64,000 nucleotides of DNA from Nephrocerus scutellatus (taxonomy: Eukaryota > Arthropoda > Insecta > Diptera > Pipunculidae). Shown here piece after piece: positions 1 through 64,000 of this stretch (positions are counted from its first letter, which is position 1; each line of letters starts with the position of its first letter). The translations under genes were made by a program, and so were the position numbers. The notes under the pieces are model-generated. The model saw only the letters and a program-made list of their open reading frames with translations. It had not been told where the DNA came from and did no database searches. The stretch is taken from contig OX352763.1 of NCBI GenBank assembly GCA_947095585.1, forward strand, positions 111,331,908-111,395,907. The letters run 5' to 3'.

Positions 1-244
1 TGTCAGACAAAACTAACTCAACCGCTCTAGTTTCTTGGAGTATTTGTGATTAACGAAATTCAATACTACAGGTACATCAAATAAAAATGAACGATTTTAA
101 ATTGAAATAATAACTTATACAATTATGATTTTAATGTAATTTTATTTTAAAGGTAAACCTTTGTTTTTTTAAACTGTCAAACACCGACTAAGATTTAAAT
201 GCCCGATGAAACATTGCGAGGGGAATATTCTTGATCTCTCGCTT

Positions 245-345
245 TATCAATCCCTTTAGTTGCGCAGTATTGGCTGTTTTTTTATGTCGGAGAAGTAGGA
301 GATATAATTTAACTGTCAGAATTTAGATCTGTGTTTTTTTTGTCT
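245..345 (+). repeat. Fragment of the GGGTCTG-family element
   Basis: About 100 bp that matches, in order, parts of the element at 26221-27274 (reverse strand) and the copy near 45300-45560: a T-run, TATGTCGGAG, GAGATATAATTTAACTGTCAG, then AGATCTGTG and another T-run. It abuts the truncated end of the LINE that follows. No terminal repeats are visible, so this is an old fragment. Confidence 0.45.
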
Positions 346-1200
346 GCATACCCAATGGATTTTGTCCTGTCCAGTTCAAGTATCATGAGGACCTTGTTTA
401 TAACCAATAGCCACAATAAATCCGATATTACCCCTCCCTGAGGAACGTCTTTGTTGGCAGATTTAGTGATTTTACTGCTGCCCAGATTAACATGGTTTTT
501 CCTGCTACCTAGGAGTGGCTCTACCCGAACTGAGTGAGGGCTTCCTGGATGGCGTTAATGTTGACATTCATTGTTTTCATCAGATACTATGATAGACTAA
601 GAGGTCTAAAATCTTTGGCGGATTCATGGCCCCTGCTTTAGGCATAAATACTATTCGTACTCTTCTCCAACTGCTGGGAACATAGTTAAGTCGTAAGAAG
701 CTTCTAAAGAAATTCACAAGCCAAGAAGTCGACACATCTATGGACTTCTGGAGCATAATTGGTTGCATACCGTTCTCGTTCATATAGTGAAGTCTTATGC
801 AACTTCTAAAGATATTCACTAGCCAAGAAGTCGACACATCTATGGACTTCTGGAGCATAATTGGTTGCATACCGTTCTCGTTCATATAGTGAAGTCTTAT
901 GCAACTTCTAAAGATATTCACAAGCCAAGAAGTCGACACATCTATGGACTTCTGGAGCATAATTGGTTGCATACCGTTCTCGTTCATATAGTGAAGTCTT
1001 ATGCAACTTCTAAAGATATTCACAAGCCAAGAAGTCGACACATCTATGGACTTCTGGAGCATAATTGGTTGCATACCGTTCTCGTTCATATAGTGAAGTC
1101 TTATGCAACTTCTAAAGATATTCACTAGCCAAGAAGTCGACACATCTATGGACTTCTGGAGCATAATTGGTTGTATGCCGTACTCGTACAATTAGGCGTT
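335..1200 (-). mobile_element. Non-LTR retrotransposon reverse transcriptase fragment
   Basis: Read on the minus strand, this is a decayed RT domain. The N-terminal side has the PIMLQKSID / SWLVNIF block, followed by a block reading YVPSSWRRVRIVFMPKAG, which matches the conserved start of LINE reverse transcriptases. Further on, at about 420-456, is VPQGGVIS, and at about 343-352 is GYAD, the remnant of the catalytic YADD box with its last Asp gone. Stops and a frameshift between the blocks show it is dead. It belongs to the jockey/I/R1-type LINEs on the PQGGV signature; the clade is not certain. The element is truncated downstream of GYAD and carries an internal tandem amplification, listed separately. 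Confidence 0.8.
721..1195 (-). repeat. 102-bp tandem repeat inside the RT reading frame
   Basis: The landmark CCAAGAAGTCGACACATC recurs at 721, 823, 925, 1027 and 1129, exactly 102 bp apart. The units are nearly identical, differing at a few positions such as CACAAGCC versus CACTAGCC. Because 102 is 34 codons, the minus-strand frame stays open through all units and each encodes the same RT segment from PIMLQKSID to SCIRLHYM. The similarity between units is far higher than the general decay of the surrounding LINE, so the amplification is recent relative to the element. Confidence 0.95.
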
Positions 1201-1858
1201 TCTTCTTGAGACTCAACGTAAAATACTTTACTAGCAGTGTCTGGCATTTTTTAGTTATGCGAGCTATACCAGCAGTGCCCATGACCATAGCATTTCCATG
1301 TTATTACGCTAGATAGTAGAATGCTTAAGTTTACTGCTTACCATTGTGTGATAAGTATTTCCAAGCCTCACCAATCCAATCATTCCCATAGTGCGCTGAT
1401 CAAACATTGTTATGCTGAAAGTTTATAGCTTAGAGCTGAGTGATACCTTCTCGTTGTACGAAACCGATAGTCATTCGATTTTCTTTAGTTGGGAACTTCT
1501 AACGCGCTCTAAGCGTTATTTCTAATACATACATAGTTTATCTCTAAGCAGCCTGAGGAGATAAATTGTATTTCTATGTTAGAAGCAATCTTTGCCTTCA
1601 CTTATCCCAAAATTGTTACGGTATGTATGTACGTATGCTTGCAGCTAGTTCACCATCTGTAGAAAATGAACCTCCGATGGAGTTCCCGTTCCTGTGTTCT
1701 GTTTTTTTTTTTTTGTATTGTACTTACCAGCGTTATTCTGGACTAGAAAAGTTGGAGTTACGCTAATAAAAAAAAACTATAACACAAAGCTGCTAACAAC
1801 TATCACCCCACGACGACGACGACGACGAGTTTATTATCAGCAGAGTTCAGGAGCTACA
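1201..1858. other. No gene recognised
   Basis: AT-rich sequence following the LINE fragment. It may include the decayed upstream part of that LINE. Short ORFs here have no recognisable domain or coding bias. A (CGA)n run of about 20 bp lies at 1809-1830, just before the possible exon. Confidence 0.5.
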
Positions 1859-1959
1859 ATGCTGGCGGTGGCGGGCAAAATGGCACCATCTTTTGTACAT
1901 TCCGCACCGCAGCCAGCAACGAACTATAACGAGCTCCAGCATCAGCAACAACAGAGCAG
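1859..1959 (+). CDS. Possible orphan first coding exon (CAG-rich)
   Basis: A GC-richer island in AT-rich DNA. It opens with ATG and reads MLAVAGKMAPSFVHSAPQPA, then a Gln-rich stretch (NELQHQQQQSR). It runs into a good donor, CAGAGCAG|GTAACATA, and hits a stop two codons later if not spliced. The composition (CAG codons, Ala/Pro/Gln) resembles a Drosophila-type coding exon. No plus-strand partner exon was found in the next several kilobases, so the gene would have to continue through a long intron. It could equally be a chance ORF or untranslated leader. Only the ORF and donor are seen; the gene is inference. Confidence 0.28.
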
Positions 1960-1963
1960 GTAA

Positions 1964-3109
1964 CATAAAGCCCGCTAGCAAAGACACAGTACAGTAGACA
2001 GCAATAAAATCTGCAATAAATTATGGCAAATGATATGGCATTGTACGCGATAGCAGCACACTTCGTTTTTCCACATGTTTTGACGTCTTTCTTGCTGTGC
2101 TTGCGCGCCCAGTTGTTGCAATAAGGCCTTTCTCAAATTGCCAACTAAAACAAATCGGCGGATGCAACACAAGTCCGACCTGATTCTATAAATGGATGAA
2201 TCCATTTGCTATTATTTTCCTTTTCTATCTTTGCTATGAATTTTTGAAAAAGATTCTGGATTATGTGCATTTGTATTGTGCCAATGGCAGCTAAGCCTAG
2301 GAGGAATCCATGCAATCTGTAATAGATTTGTTTTGTTTTTCCGTTTTTCCTTCGAAGTCATGCACTTGGTGCTCTGCTCAGAAGGCCTGGCACTGTGACT
2401 TAAATAGAAATAGAAATGAATCTGCTGTGTATAGGGAGTTGAAATGATATTTTTTTCACCAAGTAAGTTAGTTAGTGACTGCGGTAGCTTGTGGTAGTGG
2501 TTCATCTTTGGCAGGTGCCAGTGCCACCTTTAGTGAAGATATAAGTCAGTAGGTGACTTTTCTATTACGACTGTATGAGTGACACTGATATCGTTGCTCT
2601 TTCTTGTGTTGAGTTGTGTTTTTTCGTTGTTGCTTGTTGCTCTATTTATTCGTTCTGTATTTCCTTGCTGTTGTCTTCAATTATTTATTTATGTAAATTA
2701 GCATATTGCAAGTTATACCTGCTAATATAGTTGCTTAGATATGTATCTAAGTATTCAGAAATTCTTATTTCCTTACAATATTTAGGAAGAGAAGAAATTC
2801 ACTTCGGATTGTATTTTGTTAAATTCCTTACAACTGATCGACATGTTTTTTTTTATCAGTGTCATGTAAACAGATGTATATTCCTATACTCTATACTCGT
2901 TCCATACTAGATATAAGAACTCTTTGCTTTCAGGAAGGTCGAAAGACATCAGGAAGGACGGATGACTGCTAAGTCCTTCTGTACGCGTGTTAACAAAAAA
3001 CACATGTTAATTATAAGAAATTTGTGTATTTCTAATTAAAAAAATTGATTCCGTCCTTCTGCTTACGGTGTTTAGGAATTAGGATGTTTTTGTTAATAAA
3101 TTTAACTTA
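1964..3109. other. No gene recognised
   Basis: AT-rich, with T-runs and CTTGTTG-type simple sequence near 2580-2680. ORFs of 70-100 codons on both strands lack domains and look random. Confidence 0.5.
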
Positions 3110-3350
3110 TGTCGTGTTTTAAAAAAAAAAATCTATCGCATATTGATTTTTTGGCTGTCAAGTGTTCGTTTTTTCTAAAAAACCAATCTACGGTAGATCG
3201 GATTTCCCTTAAAACAGATCTTGATATTTTGGTAGATTTACCGCGCTTTACATTAACTACAACAACAACACACGCAACAGAACAAAACAAAAGATTCTCG
3301 GTTTTCGTGTTCGTTTTTTCGAAAAAAAAACTCAGCTCGTTTTTTCCATT
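3110..3350 (-). repeat. TGTCG fold-back repeat, copy 1
   Basis: Matches the reverse complement of the complete copy at 34020-34322 along most of its length. Shared blocks include TTTTTTGGCTGTCAAG, CCAATCTACGGTAGAT, CAGATCTTGATATTTTGG, CAAAAGATTCTCGG and TTTCGTGTTCGTTTTTTCGA. It begins with TGTCGTG, a variant of the family terminus. The far end is eroded. Confidence 0.75.
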
Positions 3351-3562
3351 AAGGATAAAATAAAGGATTAAGGATAAATTATGGATTGAATGCATACGGT
3401 TTAACTTTATTTTCGTACGTTCAAAGACTTCGGAATGCTATGTGCTGACTATCCACTACTCAAATCTTAGATCTACTACAGGACTATAAAACACAAACGT
3501 CTGAATCGCAGATCTCGCATTTCGAACATAAAAAAATACGTTCTCCTTTAAAAGTACGTTTA
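3351..3562. other. Spacer between repeats
   Basis: Short spacer. It includes a small direct repeat of AAGGATAAA-type units at 3352-3380; nothing else is recognised. Confidence 0.4.
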
Positions 3563-3688
3563 CGAGGGGTTATCAATAAGTACTAGTGTTTGAAAACAGG
3601 TGGCGTTGCTGAGGAAGTTTACATTACCCTCGTGTACTGTCATCTGTCAAACGACACCATAATAAATTTCAGACAAGTTCATGAGTTA

Positions 3689-4477
3689 TGTCGTTTTTTT
3701 TCTTTGTACTCTAGTTTAGATTTTTTCTCAGCAAATCGAACACGAAAAGCGAGAATCTTTTGTTTACATTGTTTTGTTGCAAGTGTGTGTAATGCGTAAT
3801 TCTGAAACTTGCTTTTTGTTTTCTTCTTCAATTTCAAAAAAACTGTTTCTTCAAAGTAAATATATACATACTAATAAAATATATTTATTTTTGCAAGAAA
3901 AAAGGATAAATACGGAAAAGTGGTGGTATTACACGGCGCGTGAATGTAACGCGCATGTTTCGGTGATTTTCTTTTGAACTGTCATTCCGTCACGCGCACG
4001 TTATTACACGAAGGCTTTTTTTAATTCCTTGGTATTGTGTGATATTTGACAGCTCGCTGTCCAATTGAATTCATCACCCATTGCGACGTCACCAAATAAA
4101 AAAGCCAAATGAAGCAAACTCGAAAAACAAAGGATAAGGAGAAAGGGAAATGTCAAAAACACGCAACGAAAATCCTACCCACGACTCACCTGCAAGTGTA
4201 TTTCGGTTTCATCATCCCTCTCTTTTGCACTTATTTGAGTCTTCACAAAACACGCGCCGTGTTATACCAGTCTTTCAGTGAACAGAAATCGAATGACATA
4301 TTGCGCAACATGCTAAACAAAATGACATCAGTGGTTGGTGTTTGTAGAAAGAGGGGTAAATCTCCAAAATATCAAGATCCATTAGAGGGTAATTCCGATG
4401 GTTTTTATAGAAAAAGAATAACTCGACAGCTAAAAAATCAATCTGCGCCAGATTTTTAATGAAAAAAAAAAACGACT
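3689..4477 (+). repeat. TGTCG fold-back repeat, copy 2 (long form)
   Basis: Starts TGTCGTTTTTTTTCTTTG and ends in an A-run followed by CGAC. Its left part (AGATTTTTTCTC, CGAGAATCTTTTGTTTACA, TTGTTTTGTTGCA) and right part (ATGACATCAGTGGTTGGTG, GAGGGGTAAATCTCC, ATATCAAGATC) match the 303-bp copy at 34020. In this copy about 530 extra bases sit between GTGTGTAATG and the ATGACATCAG block. Either this is a longer relative, or a second insertion lies inside. It sits within the mariner. Confidence 0.7.
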
Positions 4478-4549
4478 TATATCACCTCGTGTGTCTCAAT
4501 AAAATGGAACATGTTAACTAATAAAAATACACTTTTAATTTAAAACATT

Positions 4550-4861
4550 TACGTATTGTGGGCGCATGTGGAAATGAGCATAGCTACTGAGCAGGGGGTT
4601 CATGGTTCGAATCCCAGTAACACCAAAAGTATTTTCACGGTGTCCCACCTCTCGCGAATGGGTGACAAACATTCCGAGAGTAATAACTTGTCACGGAAAG
4701 CTTCTCAATTCGCCGTTCGGATCCGGCCATAAATTGTAGGTCCCTTCCATTTGTGTTCAAAAATATACATGCTCAACACGAATGGTTGCGAGAAGCTAGG
4801 CCTTGGACTGCAATGGTCTGTCGCGCCAATATTATTATTATTATTATTATTACGTATTGTG
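4550..4861 (+). mobile_element. tRNA-derived SINE with target-site duplication
   Basis: A body of about 290 bp begins GGCGCATGTGGAAATGAGCA. It carries a perfect polymerase III B box, GGTTCGAATCC, at 4604-4614, and ends in a run of ATT trinucleotides (4830-4850). It is flanked by the direct repeat TTACGTATTGTG at 4549-4560 and 4850-4861, the mark of LINE-driven insertion. A second copy lies in reverse at 33805-34015 and shares TCGAA, TTTCACGGTGTCCCACCTCTCGCGAATG-like text (with changes) and TTGTAGGTCCCTTCCATTTG. The A box is less clear. There is no coding capacity. Confidence 0.85.
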
Positions 4862-5029
4862 CGTATGTAGTAGTCTGATATGAAACAAATTACAAACTCG
4901 TGTTGCTTTTTTTGTTATTTGTCAATGTTTATCCAGCTCTGAGCTATGTTTAAAGTTGTCTCTAGCTGGGAAGTTAGTTTAAGATCAATTACAAAATTCC
5001 ACCCGAACAGACATACACGAAAGCAAGCT

Positions 5030-5960
5030 AATAAACACGTTTTAAAAAGAGCAATATCGATCAGTAATTCGCTCTTTATTTTTGAATAGAAAAACCTGCG
5101 AAGGAATAAAAGCGAAGTTGGATGCTGTCTATGGATCACCGATCACCACCTGTGACAATCTGGAGATATTGGTTCAGCGAATTTAAACGCGGTCGCACAT
5201 CTGTTTTTGATAAGGAGCGGCCCGGCAGACCTTGTTACCAAGAAAATCGTTGAAAAGATCCACGACATGATTCTCACTGATCGTCGAACTAAAGTAGCAG
5301 AGGCCGTAGGCCATCGGGCCTCGGCGCGATGGCTGCCTCGATTGCTTTCAATGGACAACGGATACGGCTGTTTATAACAAAGCAGTGTTTGGATCTCTTT
5401 AAGCGAAATTCGTAGCAGCTTTTGCGTACAGTCGTTACCGTTGATGAGACCTGGATAGATTATTATACACCACAGACCAAGCGATGGCCAAAAGAATGAT
5501 TTTTTTCGGGTGAATCCACTCCGAAGAAGGGGAAGGTGGTCCCATCAGCCGGAAGGGTCATGGCTAAGATTGTTTGGGATTGGAAAGGAATTCTCATGGA
5601 CTTTTTGCAGAAAGGAAGAACGATTACGGCGCAGTACTACAGTGAATTATTAGACTCATTCGATAAAAAATTGAAGGAGACACAACCCCATTTGACTTAG
5701 AAAGTGGCAGCACATCCATCCCGAATTGTCGCGCCCAAATTACATCAACTGCGCCACTAATTACTGCCATACCAACCGTACTCGACCAACCTGGCACCCC
5801 ATGTGATTTATTTCTGTTTTCCAACATGAAACGAGGAGGTTATCGCCGACACAGAAGCGTTTGAGAAATCGTATTTTGTGGAGTGGTTAAAGAAATAGCA
5901 GAAACGTTGGGAAAAGTGTATCGACCTTAAAAGAGATTACATTGAAAAATAACAAAGAAT
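5030..5960 (+). pseudogene. Mariner transposase pseudogene
   Basis: Remnants of a Tc1/mariner DDE transposase can be read across shifting frames. The N-terminal helix-turn-helix region reads EGIKAKLDAVYG, then FSEFKRGRTSVFDKERPGRP and KIVEKIHDMILTDRRTKV. The middle retains a TITAQYYSELLD-like block. Near 5795-5830 is LAPCDLFLFSNMKR, the conserved PCD(F/L)FLFP block that precedes the last catalytic Asp of mariners. Numerous frameshifts and stops rule out function. The usual length is about 345 residues; the pieces span that range once nested insertions are ignored. Confidence 0.85.
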
Positions 5961-6331
5961 GCGAAAAACTTGCGTCTTCATTCCTAACACGGATGCTTAT
6001 TGATCGCCCATCGTTTTTTTGCTATATTCAATTATGCAGCTACAACTGCTTGTGATAATTTCTGCCTCGAGGCAGTTACTTTAGACCTATCGTATGAGTA
6101 GCTACTACTTTGCGACACAAATATACAAACATTAATTTTCTTCTTTAAATACTAAGCATAGTAAATCCCATTCGTTTTATTTATATATAATGTAAAAATC
6201 GCATACTTTTTTGCATTAACGGAAAACGAAAAGTAGCATTCCTTTTATCAACTACTCACAGCTACTTTGTATCACTTAGGTAGGCATAATGGAATATAAT
6301 TTATCATCTTTTCCGATGATTAACATATATA

Positions 6332-6623
6332 AGCCGCGTTCGATTGGACTGAATTAGCAGCTGTTTCTGAACTAACAGTGGTAAAGAGATAGTTCGATTG
6401 AAAACTCTTCACTTCAGTTAAAAATTTGGCAAAATTGGGCAACTATAGTATGTGAAGAGTTGTTCTGCTCGTGTATTTACTTTAGATGAGTAACATTGAC
6501 ATTTATTTGTAGTGAAGAATACTAATCGAACAGTCTCTTCACTACAGTAGCTCAATTTAAATGAATAGTTGCTCAATTATCTGAAGTAAATAGTTGTACT
6601 ATTCAGGTCAATCGACCGCGGCT
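6332..6623. mobile_element. MITE-like element with 22-bp terminal inverted repeats
   Basis: The left end AGCCGCGTTCGATTGGACTG is mirrored by the right end, which reads AGCCGCGGTCGATTGACCTG on the other strand. Total length is 292 bp with no ORF. The interior contains several CTCTTCACT/AGTGAAGA motifs in both orientations. The flanks are AT-rich, so a short target duplication cannot be fixed. Confidence 0.65.
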
Positions 6624-6682
6624 ATCATAGTGAAAACGTGAAAAACACTCACTATCTTTTTTAAAAATAGGATTATAGCCGT

Positions 6683-6810
6683 TTTTTATTTGCCGAGGAA
6701 CAACAACAATTGCACTGTCGAATTCCTTCTTTGGAATTGTGAAAACCTACTGTTTGGCTGGTTTTGGCAGGATTTGACATTCGAATTCCGAACTCGCTCG
6801 GCAAATAAAA
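6683..6810 (-). repeat. Dispersed repeat, copy 1
   Basis: The reverse complement reads ATTCGAATGTCAAATCC, CCAAAACCAGCCAAACAG, AGGTTTTCACAATTCC. The same text occurs in plus orientation at about 42330-42440. The copy is bracketed by inverted ATTTGCCGAG / CTCGGCAAAT, which may be its termini. Confidence 0.5.
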
Positions 6811-7896
6811 TGCAGCTTATGTCTGTTCTATCCTCTATTGTTATTAGCGAATGTCAAAATTATAAACAATTGGCGTATCCAGTAAGGGCGCTTTTAATTC
6901 GGATTAAGATATAACAGGTCTATTCCCGTACTCAAAAGGAGTAATAATTATTGCTAAGTCTTACAGCGTTGCTGTACTCGAAAAAATTGTAAAAGAGAGC
7001 AGTAAACAGAGAGTACGTTCATTTACCCTCCTTGCGAATTAAGACACCTTCTACTACAAAAATTTCTGTGGGTAACATGTGAACATTCTATTAAAAAGGA
7101 ATTTATTGACAACGAACTTATGTGGCGTTCATTTTTTCCTACACTTCTTAACCAAGTACACTAATTTTTGGCGCTAAGCAAAAAAAAAATTTGCACTTAG
7201 AAGATTTGTATGTGAATTTGTGTCGAAACGCACAAATGCAATCCCACGATGACGATAAGAATAATTACAAATGTTTTTATTTTGAAATTGTAACATAAGC
7301 AAACAAATCGAGTGTATTTTTGTAAAGCTTTGTGCAGTATTTTTTGCTCTTTTTGCAATGTTTCTATCAAAAGAAAACCATATAACTATTTTTCTTGTGA
7401 ATGTTGAATTTTGGCGTAAAGGATTTTAATGGATGGCCAACAATTTCGTGGTTTTATAAGTTCCGGTAATAATTGTGTGTTTGCTCTCTCTCTCTGAAAG
7501 ATTTTATGTTAATTTTACTTTTGCTAATTTATACTACAATAAACAGACCTAACTATTCTTTTGACAAAAAGTCAAAACACAAAACTTTTGACATTTCTCT
7601 ATCCACCACATAACAAAAACAAAGCTACCACGCAGGTTAACAAATATCTTGCTCGCATATCGCTACAAAAAACGTCGCTGCTACTGCAGACTACGCTCAC
7701 GTTCATTGCTCATTCATTCATTGATCATTGCCGTTGTTTTTAGTTTTAATCAGTTTGCCTTCTCAAGAGCTTGAATTGATTGGTTTCGTATTTCATTAGC
7801 GTCCGTATTAAGTTCCTTTCGCAAGTGTTTTAATATTTTTTATAGTAGCTGTAACAATTGTTTGCAAAAATAAAAAATCATTTTTTTTCTTGTGAA
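6811..7896. other. Intergenic DNA upstream of the phospholipase gene
   Basis: AT-rich with a short CT microsatellite at 7487-7496. No gene or recognisable repeat was found. The promoter of the following gene should lie in its last few hundred bases, but no TATA box or initiator could be assigned confidently. Confidence 0.45.
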
Positions 7897-8580
7897 ATGG
7901 CTTTCGCACTTGCTGTTCCTCGGTTAATGGCATTATATTACGCTCTTAGTATTTGTTCTATGATTTGCTACAGCTCTTCAACTTCTTTTAATCAAAATAA
8001 TAGCACTCACGCAAAATTACCAAATACTTTTACGATATCCAAAAACAAATCATCCGATGTAATAATCGATGGCGAAGACCATCAACATTACGACACAATT
8101 GGATATCTGCCGGTAACATCGGCCAATACAGCCAACAATGAGAATAGTGATGGCAGTCGAAAAAAACGAGAACTTTCTGATTGGCTAATTGCACCGAACA
8201 CGCGATGGTGTGGCCGTGGTAATACTGCTAATGGTGTCTACAATCACCTGGGTGGTGCTTCATCAGCTGACAAGTGTTGTCGCAAACATGACCACTGTCA
8301 AGTGTACATTCCAGCAATGTCCAACCGATACGAGCTCTTCAATTACCGTCCATATACACTTAGCCATTGCAGTTGTGATCGACGATTTCGCACCTGCCTA
8401 AAAATGGCAGCCACAGCCGATGCTACAATGGTTGGCAAATTATTCTTCAACATGGTACAGACGCAATGTTTTGTACTGAAAAGTGAGAAGATATGTTTAC
8501 AAAAGTCTTCGGAAGGAGGACTGTGCCTAAAAGAAGCTGTCAAGCAAAAAGCTTATCTGAGAGAGAATAAGAAGTTTTAA
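7897..8580 (+). CDS. Secreted group III (bee-venom-like) phospholipase A2
   Basis: Encodes 227 residues in one exon. I chose the ATG at 7897 because the open frame upstream has no earlier ATG. Residues 1-27 are a hydrophobic signal peptide. A dibasic furin-type site, SRKKRE, at 87-92 suggests a propeptide is removed. The mature domain has the calcium-loop remnant WCGRGN (104-109) and the active-site segment CCRKHDHC (127-134, His131/Asp132). CSCD (158-161) follows, then FRTC, with further cysteines downstream as in group III enzymes. The family hydrolyses the sn-2 ester of phospholipids with Ca2+, outside the cell. The usual Pro of WCGPGN is Arg here. A poly(A) signal AATAAA lies at 8737-8742. 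The fly paralogue it corresponds to is not resolved. Confidence 0.92.
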   Translation: MAFALAVPRLMALYYALSICSMICYSSSTSFNQNNSTHAKLPNTFTISKNKSSDVIIDGEDHQHYDTIGYLPVTSANTANNENSDGSRKKRELSDWLIAPNTRWCGRGNTANGVYNHLGGASSADKCCRKHDHCQVYIPAMSNRYELFNYRPYTLSHCSCDRRFRTCLKMAATADATMVGKLFFNMVQTQCFVLKSEKICLQKSSEGGLCLKEAVKQKAYLRENKKF

Positions 8581-9550
8581 AGAAAGTTTTGTAGCTAAAT
8601 TTATTTATTTTTACCATATCATGTGGTCGAAACAAGTTGAGGGGAAACGACCTAATATTTATTCGTCAGTCATACCATAAAGACCATGATCTAGATCTAG
8701 TTCGTCAACATTTTCCACGAATTTAAATGTTTTTTTAATAAACATTGCAAAGACTTTGATTATTTATGTTTACCGCTGATGATACTCAGAATCGTTTCCT
8801 GTGCCAAGTTTTTGTATTTGTTACATTACTAGGCCAATTATTTGTTAACCAAGGCAGAAAATTGATGCAGTACCTAGCTATGTTAATTACTAAAATGAGT
8901 CTATTACAGTCGAATTTTCTATTACTTCTGTAAACAATGTATACTAGAAATATTATATGTACCTTAATAGCAAACAACGAAAATGGAGTAATATCCAGTA
9001 AACGGATAAATAAATATAAGAATAGTTTAGTATGCAACTAATCTCCTCTTAGTTTGGCAATCATGTTTATATTTGGTCAGTAGCCTAACAAGTTGTGTCT
9101 ATGATGGATTACGATAAAGTTGAAGTAAAAAAAACTAAATAAATATTATGTTATTTAAATATTATAATATACGTTAAGAATATAATTAATTCAAGTCATG
9201 AACTATAAGAAATTATTGTATATTAGAATTGAATACCTTAAAAAGCTATGAATATAAATTGAAACTAAAATCAAAACTTAGAATGGTAGCTGTTTTAAAT
9301 AATTTATATTGTTAAGCATTGTTGTAAGTTAATTATTGTTATATATTAAGTAACATACAATTACTTTATATTTAAAGTTAATGCAATATTATACAATAAG
9401 TAAATACTTAAAGTGCTAAATTGAGTAGATTAATGGAAACGTTAACACATTCCTTATAGTTGGCGCTCAATTTTATTTAAATATCATTAAAGTTAGTTAG
9501 GTTTAGAAGATTATCTGTCAAACTGCGATAGCACTTAAAAAAATTGTTAT
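8581..9550. other. 3' flank and AT-rich intergenic DNA
   Basis: Contains the 3' untranslated region of the phospholipase gene up to about 8760. Beyond it is very AT-rich sequence with short TTAA-rich runs and no recognisable gene. Confidence 0.5.
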
Positions 9551-9805
9551 ATTCTTTTAGTTTAGTGGCTCTACAACCTGGCCCTCTACGCTGGTTTTAA
9601 ATTTTAAGTGTTTCAAGTTACAAGTTATTAAAATTTTCAATATTTATATGGGTATAGTTTGTCATAACCTATGTTTACTAAATTGAAGTCTGCAGAATTT
9701 TTTATATTAAATAGGCATAAAATACTAGACACAGCGTCAACAAGGACAAAAAGAGGAACCAAAACCGATCTGTGCCCTGTTGTAGAGCCACTAAATAAAA
9801 GAAGT
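9551..9805. repeat. Short element or two LINE 3' ends in inverted orientation
   Basis: TTTAGTGGCTCTACAAC at 9561-9577 is mirrored exactly by GTTGTAGAGCCACTAAA at 9779-9795, and the similarity extends outward through CTTTTA. It resembles a MITE of about 250 bp. However, GGTTGTAGAGCC is also the 3' end of the LINE fragment at 12070-12442, so two opposed LINE tails are an alternative. Confidence 0.5.
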
Positions 9806-10229
9806 AATTTCCATAGGCTAATAAATACCAAATATTTCACTAATTATATATTTTTAAGAGTGCATTTAATAGCGTCCATTTCAACAGTTATTCCTACACA
9901 TACTTTACACTCAACATTCAATAGCTTTGTACTTAGAACATAACTATAATATTTGTGATTTGACCAATAAATATACATATGTACTTTTCATGACAATTTT
10001 TTTTAAATATCTTTGTGCTCAGAAGAGAAGAACATTTTTGCGATGTGACAAATTATCTTAATGATATACTAAATAGATCCCCAAAAGTTATTTTTATTTT
10101 TCCCCTACACAACACACACATTTTACGCATTCTTACTAAACTATTTATTAAAAAAACAACGAAACTATTAATAAACTTGTTTTACAACTGCAAAAAAATA
10201 CCAATCTTTTTTTTCACGGATGCAATTTC

Positions 10230-10600
10230 TGCTACGGTTACAAGCATAATTCAGGAGGGTGTGAGAAAAGTTATCCCTTTCATGACTGAATGGATCAAAC
10301 CGAAGGATTTAAGCTGCGAAGAGGCTTCTGGGAACCGGGAAGTATGCTTTCGGTTATATAAACAAAACCCCACTGTGGAAAACCGAACCAAATTTAGACG
10401 AGTCAGAAATGATTGCAATGCCTACCTTAGACGAGTCAAATTCGACTATGACCAGAATCTGAGACAACAAATACTTAAATGTCCCAAAGGTAGTAAGTAA
10501 TATTGGTCATTCGTGAAACGATTTGCCTCGTTTTCAATTCCAACGCTCATTCACAATGACAGAAACTGTCTATTGGATTAACGTGTGTAACTGCAAGAAA
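10230..10600 (+). mobile_element. CR1/jockey-like LINE fragment (endonuclease-RT linker)
   Basis: The translation reads FRLYKQNPTVENRTKFRRVR, then NDCNAYLRRVKFDYDQNL, then QQILKCPKGSK; after one in-frame stop comes YWSFVKR. This is the basic linker between endonuclease and reverse transcriptase typical of insect CR1/jockey LINEs. It is probably the 5' part of the LINE that resumes near 11700. Confidence 0.7.
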
Positions 10601-10892
10601 CGCAAAACCCCACGGTACTCTTCGGACGACGATCATCATTAGATGTACCAGCAATAACTCACTGGTAAGAGCTGAGTCTATCTTACACCAACAACCGGTT
10701 GTATGATGCGCAACTTCTCGTCGAGCAACTATCGTATCGGTAACATCAGGTGGGTCCACTGATTTACTATGATTGGTAACACAGGGACACCTCTGATGTT
10801 ACAAATACTGTGCTCTACCTGTATATGGGTAGTAAATCACAGCCCCCACGTTACATCACCAGAACAAACTGTTGTGTTGTGTTGTCCACAGA

Positions 10893-11300
10893 CCCAGTCA
10901 ATCTTACTGTCAAACCGGTCCGTTGGGCAAGACAACTCCCGTTGTACCAAAGGCTATCTTGGTGAGATTTAGACTCAATGATCTCGGTTCGTTTAGATAT
11001 GAGTGCCTGGGTGGTTGCAAACCAGACCCTGGCAGCACATTCATCCGGAACCTCTAAACATATCACCTACTACAAGGACTCTAAAGCAAGCGCCACCAAA
11101 CAGTCAACCTTACTGTCAAACCGGTCCGTTGGGCAAGACAACCCCCGTGGTATCAAAGGCTATCTTGGTGAGATTTAGTATCAACGTTCTCGGTTCGTTC
11201 AGATACGAGTGACTGGGTGGTTGCAAAGCAGACCCTGGCAGCACATTCGGCCGGAACCTCAAAACATATCACTTACTACTACTTACTCTAAAACAATCAC
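10893..11300. repeat. 206-bp tandem duplication
   Basis: Two adjacent units share CTTACTGTCAAACCGGTCCG (10903 and 11109, 206 bp apart), GGCTATCTTGGTGAGATTTA, TGGGTGGTTGCAAA and CAGACCCTGGCAGCACATTC. Divergence is about 10 percent by eye. No coding signal is convincing. It lies between two recognisable parts of a LINE, so it may be an insertion or part of that LINE. Confidence 0.85.
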
Positions 11301-11700
11301 CAGCAAGCAGTCCTAGGCCGCCTTGAATATAACTATTCCAGGCACTCCAGCGGTTAAACGGTGTAAGAACGAGCCACTAAATACGAAGAGCACACCCAAA
11401 AAATTAACCTATAAGTACCAGTAACCCATTCTGGGTCGCTAAAGTACGAAGACATTGTCAAATCATGAGCATAGTCTCAAGTACCCGTGGCCCTTTTATT
11501 TTCTTCCACGGCAAAGCCCCGCACCCTACCCATATATAGAGTTAGGATTGTCACAATGACAATCCAACTGTCAGCTCTATAGACAAGGCTTGCTTCACAT
11601 TTCGCAGCTAGCTCTAGGCTACCAGATAGCGCCTTATCACCGCCTGTGCTTGCGAGAGTCGAATCCTCTATGGGACTGATTTACTTTCGTGCTCGTCAAG
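11301..11700. other. Decayed LINE interior or insertion
   Basis: No domain could be read. By position this should be the region just before the RT domain of the LINE. A short inverted pair, GATTGTCA / TGACAATC, lies at 11547-11565. Confidence 0.35.
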
Positions 11701-12069
11701 AGGCCGAGATTATTAAATTTTAAATGATCTCAACATTCATAAATCTGCTGGACTGGTATTCCTGCTATAGTTGTGAAGAGGTGTTCTTCAACGTTGGCAT
11801 TGCCACTGCGCAGGCTTTTCCATTTCTTTTATTTTTCTGGACTCTTCCCAAGCAATTGGAAAACGGTCTTTGCCCATCCTGTTTATAAAAAATGTGATCC
11901 GTATCATCTATTTTCTCGTACCGACCCATTGCGCTAACATCCATATTTTCTAATGTCATGGAAACGTTGATCAGTCAGTATCTTATGCAATACCTTGAAT
12001 CACGTGAAATCCTTAGCGACGAGCAGTATGGTTTTCGAAGGTAACGTTCTACAGTTGATCTGATGGCAT

Positions 12070-12442
12070 CATCATATTTGGCTCTACAACCGGGGTCCGG
12101 TCCTGGCGTCCCGCAAAAAGTCTCTCCACCGGTCCCGATTTCTCATCATCGTAGATCTCATCATTATAGAGTCCCGGAATCGTCCTTCCTCACATACGGG
12201 GCCAACAATTCTCCGTAAGACTTTTCTCTCGAACGCGGCTAAGAGGTCAGAATGCTTTTTGCTAAGCACCCAAGTCTCGGATCCATATGTAAGTACTGGT
12301 ATGACCATTGTCTTATATATCAGCAGCTTGGATGTTATGGATAAGTCCTTGGTTTAAAGATTCTTGACAGGCTATAGTAAGCTTTGTTGGCTTTAAGCAA
12401 CCGTGCGCGTATTTCTGGTTCCATGCTGTTATAGGCTGCTAT
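12070..12442 (-). mobile_element. 5'-truncated LINE 3' end nested in the CR1-like LINE
   Basis: On the minus strand it encodes EIRARLLKANKAYYSLSRIF, then VLTYGSETWVLSKKHSDLL, AAFERKVLRRIVGPV and DRWRDFLRDARTGPRL, the C-terminal end of an RTE-type ORF. It ends GGTTGTAGAGCC plus an ATGATG-type tail. The 17-bp sequence AGTTGATCTGATGGCAT flanks it at 12053-12069 and 12443-12459, so this is a clean target-primed insertion. Confidence 0.9.
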
Positions 12443-12918
12443 AGTTGATCTGATGGCATATGATGATGAAAAGTGGAACCAGTCTATTCACAAATTTGGT
12501 GAAGCAAAGTTGTTGCACTCGATATTTTCAATGTATTTGACAGAGTCTAGCATCAAGCTCTTTTGTCGAAAATGAATACCGATTTAATTGATAAGACCCT
12601 GCTTGTTGAGACTAGTAACTACCATTCTGACCGTTCAATTCAGGTCGTATTAGACGGTTTTAAATCAAGTGTTCACCGCATAAACGCCGGTGTTCCCCAA
12701 GGCTCTGTTTTATCCCCGACACTCTTTCTCATTTTCATTAACGATCTCCTATTCGCTACTTCTAATCCAATTCATTCTTTCGCTGTCGACAGCACTCAGC
12801 TTTTCATATGAGTTCGCGCTTTCTGCACGCCCCTCTTCATCCCAAGTGGAAATCGAACAAAAACGTATGTCAAGCACGTTAAATTCTGACCTTGAGAGCA
12901 TAACAAGGTTGGGGCTAC

Positions 12919-13453
12919 TTCTTCTTCTTATGTCCTAGGGCCTCTTGTCCCCTTGTGGGTCCTAGGGCCTCTACTACGCCTACGCGCCGTCGCGTGCGGT
13001 TCCTGGCAATGAGCTTCAGCTCTCTCCAACCCTTCCCCAACTGCTGTGGCTCCTCCTTAACTGTTCTGCGCCATGTATTTCTCGGACGACCCGTTCTTCT
13101 ACCATCCTGAGATAACGGATTCCATTGCATTGCGTAGTTTGTTATGGAACTGTCACCTTTTCTGAGTGTATGACCAATCCACTGGATGGTTGTGCCTATT
13201 GGTTCCTGACCCGTTCTCTGGCAAAGATGTTCGTTAGAGATACGGTTAGGCCAGAAAACCCTTAAGATGTTCCAGAGGCAACTATTTACAAACATTTGTA
13301 ATCTTTTTGTGATAGTAGCGGTCACCTTCCAAGTGCTGCACCCATACAACAGCATAGATTCAACATTTGAACGGAACAGTCGCAGCTTGGTGTTTAAGCT
13401 GATCGCATTGCTTCGCCATATCATGGACATCATTCCAAACACTAATTTTGATT
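12919..13453 (-). mobile_element. 5'-truncated RTE-like LINE 3' end nested in the CR1-like LINE
   Basis: The minus-strand translation reads MSMIWRSNAISLNTKLRLFR, then VESMLLYGCSTWKV, WIGHTLRKGDSSI, RRTGRPRNTWRRTVKEE, and ends with an (AAG)n tail. The 10-bp duplication TTGGGGCTAC lies at 12909-12918 and 13454-13463. A second copy of the same family is at 15395-16020. Confidence 0.9.
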
Positions 13454-14225
13454 TTGGGGCTACATAATACCTAGAGTAGAATTTAACGCTTCCAAAACCC
13501 AATGCTGTCTTCTGTCGGCCAAGCGTAATTTAAACTTCCAACCTTTATCCATGAATGGATCCTGCATTAAAGAAACTGAAAAAATGTTCTCGGTATGTGC
13601 GTCAACAACAAGCTTCGTTGGAACAACCACATATTTTCCATCTTCAAGAATGCTGCGAAATGTTTAGGTTTCCTAAAACGTTGCAAGATGAACTTCACTC
13701 ACTACCTCAGACCTGGCTACTATTTGTAAGGCATATACTCGCCCTAAGCTTAAATACAACTGTATTGTCTGGGCAAGTGCTCCCAAAACCACATTGCATC
13801 TACTTGACAGAGTTTATAGAACCGCGCGATACAACTTATTGGTGACGTAAATATCGCGACAACAATCGAATCGAACATCGTAGGAATGTTTTCTGCTTGT
13901 CACTGTTTTACCGCTTTTTCCATAATCGGTGTTCAAAAGAAATATCTAGGTGCATCCCACCCATCCTCCAACCCAACCGAAATACCCGTGCCTCAACTCG
14001 AGCTCACGGGTCCACCATTAAGCCTATCTTCGGACTAGCAACCAATTCAGAGATTCCTTCTTTAGCCGCACAATAGTTATGTGGAATGTGAATCACCAGA
14101 TTCTGTGTTTCCGCATTTTTATGATCTGCAGTCATTCAAGACACGTGTGCATAGACATCTCACCTTTTCCTCATCTTAATTTCCGAACGCCCATCTGTGC
14201 TAAGCATTATAAGGGTACATTATAA

Positions 14226-14749
14226 AAAAACGGCCGTATGGAACAATTTTTCACGTCGCTCATCACGACATATCATTTAATGGGATACATTGACGTTGCT
14301 AATGTCCAAAGGCCAAATAAATATCACTTCCAGACGATAGCAACAACGAATAAAAAAATGTATTCTTAAATTTTTTGAATATATTTGCTGTCTTTTCGTT
14401 GATTAAATTGATTTTTTATATTTTTTAAAAAGTACATATAGGTATGTACAATGTACGAGTATATGTATTTGAATATTTACTGGAAAGCACAGGCGATCTT
14501 TGGGATACGTCACTATTCGTAACGTAATCACTAAGCGAATTTGTTTTTGTTATTGCGTTGCGGACGTCGACGTCAATACCAGAAAGGGGCTGGTAATCTC
14601 TATAATGTAAATGAATCTTTTGTTGATGTTGTTTTTAGCAATTTTCAAATAGATTGCATTAGCTATTAGTCACGGTCTCACGGTGTTAGTTTGTACAATT
14701 GATCATAAATATTTATCTACACCTTCCGGGTATTCATTTGAATCATTCG
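14226..14749. other. No gene recognised
   Basis: AT-rich, including TATGTA-rich simple sequence at 14430-14480. Nothing coding was found. Confidence 0.45.
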
Positions 14750-15042
14750 TAAATTCTCTATATTAACTTCGCGTGCTCGTGTGTTTGTTTGTTTGTGGCT
14801 GGCTGGCTGACCAAATCTTATGATCAATTCTTAATCCACTTCCTATAGCCCGCTTTTATTCAAACGCACACATGTCTATCCTCGATGACAACCCTTTTTG
14901 TAAAAATTTGGAAGTGATCAAGTCACAGGACAAGGGCCATATTAATTTTTTCAAAATTAACTCGATTTTATTACTTTGCACACATGTGTATCTCCGATAA
15001 GTGAGTTTACATAAAGAATTAAATTTTTATGGGTTGTTTTTC
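14750..15042 (-). repeat. AACAACCCAT-family dispersed repeat, copy 1
   Basis: Starts AAATTCTCTATATTAACTTC, followed by GCGTGCTCGTGTG and GGCTGGCTGACCAAATCTTA, then contains CACATGTCTATCCTCGATGA and TTTTGTAAAAATTTGGAAGT. It ends with TTTTTATGGGTTGTTTTT. The same ends and internal blocks recur at 16801, 36318, 36740, 39881, 42828, 44715 and 61683. Confidence 0.85.
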
Positions 15043-15394
15043 AATTGGTACCTGAAGCTCTCGCGGTTATAGTTATTGCGTCTATCGGATGAACCTATGA
15101 ACAGGCCTAAACTAGTAAAAGAGGTTGTCAATATATTTATTATAGTAGTTTAGGAAGTAATTCGATTAAAAAAGCCCAAAATGGGAAATCTTTATCAAAA
15201 ACTGAATTTGTAATTGCTCAAGGAATCTTTTGAGAAGAGATTTATCCTTTCTTGGCAAACTGCATTTGAAACCCACTCTTCCGCTCATCCTTGGTGCAGT
15301 TTTTGGCGACAGCAGGCACAACATTTGCAACATTTTTGAGTCCTTTAAGTTTTTGGAAGCTCTTCTCTTCTCTTTATGTCATATATCCCCTTGT
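15043..15394. other. No gene recognised
   Basis: Spacer between a dispersed repeat and an RTE fragment; no coding signal. Confidence 0.4.
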
Positions 15395-16020
15395 GGGTCA
15401 TAGGGCCTCTACTACGCATACGAGCCATCGCGTGCGGTTTCCGAGCTTCAGCTTTAGCTCTCTCCAACTCTTCCCCAATTGCCGTGACTCCTCCTCAACT
15501 GTTCTGCGCCATGTATTTCTCGAACGACCCGTTCTTCTACCATCCTGAGATAACGGATTCCATTGCATTGCGTAGCTTGCTATGAAACTGTCGCCTTTTC
15601 GGAGTGTATGACCAATCCACTGCCACTTCCGTCGTTGGATGGTTGTGCCTATTAATTTCTGACCCGTTCTCTGGTAAAGATGTTCGTTAGAGTTACGGTA
15701 AGACCAGAAGATGTTCCGTAGGCACCTATTTACGAACTTTTGTAATCTTTTTGTGATATTAGTGTTCACCTTCCAATTGCTGCACCCATACAACAGCACA
15801 GATTCAACATTTGAACGGAACAGTCGCAGCTTAGTGTTTAAGCTGATCGCATTGCTTCGCCATATCATGGACATTATTTCAAACACTGATTTGGCTTTGC
15901 CGATTCGGCTGACAATGTCCTGTTCGGTTCCACCTTCGGTCGAGACAATACTCCCAAGATATTGGAAACTCTCTACTCTCTCTACCGGTTGTCCAGCAAT
16001 GTTAACTTCGCTCATTTACA
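15395..16020 (-). mobile_element. RTE-like LINE fragment (RT C-terminal half)
   Basis: An open minus-strand frame of about 200 codons reads GQPVERVESFQYLGSIVSTE, then IGKAKSVFEIMSMIWRSNAI, LYGCSNWKV, KWQWIGHTLRKGDSF and RRTGRSRNTWRRTVEEE. This is the downstream half of an RTE/BovB-type reverse transcriptase ORF. It is the same family as the nested insertion at 12919, but longer at the 5' side. The catalytic core is absent, so it is a 5'-truncated copy. Confidence 0.88.
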
Positions 16021-16021
16021 A

Positions 16022-16215
16022 GCAGAGTAAGGTGATTACACCCAGCGAATAATCCAACACACCTTTCTTCGGATGTTGTCTGGCCAGAATAAAACCACCC
16101 AGAACTGTGTACATTGAAATCGCCCGCAACACCGATTACATTTTTACGACGTTTTGTGTGAATCAGACAGTGCATCAAAGTCGCTCTGAGTTGACAGTGC
16201 CTAAGTTGGCGCTTC
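16022..16215 (-). mobile_element. LINE endonuclease fragment
   Basis: The minus-strand translation contains NVIGVAGDFNVHSSGW, matching the GDFN(A/V)H active-site block of apurinic-type LINE endonucleases, followed by CVGLFAGCNHLTLLVNE. It belongs to a different LINE from the RTE piece, which probably inserted next to or into it. Confidence 0.7.
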
Positions 16216-16444
16216 TATACAAAACGCAATAGTGAATGCTTCGCCTCTCAGCCATGTGTTTTTTTAATTAAATAGCGGATTGGGTCCATTAAGGATTAAG
16301 CCCTCAATAAATATATACAGGGTCACCAGTAGTCTGTATTTCCTCTTTGTTGAAGGTTTAGCCAAAAGTTTAATTAAATAAAAACGCGACCGTTTAGTTT
16401 AAAGTTCATAAAGCAATTCAATTTCCTTTTATTATTTGTTACCT

Positions 16445-16620
16445 GGGCATTCAATAGGCGCGTTCGAGGGAACTGACGGTTCTCAGATTTTCTCTCTCTC
16501 CTCACTAAAGAGGTAAACATTCAGTCGAGCAACATAATCAGATATCTGTCAGCTCGGCATTAAAGCGCTTTACATATACATACCTGGCGCGTTGGCTTTG
16601 CGCTTCAAAAATAAATTAGT
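16445..16620 (+). repeat. GCGTTCGAG dispersed repeat, copy 1
   Basis: Blocks GCGCGTTCGAGGGAAC, ACATTCAGTCGAGCAACA, CTGTCAGCTCGGCATTAAA and AAGCGCTTTACATA recur near 17730-17925 (inverted) and at 30100-30290 and 30515-30690. No ORF. Confidence 0.6.
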
Positions 16621-16800
16621 AATATGAATTGATGTTATTTAATTAATAAAATTTAGTTTTATAAAAATAAATCAAAATAGTTATTAAAATAAAGACTTTA
16701 AAGTGATAATTACCTACAAATAAGAATGTACGACAACGAAGTTGGCCGCAAAGCGCACTAATAACTTGACAATTTTGTGAAAACTGAACATCAAGCAACA

Positions 16801-17682
16801 AAAAAACAACCCATAAAAATTAAAATTGTTCATCTAAATTCTCTAATCGCAGAAATTGATATGGGAGCCCCTCGATCCTGGGCCATTTTTTTTTATTGTA
16901 GGAGAAAATCATCGAAACAAACATTTGACATCAGATGTTAAAATTGAAAAGGCTCAGATCATTTTATTCTGAGCACTTAGAGCACGCTCATACTCTGAGC
17001 AAATAAGAAACACGAACATTTATCTTGAGAACTCTTTGACTGCTCTGAACTAATTTATGAAAACGCCAAATGACAGAATATTGTGAAAACTTGTTGTTCT
17101 ATCTGTAAGTTGATATCGACAACAAAAAAAACGACATCAATAAAAATACAATTCAGTATATAATAAAAATGTAAGTTGAAGTAAGCATAAAACATGTATG
17201 TCTCGTTTCATTTGCTGGGTTCATTTGTGCGTGCGCTAAGATTTCTCTCTCTCTCCACCACCACCAAAACCATGCAGCGCAGCCGACTGCGCAGCACACA
17301 CCGCACACAGTCCATAAAGGGCGTCGAATATCTGATGCCAGTACAGATATTTAAAAAATGTATAAGGGCCTTGCGGCCGAACCCGGGACCCGATCACTAC
17401 CAAATTTTCGAAAAAGTATTGTTTATTGGGTATACACATGTGTGTAAAATTTGAAGAAAATCGGGTAAATTTTTTAAAATTTTTGTTTGGGAGCCCCCCG
17501 ACCCCGCAGCCCGAGGGGCCTCAAAATTTAATAGAAAGTGTTGTCTCCGGAAATACACATGTGTGCAAAATTTCAATAAAATCGGGCCATGGGAAGTGGG
17601 TTAAAAATTGATCGCAAGAATCCACGACAGACGACCGACGACCGACGACCCACGGGCAAGTGAAGTTAATATAGAGAATTTA
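16801..17682 (+). repeat. AACAACCCAT-family dispersed repeat, copy 2 (long form)
   Basis: Begins AACAACCCATAAAAATTAAA and ends AAGTTAATATAGAGAATTTA. The right half has two internal units, each with ACACATGTGTG, AAATTT(G/C)AA(G/T)(A/A)AAATCGGG and GGGAGCCCC-type text. The middle (about 16940-17330) is a longer unrelated-looking segment, including a CT microsatellite, not present in the shorter copies. Immediately before the right end is a short GACGACCGACGACC repeat. Confidence 0.8.
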
Positions 17683-17729
17683 AAAAAGCAATGCTTGCGG
17701 TATGTATCAAATCTTCATACTTGTAGAAC

Positions 17730-17925
17730 ATAAAAATTTCGGGCAAGGCGAAGCCAACGCGCCCGGTATGTAAAGCGCTTAAAAACTTGTCAAAGACAAC
17801 CACCATAGCGAGGAGAATACGAATCCAAAATAGTCTCCGGATTCTTCCTTTAGGAATCGTTTTCGAGTTATTGAGAATACGGAGGATACGGAGACCTCCG
17901 CATCTCAAACGCACCCAATAGTTCA
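17730..17925 (-). repeat. GCGTTCGAG dispersed repeat, copy 2 (inverted)
   Basis: On the reverse strand AAGCGCTTTACATACC, GCGCGTTGGCTT and a GAGATGCGGAGGTCTCCGTA block match the family. It is the mirror partner of the copy at 16445, with the AACAACCCAT repeat between them. Confidence 0.55.
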
Positions 17926-18053
17926 ATTTATAAACACAAAATGTTCTTATATTTTTCAACACTCTTCTAATATTTTTGCGAAACACGAAGCAATAATTGA
18001 TCCCAGATATTAAAAGAATTTTATTAAATCGATTTTTTGCCAATCTATTTTAT

Positions 18054-18182
18054 AGCGCTTTCGATTTGCTGGATACAGTTAATTTTTGATGTCCTATTTC
18101 TACAACGTTCTCTGGTTTTCGTTGAGAACACAGTCTAAATGGGACAGCAAGCATTCACTTTATCCAGCTAATCGAAAGCGCT
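18054..18182. mobile_element. Miniature fold-back element (129 bp)
   Basis: AGCGCTTTCGATTTGCTGGA at the left is mirrored at the right (reverse strand AGCGCTTTCGATTAGCTGGA). The pairing continues inward through TGTCCTATTT / AAATGGGACA to a GTTCTC / GAGAAC loop, so nearly the whole element can fold into one hairpin. No ORF. Its end resembles that of the 6332 MITE (CG(C/T)(G/T)TTCGATT), which may indicate kinship. Confidence 0.7.
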
Positions 18183-18530
18183 GTTAAATACAAAACAAAT
18201 TACAAGTACTTTAGAACTATTTTGATATTTAATTTTTATTGGTCTAAATTCGGATTAAATATCATAAAAGATTTTTCAAACTTTTTACTACAAATGTACT
18301 TAACTCACCACATATTCAAGAATTATGAGTGATGTATGAGGTATGGAGTATGACACATCACTCTAATGTCAAATGGTTCCAATTGAAAAAATCAATACAT
18401 CGCGTGCAAAATTTTGTTTACAGTCCAATAATTTTACAAATAAAATAGGAAATGTGGTTGTGCCAAATAATAGTTTAAGAAAAAGTGAAATAATAAAAAA
18501 ACACCTTTAATATTCAACTATATTAAAAAC
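18183..18530. other. Upstream region of Traf6
   Basis: AT-rich region directly before the Traf6 start. A TAATGTCAAATGG motif is at 18363-18375. No TATA box was assigned. It should hold the promoter and 5' leader, but no signal is decisive. Confidence 0.4.
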
Positions 18531-19877
18531 ATGTCCACCACAACCGACCGACCAATGAAATCCGTGGACAACAAACAAAGAATTCTACATAATTCTGAAG
18601 AAATGAATCATATACATCAACATCAGCAGAAGAACAACAAAACAGCACCAACTCCACCCAATACTCTTTCAGTGACAAAATCGTACGCTGCTCCACCTAC
18701 TATTCCACCACCGTCAATAACTTCCGACAATGAAGACGTGGATGGTGGGTATTTGGACTCTCGCTACGAATGTTCCATTTGTATTCATTGGCTTAATGAG
18801 CCCGTTCTGACATCATGTGGTCATCGCTTTTGCAAATCATGCATAAACTCCTGGCTGCGTAATCACAATCAATGCTGCCCGCTTGATAATAAGCAATTGA
18901 TTTCTGAGCAAGACATTTTCCCGGATCGTTTTACGCAACGTGAAATCGACCAAATTAAATGGAAATGTCCCAATGCCCGGAAAGGTTGTACAGTGGTAGC
19001 ATCGCCAATTGAAATTGACAAGCATTTGACATTGTGCATATTTCAGGAGCAATTTATCGAAGAGAAATGCCCATTTGCAAGTGTAAAGTGTGCATTTATT
19101 TCAAAAACCAGTTATTCTTCAAGCACTGACACGAGCATCATGGAACAGCATCTGACCGAGGATGTAGCACACCATATGTCCCTTATTCTCGATGCATTTC
19201 AAAAGACTTCCACTGCGAATTGGAATCCACAAAAGGAGACACCAACAACAAATGGACATCTACCACCTCCACCGCCACAGTATGCAAATGAAGCTGATGA
19301 GAATCTCATTAAAGCAATGTATCAGCGAATAGTCGTGCTGGAGCAACGCTGTCGTGAGCAGGATGTTAAAATTGAGAATCTCTCCAAACAAATTTTTTCC
19401 AATCGCCAGCAAATCGATCCTCGTTATAGTAACGGTGTCATCATTTGGGAAATTGCCCCATTTTCATCTCTTGTCGAGCAAATGCGAGCAAATGCAAATA
19501 AGCAGGTATACAGCCGTGAGTGCTATACCTCACCGCACGGCTACAAGTTTTGTGCGCGCATCAAGGTACAACCAAAGCAAGATCATCTACTAAGTTTACA
19601 TGTACACCTGATGCAATCAGAGAACGATTATCACTTAGAATGGCCATTTAATGGGCGCATTAAACTCTGTATGATTCATCCAAGTGATCCACAACTGTCA
19701 CAACACGATACGGTTATGACAAACCCAGAGATTCTCGCTTTCCATCAGCCATGTGAGCGAATAAGTGCACGGGGATTTGGATTTATCGAATATGCAAATA
19801 TCGCAGACATCATGATGAAAGGATTTTGCGGCTACAATGATAGACTGGTCATTAAAATACAAATTAATATTGTGTAG
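18531..19877 (+). CDS. Traf6: TRAF6-type RING E3 ligase / TNF-receptor-associated factor
   Basis: Encodes 448 residues in a single exon, close to the length of Drosophila dTRAF6. A disordered N-terminus (1-75, His/Gln/Pro-rich) precedes a RING finger: Cys81, Cys84, Cys96, His98, Cys101, Cys104, Cys116 and Asp119, the C3HC3D pattern of TRAF6. TRAF-type zinc fingers follow (KCPNARKGC at 145-153 with His165/Cys169, and CPFASVKC at 180-187). A short coiled coil (about 255-290) leads to a complete MATH/TRAF-C domain (about 302-447). Known role: cytoplasmic adaptor and ubiquitin ligase coupling Toll/Eiger-type receptors to NF-kB and JNK. The poly(A) signal is AATAAA at 19971. The frame is intact with no oddities. 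Confidence 0.93.
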   Translation: MSTTTDRPMKSVDNKQRILHNSEEMNHIHQHQQKNNKTAPTPPNTLSVTKSYAAPPTIPPPSITSDNEDVDGGYLDSRYECSICIHWLNEPVLTSCGHRFCKSCINSWLRNHNQCCPLDNKQLISEQDIFPDRFTQREIDQIKWKCPNARKGCTVVASPIEIDKHLTLCIFQEQFIEEKCPFASVKCAFISKTSYSSSTDTSIMEQHLTEDVAHHMSLILDAFQKTSTANWNPQKETPTTNGHLPPPPPQYANEADENLIKAMYQRIVVLEQRCREQDVKIENLSKQIFSNRQQIDPRYSNGVIIWEIAPFSSLVEQMRANANKQVYSRECYTSPHGYKFCARIKVQPKQDHLLSLHVHLMQSENDYHLEWPFNGRIKLCMIHPSDPQLSQHDTVMTNPEILAFHQPCERISARGFGFIEYANIADIMMKGFCGYNDRLVIKIQINIV

Positions 19878-20288
19878 GGTTTAAGTTTAATGTTTTTTTA
19901 AAAAGGCTAGGAAGAAATTTGATACATTTATAACTATGTATTTTTTATTAAACAAAAATATTAAAAACAAAATAAAAAAAAACCTTTTTTTTAACTTAAT
20001 ATATATGTAGAATAGTTGCTCCGTTCGCATACCATCTATCGGATTTGTAATCAGAAGATGACTCTTATGGTCATTAATAAGAACATAAAGCGCTTCAAAT
20101 TTTGCTTCACTCGCTACTCAATCAGCTATCACATGAATAATTGATTTGCCGAACACACGGGTCTCCTTGCTGTCCTTTGGCTAACTATAAAATTCAATTT
20201 AAAATTAAATGAATTAGAATATTTTTTTCTTTTCAAAAATTGAACAAAAAACCAACATTGTATTTGTCATATGTCATTGGCAAACTTA
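19878..20288. other. Convergent 3' region of Traf6 and zinc-finger gene A
   Basis: The two genes end facing each other. The interval holds both 3' untranslated regions; the Traf6 AATAAA is at 19971-19976. No other feature. Confidence 0.5.
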
Positions 20289-21986
20289 TTAATCAGCGGC
20301 GCTAATTATTTCATGATTATGTGACTTCATGTGGGAATATAAACCAGCGTTTTGAGCAAATGACTTCCGACAAATTTTACACTGATATCGTTTCGTTGTT
20401 GCATGCAACTGGGCATGTTGCAATAGTGCCTTCTTGCGTTGAAATGTCGCCTTGCATTCGGAACATTCAAAAGGTCGCTCATTCGTATGCGAAATTGCAT
20501 GATCGCGCAATAATTTTGAATCAAAGAACCGCTTGTCACACAATTCGCACTTGAAACGACGCTCATTGAAGTGACGTCGCTTGTGCGATGCTAAATGTCC
20601 TGAATTTGAGAATTTTTTGCCACAAAGCTCGCAAACGAATGGTTTCTCACCGGTATGCGCCCGCATATGCAATTTCAGTTCAGTGGTCGAATGAAAGGAT
20701 TTTTCACATAGCTGGCAATGATGCGGTTTGATTCCCTTATGTCGCATTACATGCACTTTTAAATTTGACGGATCCGCAAAACAGCTGCCACATATTTCAC
20801 AAGGATATGGCCTGATATTGAGGTGGCGCTTCATATGCATTTCAACATGAACTTTACTTTTGAATGCCTTACCACACAAATGACATATGAAGTCATTGGC
20901 GGGTAATTTATGAGAATTAGAATGACGCTGCATCCCGGACAATGTGGCAAAGCGTTTTCCGCACTCAGGACACTCATATTTCCCTTTTTTTCTGGTAGGG
21001 TTATTCGTGTCATGCCTCTTTTCCTTATTATCCTGCTGGTTTTGTTTTTCATCATCTAATGTTTCGCTAAGATAATCATCACAGTTTTCATCAAAAATGT
21101 CAATACTTTCAATTTCGGTTGGCGTTCGTTTATTAGATGTGGCGGACTTGGTAATTTCATTTTCATCTGTCCCCGAATTATCGAGAACTTCTATATGCAT
21201 TTTAGATATTTCTTCTTCGTATTCAGACAAATCCATTTCAACAAATTCCTCATGATTATCAGGATTGTGATCATCATCATTGTCATCTTCAATAATCTCT
21301 GTTAGATTGAATTGCAAGTAATCCTCTTTGCAAGCGTCAGAGTTTTGGTCACTGTCGCTTTCTGCCTCCACATCTTTCTCGTTTTTTACCTTCAATTCTT
21401 CTCTACTGAAATTTTCTATAAAATCCAACTTTTCGATCTGAAATAAAGTTCCAACAATGATAAATCGATAATTTATTTACTAGGATGTAAAACGAACCTG
21501 CAACACTTCTTCGCTAAGCGGTATCGTATTTGGTTCATCCTTCAGCAGTGGTGACCTTACATCTGTCACTATCTGCGGCGTAGGCACTGGCAACTTCCTT
21601 TTATTTACATTTAATTCCTTTTGGCAAGCCGACATTTTTTTTTCGTCTTGTGAATCCGATGCGCGATACCTCACTTTTTTCATCAAACATTGCATTAATT
21701 GGTCTACGCCGAAATGATCATCATTTATGTAATTCAAATGATCGTACAACACATGACCAAAAAAGTCGGGAATGTTTTCCAATAAAAGACCGCAAAACGT
21801 GCATGTGAAGCAAAACTTTGTATTGTTGGAGAAGATTATTTCGCCACATTTGAGTATGTGCTCCTCGGTATCACCATCGTATGCGTCGTAACGGTACGCT
21901 CCTTCATCAACTTCATCGTCAGCTAAAGACGAATATGTTTCAAAATCTTCATTATATTCCAGTTTTACAACGCCATTGCTAGTCAT
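20289..21986 (-). CDS. C2H2 zinc-finger gene A (two exons)
   Basis: Exons 21498-21986 and 20289-21437 join across a 60-bp GT..AG intron (TTGCAG|GTTCGT ... TTTCAG|ATCGAA), phase 0, giving 545 residues. The N-terminal module is at 45-83: KCGEI, then CTFC and GHVLYDH, an atypical C-x2-C-x12-H-x4-H finger with an extra upstream Cys. An acidic linker (DDNDDDHNPD and similar) follows, then eight C2H2 fingers with HTGEKP-like linkers. The last two are the family's constant pair (ATFQRKKALLQH; SFAQNAGLYSHMKSH). Predicted role: sequence-specific nuclear DNA-binding protein. The first ATG of the open frame was used. No ZAD domain is visible. The Drosophila orthologue is not identified. Confidence 0.88.
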
Positions 21987-22682
21987 TGTCGTTACTATTT
22001 TAAGATGAAATATCTTAGGAGCAAAAATGCGCGTTTATCAACAAATTATTATTTTACTGTCTACTGTGACAGTAGTACTGTCAACTGCCAGTGTGGTGAT
22101 GACGGCTACAGGCCATACAGCAAACGAGACTCGATAAAAACTCTTAACTAAAGGGCGGGCAATCTAATGGTTTGTTTTAAAATCATAGGCTATGGCAACT
22201 TTTTTTACCGATTTTCTTGAAATTTTTATAGCTTTTTTTCCAATCAATTTAATTTTCAAATAAATTTTTTCAGTCCAATTAATTTTTTATTTAATCCCTA
22301 ACGTATATTTAAATTTTTTTTTGTTACATATATGAAGAAAGAATTACCTCCAAATCTATAAAAATAATAATATACAAATGACCATGGTGGTACTCAATAT
22401 ATACACCCTTAATACTATTTTTATTGGGTTTTATCTTACAATATTTTTGATTATTTTTTTTATTATTTGAAATTAAAGTGTAAAAATTAATATGAGAAAC
22501 AAAAATTTCTCTCTATCTCTTTTCTTCTTCTTAATACTAAATAATACTACTTAAAACAACTTAACAATGAAAATTTAATAAAAACAAAAAAAAAACAGAA
22601 AATCCTAATATTATTTCTTCTAGGGCCATCAGTATTTGGTTAAATTTAAGCTTTGAGTGTTTGTACTGTCTTTTTCAGGTAT
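21987..22682. other. Upstream of gene A, then AT-rich spacer
   Basis: The first 130 bp hold the gene A leader and promoter, including CTACTGTGACAGTAG (7-bp palindromic arms) at about 22065-22079 and ACTGTCAACTG just after. The rest is AT-rich and empty. Confidence 0.4.
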
Positions 22683-23345
22683 TTAACTGCAGTATCTCCG
22701 GGACGCATTTCCAATCTGATCAATATTAGGAACATGCCGGATTTTTTTGTCGTTTGCCCTTCTAGCAATATGGTATATTATCGGTATGTTACTCGAGTCT
22801 GATAGATAGCCCATTGCATCCAGATAGAAGAATGCCTCAGGTGGAATATTTCCGCTCATTAAAGTATTTCTGAAGTACTGAGGGTTTGGATAGAATGCTC
22901 CCGAAATAACGTCGTTTTCTACGTCCGCTGACATAGCGAAATGGTTTCTAATAATATCAATAATGACGCTGTCAATTTTTGACAATCCAGATGCATCCAA
23001 AAGTTTTTTGTTTGATATATATTGTCTGTAGTTGGACCGTTCGCTTTTATAGAAACGCATACAAGCTCTAAGGCATTTCTCTCAAAAAACGCAGAATTTT
23101 TCCAAATATGATGGACTTATATTCCACCATATTGGATACCCATGTGTCAAAATTGGTCTAACAAACGCCTGGTAGCAGATGATCTTGACATCACTTCGTA
23201 GACAGCGTGAATAGAAAAGCTTTTTAAGTGACGTAAATGCGGCTCTTTGTCTAATGCGGTATTTACGTGTCCATTATAGCACAGAAAATTGTCCAAATAG
23301 ACACCAAAATATCACACGACAGTTTTTTTTGCGATCGTCAGTCTG
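22683..23345 (-). mobile_element. Non-LTR retrotransposon C-terminal fragment
   Basis: The minus-strand translation reads FGVYLDNFLCYNGHVNTALD, then ATRRLLDQF (decayed AFVRPIL), HMGIQYGG, YMEK-like and FFERNALELVC. An open stretch of 125 codons follows (MRFYKSERSNYRQYISNKKL, FAMSADVENDVISGAFYPNP, IPIIYHIARRANDKKIRHV). This is the region after the RT core of jockey/I-type LINEs. The catalytic core is missing, so the copy is dead, although its last part has stayed open. Confidence 0.75.
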
Positions 23346-23349
23346 ATAT

Positions 23350-24070
23350 TCCGCGGCACGAAACAATCATGTTTTCGCTTGAGTATCGTTTCTAAATATT
23401 GAAAACGTATTTTCAATGTCAGTGTTGTGTAGCCGAAACCGTGTGAATTTTGAAAAGAAATATGGGTCACGAAAGAGCGTCAAGAGAAGACGCTGTAATG
23501 AAATTGGTGAAGAAAGTTCGTCCTTGAGCTCGGACAGGGGTCGAATTACCACATAGCTTACTGAAAAATGTTGATTTGGCATGTTCGCTTAAGTGCACGA
23601 ATGAGGAGTAGTGATCATCCCAATGTAAATACTCGATCACTCGTTAACGTATGGATTTCATTCACTCTTTAACTAAGTCGTAAATCGACCCCAGGTCGCA
23701 CGCCCGAGAGTATTTCGCCTGTTGCCCGTAGTGTAGGACAGAATCCATCGACCTAAACTCGACGCCAATCAGAGCAACTGGGAATTAGTCGCACCAGCCT
23801 GAGCAGAATACTGCACAAAGACCTCGGATTATTCGCTTACAAGCTCTAGATGACTCAAAAGTTTAAAATGACCATCCGCTTTGATATCAGTTCTCTGCGT
23901 GGGCCACCTTGATAATGACGTCGATTTTGGTCGAAAAATCATCTCTTCAGACCAAGTGCATTTTCTCTGGTCAGCCCATAGAATCCGTTGCGTCCGTTGG
24001 GGCGACGTATACAACAGATCGACGAAATATATGCAGTCTTATGTGGTGTCCCATAGGAAAACCATGTGAC
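23350..24070 (+). pseudogene. Tc1/mariner-superfamily transposase fragment
   Basis: Reading frames around 23640-24060 give RRQSEQLGISRTSLSRILHK, then DLGLFAYKL and MTQKFKM, then DFGRKIISSDQVHF and VRWGDVYNR. This order (HTH ending in LGISRTSLxRILHKDL, then the KIIFSDE(A/V)HF catalytic block) marks a DD34E-type transposase. In the catalytic block the Asp is retained and the acidic partner is Gln. The frame is broken by stops. No terminal repeats were recognised. Confidence 0.65.
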
Positions 24071-24554
24071 GGAAGCGACGCAAAAAGTTGACTAACTTTC
24101 AACTTTTCTCTGTCTTAAGGTAGTTTGAAGGTTTTCTAAGCATTTGAAAATGCTCAGCGTGCTTCTTTCAATTTATATGATTTTTAAGCTTAGATGGTTT
24201 GACTGGTAGATAGGTCTTGGGCTCAAATCTCCCTTTGGGTTTAATTTATTAAATTTTTATTTTTTCCAATATCTTTGAAAGTTTCGTGTAAGCTTCACAG
24301 ACCTACTATTCCATATAATTCTAAATTCGTGTACAAATTGACCAGGAACTACTAATTTTGCATTAACTCTTTGAGTACAATTTCACTTACTCATTCTTAT
24401 ACAAATGCCTTTTATATAAATATATTTTTTAAAATCTATGTTATAATAAAACAATTTACAGTAAATATTCTACATCTAAAACCTAAATAATTCACATATA
24501 TATCATAGGCGAAAAGAAGTAATTATAAAAAAATGTATAAAACTAAAAAAATAT
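24071..24554. other. Intergenic DNA downstream of gene B
   Basis: AT-rich. A GGCTCAAATCTC sequence near 24219 weakly resembles a tRNA B box, but no tRNA or SINE could be built around it. The 3' untranslated region of gene B occupies the right-hand part. Confidence 0.35.
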
Positions 24555-26068
24555 TCATCTTAATTTGTTTAAACACTTTGCCGACTCATGTGCCCGCATG
24601 TGCGCATTCAGTCCATTTGATTGTGTAAACCCCTTACCGCAAATTGTACATACGTAGCCTTTTTCGCTTGCATGTGTTTTTTTATGCAGACGCAAAGATT
24701 TTTTACGTTGAAACGTTGCGCCACACTGATCACAAACAAACGGTCGCTCTTTTGTATGTATAACTTTGTGCACATTTAGATCATGGAAACTGTAAAAGGA
24801 TTTTCCACAAACTTCACACTTTGCTGGTCTTTCGCCTGTATGCCGGCGCATATGCGCCCGTAGAACTCCACTGTCGCGACAACGTCGCCCACAAATTTCA
24901 CAAATAACTGGAAATGCTTGCGTATGTCTCAACATGTGAGCATTCAATTCTTTCTCGGTAAAAAAAGTATTCCCACATTCTTTACATTCAAAACTCTTCA
25001 CGCCAGTGTGACGGATTTTATGTCGAGTCAAATTACCGGCCTGAGTAAATTGCTTGCCACAAATGTTACAAAATATTCCTGTATGCTTCCACATATGTCC
25101 TCTCAGATGGCTTTCCATTCGAAACGATTCCCCGCATTCATTGCATTTGTGCGCAAATTTGGAACCTTCTTCTCTTTTAATTGGATTATGTTTCGTTCGT
25201 ATATGATTCTGCAGACTGCTTTTTGATTTATAATGTCGATCACAGTGATCGCAAGCGAATGAAAAATCTTTGTGTGTCTTTTTGGATTTATTTAGCGTAT
25301 TAGGTTTGTCATCGTTTTCGTCCTCCTAGATGAAGATGAAGAAGAAATAATGTTAAAGTGCATATATCTATTAAGAAAGCTTCATATAGGCATATATGAA
25401 AAATTAACGAAATTCCTTTTCAAAGAATTTATTTTTCTCTGGCCCTTCAATCGAAGTGTGGTCGCAATAAATCTTCACACCAATCCTGATTTTGCGTCGA
25501 TGTTATTAGTTTTTGAGTAACTTACATTTGTATAATTTGGTTCAGCCTCGCTTCCCTCCAAGTATTCTAATTCAGATGCATTGTCATCTAATGGCTCTTT
25601 CTTTTCCGTATTGGTTTCATGTTTGCAATCCTTATCACTGACATTTTCATTGATATATTCTTCGATGTCCTTGTTATCACATGTGATAACTGATTCATCG
25701 TTTTCTGATTTAATCCGGCATTGACCTGTATCATTTTCGTTGGCTCTCTTACTTAAATTTTCATTTTCTGACTTATTGCATTTAGTGGTAGATTTTAATG
25801 AGTAATTTTCGTCTTTAGTGTTGCCTTTATATGGGCAGTCAGTGTTATTTGAAATTCTTTCTAGGGGATCCTGAGCTTCTTCAACAAGGCTTGCCAAAGG
25901 ACGATCATCTTCATCTATGAATACACAGCTTTTATCAGACAGGTGCTCATTTTCAAAGTGCGTTAGAAATTCTTGAAATGCAATGCTGGCTTGGCAGAGG
26001 ATGCACGAAATCTCAAACGATGTTGAACTGTTGCAGAATACTTCACCACATTTAAAATTGCAGTACAT
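24555..26068 (-). CDS. C2H2 zinc-finger gene B (two exons)
   Basis: Exons 25526-26068 and 24555-25325 join through a 200-bp intron with a strong donor (ACAAAT|GTAAGT) and acceptor (CATCTAG|GAGGAC), phase 0, giving 437 residues. The module is at residues 6-42 (KCGEVF, CILC, HFENEH), starting almost at the initiator Met. A long acidic, Asn/Lys-rich linker precedes eight C2H2 fingers. The last two are the family pair (ATFQRKKSLRLH; GFTQSNGLNAHMRAH). One finger (ICGRRCRDSGVLRAHMRRH) has Cys in place of the usual Phe. The gene is divergent from gene C; the space between them is largely filled by a transposable element. Likely a nuclear DNA-binding regulator. Confidence 0.88.
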
Positions 26069-26217
26069 AGCTGTTGTGTACTTTTAATGGTACAAAACTT
26101 CGAAAATCCAAAGTTCTTTTAAATTATTATGTTTTAATAGGGAATAACTGTGCTCCCACCGAGCACTTGCACTGTCAGTGTCAATGTCAGTTTTCGACTT
26201 TCGCTGTCGGTCTCGTC

Positions 26218-27277
26218 ACTGGGTCTGTTTTTTTATTCAACCCGAGCGAGCAGTATTCAAGCAGGGTAATTTGAATCTGTTCTCTGTAAATTTTTATTGT
26301 TAACCGAGCACGACACTATGTATACACAGTTTCATATTTTTTACTCTGAAGTGAATATGAGTGTAAGGCAGAGTAAAAATCACAGTTACCTCGGAAAAGT
26401 TTGCTGTCATTTAATAATAACGGACAAACGGAAAATTCTCTTAAATAAGATAGTAAATTTTTTTTTAAATACAACCATAAATGTATTTAATGCTATCTAT
26501 GAAATGGAGAAATAAATCAATCAAGCACACACAGATTTGAGATTTTCTTCACATGAATTAAAATTGGTTTCTCAAATGTCAAAACGAATTTTTGTTGTCT
26601 TACTCAAGTCTATTTTTATATTCAACCCAAGGTTCAATGACTTGGAGTTTCGCCTGGAAACCCGTGAAACTCATTCCCATTGGTATCGAGACTTTGGTGT
26701 TAGGTAAAAAAAAACCGTTATTTATTAAATGACAGCAAAGCGTTCTGACCATAAATTGTTTACTCTGCCTTACCCTTATATTCATTACAGAGTAAATGTA
26801 GGAAACTGTGTATACATCGTATAAAAAACAATAAAAAAACGGACTACAGAGTAAAATTAACACGGGCCGGGTTTTTTTTTTTGGGTCTGGCAAATCCAAG
26901 ATATCCGATAATTTTTTTCTCTATTTCAAACTAATTATTTGCTGTTAGTATCAAAGAAAAGTTGTATTTCTCACCTTTATGCTCCATAGTAGTCGAAATG
27001 TCTCATGTTTAAAGAAACAAGCAACTACAGCTGTCAAGAAATGTTCTGTATATTTTTTCAAAGTAATAATATCATATCCGAGAATTGTCGGAACGTAAAA
27101 AAACGCTTCCGAGAAAGAAGATTTCTCGGAGAATGAAAAAAAAACATAGATCTGAATTCCGACAGTAAAATTATCTCTCCGAGTACATAAAAAAAACAAC
27201 CCCGGTTGATTAAAAAAAATACCCTATAAATTTTGATGTACACTACTCGCTCAGACGAATAAAAAAACAGACCCACT
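26218..27277. mobile_element. GGGTCTG-TIR element inserted between genes B and C
   Basis: GGGTCTGTTTTTTTATTC at 26221-26238 is mirrored perfectly at 27257-27274, and the match continues inward through GAGCGAG(C/T)AGT. The trinucleotide ACT flanks both sides as an apparent target duplication. Inside is a second inverted pair of about 105 bp (26317-26422 and 26714-26818), both reading GTATACACAGTTTC ... GTAAGGCAGAGTAAA on one strand or the other. No transposase ORF is present, so it is non-autonomous. Related pieces lie at 245, 30700, 45300 and 58390. Confidence 0.85.
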
Positions 27278-27400
27278 GTCAACTTAATTTTGACACTTCT
27301 GAACGCTCAATCGCAGAGTGAAGATTAAAAATGAAAAAAATACGAGTTTTTTACAGTCATGAAAAAGTAAGAGTATAATACATATCAAGTATCAACAGAA

Positions 27401-28984
27401 ATGTTAAAAGCATTATCTCCTGCAGTTTTAACAAATTTTAAAAATTCAAAATGTGCAGAAATTCACTACGAAGAACCAAAGCTTTTTTCAATAATTTGTG
27501 CGCTGTGTGATGAGATAATATTTAAATTTGATGATTTTCTTCTACATTTTAGTAATGTACATATAGACTCAGTTAAAGATTTAGTTGTAACAGCTCAAAA
27601 TACTGATTTTCTAGAGCATGATATTAAAAAAGAAAACGCTGACAATTTACAAGAGATTAATATTCAAACTGGAAAGGCAGTCGATGAAAGTACAGAATAC
27701 GTGGAAAATCAAAAGAACGAGGATGACGCCTTAAAAGAGATTAAAAACGAAAACGATCCAGAAACATGCATAAAAGCTACAACAAAAGTGGTGGGTCTAA
27801 TAAGATATGTAGTAAAAAAGCAATAATACGTTCTATTTGCAGAGTAGATTTAAAAATTCTTTCTTAGTTTTAGTTTTCATTTCCAAACTATGAGCTAAAG
27901 GCTAAAACATAAATATGCTACGCTTCGGTGATCCACAAGTACGGACGTACGGTTTCACAATGCACACTGGTGATGTGAGGATGTAGAACTACTTTCTTAC
28001 ATGATACTTTTGGACAAAACAGCCATTCTGGTTCTTGATGGAAACAAATAAAATTTCTCAGATATATATCTTATTTTTGCTGTTAATTCCCACTCCATTT
28101 ACACAAACACAAAAAATTCTGTCATTGGAACAATTTGTTCGTGTTTTTGTGTACGGGATTTGTTTAAGCAAAAGGAACAGTTATTATAACTTATTAACAT
28201 CTTAAGATGCTTATCAACTACATCTAAGAATAGTTGAAAAGTTTGCTTTAAACTTAATACCTACCGTTTCCATTTTTTCTTCCTTCTATAGAACGGCGGT
28301 TACAATTATAAATGTGCCCTATGCGATAAACAGTTTAAAAATCAAAAATCACTAAAATGCCACGAAACAATCTTCCACAAACATAATTCTAAGCAACATA
28401 AATGTGAAGAGTGTAAAGTCGAGTTCCGTGACGAACGCCATCTTAAAAGTCACATTTTTAAGCATCATAAAAAGTGGACATGCTCACATTGTGGTAAAAA
28501 TTTGAGCGATGCGAGAGCGTTGCGAATTCACGAAATTCGTCATACTGGTAATCGCCAGCACAAGTGCACATTTGATACTTGCATAAAAACATTTTATACT
28601 GCCAGTGAATTGAAAGCGCATAGTTTTGTGCATACAGATGAAAAGCGAGCTATTTGCGAAATTTGTGGAAAACAAGCTCGATCTGCGGGAGATTTAAAAA
28701 TCCACAAACGCATGCATACCGGAGAAAAGCCATTCGCATGTGAGACTTGTGGGAAACGCTTTGCGAAGAGTTCTGACTTGAAAGAACATACTCCAATGCA
28801 TTCGAGTGAACGCCCACACAAATGTGAGGTTTGTGAGGCAACTTTTTCAAGACTAAAAGCACTAAATCAACACAAAAATTTACACTCAGATGTTAAAAAA
28901 TTTGTTTGTAACATATGTGGTTTAGCATACGCACAGGCAGCAGGATTATCCGGCCATATGCGCTCTCATAAAATGGAGTTATAA
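27401..28984 (+). CDS. C2H2 zinc-finger gene C (two exons)
   Basis: Exon 1 (27401 to about 27790) and exon 2 (28292-28984) join at phase 0 over an intron of about 500 bp. The acceptor CTTCTATAG|AACGGC is clear. The donor could be GTG|GTGGGT or the preceding AAA|GTGGTG, a one-codon uncertainty. The product is about 360 residues. The module at 17-54 reads KCAEIH, CALC, HFSNVH. Then come an acidic linker and eight fingers. The first three are closely packed (KCALC, KCEEC, TCSHC) and one has the CTFDTC spacing. The final fingers ([27 protein letters not shown]) are the family pair. Without splicing the first exon would stop 11 codons later. Confidence 0.85.
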
Positions 28985-30099
28985 TGCTTTTTGCTGTAAA
29001 GTATAAGTTTTTTATAGAAATATTTGCATTGGTTGTAAAAATTTATTCAACAAAATTATGTAGTTTAGTTAAAAAAATGTTATGTTGAAGAAAATTTCAA
29101 GAGAACTGTTTTGTGTGATTTTCTGCACGAATAATTCCCATGTTTTCTGGCGGTTATTTGTTCACAGAGACAAAATAATTTAAACCATATTTAAACATTT
29201 GTTTATTACATTTTCTGAATTAAATAATGGAGTTGAGCTGTAACACCTCGCTATAAGTGTATGTGACCCAAGTTCTACCTATATTTTCTGTTATGTAAAC
29301 GTTTGTCGTTTGGTAGTAGTAGGTTAGTGTTTTGTTGATGGCATATCAATATCCTAATCAGGCAGATTTTAATGAGAAAACTTAATACTTAAGACTCAAA
29401 GGATTGAATGGATTTAAAAAAAAAGTATAGTAATCATGGAAATTTTCGAACTCGGGATTTTTGCAATTTACCCATTTTCCATATCTCCTGATTCAGAAAA
29501 AGCGAAAAACAAGATCTCTGTCTGTCTATCTGAAAATTCATATTTAAGCTTTTTACATAAATTTGGAGGCACCAGTTGACTTTGGCGGAAATCGGCCAAC
29601 TAGAAGTGCATAGTGGCAGTTTTCGAGTTTTTGCCAATATCTTATAACCTTATATAAATAAAAAATTTAAACGTTTATTAACTTTTGTCCTAAGATTACT
29701 ACCACTATGAGGATGCTCTCACTGAAAAACATAATACTTAAGACTTACAGGATTGTATGGTATTTGGATGATCTTAGGTTCTTAAGTTAAAAAACTTTTA
29801 AAGAAATACTGAATGAAGTTCGCAACATTTCGATATGGATGTGAAATATTTGATTTTGTTTTTGTTCAATATAATTTATAATAACAATGAAGCTTGTCAC
29901 AATTTAAAACTTTCCTGTCAGAATTAAAAACATGTATTCATTGTGCGAGTTCTTCTAACTTCTAAGGTGATAGTTTAAGTCTTAAGTTTTTCATTGTGAA
30001 AGCAGGGTAACGATGTAAAAAAATTATACAATCTTGCTCTAATGTCGTTTTTTTTTGTTTTTGTCTTTGTCGGAGCTGTCTGTTGCTCTCAGCACATCG
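28985..30099. other. Intergenic DNA downstream of gene C
   Basis: AT-rich. A CTTAATACTTAAGACT-like sequence recurs at 29379, 29728 and 29970, a loose repeat of about 250-350 bp spacing around ACTTAAGACTTAAAGG. No gene recognised. Confidence 0.4.
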
Positions 30100-30290
30100 A
30101 ACACAAGCGAAAATCTGATAGCTGAGTGCTCAGTGAAGGGGATCGCAGTCAGTCCAACAACATTCTCCGCTATCTGTCAGCTCAGCAACAAAAACTTTTA
30201 AACGTCAACAAAGAATGCGGAGTGAGAGAGCGAATCCAAAATAATTTTGTCTCAGAAAATCGGAGAAAATTGTCAGTGCAATGAAACATT
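30100..30290 (+). repeat. GCGTTCGAG dispersed repeat, copy 3
   Basis: Shares CAGTCCAACAACATTCTC, CTATCTGTCAGCTCAGCA and AAAACTTTTAAACG with the copies at 16445 and 30515. Lacks clear termini. Confidence 0.5.
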
Positions 30291-30325
30291 ATATAAAATG
30301 GTTTCTTATAAAACAAACATGTAAG

Positions 30326-30525
30326 GTGAGACATAAGTCCCATAAGTCCCTTATTCGATTTGACTTCTTTTAGAACTTATGTCCCGGGGAAGTGGGACAT
30401 AAGTCCCAATTTTTTCTTTTGGACTTATGTCCCGATCGGTTGGCACATAAGTCTCGAATTCGATTTGGGACGTATGTCCCATTTAAGTGAGTTATAAGTC
30501 CCAAAAATAAATATTGGCACTTAGG
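30326..30525. repeat. Cluster of ACATAAGTCCC palindromic sites
   Basis: Within 200 bp about nine sites match GGGACATAAGTCCC or its half: GAGACATAAGTCCC, ATAAGTCCC, GAACTTATGTCCC, GGGACATAAGTCCC, GGACTTATGTCCC, GGCACATAAGTCTC, GGGACGTATGTCCC, GAGTTATAAGTCCC and GGCACTTAGGTCCC. They occur in both orientations, spaced about 10-30 bp apart with dissimilar spacers. The motif is a near-palindrome centred on ATAA/TTAT. No ORF. It lies between two copies of the GCGTTCGAG repeat. Confidence 0.9.
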
Positions 30526-30690
30526 TCCCTGCGCCGTTCGAGTTACGGAAAATACGGATCCCTCCGTATCTCGAACACACCTATTTTCTTTTTCTTCTCA
30601 CTGAAGACTGAAGAGGATTACATTCAGTCGAACAACATTCTCAGATGTCTGTCAGTTCAGCATTAAAAACTTGACTAAAATAAAACTTTT
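30515..30690 (+). repeat. GCGTTCGAG dispersed repeat, copy 4
   Basis: Begins with a hairpin, CGTTCGAGTTACGG ... CCGTATCTCGAACA, then has CACTGAAGACTGAAGAGG, ACATTCAGTCGAACAACATT and CTGTCAGTTCAGCATTAAAA, all shared with the copy at 16445. Confidence 0.65.
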
Positions 30691-30839
30691 CTTTGGTAAT
30701 TAAAAAAACAGCAGATAATTTTTCTGATATGATTGGATTGGATCAGAAAAAAAATCGAATTTATCGGATATCTCGTAGCTTGGATTTCTCGAATTTCTCC
30801 GATCTCTCCCACCCCACATAAAAAAACTCGCACATTATA

Positions 30840-30975
30840 CCATGGGGCAGACGAAGTATGTGTTTCCAATTGTTAATCAGAACTGTGGCGGCAGCCCAGT
30901 TGACACCACAGTAGGGCTCAGGTCCTATGAGCGTAAATTCTAAAACAGCCCTGGCAAATTGAACGCCTTTAACTG
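30840..30975 (-). mobile_element. LINE RNase H fragment
   Basis: The minus-strand translation GVQFARAVLEFTLIGPEPYC, then GVNWAAATVL, matches the end of the RNase H domain of I-like LINEs (ELARAASE..FIGAEPYCGV). The same segment is in the larger fragment at 55190-55460. It lies just upstream of gene D. Confidence 0.7.
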
Positions 30976-31070
30976 GTAAAAGCGTTCTAATAAGCATTCT
31001 GTCTAGCCCTTTAAATAAACATTTTCGAAATGTAATATGCGAATTATTTCGTATTTTCTGTACTGTCAAA

Positions 31071-32145
31071 ATGGTAAAAACCATGCAACAATCAGTTCCA
31101 GTTGGTGTTGGTGGCAATTATCCCAATTTGAAATGTGGGGAGATATATTGTGTGGCTGCTCAAAATTTTATTATTATCTGTGCAATTTGTGACATGAAAA
31201 CCTATGCATTCGAGGATTATGTCTCACATTTTCGTAACAAACATGTTGAATTAATGTCGAATAGCTACGTCAACAAATTTACTACTGACGAGGGCGAGTT
31301 TTTAATAAAATCTAATAATGGAAAATCACTTGATAAACCCAGAGTAAAAGACGACAAAGAGTATACCTATTGGGTTGAAGTCGAATCTGAAGCTGAGAAT
31401 GGCAACGACGAGGTTGTATTAACATGTGTGCAAAAAGTGTAGATATAACCACAATATATTAATTTTTATTTATCTCACTATTTAGAATCAAGATCAATTA
31501 CAATGTTACGAATTATTGGAATATAAAAATGGACAAGAACACAGGGTTGCCAGCGCCATTCAAACATGCGAACTTGATGTAAATGATGTAAACAGTACTT
31601 TTGAAAGTGACATGCCAAAGAGTTTTATAATGAAATGTTCGATTTGTGGAAAAGAATTCACTAAAATAAATTCTTTTAAAAATCACGAACGACGTCATAC
31701 ACATTACCGTCCACACAAATGCAATTATTGTGAAAAAGCTTTTTTTACAACCACAGAACTGGAGTTTCATAGATTAACTCATACAGGAGAAACACGATTT
31801 GTTTGCGAAGAATGTGGAATGAGATATAAAAAAGCATCTACTCTAAAAGAACACAAACGTCGACATACAGGCGTAAAATCTTATTCGTGTAAAGATTGTA
31901 ATAAAAGCTTTTACGAATCGACGCTTCTCAACCGTCACAGAGCAGTTCACTCAAGTGATCGCCCGTTCAAATGTGACGTTTGTCATGCAGCATTTTCTTG
32001 GCGTAAGAATCTTGATACGCACAAGAATTTGCATTCGGATATTAAAAAGTTTGTTTGTAAAATTTGTGGCAATAGATACGCACAACCAGCTGGACTGTAT
32101 TCGCATATGAAGACCCATAAAGTTCGTATCGATATTAGTGTTTGA
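31071..32145 (+). CDS. C2H2 zinc-finger gene D (two exons)
   Basis: Exons 31071-31436 and 31486-32145 join over a 49-bp intron (CAAAAA|GTGTAG ... TATTTAG|AATCAA), phase 0, giving 341 residues. This is the shortest intron of the cluster and has a weak donor; reading through it gives an immediate stop. The module at 21-58 reads KCGEIY, CAIC, HFRNKH. The linker is short and acidic, and there are six fingers ending in the constant pair (AAFSWRKNLDTH; RYAQPAGLYSHMKTH). TACTGTCAAA lies directly before the ATG, so the leader may be very short. A poly(A) signal AATAAA is at 32187. Likely a nuclear DNA-binding factor. Confidence 0.87.
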
Positions 32146-33804
32146 ATTTAATTTTTTTAGGAAAAAATGTTTTACTATAAAAATTCAATAAAAAATCAAT
32201 GTTATTAAATTTCCTAAGTTTTTTATTAAAATTTTATTTAATTGTATTGCTTATTTAAAGACTTTATTTAATCGTATTTTTTAAAAATAATAATATTTGC
32301 CAATATTTCGGTCTTGCTGGCCATTATCAAGGAAAACAAATTATTAGTTTTGAATTAGTTTACTTTTACCATGGCCACCATTCGCCAGACAATAACATTA
32401 TAAAAATTGAATAGGGCTGGCTCACATGAAAAGTTTACCAAGGTGGAAAACAATACAAGGAAGCGCTGATCAATGCCGTTAAACTTGTTTGGAATCAGAT
32501 TTCATTCGATTAATTGGCCTCATTGGCCTCCAAATAAAATAAAATAAAGTACGAATTTGTTAGGTTATCTTGAAGAAAGGTATTTCTACTTATTTAAAAA
32601 TTATATCTGGAGTAAATTTTAAAGAAATTTGTTTTGATGAAAACAAAACCAAAAGCAGACCTTTTTTTATTCATTTGTAAGGTGTTTCTAATCTTATGAA
32701 CCGATTGAGATGCATTCCATTCTGACTTATTTGACAAAAAGGTCTCTAATGTAACGTTATCTTATTCTGAATATTTCTTAAAACTTGATTTTGTATTAAC
32801 CACCAACTACTCCAACTTTCACCATCGTTTGTTTCTTCTTTCCTAACACATAACTGGAGAAATATCAATGTTATCTCTCAAAATGATGTGCTTCTAATCT
32901 GGCGAGCCGCAGTGTAGGAATAACAACTTGTAGATTTTTTTTATAATCTTTCTTTATTAACAGGATTCAATTGATGCTTTTTTGACAAATTTTCTTTTAT
33001 TTTGTCAAATCCAAGCGAATGAAAATCTTAAGTGAAAAGTCGAATTAACGGTGTGTTGGTTTAAAAAATACCAACAAAGTCACTTAAGACACAGTTGTGA
33101 TTTTCGTATCCTTTATTGGCACCAATATCGGCAAAAATAACAAACAGCTTCACATTTATATAATCAGATCAATACATTGCTAAGTACAATTAAGAACTTT
33201 TGAGTAGATTATAAATTTTAAACCCTTCAAAAAATGGGTTTGTTTGGCGCAAATATGCTTAAGGTTTCTTTAGTGAAGACTGAAGATCCTATTATAGTAG
33301 TATCCTATAAAGTAGTTAATACAATCAACGGTATGGCTTTGCATAAGGAACACACATCACACTTTAATTTTTTTATTTGCTGTTTCCATATAAAATTACA
33401 ATAATAATAAGATAGTAAAGTTGAGCTTCTCAGCTCGCCATGGACAGTTGTAATTCAGCCGAATGAATGAATGAAGTAGCTTAAAAGGATAAAAACAAAA
33501 TCTCAAAATTACGCCATCACAAGCCAAGCGCCAATAAATTGTTTTAAGACCAGTCCCATCAAATTCTGAGTGGTAGAAGCAAAGTTATACGAGTGGACGA
33601 ACTCACAAACAAACAAATACACGCACAATGAAAAAAAAAAAAATTACCGTGATTATTAGCTTCGCCCTTCGGGTTTGCAAAAATAATTTGCTTGCGTGGT
33701 AAAATTATAGTTTTATTGCTGAAATACATCCATGGCAAGTATGAAAGAACGAATTTAGAACATTTAAGAAAAGATATTTTCTTGTTGCGTTTGTATCATA
33801 AGGC
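32146..33804. other. Intergenic DNA between genes D and E
   Basis: AT-rich, without recognisable genes. Short ORFs are random. CCCTTCGGGTTTGC-type text occurs near 33665. Confidence 0.45.
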
Positions 33805-34015
33805 TTCGCGCGACCATTTTGTGTTGTGCGTGTATATTTTTTGCACACAAATGGAAGGGACCTACAATTTAATGCCGTATCCGAACGGCTAATTGAGAGG
33901 CTTTCCGCGACAAGTTATTACACACGGATGTCTGTCAGACATTCGCGAGAGGTGGGACCGTGAAACATTTATCTTGGTGTTCGAACTAGGAATCCCTTGC
34001 TCAATAATCCATACA
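33805..34015 (-). mobile_element. tRNA-derived SINE, copy 2
   Basis: The reverse strand reads GAGCAAGGGATTCCTAGTTC (degenerate B box AGTTCGAACACC), then CACGGTCCCACCTCTCGCGA, TAATAACTTGTCGCGGAAAG, CCGTTCGGATACGG and TTGTAGGTCCCTTCCATTTG. These are the same blocks in the same order as the SINE at 4561. It lacks the ATT tail, and a target duplication cannot be seen. Its 5' end touches the fold-back repeat that follows. Confidence 0.8.
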
Positions 34016-34019
34016 CTTG

Positions 34020-34322
34020 TGTCGAGTTTTTTTTTGTTTTAGCAATCTGCGGTCGAGCGTAGATTTTTTCTCGAAAAAACGAACACGAAAGCCGAGAATC
34101 TTTTGTTTACATTGTTTTGTTGCATGTGTGTGTGATGTGTTTTACCTAAACTAAATGACATCAGTTGTTGGTGTTAGTAAAAGAGGGGTAAATCTCCCAA
34201 AATATCAAGATCTGTTTGAGGGGAAATCCAATCTACCGTAGATTGGTTTTTTGGAATAAACGAACAACTTGACAGCCAAAAAAGCACTCTACGGCAGATT
34301 TTTTAAAAAAAAAAACTCGACA
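34020..34322 (+). repeat. TGTCGAG fold-back repeat, complete copy (303 bp)
   Basis: Terminal inverted repeats TGTCGAGTTTTTTTT and AAAAAAAACTCGACA bound it. Inside, AGATTTTTTCTCGAAAAA near the left and CCAATCTACCGTAGATTGG (a 19-bp palindrome) near the right are the most conserved blocks. Relatives lie at 3110, 3689 and 37079-38320. Too short to code. Confidence 0.85.
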
Positions 34323-34863
34323 TTAATCACTGAGCCACGGTGCCCACAATCATAATATGTGTACATAGCTACTTACTTCAATTCATACTAATATAGTAAT
34401 ATATGTGTTTTACATTTTTTTCTGCCACCGTCTTGAATGCGTTGCGGACTTTCTCTTCAAGTTCAAATTTCGCCATATTTATTTGTGCTGATCTTGAAAA
34501 TCACTTCAAATAATCTTACAGCATTTTCTTTCAATTCGGTTCAAATTTATTGTACCATTATTTGAAGCCTGTACGTGAACGCAGCCAAGCAAATTATTTT
34601 ATTGCAGCAATTTTGGTATTTGATGTGGAAACAACGGGTTAGATAAAAAATTAGACAGTAAGATACAATTCCATATAATTGGTATCACTGGCAACTTAAT
34701 TGTCAAAATAAAATGTTCTGTTTGAAATCCAGTGATGTCAAAAGTCAATATCGCAAATGTATTATTAAACACAACGGCCGAGCAGACCGTAAACAACTAA
34801 ACTAGCATAAATAATACTTTTGGTTCTGTAATCGTAGTTTTATTGAAGCAACATCTACAGACT
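34323..34863. promoter_or_regulatory. Upstream region of gene E, shared with gene F
   Basis: About 200 bp before the start (34660-34863) align with the region before gene F (38320-38495): TTGGTATCACTGGCAACTTA versus TTGGCATCACTGACAACGTA, GTAAACAACTA, and TTTGGTTCT.TAATCGTAGTT just before the start. The shared sequence extends the coding duplication into the promoter. No specific factor site is assigned. Confidence 0.6.
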
Positions 34864-36223
34864 ATGGAATCAGAAGTTAGTACTACGAATTTACCCAATG
34901 CAAAATGTGCGGAAATTCATTGTCAAACTTCGACGTGTTTTACTATTTTGTGCACATTTTGTGATCTGAAGACCTTCGAGTTTGATGAGTATGTCCAGCA
35001 TTTTAAAAGGGAACATTTTAAAGAGTTTACCAATAGCTGCAGTAAGACCGAGGAATACCTTTTTGCCGAGGTTAAGAAAGAATCCGACGACTCATCGAGC
35101 ACTGAACTGGAGGATGCAATACAAGATCCATTCGGGACAAATGACAATAAAGTTGAGAATCCAATTGATGTCTTAGAGATTCCCAGGCAACAAAATGTTC
35201 TTAACAACAATGATGAGAAGCGGGATGTAAAATGCAAACCGTATAGTGAATTATGCGGAAACGAGGTAGAGGAGCGGCTAGACCCTGATTGGCAAGCTGG
35301 TAAACTACAAAAGGATTCAGCCCACGAAGATGAAAAGAACGACAATCGGAGTGCTGTAAAAATTATTAAGGAAAAGAGAAAACGATCACGCAAGGTATAT
35401 AATTATTTTAGTTGCTCAAACAAACAAAATAGTAATCGACTGATGTTTGCAATATAATTTTTAGAAGAAAACTATATCTCAACTTGATGATGATAACCTG
35501 CCTATTAGTGCAAAAACGATAAAAGTCGAAATATTTAAATGTGAAACATGTGAAAAAAGGTTCAAAATAAAAAAAGATCTTAGGCGTCATATAAAATTGC
35601 TGCACAAAAGCTCTATGCCGTATAAATGCCATGATTGCGAAGCCGCGTTTTTTGACGAACGACCATTGCAAATACACATTCTTATAGTGCACAAAAACCT
35701 GACGTGTTCAATATGTGCAAAGAAATTTAAAATTTTATATCTATTGGAACAGCATATGCTTCGGCATACTGGAAACCGAAAATTTCAGTGTAAAGTGGAA
35801 AATTGTGGAAAAATGTTTTTTACAAAAAAAGAAGTAGATTATCATAATTTAGTACACACAAAGGAACGACCTTTTGTTTGTGAGGTTTGTGGATGTCGGT
35901 ATCGTACTCATACTCAACTGAAAGTTCATAAACGTGTACACACAGGTGAAAAACCCTACCCATGTGAAAATTGTGGAAAACGCTTTTCAACGAACGCTCT
36001 GCTCAAGGAACACATGCCAATCCATTCGAGCGACCGTCCGCATAAATGTGAGGTTTGTAGTGCGACATTTGCACGGCCAAAAGCGCTCCAGCATCACAAA
36101 AATTTACATTTAGGTGTAAAGAAATATGTATGTAAAATATGCGGAAAAGCATGTGCCCAAGCGGCGGGGCTTGCTGGGCACATGCGAACGCATAATAAAA
36201 TCCCTTTTGCAAATGGTTCTTAA
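34864..36223 (+). CDS. C2H2 zinc-finger gene E (two exons)
   Basis: Exons 34864-35394 and 35465-36223 join over a 70-bp intron (CGCAAG|GTATAT ... TTTTTAG|AAGAAA), phase 0, giving 429 residues. The frame is open a little upstream, but the first ATG encodes MESEVSTTNL. The module at 14-51 reads KCAEIHC, CTFC, HFKREH. The linker is acidic and Ser-rich and ends in a basic RKRSRK. Eight fingers follow, the first three tightly spaced and the fourth with C-x4-C spacing (CKVENC). The constant pair (ATFARPKALQHH; ACAQAAGLAGHMRTH) ends the protein; Cys replaces the aromatic residue in the last finger. It is the closest paralogue of gene F. Confidence 0.9.
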
Positions 36224-36317
36224 GACAAAAGTTTTTTTTTTGTATGTCGTAAACATTTTTTCTAATACAAATATTTATATAAGCACACAGCGCACCAGTG
36301 CACACAGAACGCATTTA

Positions 36318-36545
36318 TTATAATTATATAGTATGGCGTGATCTGATGCCGCTATATGGCATGATTATTAAAAAAAATTTGCTGGGAGCTCTCAAACCCC
36401 GGGGCCCGATCTCTTTTAAATTTTAATTAAAAGTGTTTTCATCGGTGATACACATGTGTGCGAAGTTTGAATAAAACTGGGCTTAAGGAAGTGGGTTAAA
36501 ATTTGACGACAAGCACACGCGGACGCAAAGTTAATATAGAGAATA
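36318..36545 (+). repeat. AACAACCCAT-family dispersed repeat, copy 3 (3' part)
   Basis: Contains CGTGATCTGATGCCGCTATA (shared with the copy at 42828), CCCCGGGGCCCGATC, ACACATGTGTG, AATAAAACTGGGC and ends AAGTTAATATAGAGAATA. The left terminus is missing. It lies just downstream of gene E. Confidence 0.7.
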
Positions 36546-36739
36546 GATCATTCTGTAAGTAAGGAATATGAAAAAAAATCACTCTGCGTCTTTTGCTAAC
36601 ACTAACAACTGATGTAATTTAGCTTGCCACGTGTTACAATTTATCATTCGATTTGTGCTCAATGAAAGAACTGTGACTTTTCTTCAAGAATATATATAAA
36701 ACACATGCAACAAAAATTTAAGAAAACGATTTTGATTTT

Positions 36740-36880
36740 TAAATTTCCTATATAAACTTCGCGTGCCCGTGCTGGCTGGGCTGGCTGGTGGGCAGAATCT
36801 TGTGATCAATTTTTAACACACTTTCTAAAGCCCAATTTTATTGAAATTTTGCACACATGTATATTTCCGGTCATTTTCAT
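36740..36880 (-). repeat. AACAACCCAT-family dispersed repeat, copy 4 (fragment)
   Basis: Starts TATATAAACTTCGCGTGCCC, then GGCTGGCTGGTGGGCAGAAT, TTGTGATCAATTTTTAA, and breaks near ACACATGTATATTTCCGG, followed by a TTTCATTTCA microsatellite. Confidence 0.65.
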
Positions 36881-37078
36881 TTCATTTCATTTCATTTTTT
36901 TTTCCAGCATCAGATCATTTCATACTATAATGACTGTGTGCGTTGTGCGTTGTGTGCAGCGCTGCTTGGGGTTGCAGTGCTTCGTATGTGTTTTTATATT
37001 TCACCATATGTCGATTTCTGAGAACAACTGACAGCTCCGATAAAGATTTCTAAAAATAAAAAAATGTAAAAATAAATG

Positions 37079-38320
37079 TATCGTTTTTGTGTTCCTTTTA
37101 AATCTAACGCAGAGTGGTTTTTTGGTTGCCAAGTTGTTCGTTTCCCTTAAAAAAAACAATCTACCGTAGAGCGAAAACAGCAGGCCGATTTTGGTCGCAA
37201 ATGTGAGTACGCTCTTGCAGAGCCTTAAGTTTGCAGTGTGTGTTAGTATGATTTTTTGACTTTTATTTTCTTTTTTTGATTATTATTTTATTACATATCT
37301 CCAACTGAATACAAAAGCATTAAATATACTGAAAAAAAATCTACCGAAAAAACCGTCGGTCTCTTTGTATATTATTATATTATAATAAGATTTAACTTTA
37401 GCTTTTGATTTGGAAGCAAGGAAATCTATTAAAATACAATACCAAATTGTGTTATTAAAGTTTTGTTTTCTGACATACATACTTGGTAAATACATGAAGT
37501 AAAAATGGAAAAAACACTTGTAGCTGTGGAGGAGACTTATTAAACTTATGAAAGAAACCATTTTTCTTGAAGAAATTAATATAATTTACGATCGTTTCGA
37601 TTTTTCATTACTTCATAAAAGTAGTACAAATTGGCCCCCTTTTCCAATCCAATACTTATTTGTGGAGACTTACTTGTTTGAATAAGATTGCTGGCGAGGT
37701 GACTTGTTAATGGCGTCAAATAAGTTAAGCCAAACAAATAAGTATCTAATTGGAAGAGGCCAAAGTACTAGCTGTTAGTGCTATAGTAGTATATAGTAGT
37801 AGGGCCGATGAAATAGATGTATTATATATTATATATCAGTATTATAACTGATTGAAGTAAGTTCAGAAGCACTGGTCACGAGCTTGTGATTAGTTTGCAA
37901 GAAGCTGTTTACTTACAGTTTTGACATTTAAAGACTTTTTACATAGTCACGTGCAGGTGAATTGAGTTGTGAGTTGTTTTGGGGAAAGAACGAACCGATT
38001 CACAAAAAGCGACCATTTTTGCTATAAGTTCTGTCATTAAAGCTGCACTTACCCAAAGAAAGAAAAAGCAATAACAATTAAAAAATTGTATACTATACGC
38101 CTCGTACTTATACGAACTTACATTTCACATTTCAACCCTCATTTGCGACCAAAACTCGCCTGCAGACCTGTATATTTTAGAAGTTTTACACCTCTTTTCA
38201 ACAATACATGCAACGAAACAATGTAAACAAAAGATTTTCGCCTTTCGTGTTAGATTTCCCGATAAAAAATGTGAGCTCGAGTGCAGATTTCTAATAGGAA
38301 AAAAACGACATTAAATAAAA
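37079..38320 (-). repeat. TGTCG fold-back repeat, copy split by another element
   Basis: The left piece (37079-37178) has GAGTGGTTTTTTGGTTGCCA, AGTTGTTCGTTTCCC and CAATCTACCGTAGA. The right piece (38163-38317) has GACCTGTATATTTTAG, ACACCTCTTTTCAACAA, ACAATGTAAACAAAAGATTT, CTTTCGTGTTAGATTT and the terminus AAAACGACA. Together they make one diverged copy, interrupted at the CAGATCTTGATATTTT block by the element at 37181-38162. Confidence 0.75.
37181..38162. mobile_element. 982-bp element with inverted ends CAGG(C)CGA...
   Basis: The left end CAGGCCGATTTTGGTCGCAA and the right end (reverse strand CAGGCGAGTTTTGGTCGCAA) match over about 22 bp. CAG flanks both sides, an apparent 3-bp target duplication within the split fold-back repeat. 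The interior has a second inverted pair (37624-37681 and 37711-37770) around AATACTTATTTGT. No transposase is encoded. The superfamily is not determined. Confidence 0.75.
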
Positions 38321-38495
38321 ATTCTGATATTGGCATCACTGACAACGTAACTGTCACTTCCGTATGATGATATGAAATGCACTGATTTCAAAATCATATT
38401 GGTTTCGTATTAAAACCAGCTAAAGAGTAAACAACTACGTCTAGCAAATCAAATAAAAATTTGGTTCTCAAATCGTAGTTGTGGATGCAAGATCA
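38321..38495. promoter_or_regulatory. Upstream region of gene F, shared with gene E
   Basis: Aligns with the region before gene E, as described there. It includes AACTGTCAC at 38349-38357 and AAATCGTAGTT shortly before the ATG. The fold-back repeat ends at its left edge, as one also does before gene E. Confidence 0.55.
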
Positions 38496-39853
38496 ATGGA
38501 ACCGAAAGTTAGTGTCACGAATTTTCCAAATGCAAAATGTGCGGAAATTCATTGCCAAACTGCTGCGTGTTTTACGATTTTATGCACCTTTTGTGATATG
38601 AAGACCTTCGAGTTTGATGAGTTTGTCGACCATTTTAAAAGGATACATTTCACCGAGTTAGAAAGAAGCTTCAATAAAACAGATGAATACAATCTTACCG
38701 AGATTAAAAAAGAAGAATCTCATGAGTTGGCCAACAAAGAAGTTGAAGCATTACAAGAACAATTTTGGGCCAATGAGGATGAGATGCCTAATTTTGATAT
38801 TACAATAGATGTGTTGGAGAATGCCCGACCCACATCGGTCAATGACAACGATGAAAAGCGGGATATAAAATGCAAACAGTATTGTGAGCTTAGCGATAAT
38901 GATGATGTGAAAGACAACGTTTCAGACCCCGACTGGCTAGCTAATGAGAATGCATTAAAAAAGGTACCAACGGACGAGGATGCAAACAACGATAATAAAA
39001 GTGCTGTGCAAATTATTGTAAAGGAAAATAGAACCCGATTTCGCAAGGTATTTATTTCTAGTACATACATAGTTGCTCGAGTAAGTTATTATGAGTTTAC
39101 AAACCATTTGTGTTTGTGTTTTTTTTTTAGAAAAAAACAAAATCCCAGCCTGATGATGATAGCCAGTCTGATAGTGAAACGGCGACAAATGATGAAGCCT
39201 TCAAATGTGATACATGTGAAAAAACGTTTAAAACAAAACACACTCTCAGGGCGCACAAAAGTAATTTTCACGCAAAACCGAAAAATATTAAATGTGAAGA
39301 GTGTGACAAAGTGTTTCGAGAGGAAAGCGCTTACAAAGTTCATCTCATAAAACATAGAGGTATAAATTGTGCGACCTGTGGCAAGAAATTCTCATGCAAT
39401 CAGAACTTGAAGCGCCATGAAAAGCGCCACTCTGACATACGGCCATATCCATGTGATCAGTGTCCAAAATCATATGTTACATTGCGCGAACTTAAAGTTC
39501 ATATGATATCGCATTCAGGTACCAAGCCATATGTCTGTGAGGTTTGTGGTGTTACGTTTTTAACCACCACCCATCTGCAAGGACACATGCGGCGACACAC
39601 CGGCGAGAAACCATATGAATGTAAGGACTGTGGAAAGCGATTTTACGTACAATACCAGCTAAAGGATCACATAGCAATGCATTCAAGTGATCGACCGTAC
39701 AAATGTGACATCTGCGGAGCAACATTCTCTCGGCCAAAAGCTCTTAAGCAACATAAACATTTGCACTTGCCGGAGAAAAAATTTAAATGTAAAATTTGTG
39801 ATAAAGCATATGCACAGGCAGCGGGACTGCACTCGCATATGAAATCACATTGA
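38496..39853 (+). CDS. C2H2 zinc-finger gene F (two exons)
   Basis: Exons 38496-39047 and 39131-39853 join over an 83-bp intron (CGCAAG|GTATTT ... TTTTTTAG|AAAAAA), phase 0, giving 424 residues. The first ATG in frame starts MEPKVSVTNF. The module at 14-51 is nearly identical to that of gene E (KCAEIHC, CTFC, HFKRIH). The acidic linker contains NDNDEKRDIKCK, also as in E. Eight fingers follow, ending in the constant pair ([27 protein letters not shown]). The first exon and last fingers match E far better than the middle fingers do. A poly(A) signal AATAAA is at 39875, touching the start of a dispersed repeat. Confidence 0.9.
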
Positions 39854-39880
39854 AATATAAAGCCTAAATAGAAAAATAAA

Positions 39881-40142
39881 AACAACCCATAAAAATTTTC
39901 AAGTAAACTCTCTAATCGGAGAAAAAGATCATGTGTGCAAAATTTTAATAAAATCGGGTTAATTTTGAAATCATTTATATGGGAGCCCGATAACTTCCAA
40001 ATTTTTACAAAAAGTGTTGCAAAGTCGCAAAGTTTGAATAAAATCGGGCTTTAGGAAGTGGATTCAAAACTGATCACAAGATTTGCCCAGACAGCCACAA
40101 ACAAAATAAGACACAGGTACGCGAAGTTAATATATAGGAATT
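39881..40142 (+). repeat. AACAACCCAT-family dispersed repeat, copy 5
   Basis: Complete short copy: starts AACAACCCATAAAAATTTTC, has AAACTCTCTAATCGG, TGTGTGCAAAATTTTAATAA and CAAAAAGTGTTG, and ends GCGAAGTTAATATATAGGAA. It begins right after the gene F poly(A) signal. Confidence 0.8.
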
Positions 40143-40272
40143 TAATTTGTTTTACATTTTTGTATATAATACACAAAACAGAAACAAAAAAAAATTAGAA
40201 CAACGCTAACAACAAGCACATGGCCTACTGGTGCTTTCCACGACCCAATTGGTTCTACGCACCGAAAGGACT

Positions 40273-40294
40273 CCAGTGTTTATCCAAACACTGG
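40273..40294. other. Perfect short hairpin
   Basis: CCAGTGTTT and AAACACTGG form a 9-bp stem with a 4-base loop. Function unknown; it may be part of a decayed repeat. Confidence 0.5.
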
Positions 40295-40532
40295 ACCAGA
40301 CACAGCTATTGACCTGGAGGTGCTACAACAACAACTGGTCTATATAAAATACAATTCTAATGATCAGAACAGCGGTAACGCTCAAATTTGCTAAAGGTAT
40401 ACATTTTCTCCGTGTAACGCGGCGGATAGACCGCTTGACTGAAGACAGTTGTATAAGGTGGAAATCAGTCTTCTTTTTTTTGTAATTTTCCAGTAGATCT
40501 CGGTTTTTTGCAATTGAACTGGCACTGGCACA

Positions 40533-40838
40533 TATTTGATTTTCACTTGGAATTTTTGAAATCAACATCTGCTGGCCTAAATGTTATTTTCAATACAGCA
40601 CAGATAAGATAACAACTTACTTTTTTTTTTTATAAGTAACTAAAAAATACTTCTGAAATAGTCCCTTTCACAACTTCAATTGAAATATTTGATTTTCACT
40701 CGAAATTTTTAAATTCAACATCTGCAGACCTAAATGTTGCTTTCAACACAGCACAGATAAGGTGACAACTGACTTTTTTTTATAAGGAACTAAAAAATGC
40801 TTCTTTAATAGTCCCATTCACACCTTTAATCGTAATAA
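40533..40838. repeat. 153-bp tandem duplication
   Basis: Two adjacent units share TATTTGATTTTCACT, CAACATCTGC, CCTAAATGTT, ACAGCACAGATAAG and AACTAAAAAAT, offset by 153 bp. No ORF. Confidence 0.8.
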
Positions 40839-41371
40839 TGCACCTTTTGTTTACTTTACGGTCAAAAAATGTACGTTTTTCTCAAGAATACGTCCATAAA
40901 AATAATGCTGTGATCATGCCTTTGAACTGTTACAAGACTGTGTTATTGTCCTCCTCCTTAGTTAAAGAAAAAATTTGTTAAAATATCGCTCTGGTTTTAA
41001 TTTTTGCTTGTTTTACAAATACTGCCGGAGCAAGATTCTCTTCGCATAAGCGAACTAAACGACATATAAGAGAAAAAAGTTGTTTATACGAGTACTTAAG
41101 TTCTAACTAATATTTAAAACATCTCTTCGTTTAACTGTTATACACAAATAAGGGAAAAGTGTAATATATTACATTAAGTTTCAAAAAATATGTATTTTAT
41201 TTATATCAAATATTTTTGGTATATACAATTAAAAACAAAGCGTAACAATAAAATAAATTGCAAAACTTTTATATAAGCGTTAAGTCAAACATTAGAATCT
41301 CTAAGGTAGTAAAAGGTAGAAGACATGAAATCGAGTTAAAACTTTTAAGAAATATCATACGTATCCAGTGC
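40839..41371. other. Intergenic DNA downstream of Jwa
   Basis: AT-rich, and includes the 3' untranslated region of the Jwa gene at its right end. No other feature seen. Confidence 0.45.
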
Positions 41372-42040
41372 TTAACTTAATATGTTATCAGTGACATTAA
41401 TGGCATCGAGAAACACTCCCATCGGTGTTGACGGGCCAAAACTTTCCATTGTGTTAGCGACCTTATTTCGAATATTTCGCAAACGTAACGATGCATGGAC
41501 AAATGTTACTTAAATAAAAGAAAGTCAATAAAAGCGCAAATAATATTACATCCGTGAATACTTACGGGAAAATGGTAGCAATAGCGTAAACGATGACAAA
41601 AGAATAGCCTCAAACCAATATAGCATCAAATAGCCAAAGAGTAGGGAACCTGCTAAAAAGTACCACTTCTGTTGTGAGTTTTCTGCAGCTGCACGAATCG
41701 ACGATGCAGCACGACTTGAAATAAAGCTCGAATTTTTACCGCCGAAAAAATGTAATACAGTCGCAATAAGCATGGCTTGGACAATTAGACCACAGAAAAT
41801 CTTTGTTGGATTCAGTATGGCCATTATCGTATAGATTCCCAAAAACATCAGAAAATAGTTCGATTGATAATAGAGCAAATTTTTGACAACACGATTACCC
41901 CATTTGTCCATATCCTTAAGATTTGGTAATTGAAAACGGGCTGAACCCATAATAAAATCATCTAAACTGCGTAATGGTGGTAACTGCAAATTTTGTGCAG
42001 AAAGCTGCGCACCTACAGATGATGACGAACCTCCAGACAT
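41372..42040 (-). CDS. Jwa: PRA1-family protein, Jwa / ARL6IP5 (PRAF3) homologue (two exons)
   Basis: Exon 1 (41566-42040) ends LLLPFS with donor TTTCCC|GTAAGT. Exon 2 (41372-41508) starts after TTTATTTAAG and continues in frame to [20 protein letters not shown], then [13 protein letters not shown]. The product is 203 residues, 57-bp intron, phase 1. Stopping at the unspliced TAA would lose the conserved tail. The N-terminus has [20 protein letters not shown], then [14 protein letters not shown]. Hydrophobic hairpins at about 62-100 and 127-155 are the PRA1 membrane segments. The family sits in ER/Golgi membranes and influences Rab/Arl trafficking and transporter export. It has no visible link to its zinc-finger neighbours. 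Confidence 0.9.
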
Positions 42041-42299
42041 TGCGTGACGTTGGGTGATTTGTTTGAGGATTCTTATATATTTTTACTTTGGTAAACACTG
42101 ATGTTTCACCTAAGAAGTGAATTTATTAATTTTGTATAAGAAGTACACTGAAGTAAACGTATGTGACTCATACAAAATTTAATGTTACGTACTCCTATCT
42201 CTTACTTTTTTGACTAAACTGTGCAGTATGCAATTGTGCTCATAGCAAAAATTAAATTCCGTAAACTTCACGGTGACATTTGACACAAAACGCGTATGA
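42041..42299. other. Upstream region of Jwa
   Basis: 5' leader and promoter region. It contains GGTGACATTTGACAC at 42270-42284. No TATA box assigned. Confidence 0.35.
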
Positions 42300-42445
42300 C
42301 GCATTAGCTGTATTTTATTTGGAATCCGAATACGAATTCGAATGTCAAAACCAGCCAAAACCAGTCAAACAGCAGGTTTTCAAATTCCAAAGATGGAATA
42401 TTATTGGTTTCGACATGCAATTGTTTTCGACAATTACAACTGTTG
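42300..42445 (+). repeat. Dispersed repeat, copy 2
   Basis: CGAATTCGAATGTCAAAACC, CAGCCAAAACCAGTCAAACA, AGGTTTTCAAATTCCAAAG and ATGCAATTGTT match the inverted copy at 6683-6810. The ORFs across it are not conserved between copies. Confidence 0.55.
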
Positions 42446-42827
42446 CAGATTCCTTTTTCGAATATCTAATTTTTTTTTTTTAATATTTCATCAATTCATT
42501 TCATTTATTAATTTAACAGTTTATTTGCGTAGATTAAAAAAATTCCGGCTAAACTACGGTATAGCGATTAAGGGGTTTGGGCTTTGAGACACCCCTCTTC
42601 TGAAAGCCTCATTGAGAAAACCTCGAAAACCACCATCTTGTTTTGGGGAGAAGCCTCCTTTATGAAGTAGGAGCAAAGTTTTGAGTTTTTTTTTAAATTG
42701 CTTTTTTTAGTGGTTTGAAGGAGGTTTGGCGGCTATTTGGTATCATATGAAGGATAATAAAAATACCGTGCATTAAATAAAAGAATAGGGGCAATCAAAC
42801 CTACCTAAGAATATTTAGAGTAAAAAA
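42446..42827. other. No gene recognised
   Basis: A sequence GCTAAACTACGGTATAGCGAT at about 42549 is weakly mirrored near 44155 (CGCTATACCGTATATTCGC), possibly the ends of a 1.6-kb decayed element. Nothing coding. Confidence 0.3.
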
Positions 42828-43290
42828 AACAACCCATAAAAATTAAAATTTTTCTTGTAAATTCTCTAATCGGGGATACACACACACACACTGTTTGCTC
42901 GTCATCCACCAAATGACGCAGCGGCAGCGAACAGCGATGCTCACAAAGCACAGAGCTCAGACTTTGCCGTGATCTGATGCGATATAGCTATATTTAAAAA
43001 TTGTATATTGTGGTCCCCAAGGGGCCGATCACTCCAAATTTTTACAAAAAGGGTTTTCCATCGAAGACACACATGTGTACAAAATTTAAAGAAAATCGGG
43101 TAAATTTTGTAAAATGTTTGTGTGGGAGACCCCCGACCCCGCAGCCCGAGTGGTCTCAAATTTTAATAGAAAGTGTTGTCATGGGAGATATGCATGTGTG
43201 CAATTTCAATAAAATCGGGCTGGGTTAAAAATTGATCACAAGATTTGGCCAGCCAGCCACGGGCAAGTGAAGTTAGTATAGAGAATTTAA
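42828..43290 (+). repeat. AACAACCCAT-family dispersed repeat, copy 6
   Basis: Complete copy of about 460 bp: starts AACAACCCATAAAAATTAAA, has a CA microsatellite, CGTGATCTGATGCGATATAG, two ACACATGTGT/GCATGTGTGC units and CCCCCGACCCCGCAGCCCGA, and ends AAGTTAGTATAGAGAATTTA. Confidence 0.85.
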
Positions 43291-43439
43291 AAACGGATTT
43301 TTCTGTAAAAGTTCATGTTAATGTCAAATGAAAGCTGAAAGTTTTTTGTGGGCGTGTCCCAATTATCATGGAATGTGGATCAATTTATACTCATTACAAA
43401 TGATTGAGTTTTTTCATAAAAAAATAACTGAATGTGATT

Positions 43440-43740
43440 TTATGTTTAGAAATTAATTTTTCCTTTTAAATGCGTGCTTGAAAATTATGGGCACACTATA
43501 AAATACTGTGCGCTCAATTGATTTATATTTTTCAATTGATTTATATTTAGAAAGGAGTTTGTCCTTTTAAAAGGCGTTTTTGAAAATTATGGACACAGTG
43601 CGTTCAATTAAATTATATTTAGATAGGAATTTTTCCTTTTAAAAAGTTTTTTTGAAAATTATGGACACTGTAAAATGAAGTGCGCTCAATTAATGTATAT
43701 TTAGATAGGAGTTTTTCCTTTTAAAAAGCTCCATCACGGT
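43440..43740. repeat. Degenerate tandem repeat (about 72-101 bp units)
   Basis: Four units each contain TTTTTCCTTTTAAA, GTTTTTGAAAATTATGG, CACA(G/C)T and TGCG(C/T)TCAATT. Starts of CCTTTT are at 43462, 43563, 43635 and 43727. No ORF. Confidence 0.8.
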
Positions 43741-45290
43741 ATATCATGTAATTATGTATGAAAAAACTCAATCATATGATATATGACTCAATTAGGTATT
43801 ATATGAAATACCACATGAACCAAATACAACTTTATCAATCTTCCGTTCAAATTAGGCTGCGCCCACGACTTTGTAGAACTAAGTTTCACCTTTTATTTGA
43901 TACCAATATTAAGGCCCACCCACTTTTAAACACGCCCCCTACTGAAATTGCATGATAAAGTCAGTGTTTGCCTTTAACTCTGACGAGGGGGGTTGGATTG
44001 AACCCAATTTTTTATAAGATAAAAGGTTTTTTTATTACCTTTTATATGATACCAATCAACCCCCTAGCATCCATCAAACCAATTAGAAAAATGCATTTTT
44101 CAAAAAAAAAAACTCAAAACTTTGGAAGCTTGGCAGTAGGTGAAAATTCCATTAAACGCTATACCGTATATTCGCTAAAATTTGTATAGGAGGTAATCTT
44201 CGGAAATACTGGACCGATTTAAAAAATTTTTCCACCAATATTCAGCGTGAACATAGGCTTATTATCCTGTTTAATTAAAAGGGCCTTAAGCTGAAGCCGA
44301 TTAAGCTGAAACGTTCACAGAATATGCTTCTTAACAAAATCTCGGTAAACCACGCGTGAATACGATCGAGGTGGCGCTTTGTTTAGGTTTAGGCAATAGT
44401 ACACCCCTCCCGTGGTAGTGAGGGCAAGGCATGTATTCATGTGTGCGGGTGGTGGAGCGCCTGAGCAGAGCTAGTATAATATATATTTATTATTCGGAAG
44501 TTTGCCTTTTTGCAAACGTCATATGCATCCACGGGTAAAAACCATTAATGAGTTTATGTAGAAGCAGATTATTCAAAATATTAAAATTTATATATAAGTA
44601 TGTAAAATATATTAAACTTTTATTTATTATTCCTAATGTTTTATTCATAATTTCTCATAAATTAACAAAGAAAAAATAAACCTAAACAATCATAGTTTTT
44701 GCAAAACCAAATTTAAAAAACAACCTATAAAAATTAAATCATGTAAATTCTCTAATAACTAAAATATGCCCCTTAAAGTAATACACTATAAATAAAAACA
44801 CATGTGAATCACTGCCTGATTTTATGGTTCAAATCTTAAAGCAGCACTGCACATAAAACTGCACATAAAACTGCACACAGCAAATATTCATTTTAAAAAT
44901 TGTGTGCAACGTAAACGCAACAAATGGTAAAAGGGGGAAAAAATACAGAATTTATATAGTTAACTGGATAATGAAATAAAAGTATTTTTAATTTTGTTTT
45001 TGGATTTGCACACTTATAATACTTAGCACAGCGTGGTCGTTAGGAAATTAAGGAGAGGAAAATATGAGATGTCTATGTGTCTTAAATGACTGAAGATCAT
45101 ACAAATGTGGAAATACAGATTTGGGCAATTCATTTTACAAGTTTATTAAGCGGAATTTTATTAATTAATAATAAACAAAAAGTCAGTATTTTGCTTTTTA
45201 TGGGATGGGGCCTATTCCAAAAGAAATCCTTTTTTTGTGTTTTTTCTATCTGTGATAGATTTTTATGACACTTTACACATTTTATTACAA
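43741..45290. other. Intergenic DNA with a dispersed-repeat fragment
   Basis: Holds the left terminus of an AACAACCCAT-family copy at 44715-44760 (AACAACCTATAAAAATTAAA, AAATTCTCTAATAAC) without the rest. A sequence AGCACAGCGTGGTCGTTAGG at 45028 recurs, diverged, at about 48699. No gene. Confidence 0.45.
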
Positions 45291-45294
45291 AAAG

Positions 45295-45650
45295 TACAGG
45301 GACAGACCCAATGGATTGCTTTTTTATGTCAGAGTATTCTGAGAGATAATTTAACAGTTAAAATTCATATATGCGTTTTTTTTTTTCATTCTTCGAAAAA
45401 GAATATTTTTATCGGATAAGATCTTTTTATTCTAAAAAAAATACAGAACATTTTTGGGCAGCTGTAGTTGTTTGTTTCTTTAAACCTGAGACACCTCGAC
45501 TACTATGGAGCATTCGGCCGGAAATAAAACTATTCTCTGGTACTAAAAAACACAGCAGATATTTTTTTTATCTGACAGGAAATAGATAATAAATGATCGG
45601 ATTTCTGTTTCTTCCGATTTCTCCAACATAAAAAACACGCCTAATGTGTT
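45295..45650 (+). repeat. GGGTCTG-family element, diverged copy
   Basis: Blocks TTTTTTATGTCAGAG, GAGAGATAATTTAACAGT, AATACAGAACATTTTTGGGC, AGCTGTAGTTGTTTGTTTCT, ACTACTATGGAGCAT and TCGGATTTCTGTTTCTTCCG match the reverse strand of the element at 26221-27274 and pieces at 30700. Clear TIRs are missing. It ends about 100 bp upstream of a TGTCAAATTTGACA palindrome. Confidence 0.6.
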
Positions 45651-45736
45651 TTGGTGTGATTTTCTTCTCTTGTTTTCGGTGACAATTCTGATTGCTTTTT
45701 ATGCAAGTATGCAGCGGCTTTATCCACGCACAGTAA

Positions 45737-45758
45737 AATGTCAAATTTGACAGTGACA
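45737..45758. promoter_or_regulatory. TGTCAAATTTGACA palindrome upstream of gene G
   Basis: A perfect 14-bp palindrome followed by GTGACAGTGA, about 110 bp before the gene G start. Related TGTCA/TGACA motifs lie upstream of the other zinc-finger genes. A regulatory role is inference. Confidence 0.4.
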
Positions 45759-45862
45759 GTGATTCTCCAGTTCTCCTTCTACAAAACAAGTAATAAACAA
45801 TTAGATATTTTCCTGTTCCAGACATTAGTTAACGAATTTTGTAAGAAATATATTTTCCGAAA

Positions 45863-47129
45863 ATGCTCAAGACAATTCCACCAACGACTAACTGCGGTTG
45901 CGGTTACTTTAAATCGAAATGTGCAGAAATCCATTATCAAACTTCAAGTTTTTCTATTTTGTGCATTTTCTGTGGCTTAAAAACATTGGATTTACATGAC
46001 TTCATCGACCATTTTCATAAAATCCACTTTGAAGATTTCAAAAACTCAATTCAATGTACAAATGAACCGACTGTTTCGCATATTACTGATTCTGGCCCAA
46101 AAGCAAAGAATAGGAATACTCACCATGACCCATTGGAGTTTGGCGATCGTGAAATTGTTGACGATCCCGAAGAACAGATGAAAATATTGAAAGAGGACTG
46201 CGAAAAGCTGGAGGTGAAAAGTTTAAAGCATGAAAAGGAAGAGGATTCCGACGACGATTATTTTGGTGATAAGGACGTAAGCGGAGGATTTGGTCGTAAT
46301 GATACAAATGAAGATGAAGACGATGTTGATGATTTTAAAATGAGCTGCAAAGTTAAACTAGAACCACCGGAAGTAAGTTAACATGAATTGTGTATTTCCT
46401 CGCACATATAATTTAATAATTATGTACCAGGGTAACAGTCCACTTAAAACCAAAAAAGAAAAGGACGACGATGATGATGATGGTGATGACGGTGCAGCTA
46501 ATAGTAATGATGATGGTGAAAAGAATGATTCGTGGCAATGTTCTAAAACTCGGGAGAAAATAAAGCAAACTGTAACACGTAAAGAGCGCAATCAACCACT
46601 CATATGCAGTCATTGTGGGAGAGAATTTAAAAGAAGTTATCAGTTGGCATATCATATGAACATACATACCGGCGCCAAACCGTTTCAATGCGAGGTATGT
46701 GGCAAGCAATTTAAAGCTAGGACCACACTTACGCGACATCTTACAACACACGAAGAAAGACCGGCGTACGTTTGTGAGTTTTGCGACAAACGCTTCACAC
46801 ACAAAGCCGCTATGTTGAGCCATCAGTTACGCCACACACAGGTTCGTTCCTTCAAATGCGATGAATGTGAGAGGCTCTTTTACACTAGCAATCAAGTTGA
46901 AACTCACAAACGGAAAATGCATGCCAGCGATGATGCCTCATTGCCATTTGTCTGCGACATGTGTGGAAAACGTTACCGTACCGCTTCGATGCTTAGTACA
47001 CATCGACACAAGAAACATTTTGCGCACGCTCCATTTTCCTGCGATCGATGTGAGAAGAAATTCATTGATGAGCCACAATTGGAGATACATAAAACTATTC
47101 ATACCGATCAATATACGCTCAATCATTAA
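45863..47129 (+). CDS. C2H2 zinc-finger gene G (two exons)
   Basis: Exons 45863-46372 and 46431-47129 join over a 58-bp intron with a consensus donor (CCGGAA|GTAAGT) and acceptor (GTACCAG|GGTAAC), phase 0, giving 402 residues. The module at 19-55 reads KCAEIHY, CIFC, HFHKIH; here the Phe-to-Cys spacing is one residue shorter. The linker is strongly acidic (DDDDDDGDD). Only six fingers follow, with longer irregular spacers between fingers 4 and 5. The usual closing pair (KAL..H; AQ.AGL..HM) is absent; the last finger reads FIDEPQLEIHKTIH. It is therefore the most divergent A-G member. Likely nuclear and DNA-binding. Confidence 0.88.
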
Positions 47130-48650
47130 AAAGTAAAGAAAATATAAAATATTTTCAGGGACTGTACAGCAATTTACTAACGTAGTTAAGTGATCAATTT
47201 GTATTGTCCAAAACAATATACATAATTTAATTGATAGAAATCGTTACCAGTCGTGCGTAATTTAAATACGTAACATAGGCCAATTAATTTGACCTTCAAC
47301 GGGACACACAAAAAACACCAACATTATCGTAAATATTTCAATGTTGAGCCATAAGTAGATTAGAAATCAGTTAGAATTAAGTGTTTTGATATTTTGATGA
47401 AATGAACAACAAATGCAATAGAACTTTTAACAATAAGCTGGCCTTATAGATTGTTTATGTATTGCAGAAATACTTTTTATCCTTAATTTACTTACGTTTA
47501 CTTTTGCTTAGCAATTATTGTTTTGGAATTTTGTAATGCCATTTTATGTATTTCACATATGCGAACACAAAATTGGTCAACGTTTGATAATAGAAACGAA
47601 AGAATATAAGTGTTTGATCAGTGCGATCAGTTTCTTAATTTTTACTTTCTGACTGAACTGATGATGAAAATATAAAAAATATGTTTATTGCATTTTAACG
47701 TATCACACCTATCTCTTCCCTTTTTTAAGAATTTAATAACAACCGAACTATAAATAAGTAATCTAAGTTTCTTATTGATGTAATTGTAGATGTAAACCAA
47801 TTTTAACATAAAAGCTAATTATTTAATATGCAAGCCGTAGTTAAAATTGTTATTATTACTTTTTTTTTCCATAATTTGATAACTTTTACAAAACTATTTT
47901 TTAACTTAGTAAAGAGAAAAAATATTCCTCAAACAGTATACTGCTGATGTAAGAACAAAATGATAAGTCGGTGCTGTTGTTCTTCCCTTTTTAAAAACTT
48001 TTATTTAACTTAACTTTGTCTGTCTGTCGGTCTTTTCGACTTCTTTAAGGTCCTTTTTAACCACCCTTTAAACGACATAGAGAACGGAATTTTTGTGAGC
48101 ACTACAGCACATTTCTTAGATTTTTTATATATAAACTTATTGCCAAGGGAGAACTACTTGAATGACTTATGCCACGGCAATAAGGTGAGCTATACAAAAT
48201 AAAAATCGCGCACAACTTTGTTGTCTAAGACTCTAATAAATTTCCCGCGTTTGGTCACCTAGTCATACATTCTAGTCCGGATGCAGAATCATTTGTTTAT
48301 TCAGGTGGCCCGAATCGTAGGTGCACCATCCGTTTATTGAAATCCATTAACAATTTTATAGACTAGACGCGCTCTGTAGATGTGGCCTTCAGAGCATATG
48401 TACCACGCATGATTCTTTGTTCAACCGAGGTTTCTTTATTATGAAATAAGAATTGTGAGATTAGATTCAGTTTAGACATCGAATAATAAATTTCACATTT
48501 TTCTTAAGTTACAGTGCGTCTTTTTATTTTCAAGGATCTCACTCTGGCAAGTTAACCGGAGTTTAAACTAAATTTTTTTAGTAACTATACTTCAGTTACA
48601 TTTTTATATTACATATAATACAAAACGTTAGTCAGCCTTTAAAAATTCGC
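47130..48650. other. Intergenic DNA, no gene recognised
   Basis: AT-rich. Segments near 48240-48430 have a more even composition (GGTGGCCCGAATCGTAGG and similar) and may be old transposon sequence, but no domain could be read. Confidence 0.45.
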
Positions 48651-48689
48651 GCACGATTAAATGGGTTCGCACCATTATAATGATCGTCT

Positions 48690-49345
48690 ATATGCTTGGC
48701 ACAGGGTGGGCGTTAAGGAAAATGAAGAGAAGAGAGGAGATGTCTATGAGCGAATTTGACTCGCCGAAGATGAGCATTGCTTTTCCTTTCTTTGGTTGAT
48801 TGTTTTTCCTTTCCGAAGTTAATCAATGAAAATTATCCCACGTGCATCCCAAAAAACTGACGCCGTGACCTGCAGATGGAAGTGTCTTCACCTTCTTTGG
48901 GGCATATTCTACCCTTTCAGTCTATTGTTTTGTGACTGTTCCTTCGACTCGGGTGTAAAGTGATGGACCCATGTTATATCCATGATTATGAATCGACGCA
49001 AAAACTCGGGTTTATTGCTGTGAAACTTCACAAAACATCTGACTGAAACATCCTCACGATGCTGTTTTTGTTCCATTGTGAGTAATCGCGGCACCCATCT
49101 TGCGTTCAGCTTTCTCATGTCCAATTTGGACCGGCAAAAATGCGATCGATGTTCAGCACTTTTTGAAATGCCTGTAATATCTGCTAGCTCAAGCACTTTC
49201 AGTCGATGGTCTTCCAATACCACCATTTCTGGTGTATTCACCTAACTTGGTCGACCACTGCAATATTCGTCTTGGCATCTCGTACGGCCTCGCTTAAACT
49301 CTGCGACCCAATATTTCATTGTTGTAAACGAAAGAGCAGACTCTA
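48690..49345 (-). pseudogene. Mariner transposase pseudogene, second family
   Basis: The minus strand reads MKYWVAEFKRGRTRCQDEYC, then SGRPS, and after a stop MVVLEDHRLKVLELADITGI. Further on are RKLNARWVPRLLTMEQKQHR, KPEFLRRFIIMDITWVHHFT and PESKEQS. The catalytic block normally reading (V/T)DETW(I/V)HH is MDITWVHH here, so the acidic Glu is lost. A later FLGCTWDNFH matches FWDA(H/R)GI(I/L)F. It is a different mariner lineage from the copy at 3563. It lies against an RTE-like LINE. Confidence 0.85.
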
Positions 49346-50085
49346 CCAGAGTAGAAAAATCTGATACGCGGTACTCAACAACGTTATACCACGATAATTG
49401 CTGCAGGTTGTGATATCTCCTTTCTTATGTACGTGGCACAGGATGCCTCTTCGCCATTCTTCTGGCATAGCTTTTTCCTCTCATAATTACACTATTAGTT
49501 CATGAATTGCTTGGTGTATTGCGGGGCCTCCTGTTTTAATCAGCTCCGCTGGTATACCATCAGATCCCGGGGCCCTATTATTTTTAGGCCGATTTATCGC
49601 TCTGCTAACTTCGTCTATGCTTGGTGCCGGCAGCATAGTGTGGTCTCCAGGCATTGGTGGAACCTCCGATTCCTCAGTCAGCTGACTATTTGATCGGCGA
49701 TCAGATTACCCTCTTTGTCTTTGCATGTGCAACGCGGTGTATATTCTTTGGTAAAACTTCCGCGCCTGGTGCGGTCCTCGCTGTGCAGCTCGAGCTATAT
49801 ACAGTGAGCGTACGTTCCATGAGAAAATTCTTAAATCGTTTAGCCGTTTTTGTTGCCTGGGTCGTTGATCAGTGTATCCGAGGCTGATTTGGGGTTCCGT
49901 AATATGGTTTTTTTACGGGCGAGGTTATTGGCCTCGTGCCAAGCTTACTTTGAAGGGACTAACCCGATCATTTCGCTTTTCCTGTACTGGAGGAAGATTA
50001 CCAGCGGCCACCACGTGGAGGTTTGATCGCACATCCACCAGTCAGAGAGAGACCGCCATCCAAATAATACCATGAAAAAATAATA
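49346..50085 (-). mobile_element. RTE-like LINE with internal deletion
   Basis: The minus strand begins with LRIFSWNVRSLYIARAAQ, the start of an RTE-type endonuclease. It then jumps to a linker (ALHMQRQRG; SIDEVSRAINR) and the RT start NNRAPGSDGIPAELIKTGGP, then AIHQAIHELIV, MPEEWRRGILCHVHKKGDIT and CSNYRGITLLSTAYQI. Most of the endonuclease is missing. The RT stops where the mariner remnant begins. Confidence 0.8.
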
Positions 50086-50549
50086 GGACTGTGTTGCGTG
50101 TGTGTCGATGTATATATAAAAGTTTGTACAAAGTTGCTATACACTTTAAAATTAGGATAACATTATCTCGCTCTTCTTTTTCTTTGCGATAACTCTTTAC
50201 CCCATCCGCTGATTTACCCGATTACTTGTTCTTACCGTGGCTAATGTTTTGCACTTCATAGCTTAAAATTTTTTTGTATTTCTAAATTATAATTTGTTTG
50301 AAAACAGAATTTGTAACATTTTTGCATTAAAATACTCTTTTGCATAATCGAAAAAAAAACATTTAATACAAAATATGTGAAATACTTCTTTTTTAGTATA
50401 ATGTATATGCGTTAAACAGTGAATTTAACAAATTTTACAACATATAAGAGGAATGTTTAAGGGGCTTGTGAACATTTAGACACATTTTATCACAAATGTA
50501 TATCATAAATTAATAATTGATTAACTCAAAGAACACAGAACAAACATAA
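50086..50549. other. 3' flank of zinc-finger gene H
   Basis: AT-rich; contains the presumed 3' untranslated region of gene H and no recognised repeat. Confidence 0.4.
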
Positions 50550-51434
50550 TTACTCCTCATCGTGCATTTTCATGTGGACATACAAACCGGCATATTGTAC
50601 AAAATCACGGCCACAAATTTGGCAAATGTAATCCTTGACTCCCGTATGGAGTTTCCTATGTTCGGTTAGTGCATTTTTACGTTGAAATTTCATTTCACAC
50701 ATCTCACATGCGTACAATCGCTCATCGGAGTGGCAAATGAGATGCGCTTTGAATGTTTTCACACTTTTAAATCTCTTCGAACAGATATCACATTGGAACT
50801 CTTTGCTCGGAGTATTGTGCACCTTCTTATGAATGGTTAAATATCTTGGCAAGGTGAACTTCTTGCCACAGAATTCACAATGCAAATCTTTTGCAGATTC
50901 ATGAATTTTCTTATGCTTTCGCAATTGTTCGCGACTGAAAAATTCCTGTGCACAAATCTCACACTGGTGCACTATCAAATTGTAGCAGAAATCACATTCA
51001 TTGCGGCACTCCTGTGCATGGCATTTCACATGAAGGACAAGTGAGTTGCGCTGATTGAAAATCTTGTCGCAATGCTGGCATTGTAAAATTTCTTTACTCG
51101 CGTGCGTTTTCATGTGCCGCTGAATTTTATAGCGATGCGAAAATTGCACATGACATTGATCACATTCGAAGCGTTTGGCCACAGTGGCAATACTGATAAT
51201 CGTAGATTTACTAATGGAATGTGTAGTGGAGTTCTTGTTTGTTGGCTTTTGCTCAATGCATATCACATTTTGGTTGAGATCCTTTGTGTTTGTTGTGAAA
51301 TCATTTGTTTCTGGCGGTGGTATTATTGTGATTGCACTGTTGTTTGAAATAACATTTTGAGCTGTTAGACTTTCTGTGTCTAGTGGGAAACTTAAGAGTT
51401 CTTCTAGTATTTGATTGAAATCGATATCTTCATC
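50550..51434 (-). CDS. C2H2 zinc-finger gene H, terminal exon (5' part not found)
   Basis: The open frame runs from an acceptor (TTTCAATTACAG|GATGAAGAT) to the stop and encodes 294 residues in phase 0, as in the other genes. It starts with an acidic/Leu stretch (DEDIDFNQILEELLSFPLD) and a low-complexity linker. Seven standard fingers follow plus one broken one (ECDFCYNLIVH) between fingers 2 and 3. The last two are the family pair (MKFQRKNALTEH; DFVQYAGLYVHMKMH). No exon with the KC[GA]EI module was found upstream on this strand; the DNA there is LINE debris. Either the first exon is distant or it is lost. An internal Met at 51266 could start a shorter protein. Confidence 0.78.
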   Translation of the reverse strand, partial: DEDIDFNQILEELLSFPLDTESLTAQNVISNNSAITIIPPPETNDFTTNTKDLNQNVICIEQKPTNKNSTTHSISKSTIISIATVAKRFECDQCHVQFSHRYKIQRHMKTHASKEILQCQHCDKIFNQRNSLVLHVKCHAQECRNECDFCYNLIVHQCEICAQEFFSREQLRKHKKIHESAKDLHCEFCGKKFTLPRYLTIHKKVHNTPSKEFQCDICSKRFKSVKTFKAHLICHSDERLYACEMCEMKFQRKNALTEHRKLHTGVKDYICQICGRDFVQYAGLYVHMKMHDEE

Positions 51435-51889
51435 CTGTAATTGAAATGCATAAGAGCGCGTTAAACGGCAATTACTTTATTAGATTTGAAAATTGTGAAA
51501 TTTGTATTGATAATTATAATATTAAACGTTTTGAAAGTAAAACTAATATAATAATACCCAATTTGAATATTTTGTCAGAAAATTTAACAGAAGTACCACT
51601 CTCTCTCTCTCTCTGGCTTTCATATTTATCATTACAAATTCGAAGTCATGTTAAACAGAAACAATGACATTTTCATACACTAACAGTCCTGAAGCATATC
51701 AGTTTTTTTTTCAACACGAAAAACTTTTTAAAAACTGTGTGATGATGAACATCATATGTAACTTTAATAAACGGGGTACTGTTTTGTCAGAGTCCCGCTT
51801 CAATTTCTCTAACACCAGAGTCAAGAGAATGCCGGCAGTCGTGAGCAACCAACCTAGGTTGGGTTAGTTAGTGTTAGTGGAAAGTGGCA
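51435..51889. other. Upstream of gene H
   Basis: AT-rich with a (CT)n run at 51600-51616. No exon for gene H could be identified. Confidence 0.4.
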
Positions 51890-52860
51890 TTCGGTGGAAA
51901 AGCTGACACATTAAACCAATAGTGGTCCTTTGGAGCTTCGTATGAAGCGCAAGAGACTACTAATGTCAGATCTTTAAGGTGATTGTAAAAGAAAGCTCAC
52001 AGTTGGAGCTTACGCTTATGAGAGAAATCTACCGAGAAGGTGGAGAATGGTCTCCTTCTCGTTCATACAGCTTCTGTAGAAGTCGTTTCAGAAAACGCCA
52101 AGCATTGCTGCAGAAGTACTGCGAGAAAACGCCAAGCCTTGCTGAATGCTGCATGCTTGTCTATGAGACAGTGCCCACTGATGACATCTAATATAGCACC
52201 GATGTGCTATCTTTTTTCAGAGATCAGTTGGAGCCTTTCGGATCCAACTTGGGCCAGATCTGCTTAATCGCTAGACAAGTTGTTCTATCTAACCACATAC
52301 GCTTACTTTTTCGGTGGCACCCCGCTTTAAAATGAGTTTACAAGCAGCGATTGGTATGCCTAAAGAACCCTTTTCAGGCAGTTTAGTTACATGTTTGGCG
52401 GGTTCATCAGCCTTACAATTTCCCGGAATATGGAGACATGCCTTGCCAGTTTATGGCTATAATAGAGATCATAGAGACTGATTCCAATAATTTCAGCGCA
52501 GCTTAGGTGTCCGAGAAGATGCGGGTATCATATTCCTCTTCAGCCTGGAAAACACTGCAGTGATAAGGAAGACGGAAAGAGAGACTAAGATTTAGCCCTT
52601 TAGGGAAAACAACTTCGCCATACCCGTCATCAGTTTTTTACCCGTCTTGGTAAAAATGTAAGTCTTCATCTTCCAAATGAGATTCTTCGTCCCAAAATGA
52701 TCTGGATGGGAATGGTGACTTGGAAGTTTTTGTTGAATTGGAGTTATGTATTGCCTGGTGGAATCCTGAATGAATTCAAAAAATTGTCTACTGAAAATGT
52801 CGAGTTATGTAGAGTTTAACAGAGCAGCAGAGGACGTTGTATGGAGTGCTCCGCTCATAC
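51890..52860 (-). mobile_element. LINE RNase H region (I-like)
   Basis: Minus-strand frames give FPKGLNLSLSFRLPYHCSVF, then QAEEEYDTRIFSDT, ALKLLESVSMISI, then HIPGNCKADEPAKHVT and GIPIAACKLILK, then CLAIKQIWPKLDPK. These are the successive blocks of the LINE-borne RNase H domain and the segment after it. Many stops. It separates gene H from any upstream exon. Confidence 0.75.
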
Positions 52861-53199
52861 ATAAACAAGCTGATCATTGGACTTTGCTTAGTATCACTGT
52901 GCCTTTAGAACTCTCTCTTGTAGCTTAGCTTAGCTTTCTATCCAGAATAAGACCCATTTACGTGGGTCTATCAGAGAAAGTTAATTTGTACCCTTAATAG
53001 AAGGAGGGTCAAAATTTGTGATTTTGTGTTTCCTAGTTAAGAGAATAAATTTATTTATTTGTGAGGATTAACCCCTAAACCACAACGATCTGCCCATTTC
53101 ACCTACATAGTCGTGTCAGATTATTGTCGAGTTATCTGCTTTATAAAGTTCTACTCTGGTTATGTTGTCATAGCCGGTTTTGAAGTCTTTAAACCGATG

Positions 53200-53970
53200 G
53201 TTTTTTTCGACAAAAAAAAACAACCTTGGCATTCGCAGAGGATTCTATTACGTACAGCAAGCAGCAGGAGCATTGAATCGAAATTAGCTGTGCAACGAGT
53301 CAAAACTCTCATTCGGAGACTTCCTAAAGTGGGTAATCCAAATAAACGCCACGAAATCCGAAGCAAAAAAACTCTAGTCACTATAGGAAGGAGTTTAAAA
53401 CTTAGGCTGGATAACAACACGGTCATCAATTCATCACGGACAGTTTGATGTCTCGGATTTAATTTCAGCGAGCTGTTTTAGTTTAAAAACATGCATCGAG
53501 GACACTACGGAGAAAAAATAATGCTTTTAGCCTGTCACATTCTCTAATGAGGCACAGCCAAGGACTCAACCAAAAAACAAAGCTACTCATATACAAGCAG
53601 ATTATCCGCCCGGTAAATATGGGTTCCCCACTTTGGTTCACTTGGTTCTCCAACATAAATGAAGAGATTGCAGTTATTCGAGCCAGTACTGATCGCTATA
53701 GGATGCTCCACAATGTTTACTTCCACTCAAATACAGATTTGTAAGAAGCAAGCAAAATTACATCTATTAAAAATCATCTGCAAGAACTTTATATATCCGA
53801 TTAATGATATCGCTAAGAACTCATCAGGACCCGTGCCAGTCAGTGCCATTGAGCTAGGAAGAAGTCAGAATTACCTACGCCCTCTTGCTGTAATTCATCA
53901 GAAATTCAACGATCTATTAAGAACTCTAACATTTTACAAAGGGTCATACCGACGAGGCTGATAGCATATA
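53200..53970 (+). mobile_element. LINE RT C-terminal fragment
   Basis: Plus-strand frames read SRSIESKLAVQRVKTLIRRL, NPNKRHEIRSKKTLVTIGRS, LDNNTVINSSRTV followed by LGFNF, then NQKTKLLIYKQIIRPVNMGS, PLWFTWFSNI. This is the usual order after the YADD box in jockey/I-type LINEs (KT-motif, KLKLYKQIIRPVMMYGSPVW). Opposite in orientation to the RNase H debris on its left. Confidence 0.72.
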
Positions 53971-54164
53971 CCTTAAGCCTATAGACAATCAGCCGTAAGG
54001 AAGCTGAATTTTAAGTCATCATTATAAGTTTAATTTCATACAAAACTATTTATTGATAGTTTATCATATGACATGTGTATGTATATGTAAAGCGCAGACG
54101 ACGAGCCAACACACTTAAATTTAAATACATTTATTTATCTTGATTTTTTTTTAAATTTATAAAG

Positions 54165-54360
54165 GACTGTCCCACTGACCCCCACCAAGTTTACACCAGC
54201 CCACTGACACTACACCCACTGACCTTCCGAACTTTGACCCCCGCCATCTGACCCACAGCCCAAGGACCTCTGATCTCATATGACCACCCACTCACAGACC
54301 ACCCCACCCACTGAACTCGCACCAACTGACCAACCCACCAACTGACCACCTCACCTGCCC
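54165..54360. repeat. C-rich degenerate minisatellite (CCCACTGACC)
   Basis: CCACTGACC, CCAACTGACC, CACTGAC and CCATCTGACC recur about every 10-20 bases, and G is rare on the plus strand. The ORF on the minus strand is a by-product of the composition. Confidence 0.75.
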
Positions 54361-54376
54361 AGATAACTATAGAATA

Positions 54377-54710
54377 AGTTTGAACGCAATTGGTTCTTAA
54401 ACACATGCGATTTGTAGAAACAATAAAAAAAATTCTTATGGAGACCCTTTGATTCAGGAGTCTGACCACTTTCAAAATATGTCTATTATGTGTTCATTAT
54501 GGTATAAAACCCCTATGCAAAGTTTGAACGCGATCGATTCATAAAAACATGCAATTTGTAAAAACAATAAAAAAATTCGTATGGTGACCCCTTGAATCAA
54601 GAGTCTGACCACTTTCAAAATATGCCTATTTAGTGCCTTTTATGGTAGAAAACCCATATGCAAAGTTAGAACGCGATCGGTTGAAGGGTTTGGCAGTCTA
54701 TACCGGACAT
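54377..54710. repeat. 144-bp tandem repeat, about 2.3 units
   Basis: AGTTTGAACGC(A/G)AT recurs at 54377 and 54521, and diverged (AGTTAGAACGC) at 54664. Units share ACATGC(G/A)ATTTGTA, AACAATAAAAAAATTC, GAGTCTGACCACTTTCAAAA and ATGCAAAG. The block ends CCGGACATACACACATAC and a TATATA run. Confidence 0.85.
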
Positions 54711-55189
54711 ACACACATACAAAGTTTCACTTTTATATATATAGATAATTTGGGAAATGATTCTTCGGTGTATTCTAAGAAAAAATTGTTCTACAGTAAG
54801 GGTATATCTCCAATTTTGACATCATTTATTGGGGATTTAAGAAAAAGCTTACTTTGGTGTACCCTGACCCATGTTAACGGAAATTGCTCTGTTAATACTC
54901 ATAGCAAAAACTTTGTTTATGACTTTATTTTTAGAAGAAAAACTAGCCTGAGTAACTGCTTTTAAATAAAGTTGATATCTTGCTTGAGTCATTAGATATC
55001 CAATTTCTACGCCTGTTTCCGGGCAGAACCAACCTCTGAGCCCATACCAATTTTGTTAAGGTGATGTCGCAAGCCACCATGACCTGTTAGAAAACTCACC
55101 AGCTTCCTTAAGCTATCCCTATTAAAATTAAGCATATCCTTTTAGGAAAAGGGCCTGGTTAATTGCTAAGCCCCGGAACCCTTTCCCAG

Positions 55190-55460
55190 TCGTTTCTGTT
55201 CCCAACAATGTATCAGTGCTGTGGCAGCAGCCAAGTTGACACCACAGTAGGGTTCAGCTCCTATGAACGCGGATTCCGAGGCAGCCCTAGCTAGTTCATC
55301 TGCAGATTCGTTGCCTGCTTTTCCCTGATGGCCAGGGACCAAACCGAGTTTAACTTTGTTGCGTTTGGGAAGAAATTGCAGTGCATCGTAACAGTTTTCG
55401 ACTGTTATTCGGCGACAGCGCTTGAAGTGCTGCCTGGCTATTTGAAAAGATATACATTCT
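55190..55460 (-). mobile_element. LINE RNase H fragment (I-like)
   Basis: The minus strand gives YIFSNSQAALQALSPNN, then GFGLVPGHQGKAGNESADEL-type text split over two frames, then ARAASESAFIGAEPYCGVNL. The catalytic (D)SQAA and PGHQG..NE..D blocks identify RNase H. The last part is the same sequence as at 30840-30975. Confidence 0.78.
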
Positions 55461-57135
55461 AGCGCCTTTAATTACTCATCACCACGTAAGACTGAAAATC
55501 AGATCATTTGTTAATTTGTCAGGGATGAAGTGATACTGATATTGGATTAATATTATATATGCTTATCTATTGGGTTATAATGACTTAACCAGTCTTGAAG
55601 AATAGAAGAATAGAAGAAAGAAAGTGTACTGCAGGTTGTAGTATCTCCTTATATGGGTGCCTGTTCTCCAGTCTCCTAGCATTAGTGGTGATCATATTCT
55701 CTAATGAAAAAGAAAATTTTCATCTTTCGCGTATTAATTCTGGCGTAGGCGGACTCTCCGCATGTGCCATGTGGTAGCAAAATAACGAAAACTTTACAAA
55801 ATATATACGAACCCACCGTATTTGGGATTACACAAAATCTTATACATATTTCAAAGTTTGAAGTAATCTGTCGTTTAAACAAACCTGAATCCGGATTTTA
55901 AACAAAAATAATCGATTGATAAAATCAACTACATATGTACATACATTGAAAATGTTTAAGCTAGTAACTAGATAATAAAGTTCTTTATAGACTTGTTCCC
56001 CGGATAAGCAAGATTTATAAACAAGATTATAGATTTTGATAAAACACGTTACCACATTAAAAAAAATAAATTTTTGAAAACAGAAAAGTCCGATATTAAG
56101 GTAAATAATAATTTACACCAAAAATTCACATCATATATAGGAGAAAAAAGAAACAACACAAGAATTAAATCCAAACAATCCGTAGAATCTGTGTACCATG
56201 GTGTACTTGTGTACCTTCTATCTTCTTACCCTCTCCAATATTGTGACATCATCGTCAATTCCAATCTCATCTTGCCACCAATCGTCAAAACTTAGGCCAT
56301 TTAACATTTTATAACTTTCTAAAATCAGTTGGCGACAGTGGCACTACAGGAATATTTTCTCCTATTGCTTTTTATTTTCTAAATTCTTATACATTAATTT
56401 ATATTGAAAATACATAATTGAATGAAATAATGTACACACAAGTGGACTACGCCGACCGATCATCCAACCAACAAGCAACAACCGACTACACAGCTCGATC
56501 AATCAGCTCAGCATAACACCAACAGAAAAAAGACCCATGCTATGATCAATGACGCTACATGCAGTACAACTACAAGTATATAAACGCTACTTTAAATTCC
56601 CCCACAATAAAATAATTAGAAATACTTATTGAAAATGCTTAACTTGCATACCTCTTTGTGGCTGATTGAATTAATTTCTATTTGAAATCCAACCTAACTG
56701 AAGTTAAATGGACAATTGGGCGATTTTAAGAATAGAAAACACATAATTTTAGAACATATGGTTTTTGTTTATTATTTTCTGGTGCATTACATATATTATG
56801 TGTTTATATATTATGCCGGTACAGTAGGGTAAAATTACAAATCACCTGTTACCTGTTAGTGAAAGACGTGGATGCCCAACAGACGTTCCCAAAAAGGAAA
56901 AGCAAGTACATATACTAATGTACATAAATGAACTTTCATATGATTGGTGCCTGTGATTTTCACAAGCCAGTAAAACTTGCATAACAGTTGTAAGGTTTTG
57001 TTTAGTTGTCAACAAATTTGGCGTCTATAGAGTGGTTTTTAAAACGTTTTTATTAGCTCGCGTTCGTGTATGTTTGGCAGTGCGGGTGGAATATTGTAAT
57101 TGATTTTAAACTAATGGAGAACTTAGACTATAGCC
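55461..57135. other. Intergenic DNA, no gene recognised
   Basis: AT-rich. A stretch at 56430-56640 has GTATATAAACGC (TATA-like) and later CACAATAAAATAATT, and might be an old LTR, but no paired copy or primer site was found. Confidence 0.4.
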
Positions 57136-57353
57136 GTGCGAGAAAAAATTAGCGGGCCGACTATAGTAAAATTGAAGTTGTGGTTAGCCAGAAGGAAAGA
57201 GAAGGGATTGACACGCGAATGTTATAGTTATTTTATAGTAACTTAGGAAATGTTATCTATAACATTATGGTAACATTGAAAAATATACTACTTCTCTCGT
57301 CTGGCTAACTACAATTTCAATTTCACAGCCGTCCTGCTCATTTTTTCTCGCAC
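57136..57353. mobile_element. MITE with about 65-bp inverted repeats
   Basis: GTGCGAGAAAAAATTAGCGG ... AAATTGAAGTTGTGGTTAGC ... GAAAGAGAAG at the left pairs with the right arm (reverse strand GTGCGAGAAAAAATGAGCAG ... AAATTGAAATTGTAGTTAGC ... GAGAGAAG). Total 218 bp. GCC borders both ends and could be a 3-bp target duplication. No coding capacity. Confidence 0.85.
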
Positions 57354-57725
57354 GCCACAAATGTAAATCAAGCGTAACTTCCCATTGAGCTAGATACTTG
57401 AAAATTTAAACATAGCTCAGAACTGGATAAACGTTGACAAATCACAAAAAAAGACAAGAAATCGAAAAAAAAATATTAATTCAACGCGAGCTTGCAATTT
57501 GTTTCAGATCAAAGCTAACTACTACGTACATTACTTGTTTTTAACGTTTTATATTAAAAATGGATTTTTATTAGCTATATATTCCCAAGAATGAGTAGAA
57601 GGAAAATAATAATGATCGCGTAACTTTGGAATATTCCAAACACGACCATTTGTATTTTCTATTGAAGACGTAGATTTAATAATAAAAATATATATAAATT
57701 TATTTTAAATTAAAAAAAGCAAAAC

Positions 57726-58340
57726 ACGAAACTGAAGCGCATAGACATTTGAAATAAAGCATTAGTTTTATTCTAGTACAAAAAGAACATTTCGAATAAG
57801 TAAAAAACTGACAAAACTAGGAATAAAATCTATAGAAAATATAAAAAAAACATGTTGTGTCAAATTTGGAATGTTTGGAATATTCTGAATGAATTAAAAC
57901 TTGTGGGTGTATGAGTGTACACGTATATGAAGTAAAACTTCTTCAGGTTATATATCATTGTATTTTTACGAATGGTACGAACAAACCAAAAATAGTCCTA
58001 CATACCGAATTTCATACAAATCGCTTGAGAAATTACGAAATTGAAGCGCATCGACATTTGAAATAAAGCATTAGTTTTATTCTAGTACAAAAAGAACATT
58101 CCGAATAAGTAAAAAACTGACAAAACTAGGAATACAATATATAGAAAATATAAAAAAAACATGTTGTGTCAAATTTGGAATGTTTGGAATATTCTGAATG
58201 AATTTTGTGAAATTTGTGGGTGTATGAGTGTACACGTATATGAAATAAAACTTCTTTAGGGTATATGTCATTGTATTTTTACGAATGGTACGAACAAGGC
58301 AAAAATACCGAATTTCATACAAACCGCTTGAGAAATTACT
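57726..58340. repeat. 309-bp tandem duplication
   Basis: Two adjacent copies, offset 309 bp, share GAAGCGCAT.GACATTTGAA, TTAGTTTTATTCTAGTACAA, AAACATGTTGTGTCAAATTT, GTGTATGAGTGTACACGTAT and CGCTTGAGAAATTAC. Identity is about 95 percent by eye. No ORF is conserved. Confidence 0.9.
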
Positions 58341-58782
58341 TAGTTTCCATAATTCAAAAATGGTAATACAATAATGTGATGTCGGGGAAATCGTAGTTCC
58401 GAGATATCCGATAAATCCGATATTTTTTCTCTCTGATCTGATCTGTCAGATAACTTATATAAGACTTATTTTAGGCTCCAATATAAAAATTAACTGAAAC
58501 ATCGTGAAAATATATTTTTAAATTTCAGTATGTTATTTTAATCGTTCGGAGTAGTAATAGCACACCCTATTTACAATTTACAAACTCTATTGTGAATTTA
58601 TTTATTATCTATCGTGAATTTAATTGGTTAACAAAAGAAAAAGACAAGAAATAAAAACAAAGTCATAGTCAATAAGTCAATCAAAAGACTAGCAAAATAA
58701 GTGACTTATTTTTTATTATTTTAATTTATTTTTTATAGTAATTCTATTTAGAATATTTGAAATTTATCGGAAAACAAACCAA
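58341..58782. other. Upstream region of the HBS1/SKI7-like gene
   Basis: Begins with CCGAGATATCCGATAAATCC at 58397, shared with the GGGTCTG-family element. The rest is AT-rich leader/promoter sequence without assigned signals. Confidence 0.35.
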
Positions 58783-59667
58783 ATGAATTGCGGAAAAAGT
58801 GAAAAATTTGGAACCCAAGTACCCTGGGATAGTACAAAAAGTGTTATGGAATCGGATTCGCTACAGATGCAACCGATTCCAGACACAAATCAAGAAAAAA
58901 ATCATTTGTTATTAAACGCTATAAAAACTAAATTTGCAGCAAACACAAGTTGCACATCATTTAGTCCTTCAAAATTTACTATTCCAAGTCTAAAGTCATC
59001 GACAAGTAATGTAGTGGACAGCAATCTACTGAACCAAAAGACTATTGGAGAAGATTCAGTAGCACCCTCAAAACTCAATCAATTTATTTTGGAACAACTG
59101 AAAAATGGCAATACACAAAACACAGGATTTACAATACCAAAGCTAGCTAGTATAGATAAATTGTCGGATTCAAATTGTAGCTTAGGCTGTACAGAGCTGG
59201 AGGAGGAAACAGTTCGAACAATAAACAATGGATTTCAACAATTACAAGTAAATCAAGATCAGGAAACTCTTTCATCTGCGACAATTGATCTCACTGCTGC
59301 ACTTAATAGTTCGACAGATTCCTCCAAACCAACTGCTTCAAGTGTTCTAAAACGGAAAAACGCATATAGAAATATTGATTTTGATATACCATTTATTCAG
59401 TGTGATTTAAAAGAGACTGAAGATGTAATTCTAGCCAAAGCAGATGAATATTGTGAAACAGATGTGTCCTCATTTAACCATAAAGACTATATTGCGTCTC
59501 CATCAAAATTTGGCCGAATCACGTGCCTTAAATATAGATGTATACTTCAAATTCCATATGTGGATCACAGTTTTAAGCCAAAACATAAAATCACACAATT
59601 CCTTTTCGACACAAAATCACCAGACGACATTATTTTGGATAGGTTATTGCATAAGCGTCGGCATTAG
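58783..59667 (+). CDS. Uncharacterised protein with HBS1/SKI7-like C-terminal motif
   Basis: Encodes 294 residues in one open exon. The frame is open a little upstream without a better ATG. The protein is largely disordered and Ser/Asn/Thr-rich, with two similar motifs (SKFTIPSLKSS at about 66-76 and TGFTIPKLASI). A well-ordered tail reads RKNAYRNIDFDIPF, SPSKFGRITCLKYR and FLFDTKSPDDIILDRLLHKR. The F(D)T.SPDDI block resembles the linker after the N-terminal region of HBS1, and the short HBS1L/SKI7-type form that bridges exosome and SKI complex is intronless in this part. Without an alignment this stays an inference; no GTPase domain is present here. AATAAA lies at 59717. Confidence 0.72.
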   Translation: MNCGKSEKFGTQVPWDSTKSVMESDSLQMQPIPDTNQEKNHLLLNAIKTKFAANTSCTSFSPSKFTIPSLKSSTSNVVDSNLLNQKTIGEDSVAPSKLNQFILEQLKNGNTQNTGFTIPKLASIDKLSDSNCSLGCTELEEETVRTINNGFQQLQVNQDQETLSSATIDLTAALNSSTDSSKPTASSVLKRKNAYRNIDFDIPFIQCDLKETEDVILAKADEYCETDVSSFNHKDYIASPSKFGRITCLKYRCILQIPYVDHSFKPKHKITQFLFDTKSPDDIILDRLLHKRRH

Positions 59668-60944
59668 TGAAACATAGCTACATTTTATTGCCACAGGGAT
59701 AGGATTTAGCTTTCCAAATAAAATCACCAAGATTGATAACTTATCTGTTTCCTCGACATATTGTTTTTCCCCTTTAAAGAATTAAATCCATCCCATCCTA
59801 AATAAGAAAATTAAAACAATACCAACGGTTATAATTTATTTCAATGTTTTTTATGCATTTTTCGGAATTCCTATTTTGGAAAAAGCAAAAAAGAAAAACA
59901 TTTCATTTTATTCCAAAATTAATCAATACCAATAGAATATTCAAACTTAATCCTATTCCTATCTCAATAAAATTCAGCTATTTTGTTGAATTTTAACGCT
60001 GTAATATAAACAAAAAATATATTTTTTTAATATTTTATTTTTCAAATGATGTATTTTACTATAATATACTTATATTAACCATTAGAATAAGTCTAATAAA
60101 TCATTGTTATCGTTATTTTGCAATATCAAATTTATAAACTTGCATTCTAAATTAAAATATTGTTTTGGATTATATGTTATCATGATCAAAAAGTATTTTT
60201 ACTATGGTTAAGAATGGAAGGAATACAATGGTTCCGGTACTACCAGAAAGCTGTGTGTAGAATTACGGGTGAAATACGATAACTTTTGGTAAACCCATTC
60301 TAACTCGACTAAATTAGGTGTATTTAGCTGTTTCCATTATCAAGTTAATCAGTTTATATACATGGCCTTTTAGTGCAAGTAGTGCGGCCTGGCTATGTGA
60401 GATCATGTAAATTTCAGTTCTTCTATATATTCTTTTAATGCATTCCAAGATGCTACGAGATAACGCTGTGATGTTCCTTAACGAAACCCTAATGCGACAC
60501 TACGCTCAACTATAATTAGCAGTAGTAGGCTTATTCTTATGTCAAAACTAAACGAAAAGCTTAGCTAATTTCTCTCATTACTTAAGTTACCTATAGTGAA
60601 TTTAAGCAACCGCTGTCATCGCCATACACATTCAAAAAGCTTCTTATTTTCTTGTTTCCTAAAAAAATGGATTAAAATTATAAAATAAATTTAAATTCAA
60701 AAACTATACCAACCGATATATTCTAATACGAATTCCACAAAAACAATTTCACACAATTTCTCTCAGCTGTCAAACTTCCGCAGCGAATATCGCATTATTC
60801 TGACTCTGCTTACTCCCACGTAAGTTAACGAAGCTAAGTAAATTCTACTGAAGTTTATGAAATGCTTTTATATTAACTTGCCTGTGTCTTTTTGTCGGTT
60901 TATATGACAGTCTGTCACTCTTTTGTCATTAAAAATCTGTGAGT
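59668..60944. other. Intergenic DNA, no gene recognised
   Basis: AT-rich. A sequence TGCGGCCTGGCTATG near 60386 and neighbouring text resemble decayed RNase H of an I-like LINE on the minus strand (SQAAL.AL), but it is too weak to call. Confidence 0.4.
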
Positions 60945-61385
60945 TAGTGGTGGTGGGTCTTGAGGTGATGGGGCCTTCAGGTGGGTTTAGAGGGGGTTTT
61001 TTGAGGGTTTTTAGTGGGATGTTTATTGCCTTTATGTGTTTTTGAGTGCGTCTAGAGATGATGGTAAAGTGGTTACTTGAGGCGGTCTTTATGGTGGTAT
61101 TGGTGGTTATTTAAGGGGTTTGAAGAGAGTCTTTAGATTGTCTTTATGGGTTTTTGTAGAGGTTGGAGGAGAGATAACGTAGTCTTGAGGGAGTTCTGAG
61201 TGGATCTTCAGACGGTCTTAAGGAGATATTGAGGAGTTCTTGCGGGGGTTTGTCTCAATGGGGGTTTGAAATGGTCATAATTACGGGTTTTCCAGAAGTC
61301 TTAATGGAATCTTGAGTGGGGTTTAGGAAGGTTTGACAGGGTCTTGAGTCCTAATAGGGTGTTGTGAGGGTCTTAAGGGAATATT
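60945..61385. repeat. G/T-rich strand-asymmetric minisatellite
   Basis: For about 440 bp the plus strand has very few C residues and many G-runs. Degenerate units such as GGGTCTTGAGG, GGGGTTTTTTGAGGG, GGGTTTTTAGTGGG, GGGTCTTGAGTCC and GTGAGGGTCTTAAGGG recur every 15-25 bases. No ORF. Confidence 0.75.
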
Positions 61386-61682
61386 TACTGTTATTAATAT
61401 TTGGAATTTACTTTTATTAATATTTAAAGAAGAGAATTTATATGTTTCTATATTTGTGCCGCAAAGTAATAGTTTCTCATAAGAATAATATAAAGTAGCT
61501 GCGAGAAGACAGAAGTTATCGCGATCAGTTTTGTGTGGATAATTATTACATATGTATTACGGTCTTCGGAATGGTTTAAAAATAAAATTATATTTTTATT
61601 TTTACTATACTATTTTAGGGGGCGTGGTAAAGGTCGAAAATAGCATAAAACGCTATAATGCATATTTGCGGCATTGTTTTTT

Positions 61683-62105
61683 TTAAATTCTCTATATTAA
61701 CTTCGCGTGCCCGTGTGTTTCTGTCTGGCTGGCGAACCAAATCTTGTGATCAATTTTTAAGAAGTGGGTTTTATTCAAACTTTGCACATATGAGTAAATC
61801 CCATGATAACACTTTCTATTCAAATTTCAAATCTGCGGCTCCCATACAAATATTTTACAAAATTTAACCGATTTTTTTAAAATTTTATATGCATGTAAAT
61901 CACCGATGGACATAAAAATTTGGAAGTGATCGGTCCCGGGGTCTTGGGGCACCCATACAAATTTTATAAAAAATACCTGATTTTCTTCAAACTTTATACG
62001 CATGTGTATTTTCGATGGACAACACTTTTTGTAAAAATTTGTTAGCAACCGGGCCCTGGTATCTAGGAGAACATACATTTTAATTTTTATGGGCTGTTTT
62101 TTTAG
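61683..62105 (-). repeat. AACAACCCAT-family dispersed repeat, copy 8
   Basis: Starts AAATTCTCTATATTAACTTC, then GCGTGCCCGTGTG, GTCTGGCTGGCG and TCTTGTGATCAATTTTTAA. It carries two GCATGTGTATTTTCGATGGA/GCATGTAAATCACCGATGGA units, and ends AATTTTTATGGGCTGTTTTT. Complete copy. Confidence 0.85.
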
Positions 62106-62504
62106 TTATATGTTCAAAATCACAATATATAATTTTTCAATAATACGATATTTATTTTTTATTAATATTTTACATATTAATTTATTCAAATTAAAAAGAT
62201 GAATACAATCATCAATTAGTTCGCAAACTTTTTTATTTATTCTGGCAACTTTATGTACTAAATTTTATGACATTTCGTAAGGGACCCAAATCAATTGCAG
62301 TTTGTTGTCGTTTGTAGTTGAGACAGCAAGCCGCTGTCACTTTAAATGTTTTTTATATGGAAGTTTTTTCAAAATTAATAATAAAAACAGTAATGAAGTT
62401 TGGATTTTTTGTGAAAAAAGACGTATAAAATTATGCTATCGTTACATTTTAATAGAGAAAGAATTATTTTATTGTGCATATTAATATGAGTATCAAGCGG
62501 CAAG
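62106..62504. other. Upstream region of zinc-finger gene I
   Basis: Leader and promoter region. TATGACATTTCG is at 62267 and CGCTGTCACTTT at 62332. No decisive promoter element. Confidence 0.35.
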
Positions 62505-64000
62505 ATGAGCGCAATAGAACCGATTGTGGAAATTAAAACAGAATCTTCTGATTGTTTTGCTGCCACAAATAATGGCGAGCCGCGACATCATAAAGAAAAA
62601 ACTTCTTATGACAGTGTGGAAGATGTCGAGAGTGCAAGTGCCTACAAAAATATAGAGGAGGAGAATCACCTTCAAAGACACCGAGTATTTGGGGCTCGAT
62701 GTGGTGAAATTTTTGTTACAAAAAATGCTAGAAAGTGGACATTCATTTGCACGTTCTGTGATAAGATAACAACAGAAATTGAAGACTTTATCTTTCACAT
62801 AAAACAGGCACACATCCAATTGGCAACTGAGGAACTTGGTGGTGACCAGGAAACCGAAGATGAAGATGATGAGAATGAACATACAAATTACATTACTGCA
62901 GGCTATCATCACAATTTGGAAGTTTTTCCCTTTCCAATTAAAATAAAAAATGAAGTTCCTACGAATTTTACAAATTTGAATTATCCAAGTAACAAAGGAG
63001 CGTCAAACGAGGTGGGTTTAGCTGAGTGAATTTTGGAATATTTTGCTTCCAACTAATGTAGGTTTATTTTTATTTACTTTGAAATTCAATTGATTACATT
63101 ATGTGTTCTATTGTTTATTGATTACTTTCTCTCATTATCATATAATAATTAACTTACCAGAGTAAGGATTTATTTTTACTTCATCATCTCACTTAACAGA
63201 AATTTGTATTGATTTGTATTCTTGGCTTATACGATTTGTTCCATTTAAAGAAAAAGTACATTTTTGAAAGAAAATTGTAAATTTCATCTTAGCTTCTATC
63301 ACTAAGTGTTAAATATATATAATAGTAATCATTAAAATTTAGTAATGGACAACTTTTTCGCAGTTTCTCGACTACAACAGTTACTTGGACGTAAAAGTTC
63401 ACACGCACCCCGAATCGATATACAACAATGAATCCAATAATGATAAATACGATGGCGAAATTTCACCGAATGAAAAAAATTCCATTTGGAGAAATCCTTT
63501 TGCATTGCATGAGTCAAGTGAGGAAGACGACGACGACCACGATAACAGTAATGGCAATGAAGAATCTCAAATAAAATCAGAAAAACTTACATCAGATGAC
63601 GACCAGCATGATTATGACGGGGTAAGTGAAAATAATGAGGATCAGTTCGAAGAAATTCGCCCCGATGATGATTACTCTAAGCAGCACATAAACAAACTGC
63701 CGCCCGTTGCATCAGATGCTGCAACAATACAGCCATCATTAGCGACATCGCAAAGAAGAAGTCACAGAAGACGTAACATACGGTTACGACGTACGCAAAT
63801 ACGTGGGCCCGTCTATTGTGCCCTTTGCAATCGAACATTCCAATACTATTCGCTTTATAGAAATCACATGATCAAACATACAAATGAAACTCCATTCAAA
63901 TGTCCGCAATGTAGTAAAGGTTTTAAATCTAAACAAGCCATTAGATATCATATGAGCACACACCAGCGAGATAAGGCGTTCAAGTGTACAATTTGCGAGA
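62505..64000 (+). CDS. C2H2 zinc-finger gene I (cut by the window end)
   Basis: Exon 1 (62505-63011) ends AACGAG|GTGGGT. Exon 2 starts after CTTTTTCGCAG at 63364 and stays open, phase 0, to the window edge (intron 352 bp; 381 residues so far). The module is at 65-103 (RCGEIF, CTFC, HIKQAH), preceded by a 64-residue acidic extension that the other genes lack. Exon 2 codes an acidic Asp/Asn-rich linker (SSEEDDDDHDNSNGNEE), a basic patch (RRSHRRRNIRLRRTQ), then fingers CALCNRTFQYYSLYRNHMIK and CPQCSKGFKSKQAIRYH, with a third beginning at CTICE. A consensus GTAAGT occurs inside exon 2 at 63621 and could allow alternative splicing. Likely a nuclear DNA-binding factor. Confidence 0.88.

Follow-up and report, generated by a model that had tools for sequence, protein, structure and literature searches.

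Results

The whole stretch of DNA analyzed here (64,000 nucleotides, hereafter the window) carries nine C2H2 zinc finger genes, A to I, eight of which had been predicted from the sequence to share an N-terminal Cys/His module. We confirmed this module by two approaches. We first translated the entire window in six frames and searched for [KR]C[GA]E[IV]...C..C...H...H; this pattern occurred eight times, at the same eight places as predicted, and in none of 200 mononucleotide-shuffled windows. A profile of the eight modules, which constitute its own training set, matched eight of the 2107 open frames that reach 20 aa or more with E ≤ 5.1e-21, the runner-up standing at 0.027.

On the minus strand, gene A has its module (21738-21851) in exon 1 (21498-21986), followed by an exon 2 (20289-21437) encoding an acidic linker and eight fingers, and gene B is made of exon 1 (25526-26068, module 25943-26053) and an exon 2 with eight fingers (24555-25325). 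The plus strand carries gene C (exon 1, 27401-27790, module 27449-27562, with an ambiguous donor; exon 2, 28292-28984, eight fingers), gene D (exon 1, 31071-31436, module 31131-31244; exon 2, 31486-32145, six fingers), gene E (exon 1, 34864-35394, module 34903-35016; exon 2, 35465-36223, eight fingers), gene F (exon 1, 38496-39047, module 38535-38648; exon 2, 39131-39853, eight fingers) and gene G (exon 1, 45863-46372, module 45917-46027; exon 2, 46431-47129, six fingers, lacking the C-terminal signature finger of the family). Gene I, also on the plus strand, has exon 1 at 62505-63011 (module 62697-62813) and an exon 2 truncated where the window stops (63364-64000); its locus (L019), extending past the window, encodes at least five fingers in one frame. 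No Rfam family at the gathering threshold and no tRNA were found within the window.

The zinc ligands conserved in the cluster modules are C2H2. Three details of the original prediction had to be adjusted: the ligand spacing is C-x2-C-x12-H-x4-H in seven of eight modules, with x11 in gene B only, the lead motif KC[GA]E(I/V) holds in seven genes, gene I having RCGE, and the position at the very start of the genes is a loose description, the modules of A and I beginning 45 and 64 residues past the first Met.

A phase-0 intron had also been proposed in the linker, and we found a usable phase-0 donor/acceptor pair in all eight module genes; the module exons are thus predicted to be spliced onto the finger arrays at phase-0 junctions. 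Intron lengths are 60 bp (A), 200 bp (B), 501 bp (C), 70 bp (E), 83 bp (F), 58 bp (G) and 352 bp (I). In gene D, exon 1 ends at 31412 or 31436, leaving either a 73-bp intron with donor GAG/GTTGTA (read by eye) or a 49-bp intron with donor AAA/GTGTAG, and we favor the former. Linkers have a net charge of -7 to -31, and arrays one of +8 to +27. Gene H, on the minus strand, retains a finger array (50550-51434) with the C-terminal signature finger and, as predicted, the phase-0 acceptor AATTACAG/GATGAA, and the pattern and profile scans detected no module from this acceptor to the window end.

In Pfam, none of the eight module exons gave a match above the cut-off, and no named domain widespread in insects was retrieved there. 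On the modules themselves, PF00096 was listed for one of eight (E = 0.07) and PF13894 (zf-C2H2_4) for one of eight (E = 0.0026), and on the exons C2H2 models appeared for gene I only, below the cut-off. DUF629 (best E = 0.0017), Actin_micro and other weak Pfam listings were dismissed as being below the cut-off. No near-cut-off match arose in NCBIfam among the five exons searched, nor any candidate in a protein-database search with residues 10 to 80 of gene D. The module had been declared distinct from ZAD and BTB, and rightly so: the nine proteins matched neither PF07776 nor a Pfam BTB model at E ≤ 1, and the ligands are C2H2, not four cysteines. A proposed correspondence of the cluster with D. 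melanogaster CG10366, CG10431 and CG10462 was dropped, the available description of CG10431 giving it a THAP domain and a ZAD.

The family extends well beyond the window, as the predicted lineage-specific expansion implied. We counted at least 25 modules in the 613-Mb genome, 23 of them within 1.7 Mb of one contig, after exclusion of a locus (L022) with an internal stop and an E value of 0.09, and these modules share the same exon phase wherever it is readable. Module and array of gene E have different closest relatives by identity, the array being closest to that of C and the module to that of F. In the array tree, C grouped with E (80/84), and E was not paired with F in the best tree of the modules. 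In AU tests, E+F was not rejected for the arrays (p = 0.139), and neither E+F (p = 0.361) nor C+E (p = 0.124) was rejected for the modules. Since these tests reject neither grouping, it is the codon comparison of E and F that suggests that a module exon can be homogenized between the two genes.

Among PDB sequences, the module profile retrieved a sole convincing chain, 9vcd (E = 7.5e-11; next, 0.034), whose entry title reads 'N-terminal dimeric C2H2-domain ... IMZF'. Like the modules described here, the IMZF domain is, by its title, N-terminal in a C2H2 protein; it shows the leading RCGEV, C-x2-C, x11 and H-x4-H, and of 48 aligned residues it shares 18 with the module of D and 16 with that of B. 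As single queries, the whole first exons of D (5.6e-8) and F (5.5e-4) and the modules of B (1.5e-5), E (9.4e-4), C (0.0048), G (0.0064) and A (0.031) reached 9vcd, amounting to seven of eight genes at E ≤ 1 and six at E < 0.01. Conversely, the IMZF module searched against the whole genome had its best match in gene B (7.9e-5), followed by gene D (2.7e-4), and the gene B module groups with IMZF at 93/84 in the tree; judged by sequence, Drosophila IMZF most likely has its counterpart in gene B. IMZF, which may be CG18262, is cited as a Relish-mediated repressor of Imd/Tak1.

The module had originally been regarded as an atypical finger, possibly serving dimerization. A homologue of known structure supports this guess, because the module profile matches 9vcd, which is titled dimeric; the same match provides a precedent, a named Drosophila protein having the module. 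Dimerization of the cluster proteins may thus be proposed by analogy with a dimer known from the 9vcd title only. While a single Drosophila protein is represented by IMZF, the at least 25 modules found here include a diverged subfamily without the Glu of KCxE, having KCGL, RCGF, KCGI or KCAL in place of KCGE. Paralogous modules might therefore keep the IMZF fold and mainly bind a shared co-regulator or chosen paralogues, self-pairing being lost or selective. The divergence between cluster modules (17 to 48% identity, except 77% for E/F) could provide such partner specificity, and the gene I module as a single query did not have 9vcd among its matches at E ≤ 1. Nevertheless, the zinc ligands and the leading C[GA] are retained in nearly all 25 modules and the sole solved relative is described as dimeric, and we consider a predominant binding of other partners rather unlikely compared with self-pairing.

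AlphaFold2 models of single modules gave two strands and a helix for both D (pLDDT 84) and A (pLDDT 82), and Foldseek searches with these models ranked 9vcd first for D and third for A. The same searches returned finger structures of Kaiso and Tramtrack, whose fold outline resembles the module in the Foldseek and VIA-align rows; these entries are, however, DNA-binding domains with just 8 to 20% identity to the module in those rows. Together with the full C2H2 ligand set and the single zf-C2H2_4 listing, this resemblance would fit a module that is merely another DNA- or RNA-binding finger, a long linker away from the array. Such a role appears very improbable to us, as the modules depart from the ordinary fingers of the cluster in two traits: an aromatic residue at C2+4 is present in 57 of 61 ordinary fingers of the cluster and in none of the eight modules, and the module helix is acidic at positions where DNA-binding fingers touch bases (position 2 in 5/8 modules versus 1/61 ordinary fingers; position 3 in 8/8 versus 10/61). 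Moreover, the 9vcd fragment scored 44.7 bits with the module profile and -1.0 bit with an ordinary-finger profile made from the 61 cluster fingers. We thus retain the pairing module as the preferred interpretation.

A 410-bp stretch of gene B (25773-26182, minus strand), comprising 114 bp 5' of the ATG and 98 codons and thus the 5' flank and the module, is found at 13 other places in the genome, 12 of them of 408 to 411 bp and one of 244 bp. In the copies examined it sits within the LTRs of a retrotransposon, at ~94% identity to gene B over 410 bp. The captured fragment lies in sense orientation within a mobile Ty3/gypsy-like LTR, and putative 115-bp tandem repeats, suggested by offset matches, adjoin it. 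The restriction of the shared stretch to just 410 bp, with ends identical to within 2 bases in 12/12 copies compared as 3-kb loci, might also suit the reverse direction, with gene B having acquired its first exon from the LTR. We find this scarcely credible: the module of gene B is one of a host family of 25 members that agree in exon phase where readable, has a Drosophila relative, and keeps all four ligands, whereas the second Cys ligand is lost in 12/12 LTR copies examined. In addition, gene B is without the flanking remainder of the LTR, because its locus matches the copies over the 410 bp and no further. Comparison of these sequences hence indicates that the LTR took its piece from gene B, a member of the cluster. 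This source gene resembles an immune regulator.

Discussion

We propose that the cluster consists of tandem-duplicated, probably DNA-binding regulators combining an IMZF-type pairing module, an acidic linker and DNA-reading fingers, a model in which we have reasonable, though not full, confidence. The N-terminal C2H2 module would pair two protein chains, with the acidic linker acting as a flexible segment between it and an array of mostly six to eight fingers. Pairing could then set two arrays side by side, resulting in bivalent DNA binding or in the joining of two sites; dimerization, DNA binding and a regulatory role of these proteins are all inferred. Because the module has its own phase-0 exon, it may be kept, lost (gene H) or homogenized (E/F) independently of the fingers.

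The pairing role would be as in ZAD proteins, which use a different domain. The ZAD is a well-described insect N-terminal pairing domain whose family grew by lineage-specific duplication, and PMC9810180 describes families, e.g., the cucoid clade, with an N-terminal zinc module able to dimerize followed by an array, with tandem clusters, common intron positions and suspected gene conversion. The present cluster resembles these ZAD (zf-AD, PF07776) families in its N-terminal zinc module, its array and its tandem clustering. However, the zinc site of the ZAD is made of four cysteines (PMC9810180), whereas the cluster module is C2H2, of different sequence and genomically separate: the ZAD places in the same genome (86 among the matches listed) all lie outside C3:110.34-112.07 Mb. 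In the open-licence PubMed Central literature, we found neither an account of a family defined by this module nor one of the 9vcd structure.

The LTR-borne 5' end of gene B might be functional, either through antisense small RNAs directed at the element that also hit gene B or through a captured 5' flank that brings the LTR under host control, which we put forward as an unlikely, speculative scenario. If true, a family of dimerizing regulators would be linked to a retroelement, either through RNA or through promoter activity. The capture of the gene B first exon by an LTR offers a natural test of whether there is cross talk between retroelements and host regulators. Beyond this capture, a different, C2H2-based module appears to play a ZAD-like part in one fly lineage, and the module profile would allow insect zinc finger genes to be grouped by module.

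Results

The original prediction placed eight N-terminal modules, each a C-x2-C...H...H unit with a preceding Cys (KC[GA]E), in genes A to G and I of a cluster of nine C2H2 zinc-finger genes (A to I). All eight are real: a six-frame pattern scan matched eight times in the window and never in 200 shuffled windows, and a profile trained on these same eight recovered them at E <= 5.1e-21, with the next best match at 0.027. Neither scan found a ninth module in the window. The aligned modules share six invariant columns (C10, E12, C25, C28, H41, and H46). Every module sits in a first coding exon, ahead of an acidic linker and a finger array. Arrays A, B, C, E, and F have eight fingers, those of D and G six, and that of gene I, truncated at the end of the window, shows two. 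As also predicted, a workable phase-0 intron can be drawn in each of the eight genes; D and C each offer at least two candidate donors, and for D we prefer a 73-bp intron over a 49-bp version.

Gene H has the expected phase-0 acceptor, and the module profile found no module from this acceptor to the window end, in line with the earlier failure to locate a first exon there. Its array closes with the signature finger C-x2-C...Q-x-[AN]-G-L-x2-H-M that also ends arrays A to F (7 of 9 arrays; gene G lacks it and gene I is cut off), and we thus read gene H as a family paralogue without a visible first exon.

The 613-Mb genome (nine contigs, C1 to C5 among them; window at C3:111331908-111395907) was queried with modules D and I and with that of IMZF, a Drosophila protein whose N-terminal C2H2 domain is described as dimeric (PDB 9vcd). 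This gave at least 25 modules. In addition to the eight of the window, there are two that lie about 29 and 37 kb past it and have 7-finger arrays (loci L017 and L015), three at C3:110.34-110.35 Mb (L023 to L025), and twelve others scoring 23 to 44 bits with the module profile. C3 carries 23 of these at least 25 modules, all within 110.34-112.07 Mb, while C4 and C5 carry one each; none of the 86 genomic places listed for the ZAD domain (PF07776) falls within that C3 interval. Seven modules at C3:111.98-112.07 Mb (L053 to L059) and one at C4:73.3 Mb (L060) form a subfamily in which L, F, or I replaces Glu, reading KCGL, RCGF, KCGI, or KCAL where others read KCGE. By eye, phase-0 GAG|GTA donors were seen in L015, L017, L024, and L025; phase-0 acceptors were seen in L015, L017, and L024. 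A scan of the 100-kb flanks on both sides (20 of 20 stretches, domain E < 0.01) found modules in L015 and L017 only. It found none near a 7-finger array with a family-like last finger at C3:111430571-111431326 (-) in L033, a second H-like gene.

Part of gene B recurs elsewhere in the genome. A 410-bp fragment (window 25773-26182; gene B exon 1, 25526-26068, minus strand), comprising 114 bp 5' of the ATG and 98 codons, has 13 further matches of 93 to 95% identity on C1 to C5. Twelve (L006 to L014, L016, L018, and L021) are full-length or short by only two bases, and one (C2:35968239-35968482) spans 244 bp. In comparisons of 3-kb loci, 12 of 12 copies stop at the same points to within 2 bases. 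In the 11 copies with the left side compared (L007 and the 244-bp copy left out), the fragment lies ~500 bp inside a longer shared stretch. Ten of these stretches begin TGTAAC, and the one in L008 is missing its initial bases. Upstream of this start, L011, L012, L014, and L016 have the same sequence and seven copies have different flanks. Tandem repeats of roughly 115 bp, deduced from offset matches, adjoin the fragment in several copies.

The long copies form three same-orientation pairs spaced 8 to 11 kb, with mate identities over the fragment of 98.5, 98.5, and 95.9%; a fourth pair involves the 244-bp copy. Between the mates of two pairs lie RT_RNaseH and Integrase_H2C2 domains, joined in one of them by an aspartyl protease, all in the same orientation as the captured frame. 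This is how an LTR retrotransposon with the fragment in each of its LTRs is laid out; from its domain order, we take the element to be Ty3/gypsy-like. The second Cys, a zinc ligand, is absent in 12 of 12 longer copies (G in 11, V in 1), stops occur in three of the 12, and mean copy-copy dN and dS are 0.032 and 0.042 (64 usable of 66 pairs), which fits a passenger without protein selection. The fragment was probably captured once, as all copies share 14 fixed differences from gene B.

Other features of the window include a PRA1-family gene that lies within the cluster, between genes F and G (41546-42082, minus strand; PF03208, E 5.7e-24), and, upstream of the cluster, a TRAF-type RING/MATH gene (18489-19877, plus strand) and a phospholipase A2-like gene (7855-8580, plus strand). 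There are also an RNase H fragment (55166-55471, minus strand), a DUF6451 fragment (15398-16015, minus strand), and a frame at 48909-49241 (minus strand) that has no Pfam match and presumably resembles mariner transposase. Three direct tandem duplications of ~310 bp (57726-58339), ~160 bp (54376-54679), and ~155 bp (40532-40837) show 85 to 91% identity.

Discussion

The module is probably not a DNA finger. Helix position 3 is acidic in 8/8 modules versus 10/61 array fingers (Fisher p 5e-6) and position 2 in 5/8 versus 1/61 (p 3e-5), whereas an aromatic residue four positions past the second Cys marks 57/61 array fingers and 0/8 modules. On the other side, IMZF has G aligned by eye with helix position 3, and Pfam zf-C2H2_4 is listed for one of the eight modules (E 0.0026). 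Among the 25 host modules, C-x2-C and the first His are retained in all, the last His in 24, and the preceding Cys in 24 (Y in L023). As the four-ligand site is complete without that Cys, a structural or interface role would fit better than zinc binding.

Exon 1 and the array may have had separate histories in genes E (34864-36223) and F (38496-39853). Their modules are 77% identical versus 48% for the arrays, and, M and W excluded, identical residues use the same codon at 39/47 positions in the first 66 residues and 55/106 in the array (permutation p 0.00015, for this one pair). First exons far more alike than the arrays, also in their synonymous codons, suggest that gene conversion or exon exchange homogenised the 5' exon once the arrays had diverged, a point that trees do not settle.

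IMZF is described in PMC11855015, in a passage citing Zhou et al. 2024, as a Relish-mediated C2H2 protein inhibiting Imd/Tak1 transcription, and that work also appears among the references of PMC11978451. Within this genome, the IMZF module is matched best by that of gene B and next by that of gene D. Gene B groups with IMZF in a 26-row tree with support of 93/84, a pairing that is not starred and involves long branches. The family members described here may pair, may have target sites in DNA, and may act in immunity.

Altogether, the results show what kind of module this is (IMZF-type), that it has its own first coding exon, and that the family has expanded in this genome. On the best reading, the family is lineage-expanded and its proteins would be zinc-finger regulators that bind DNA and pair through the IMZF-type dimerising module.
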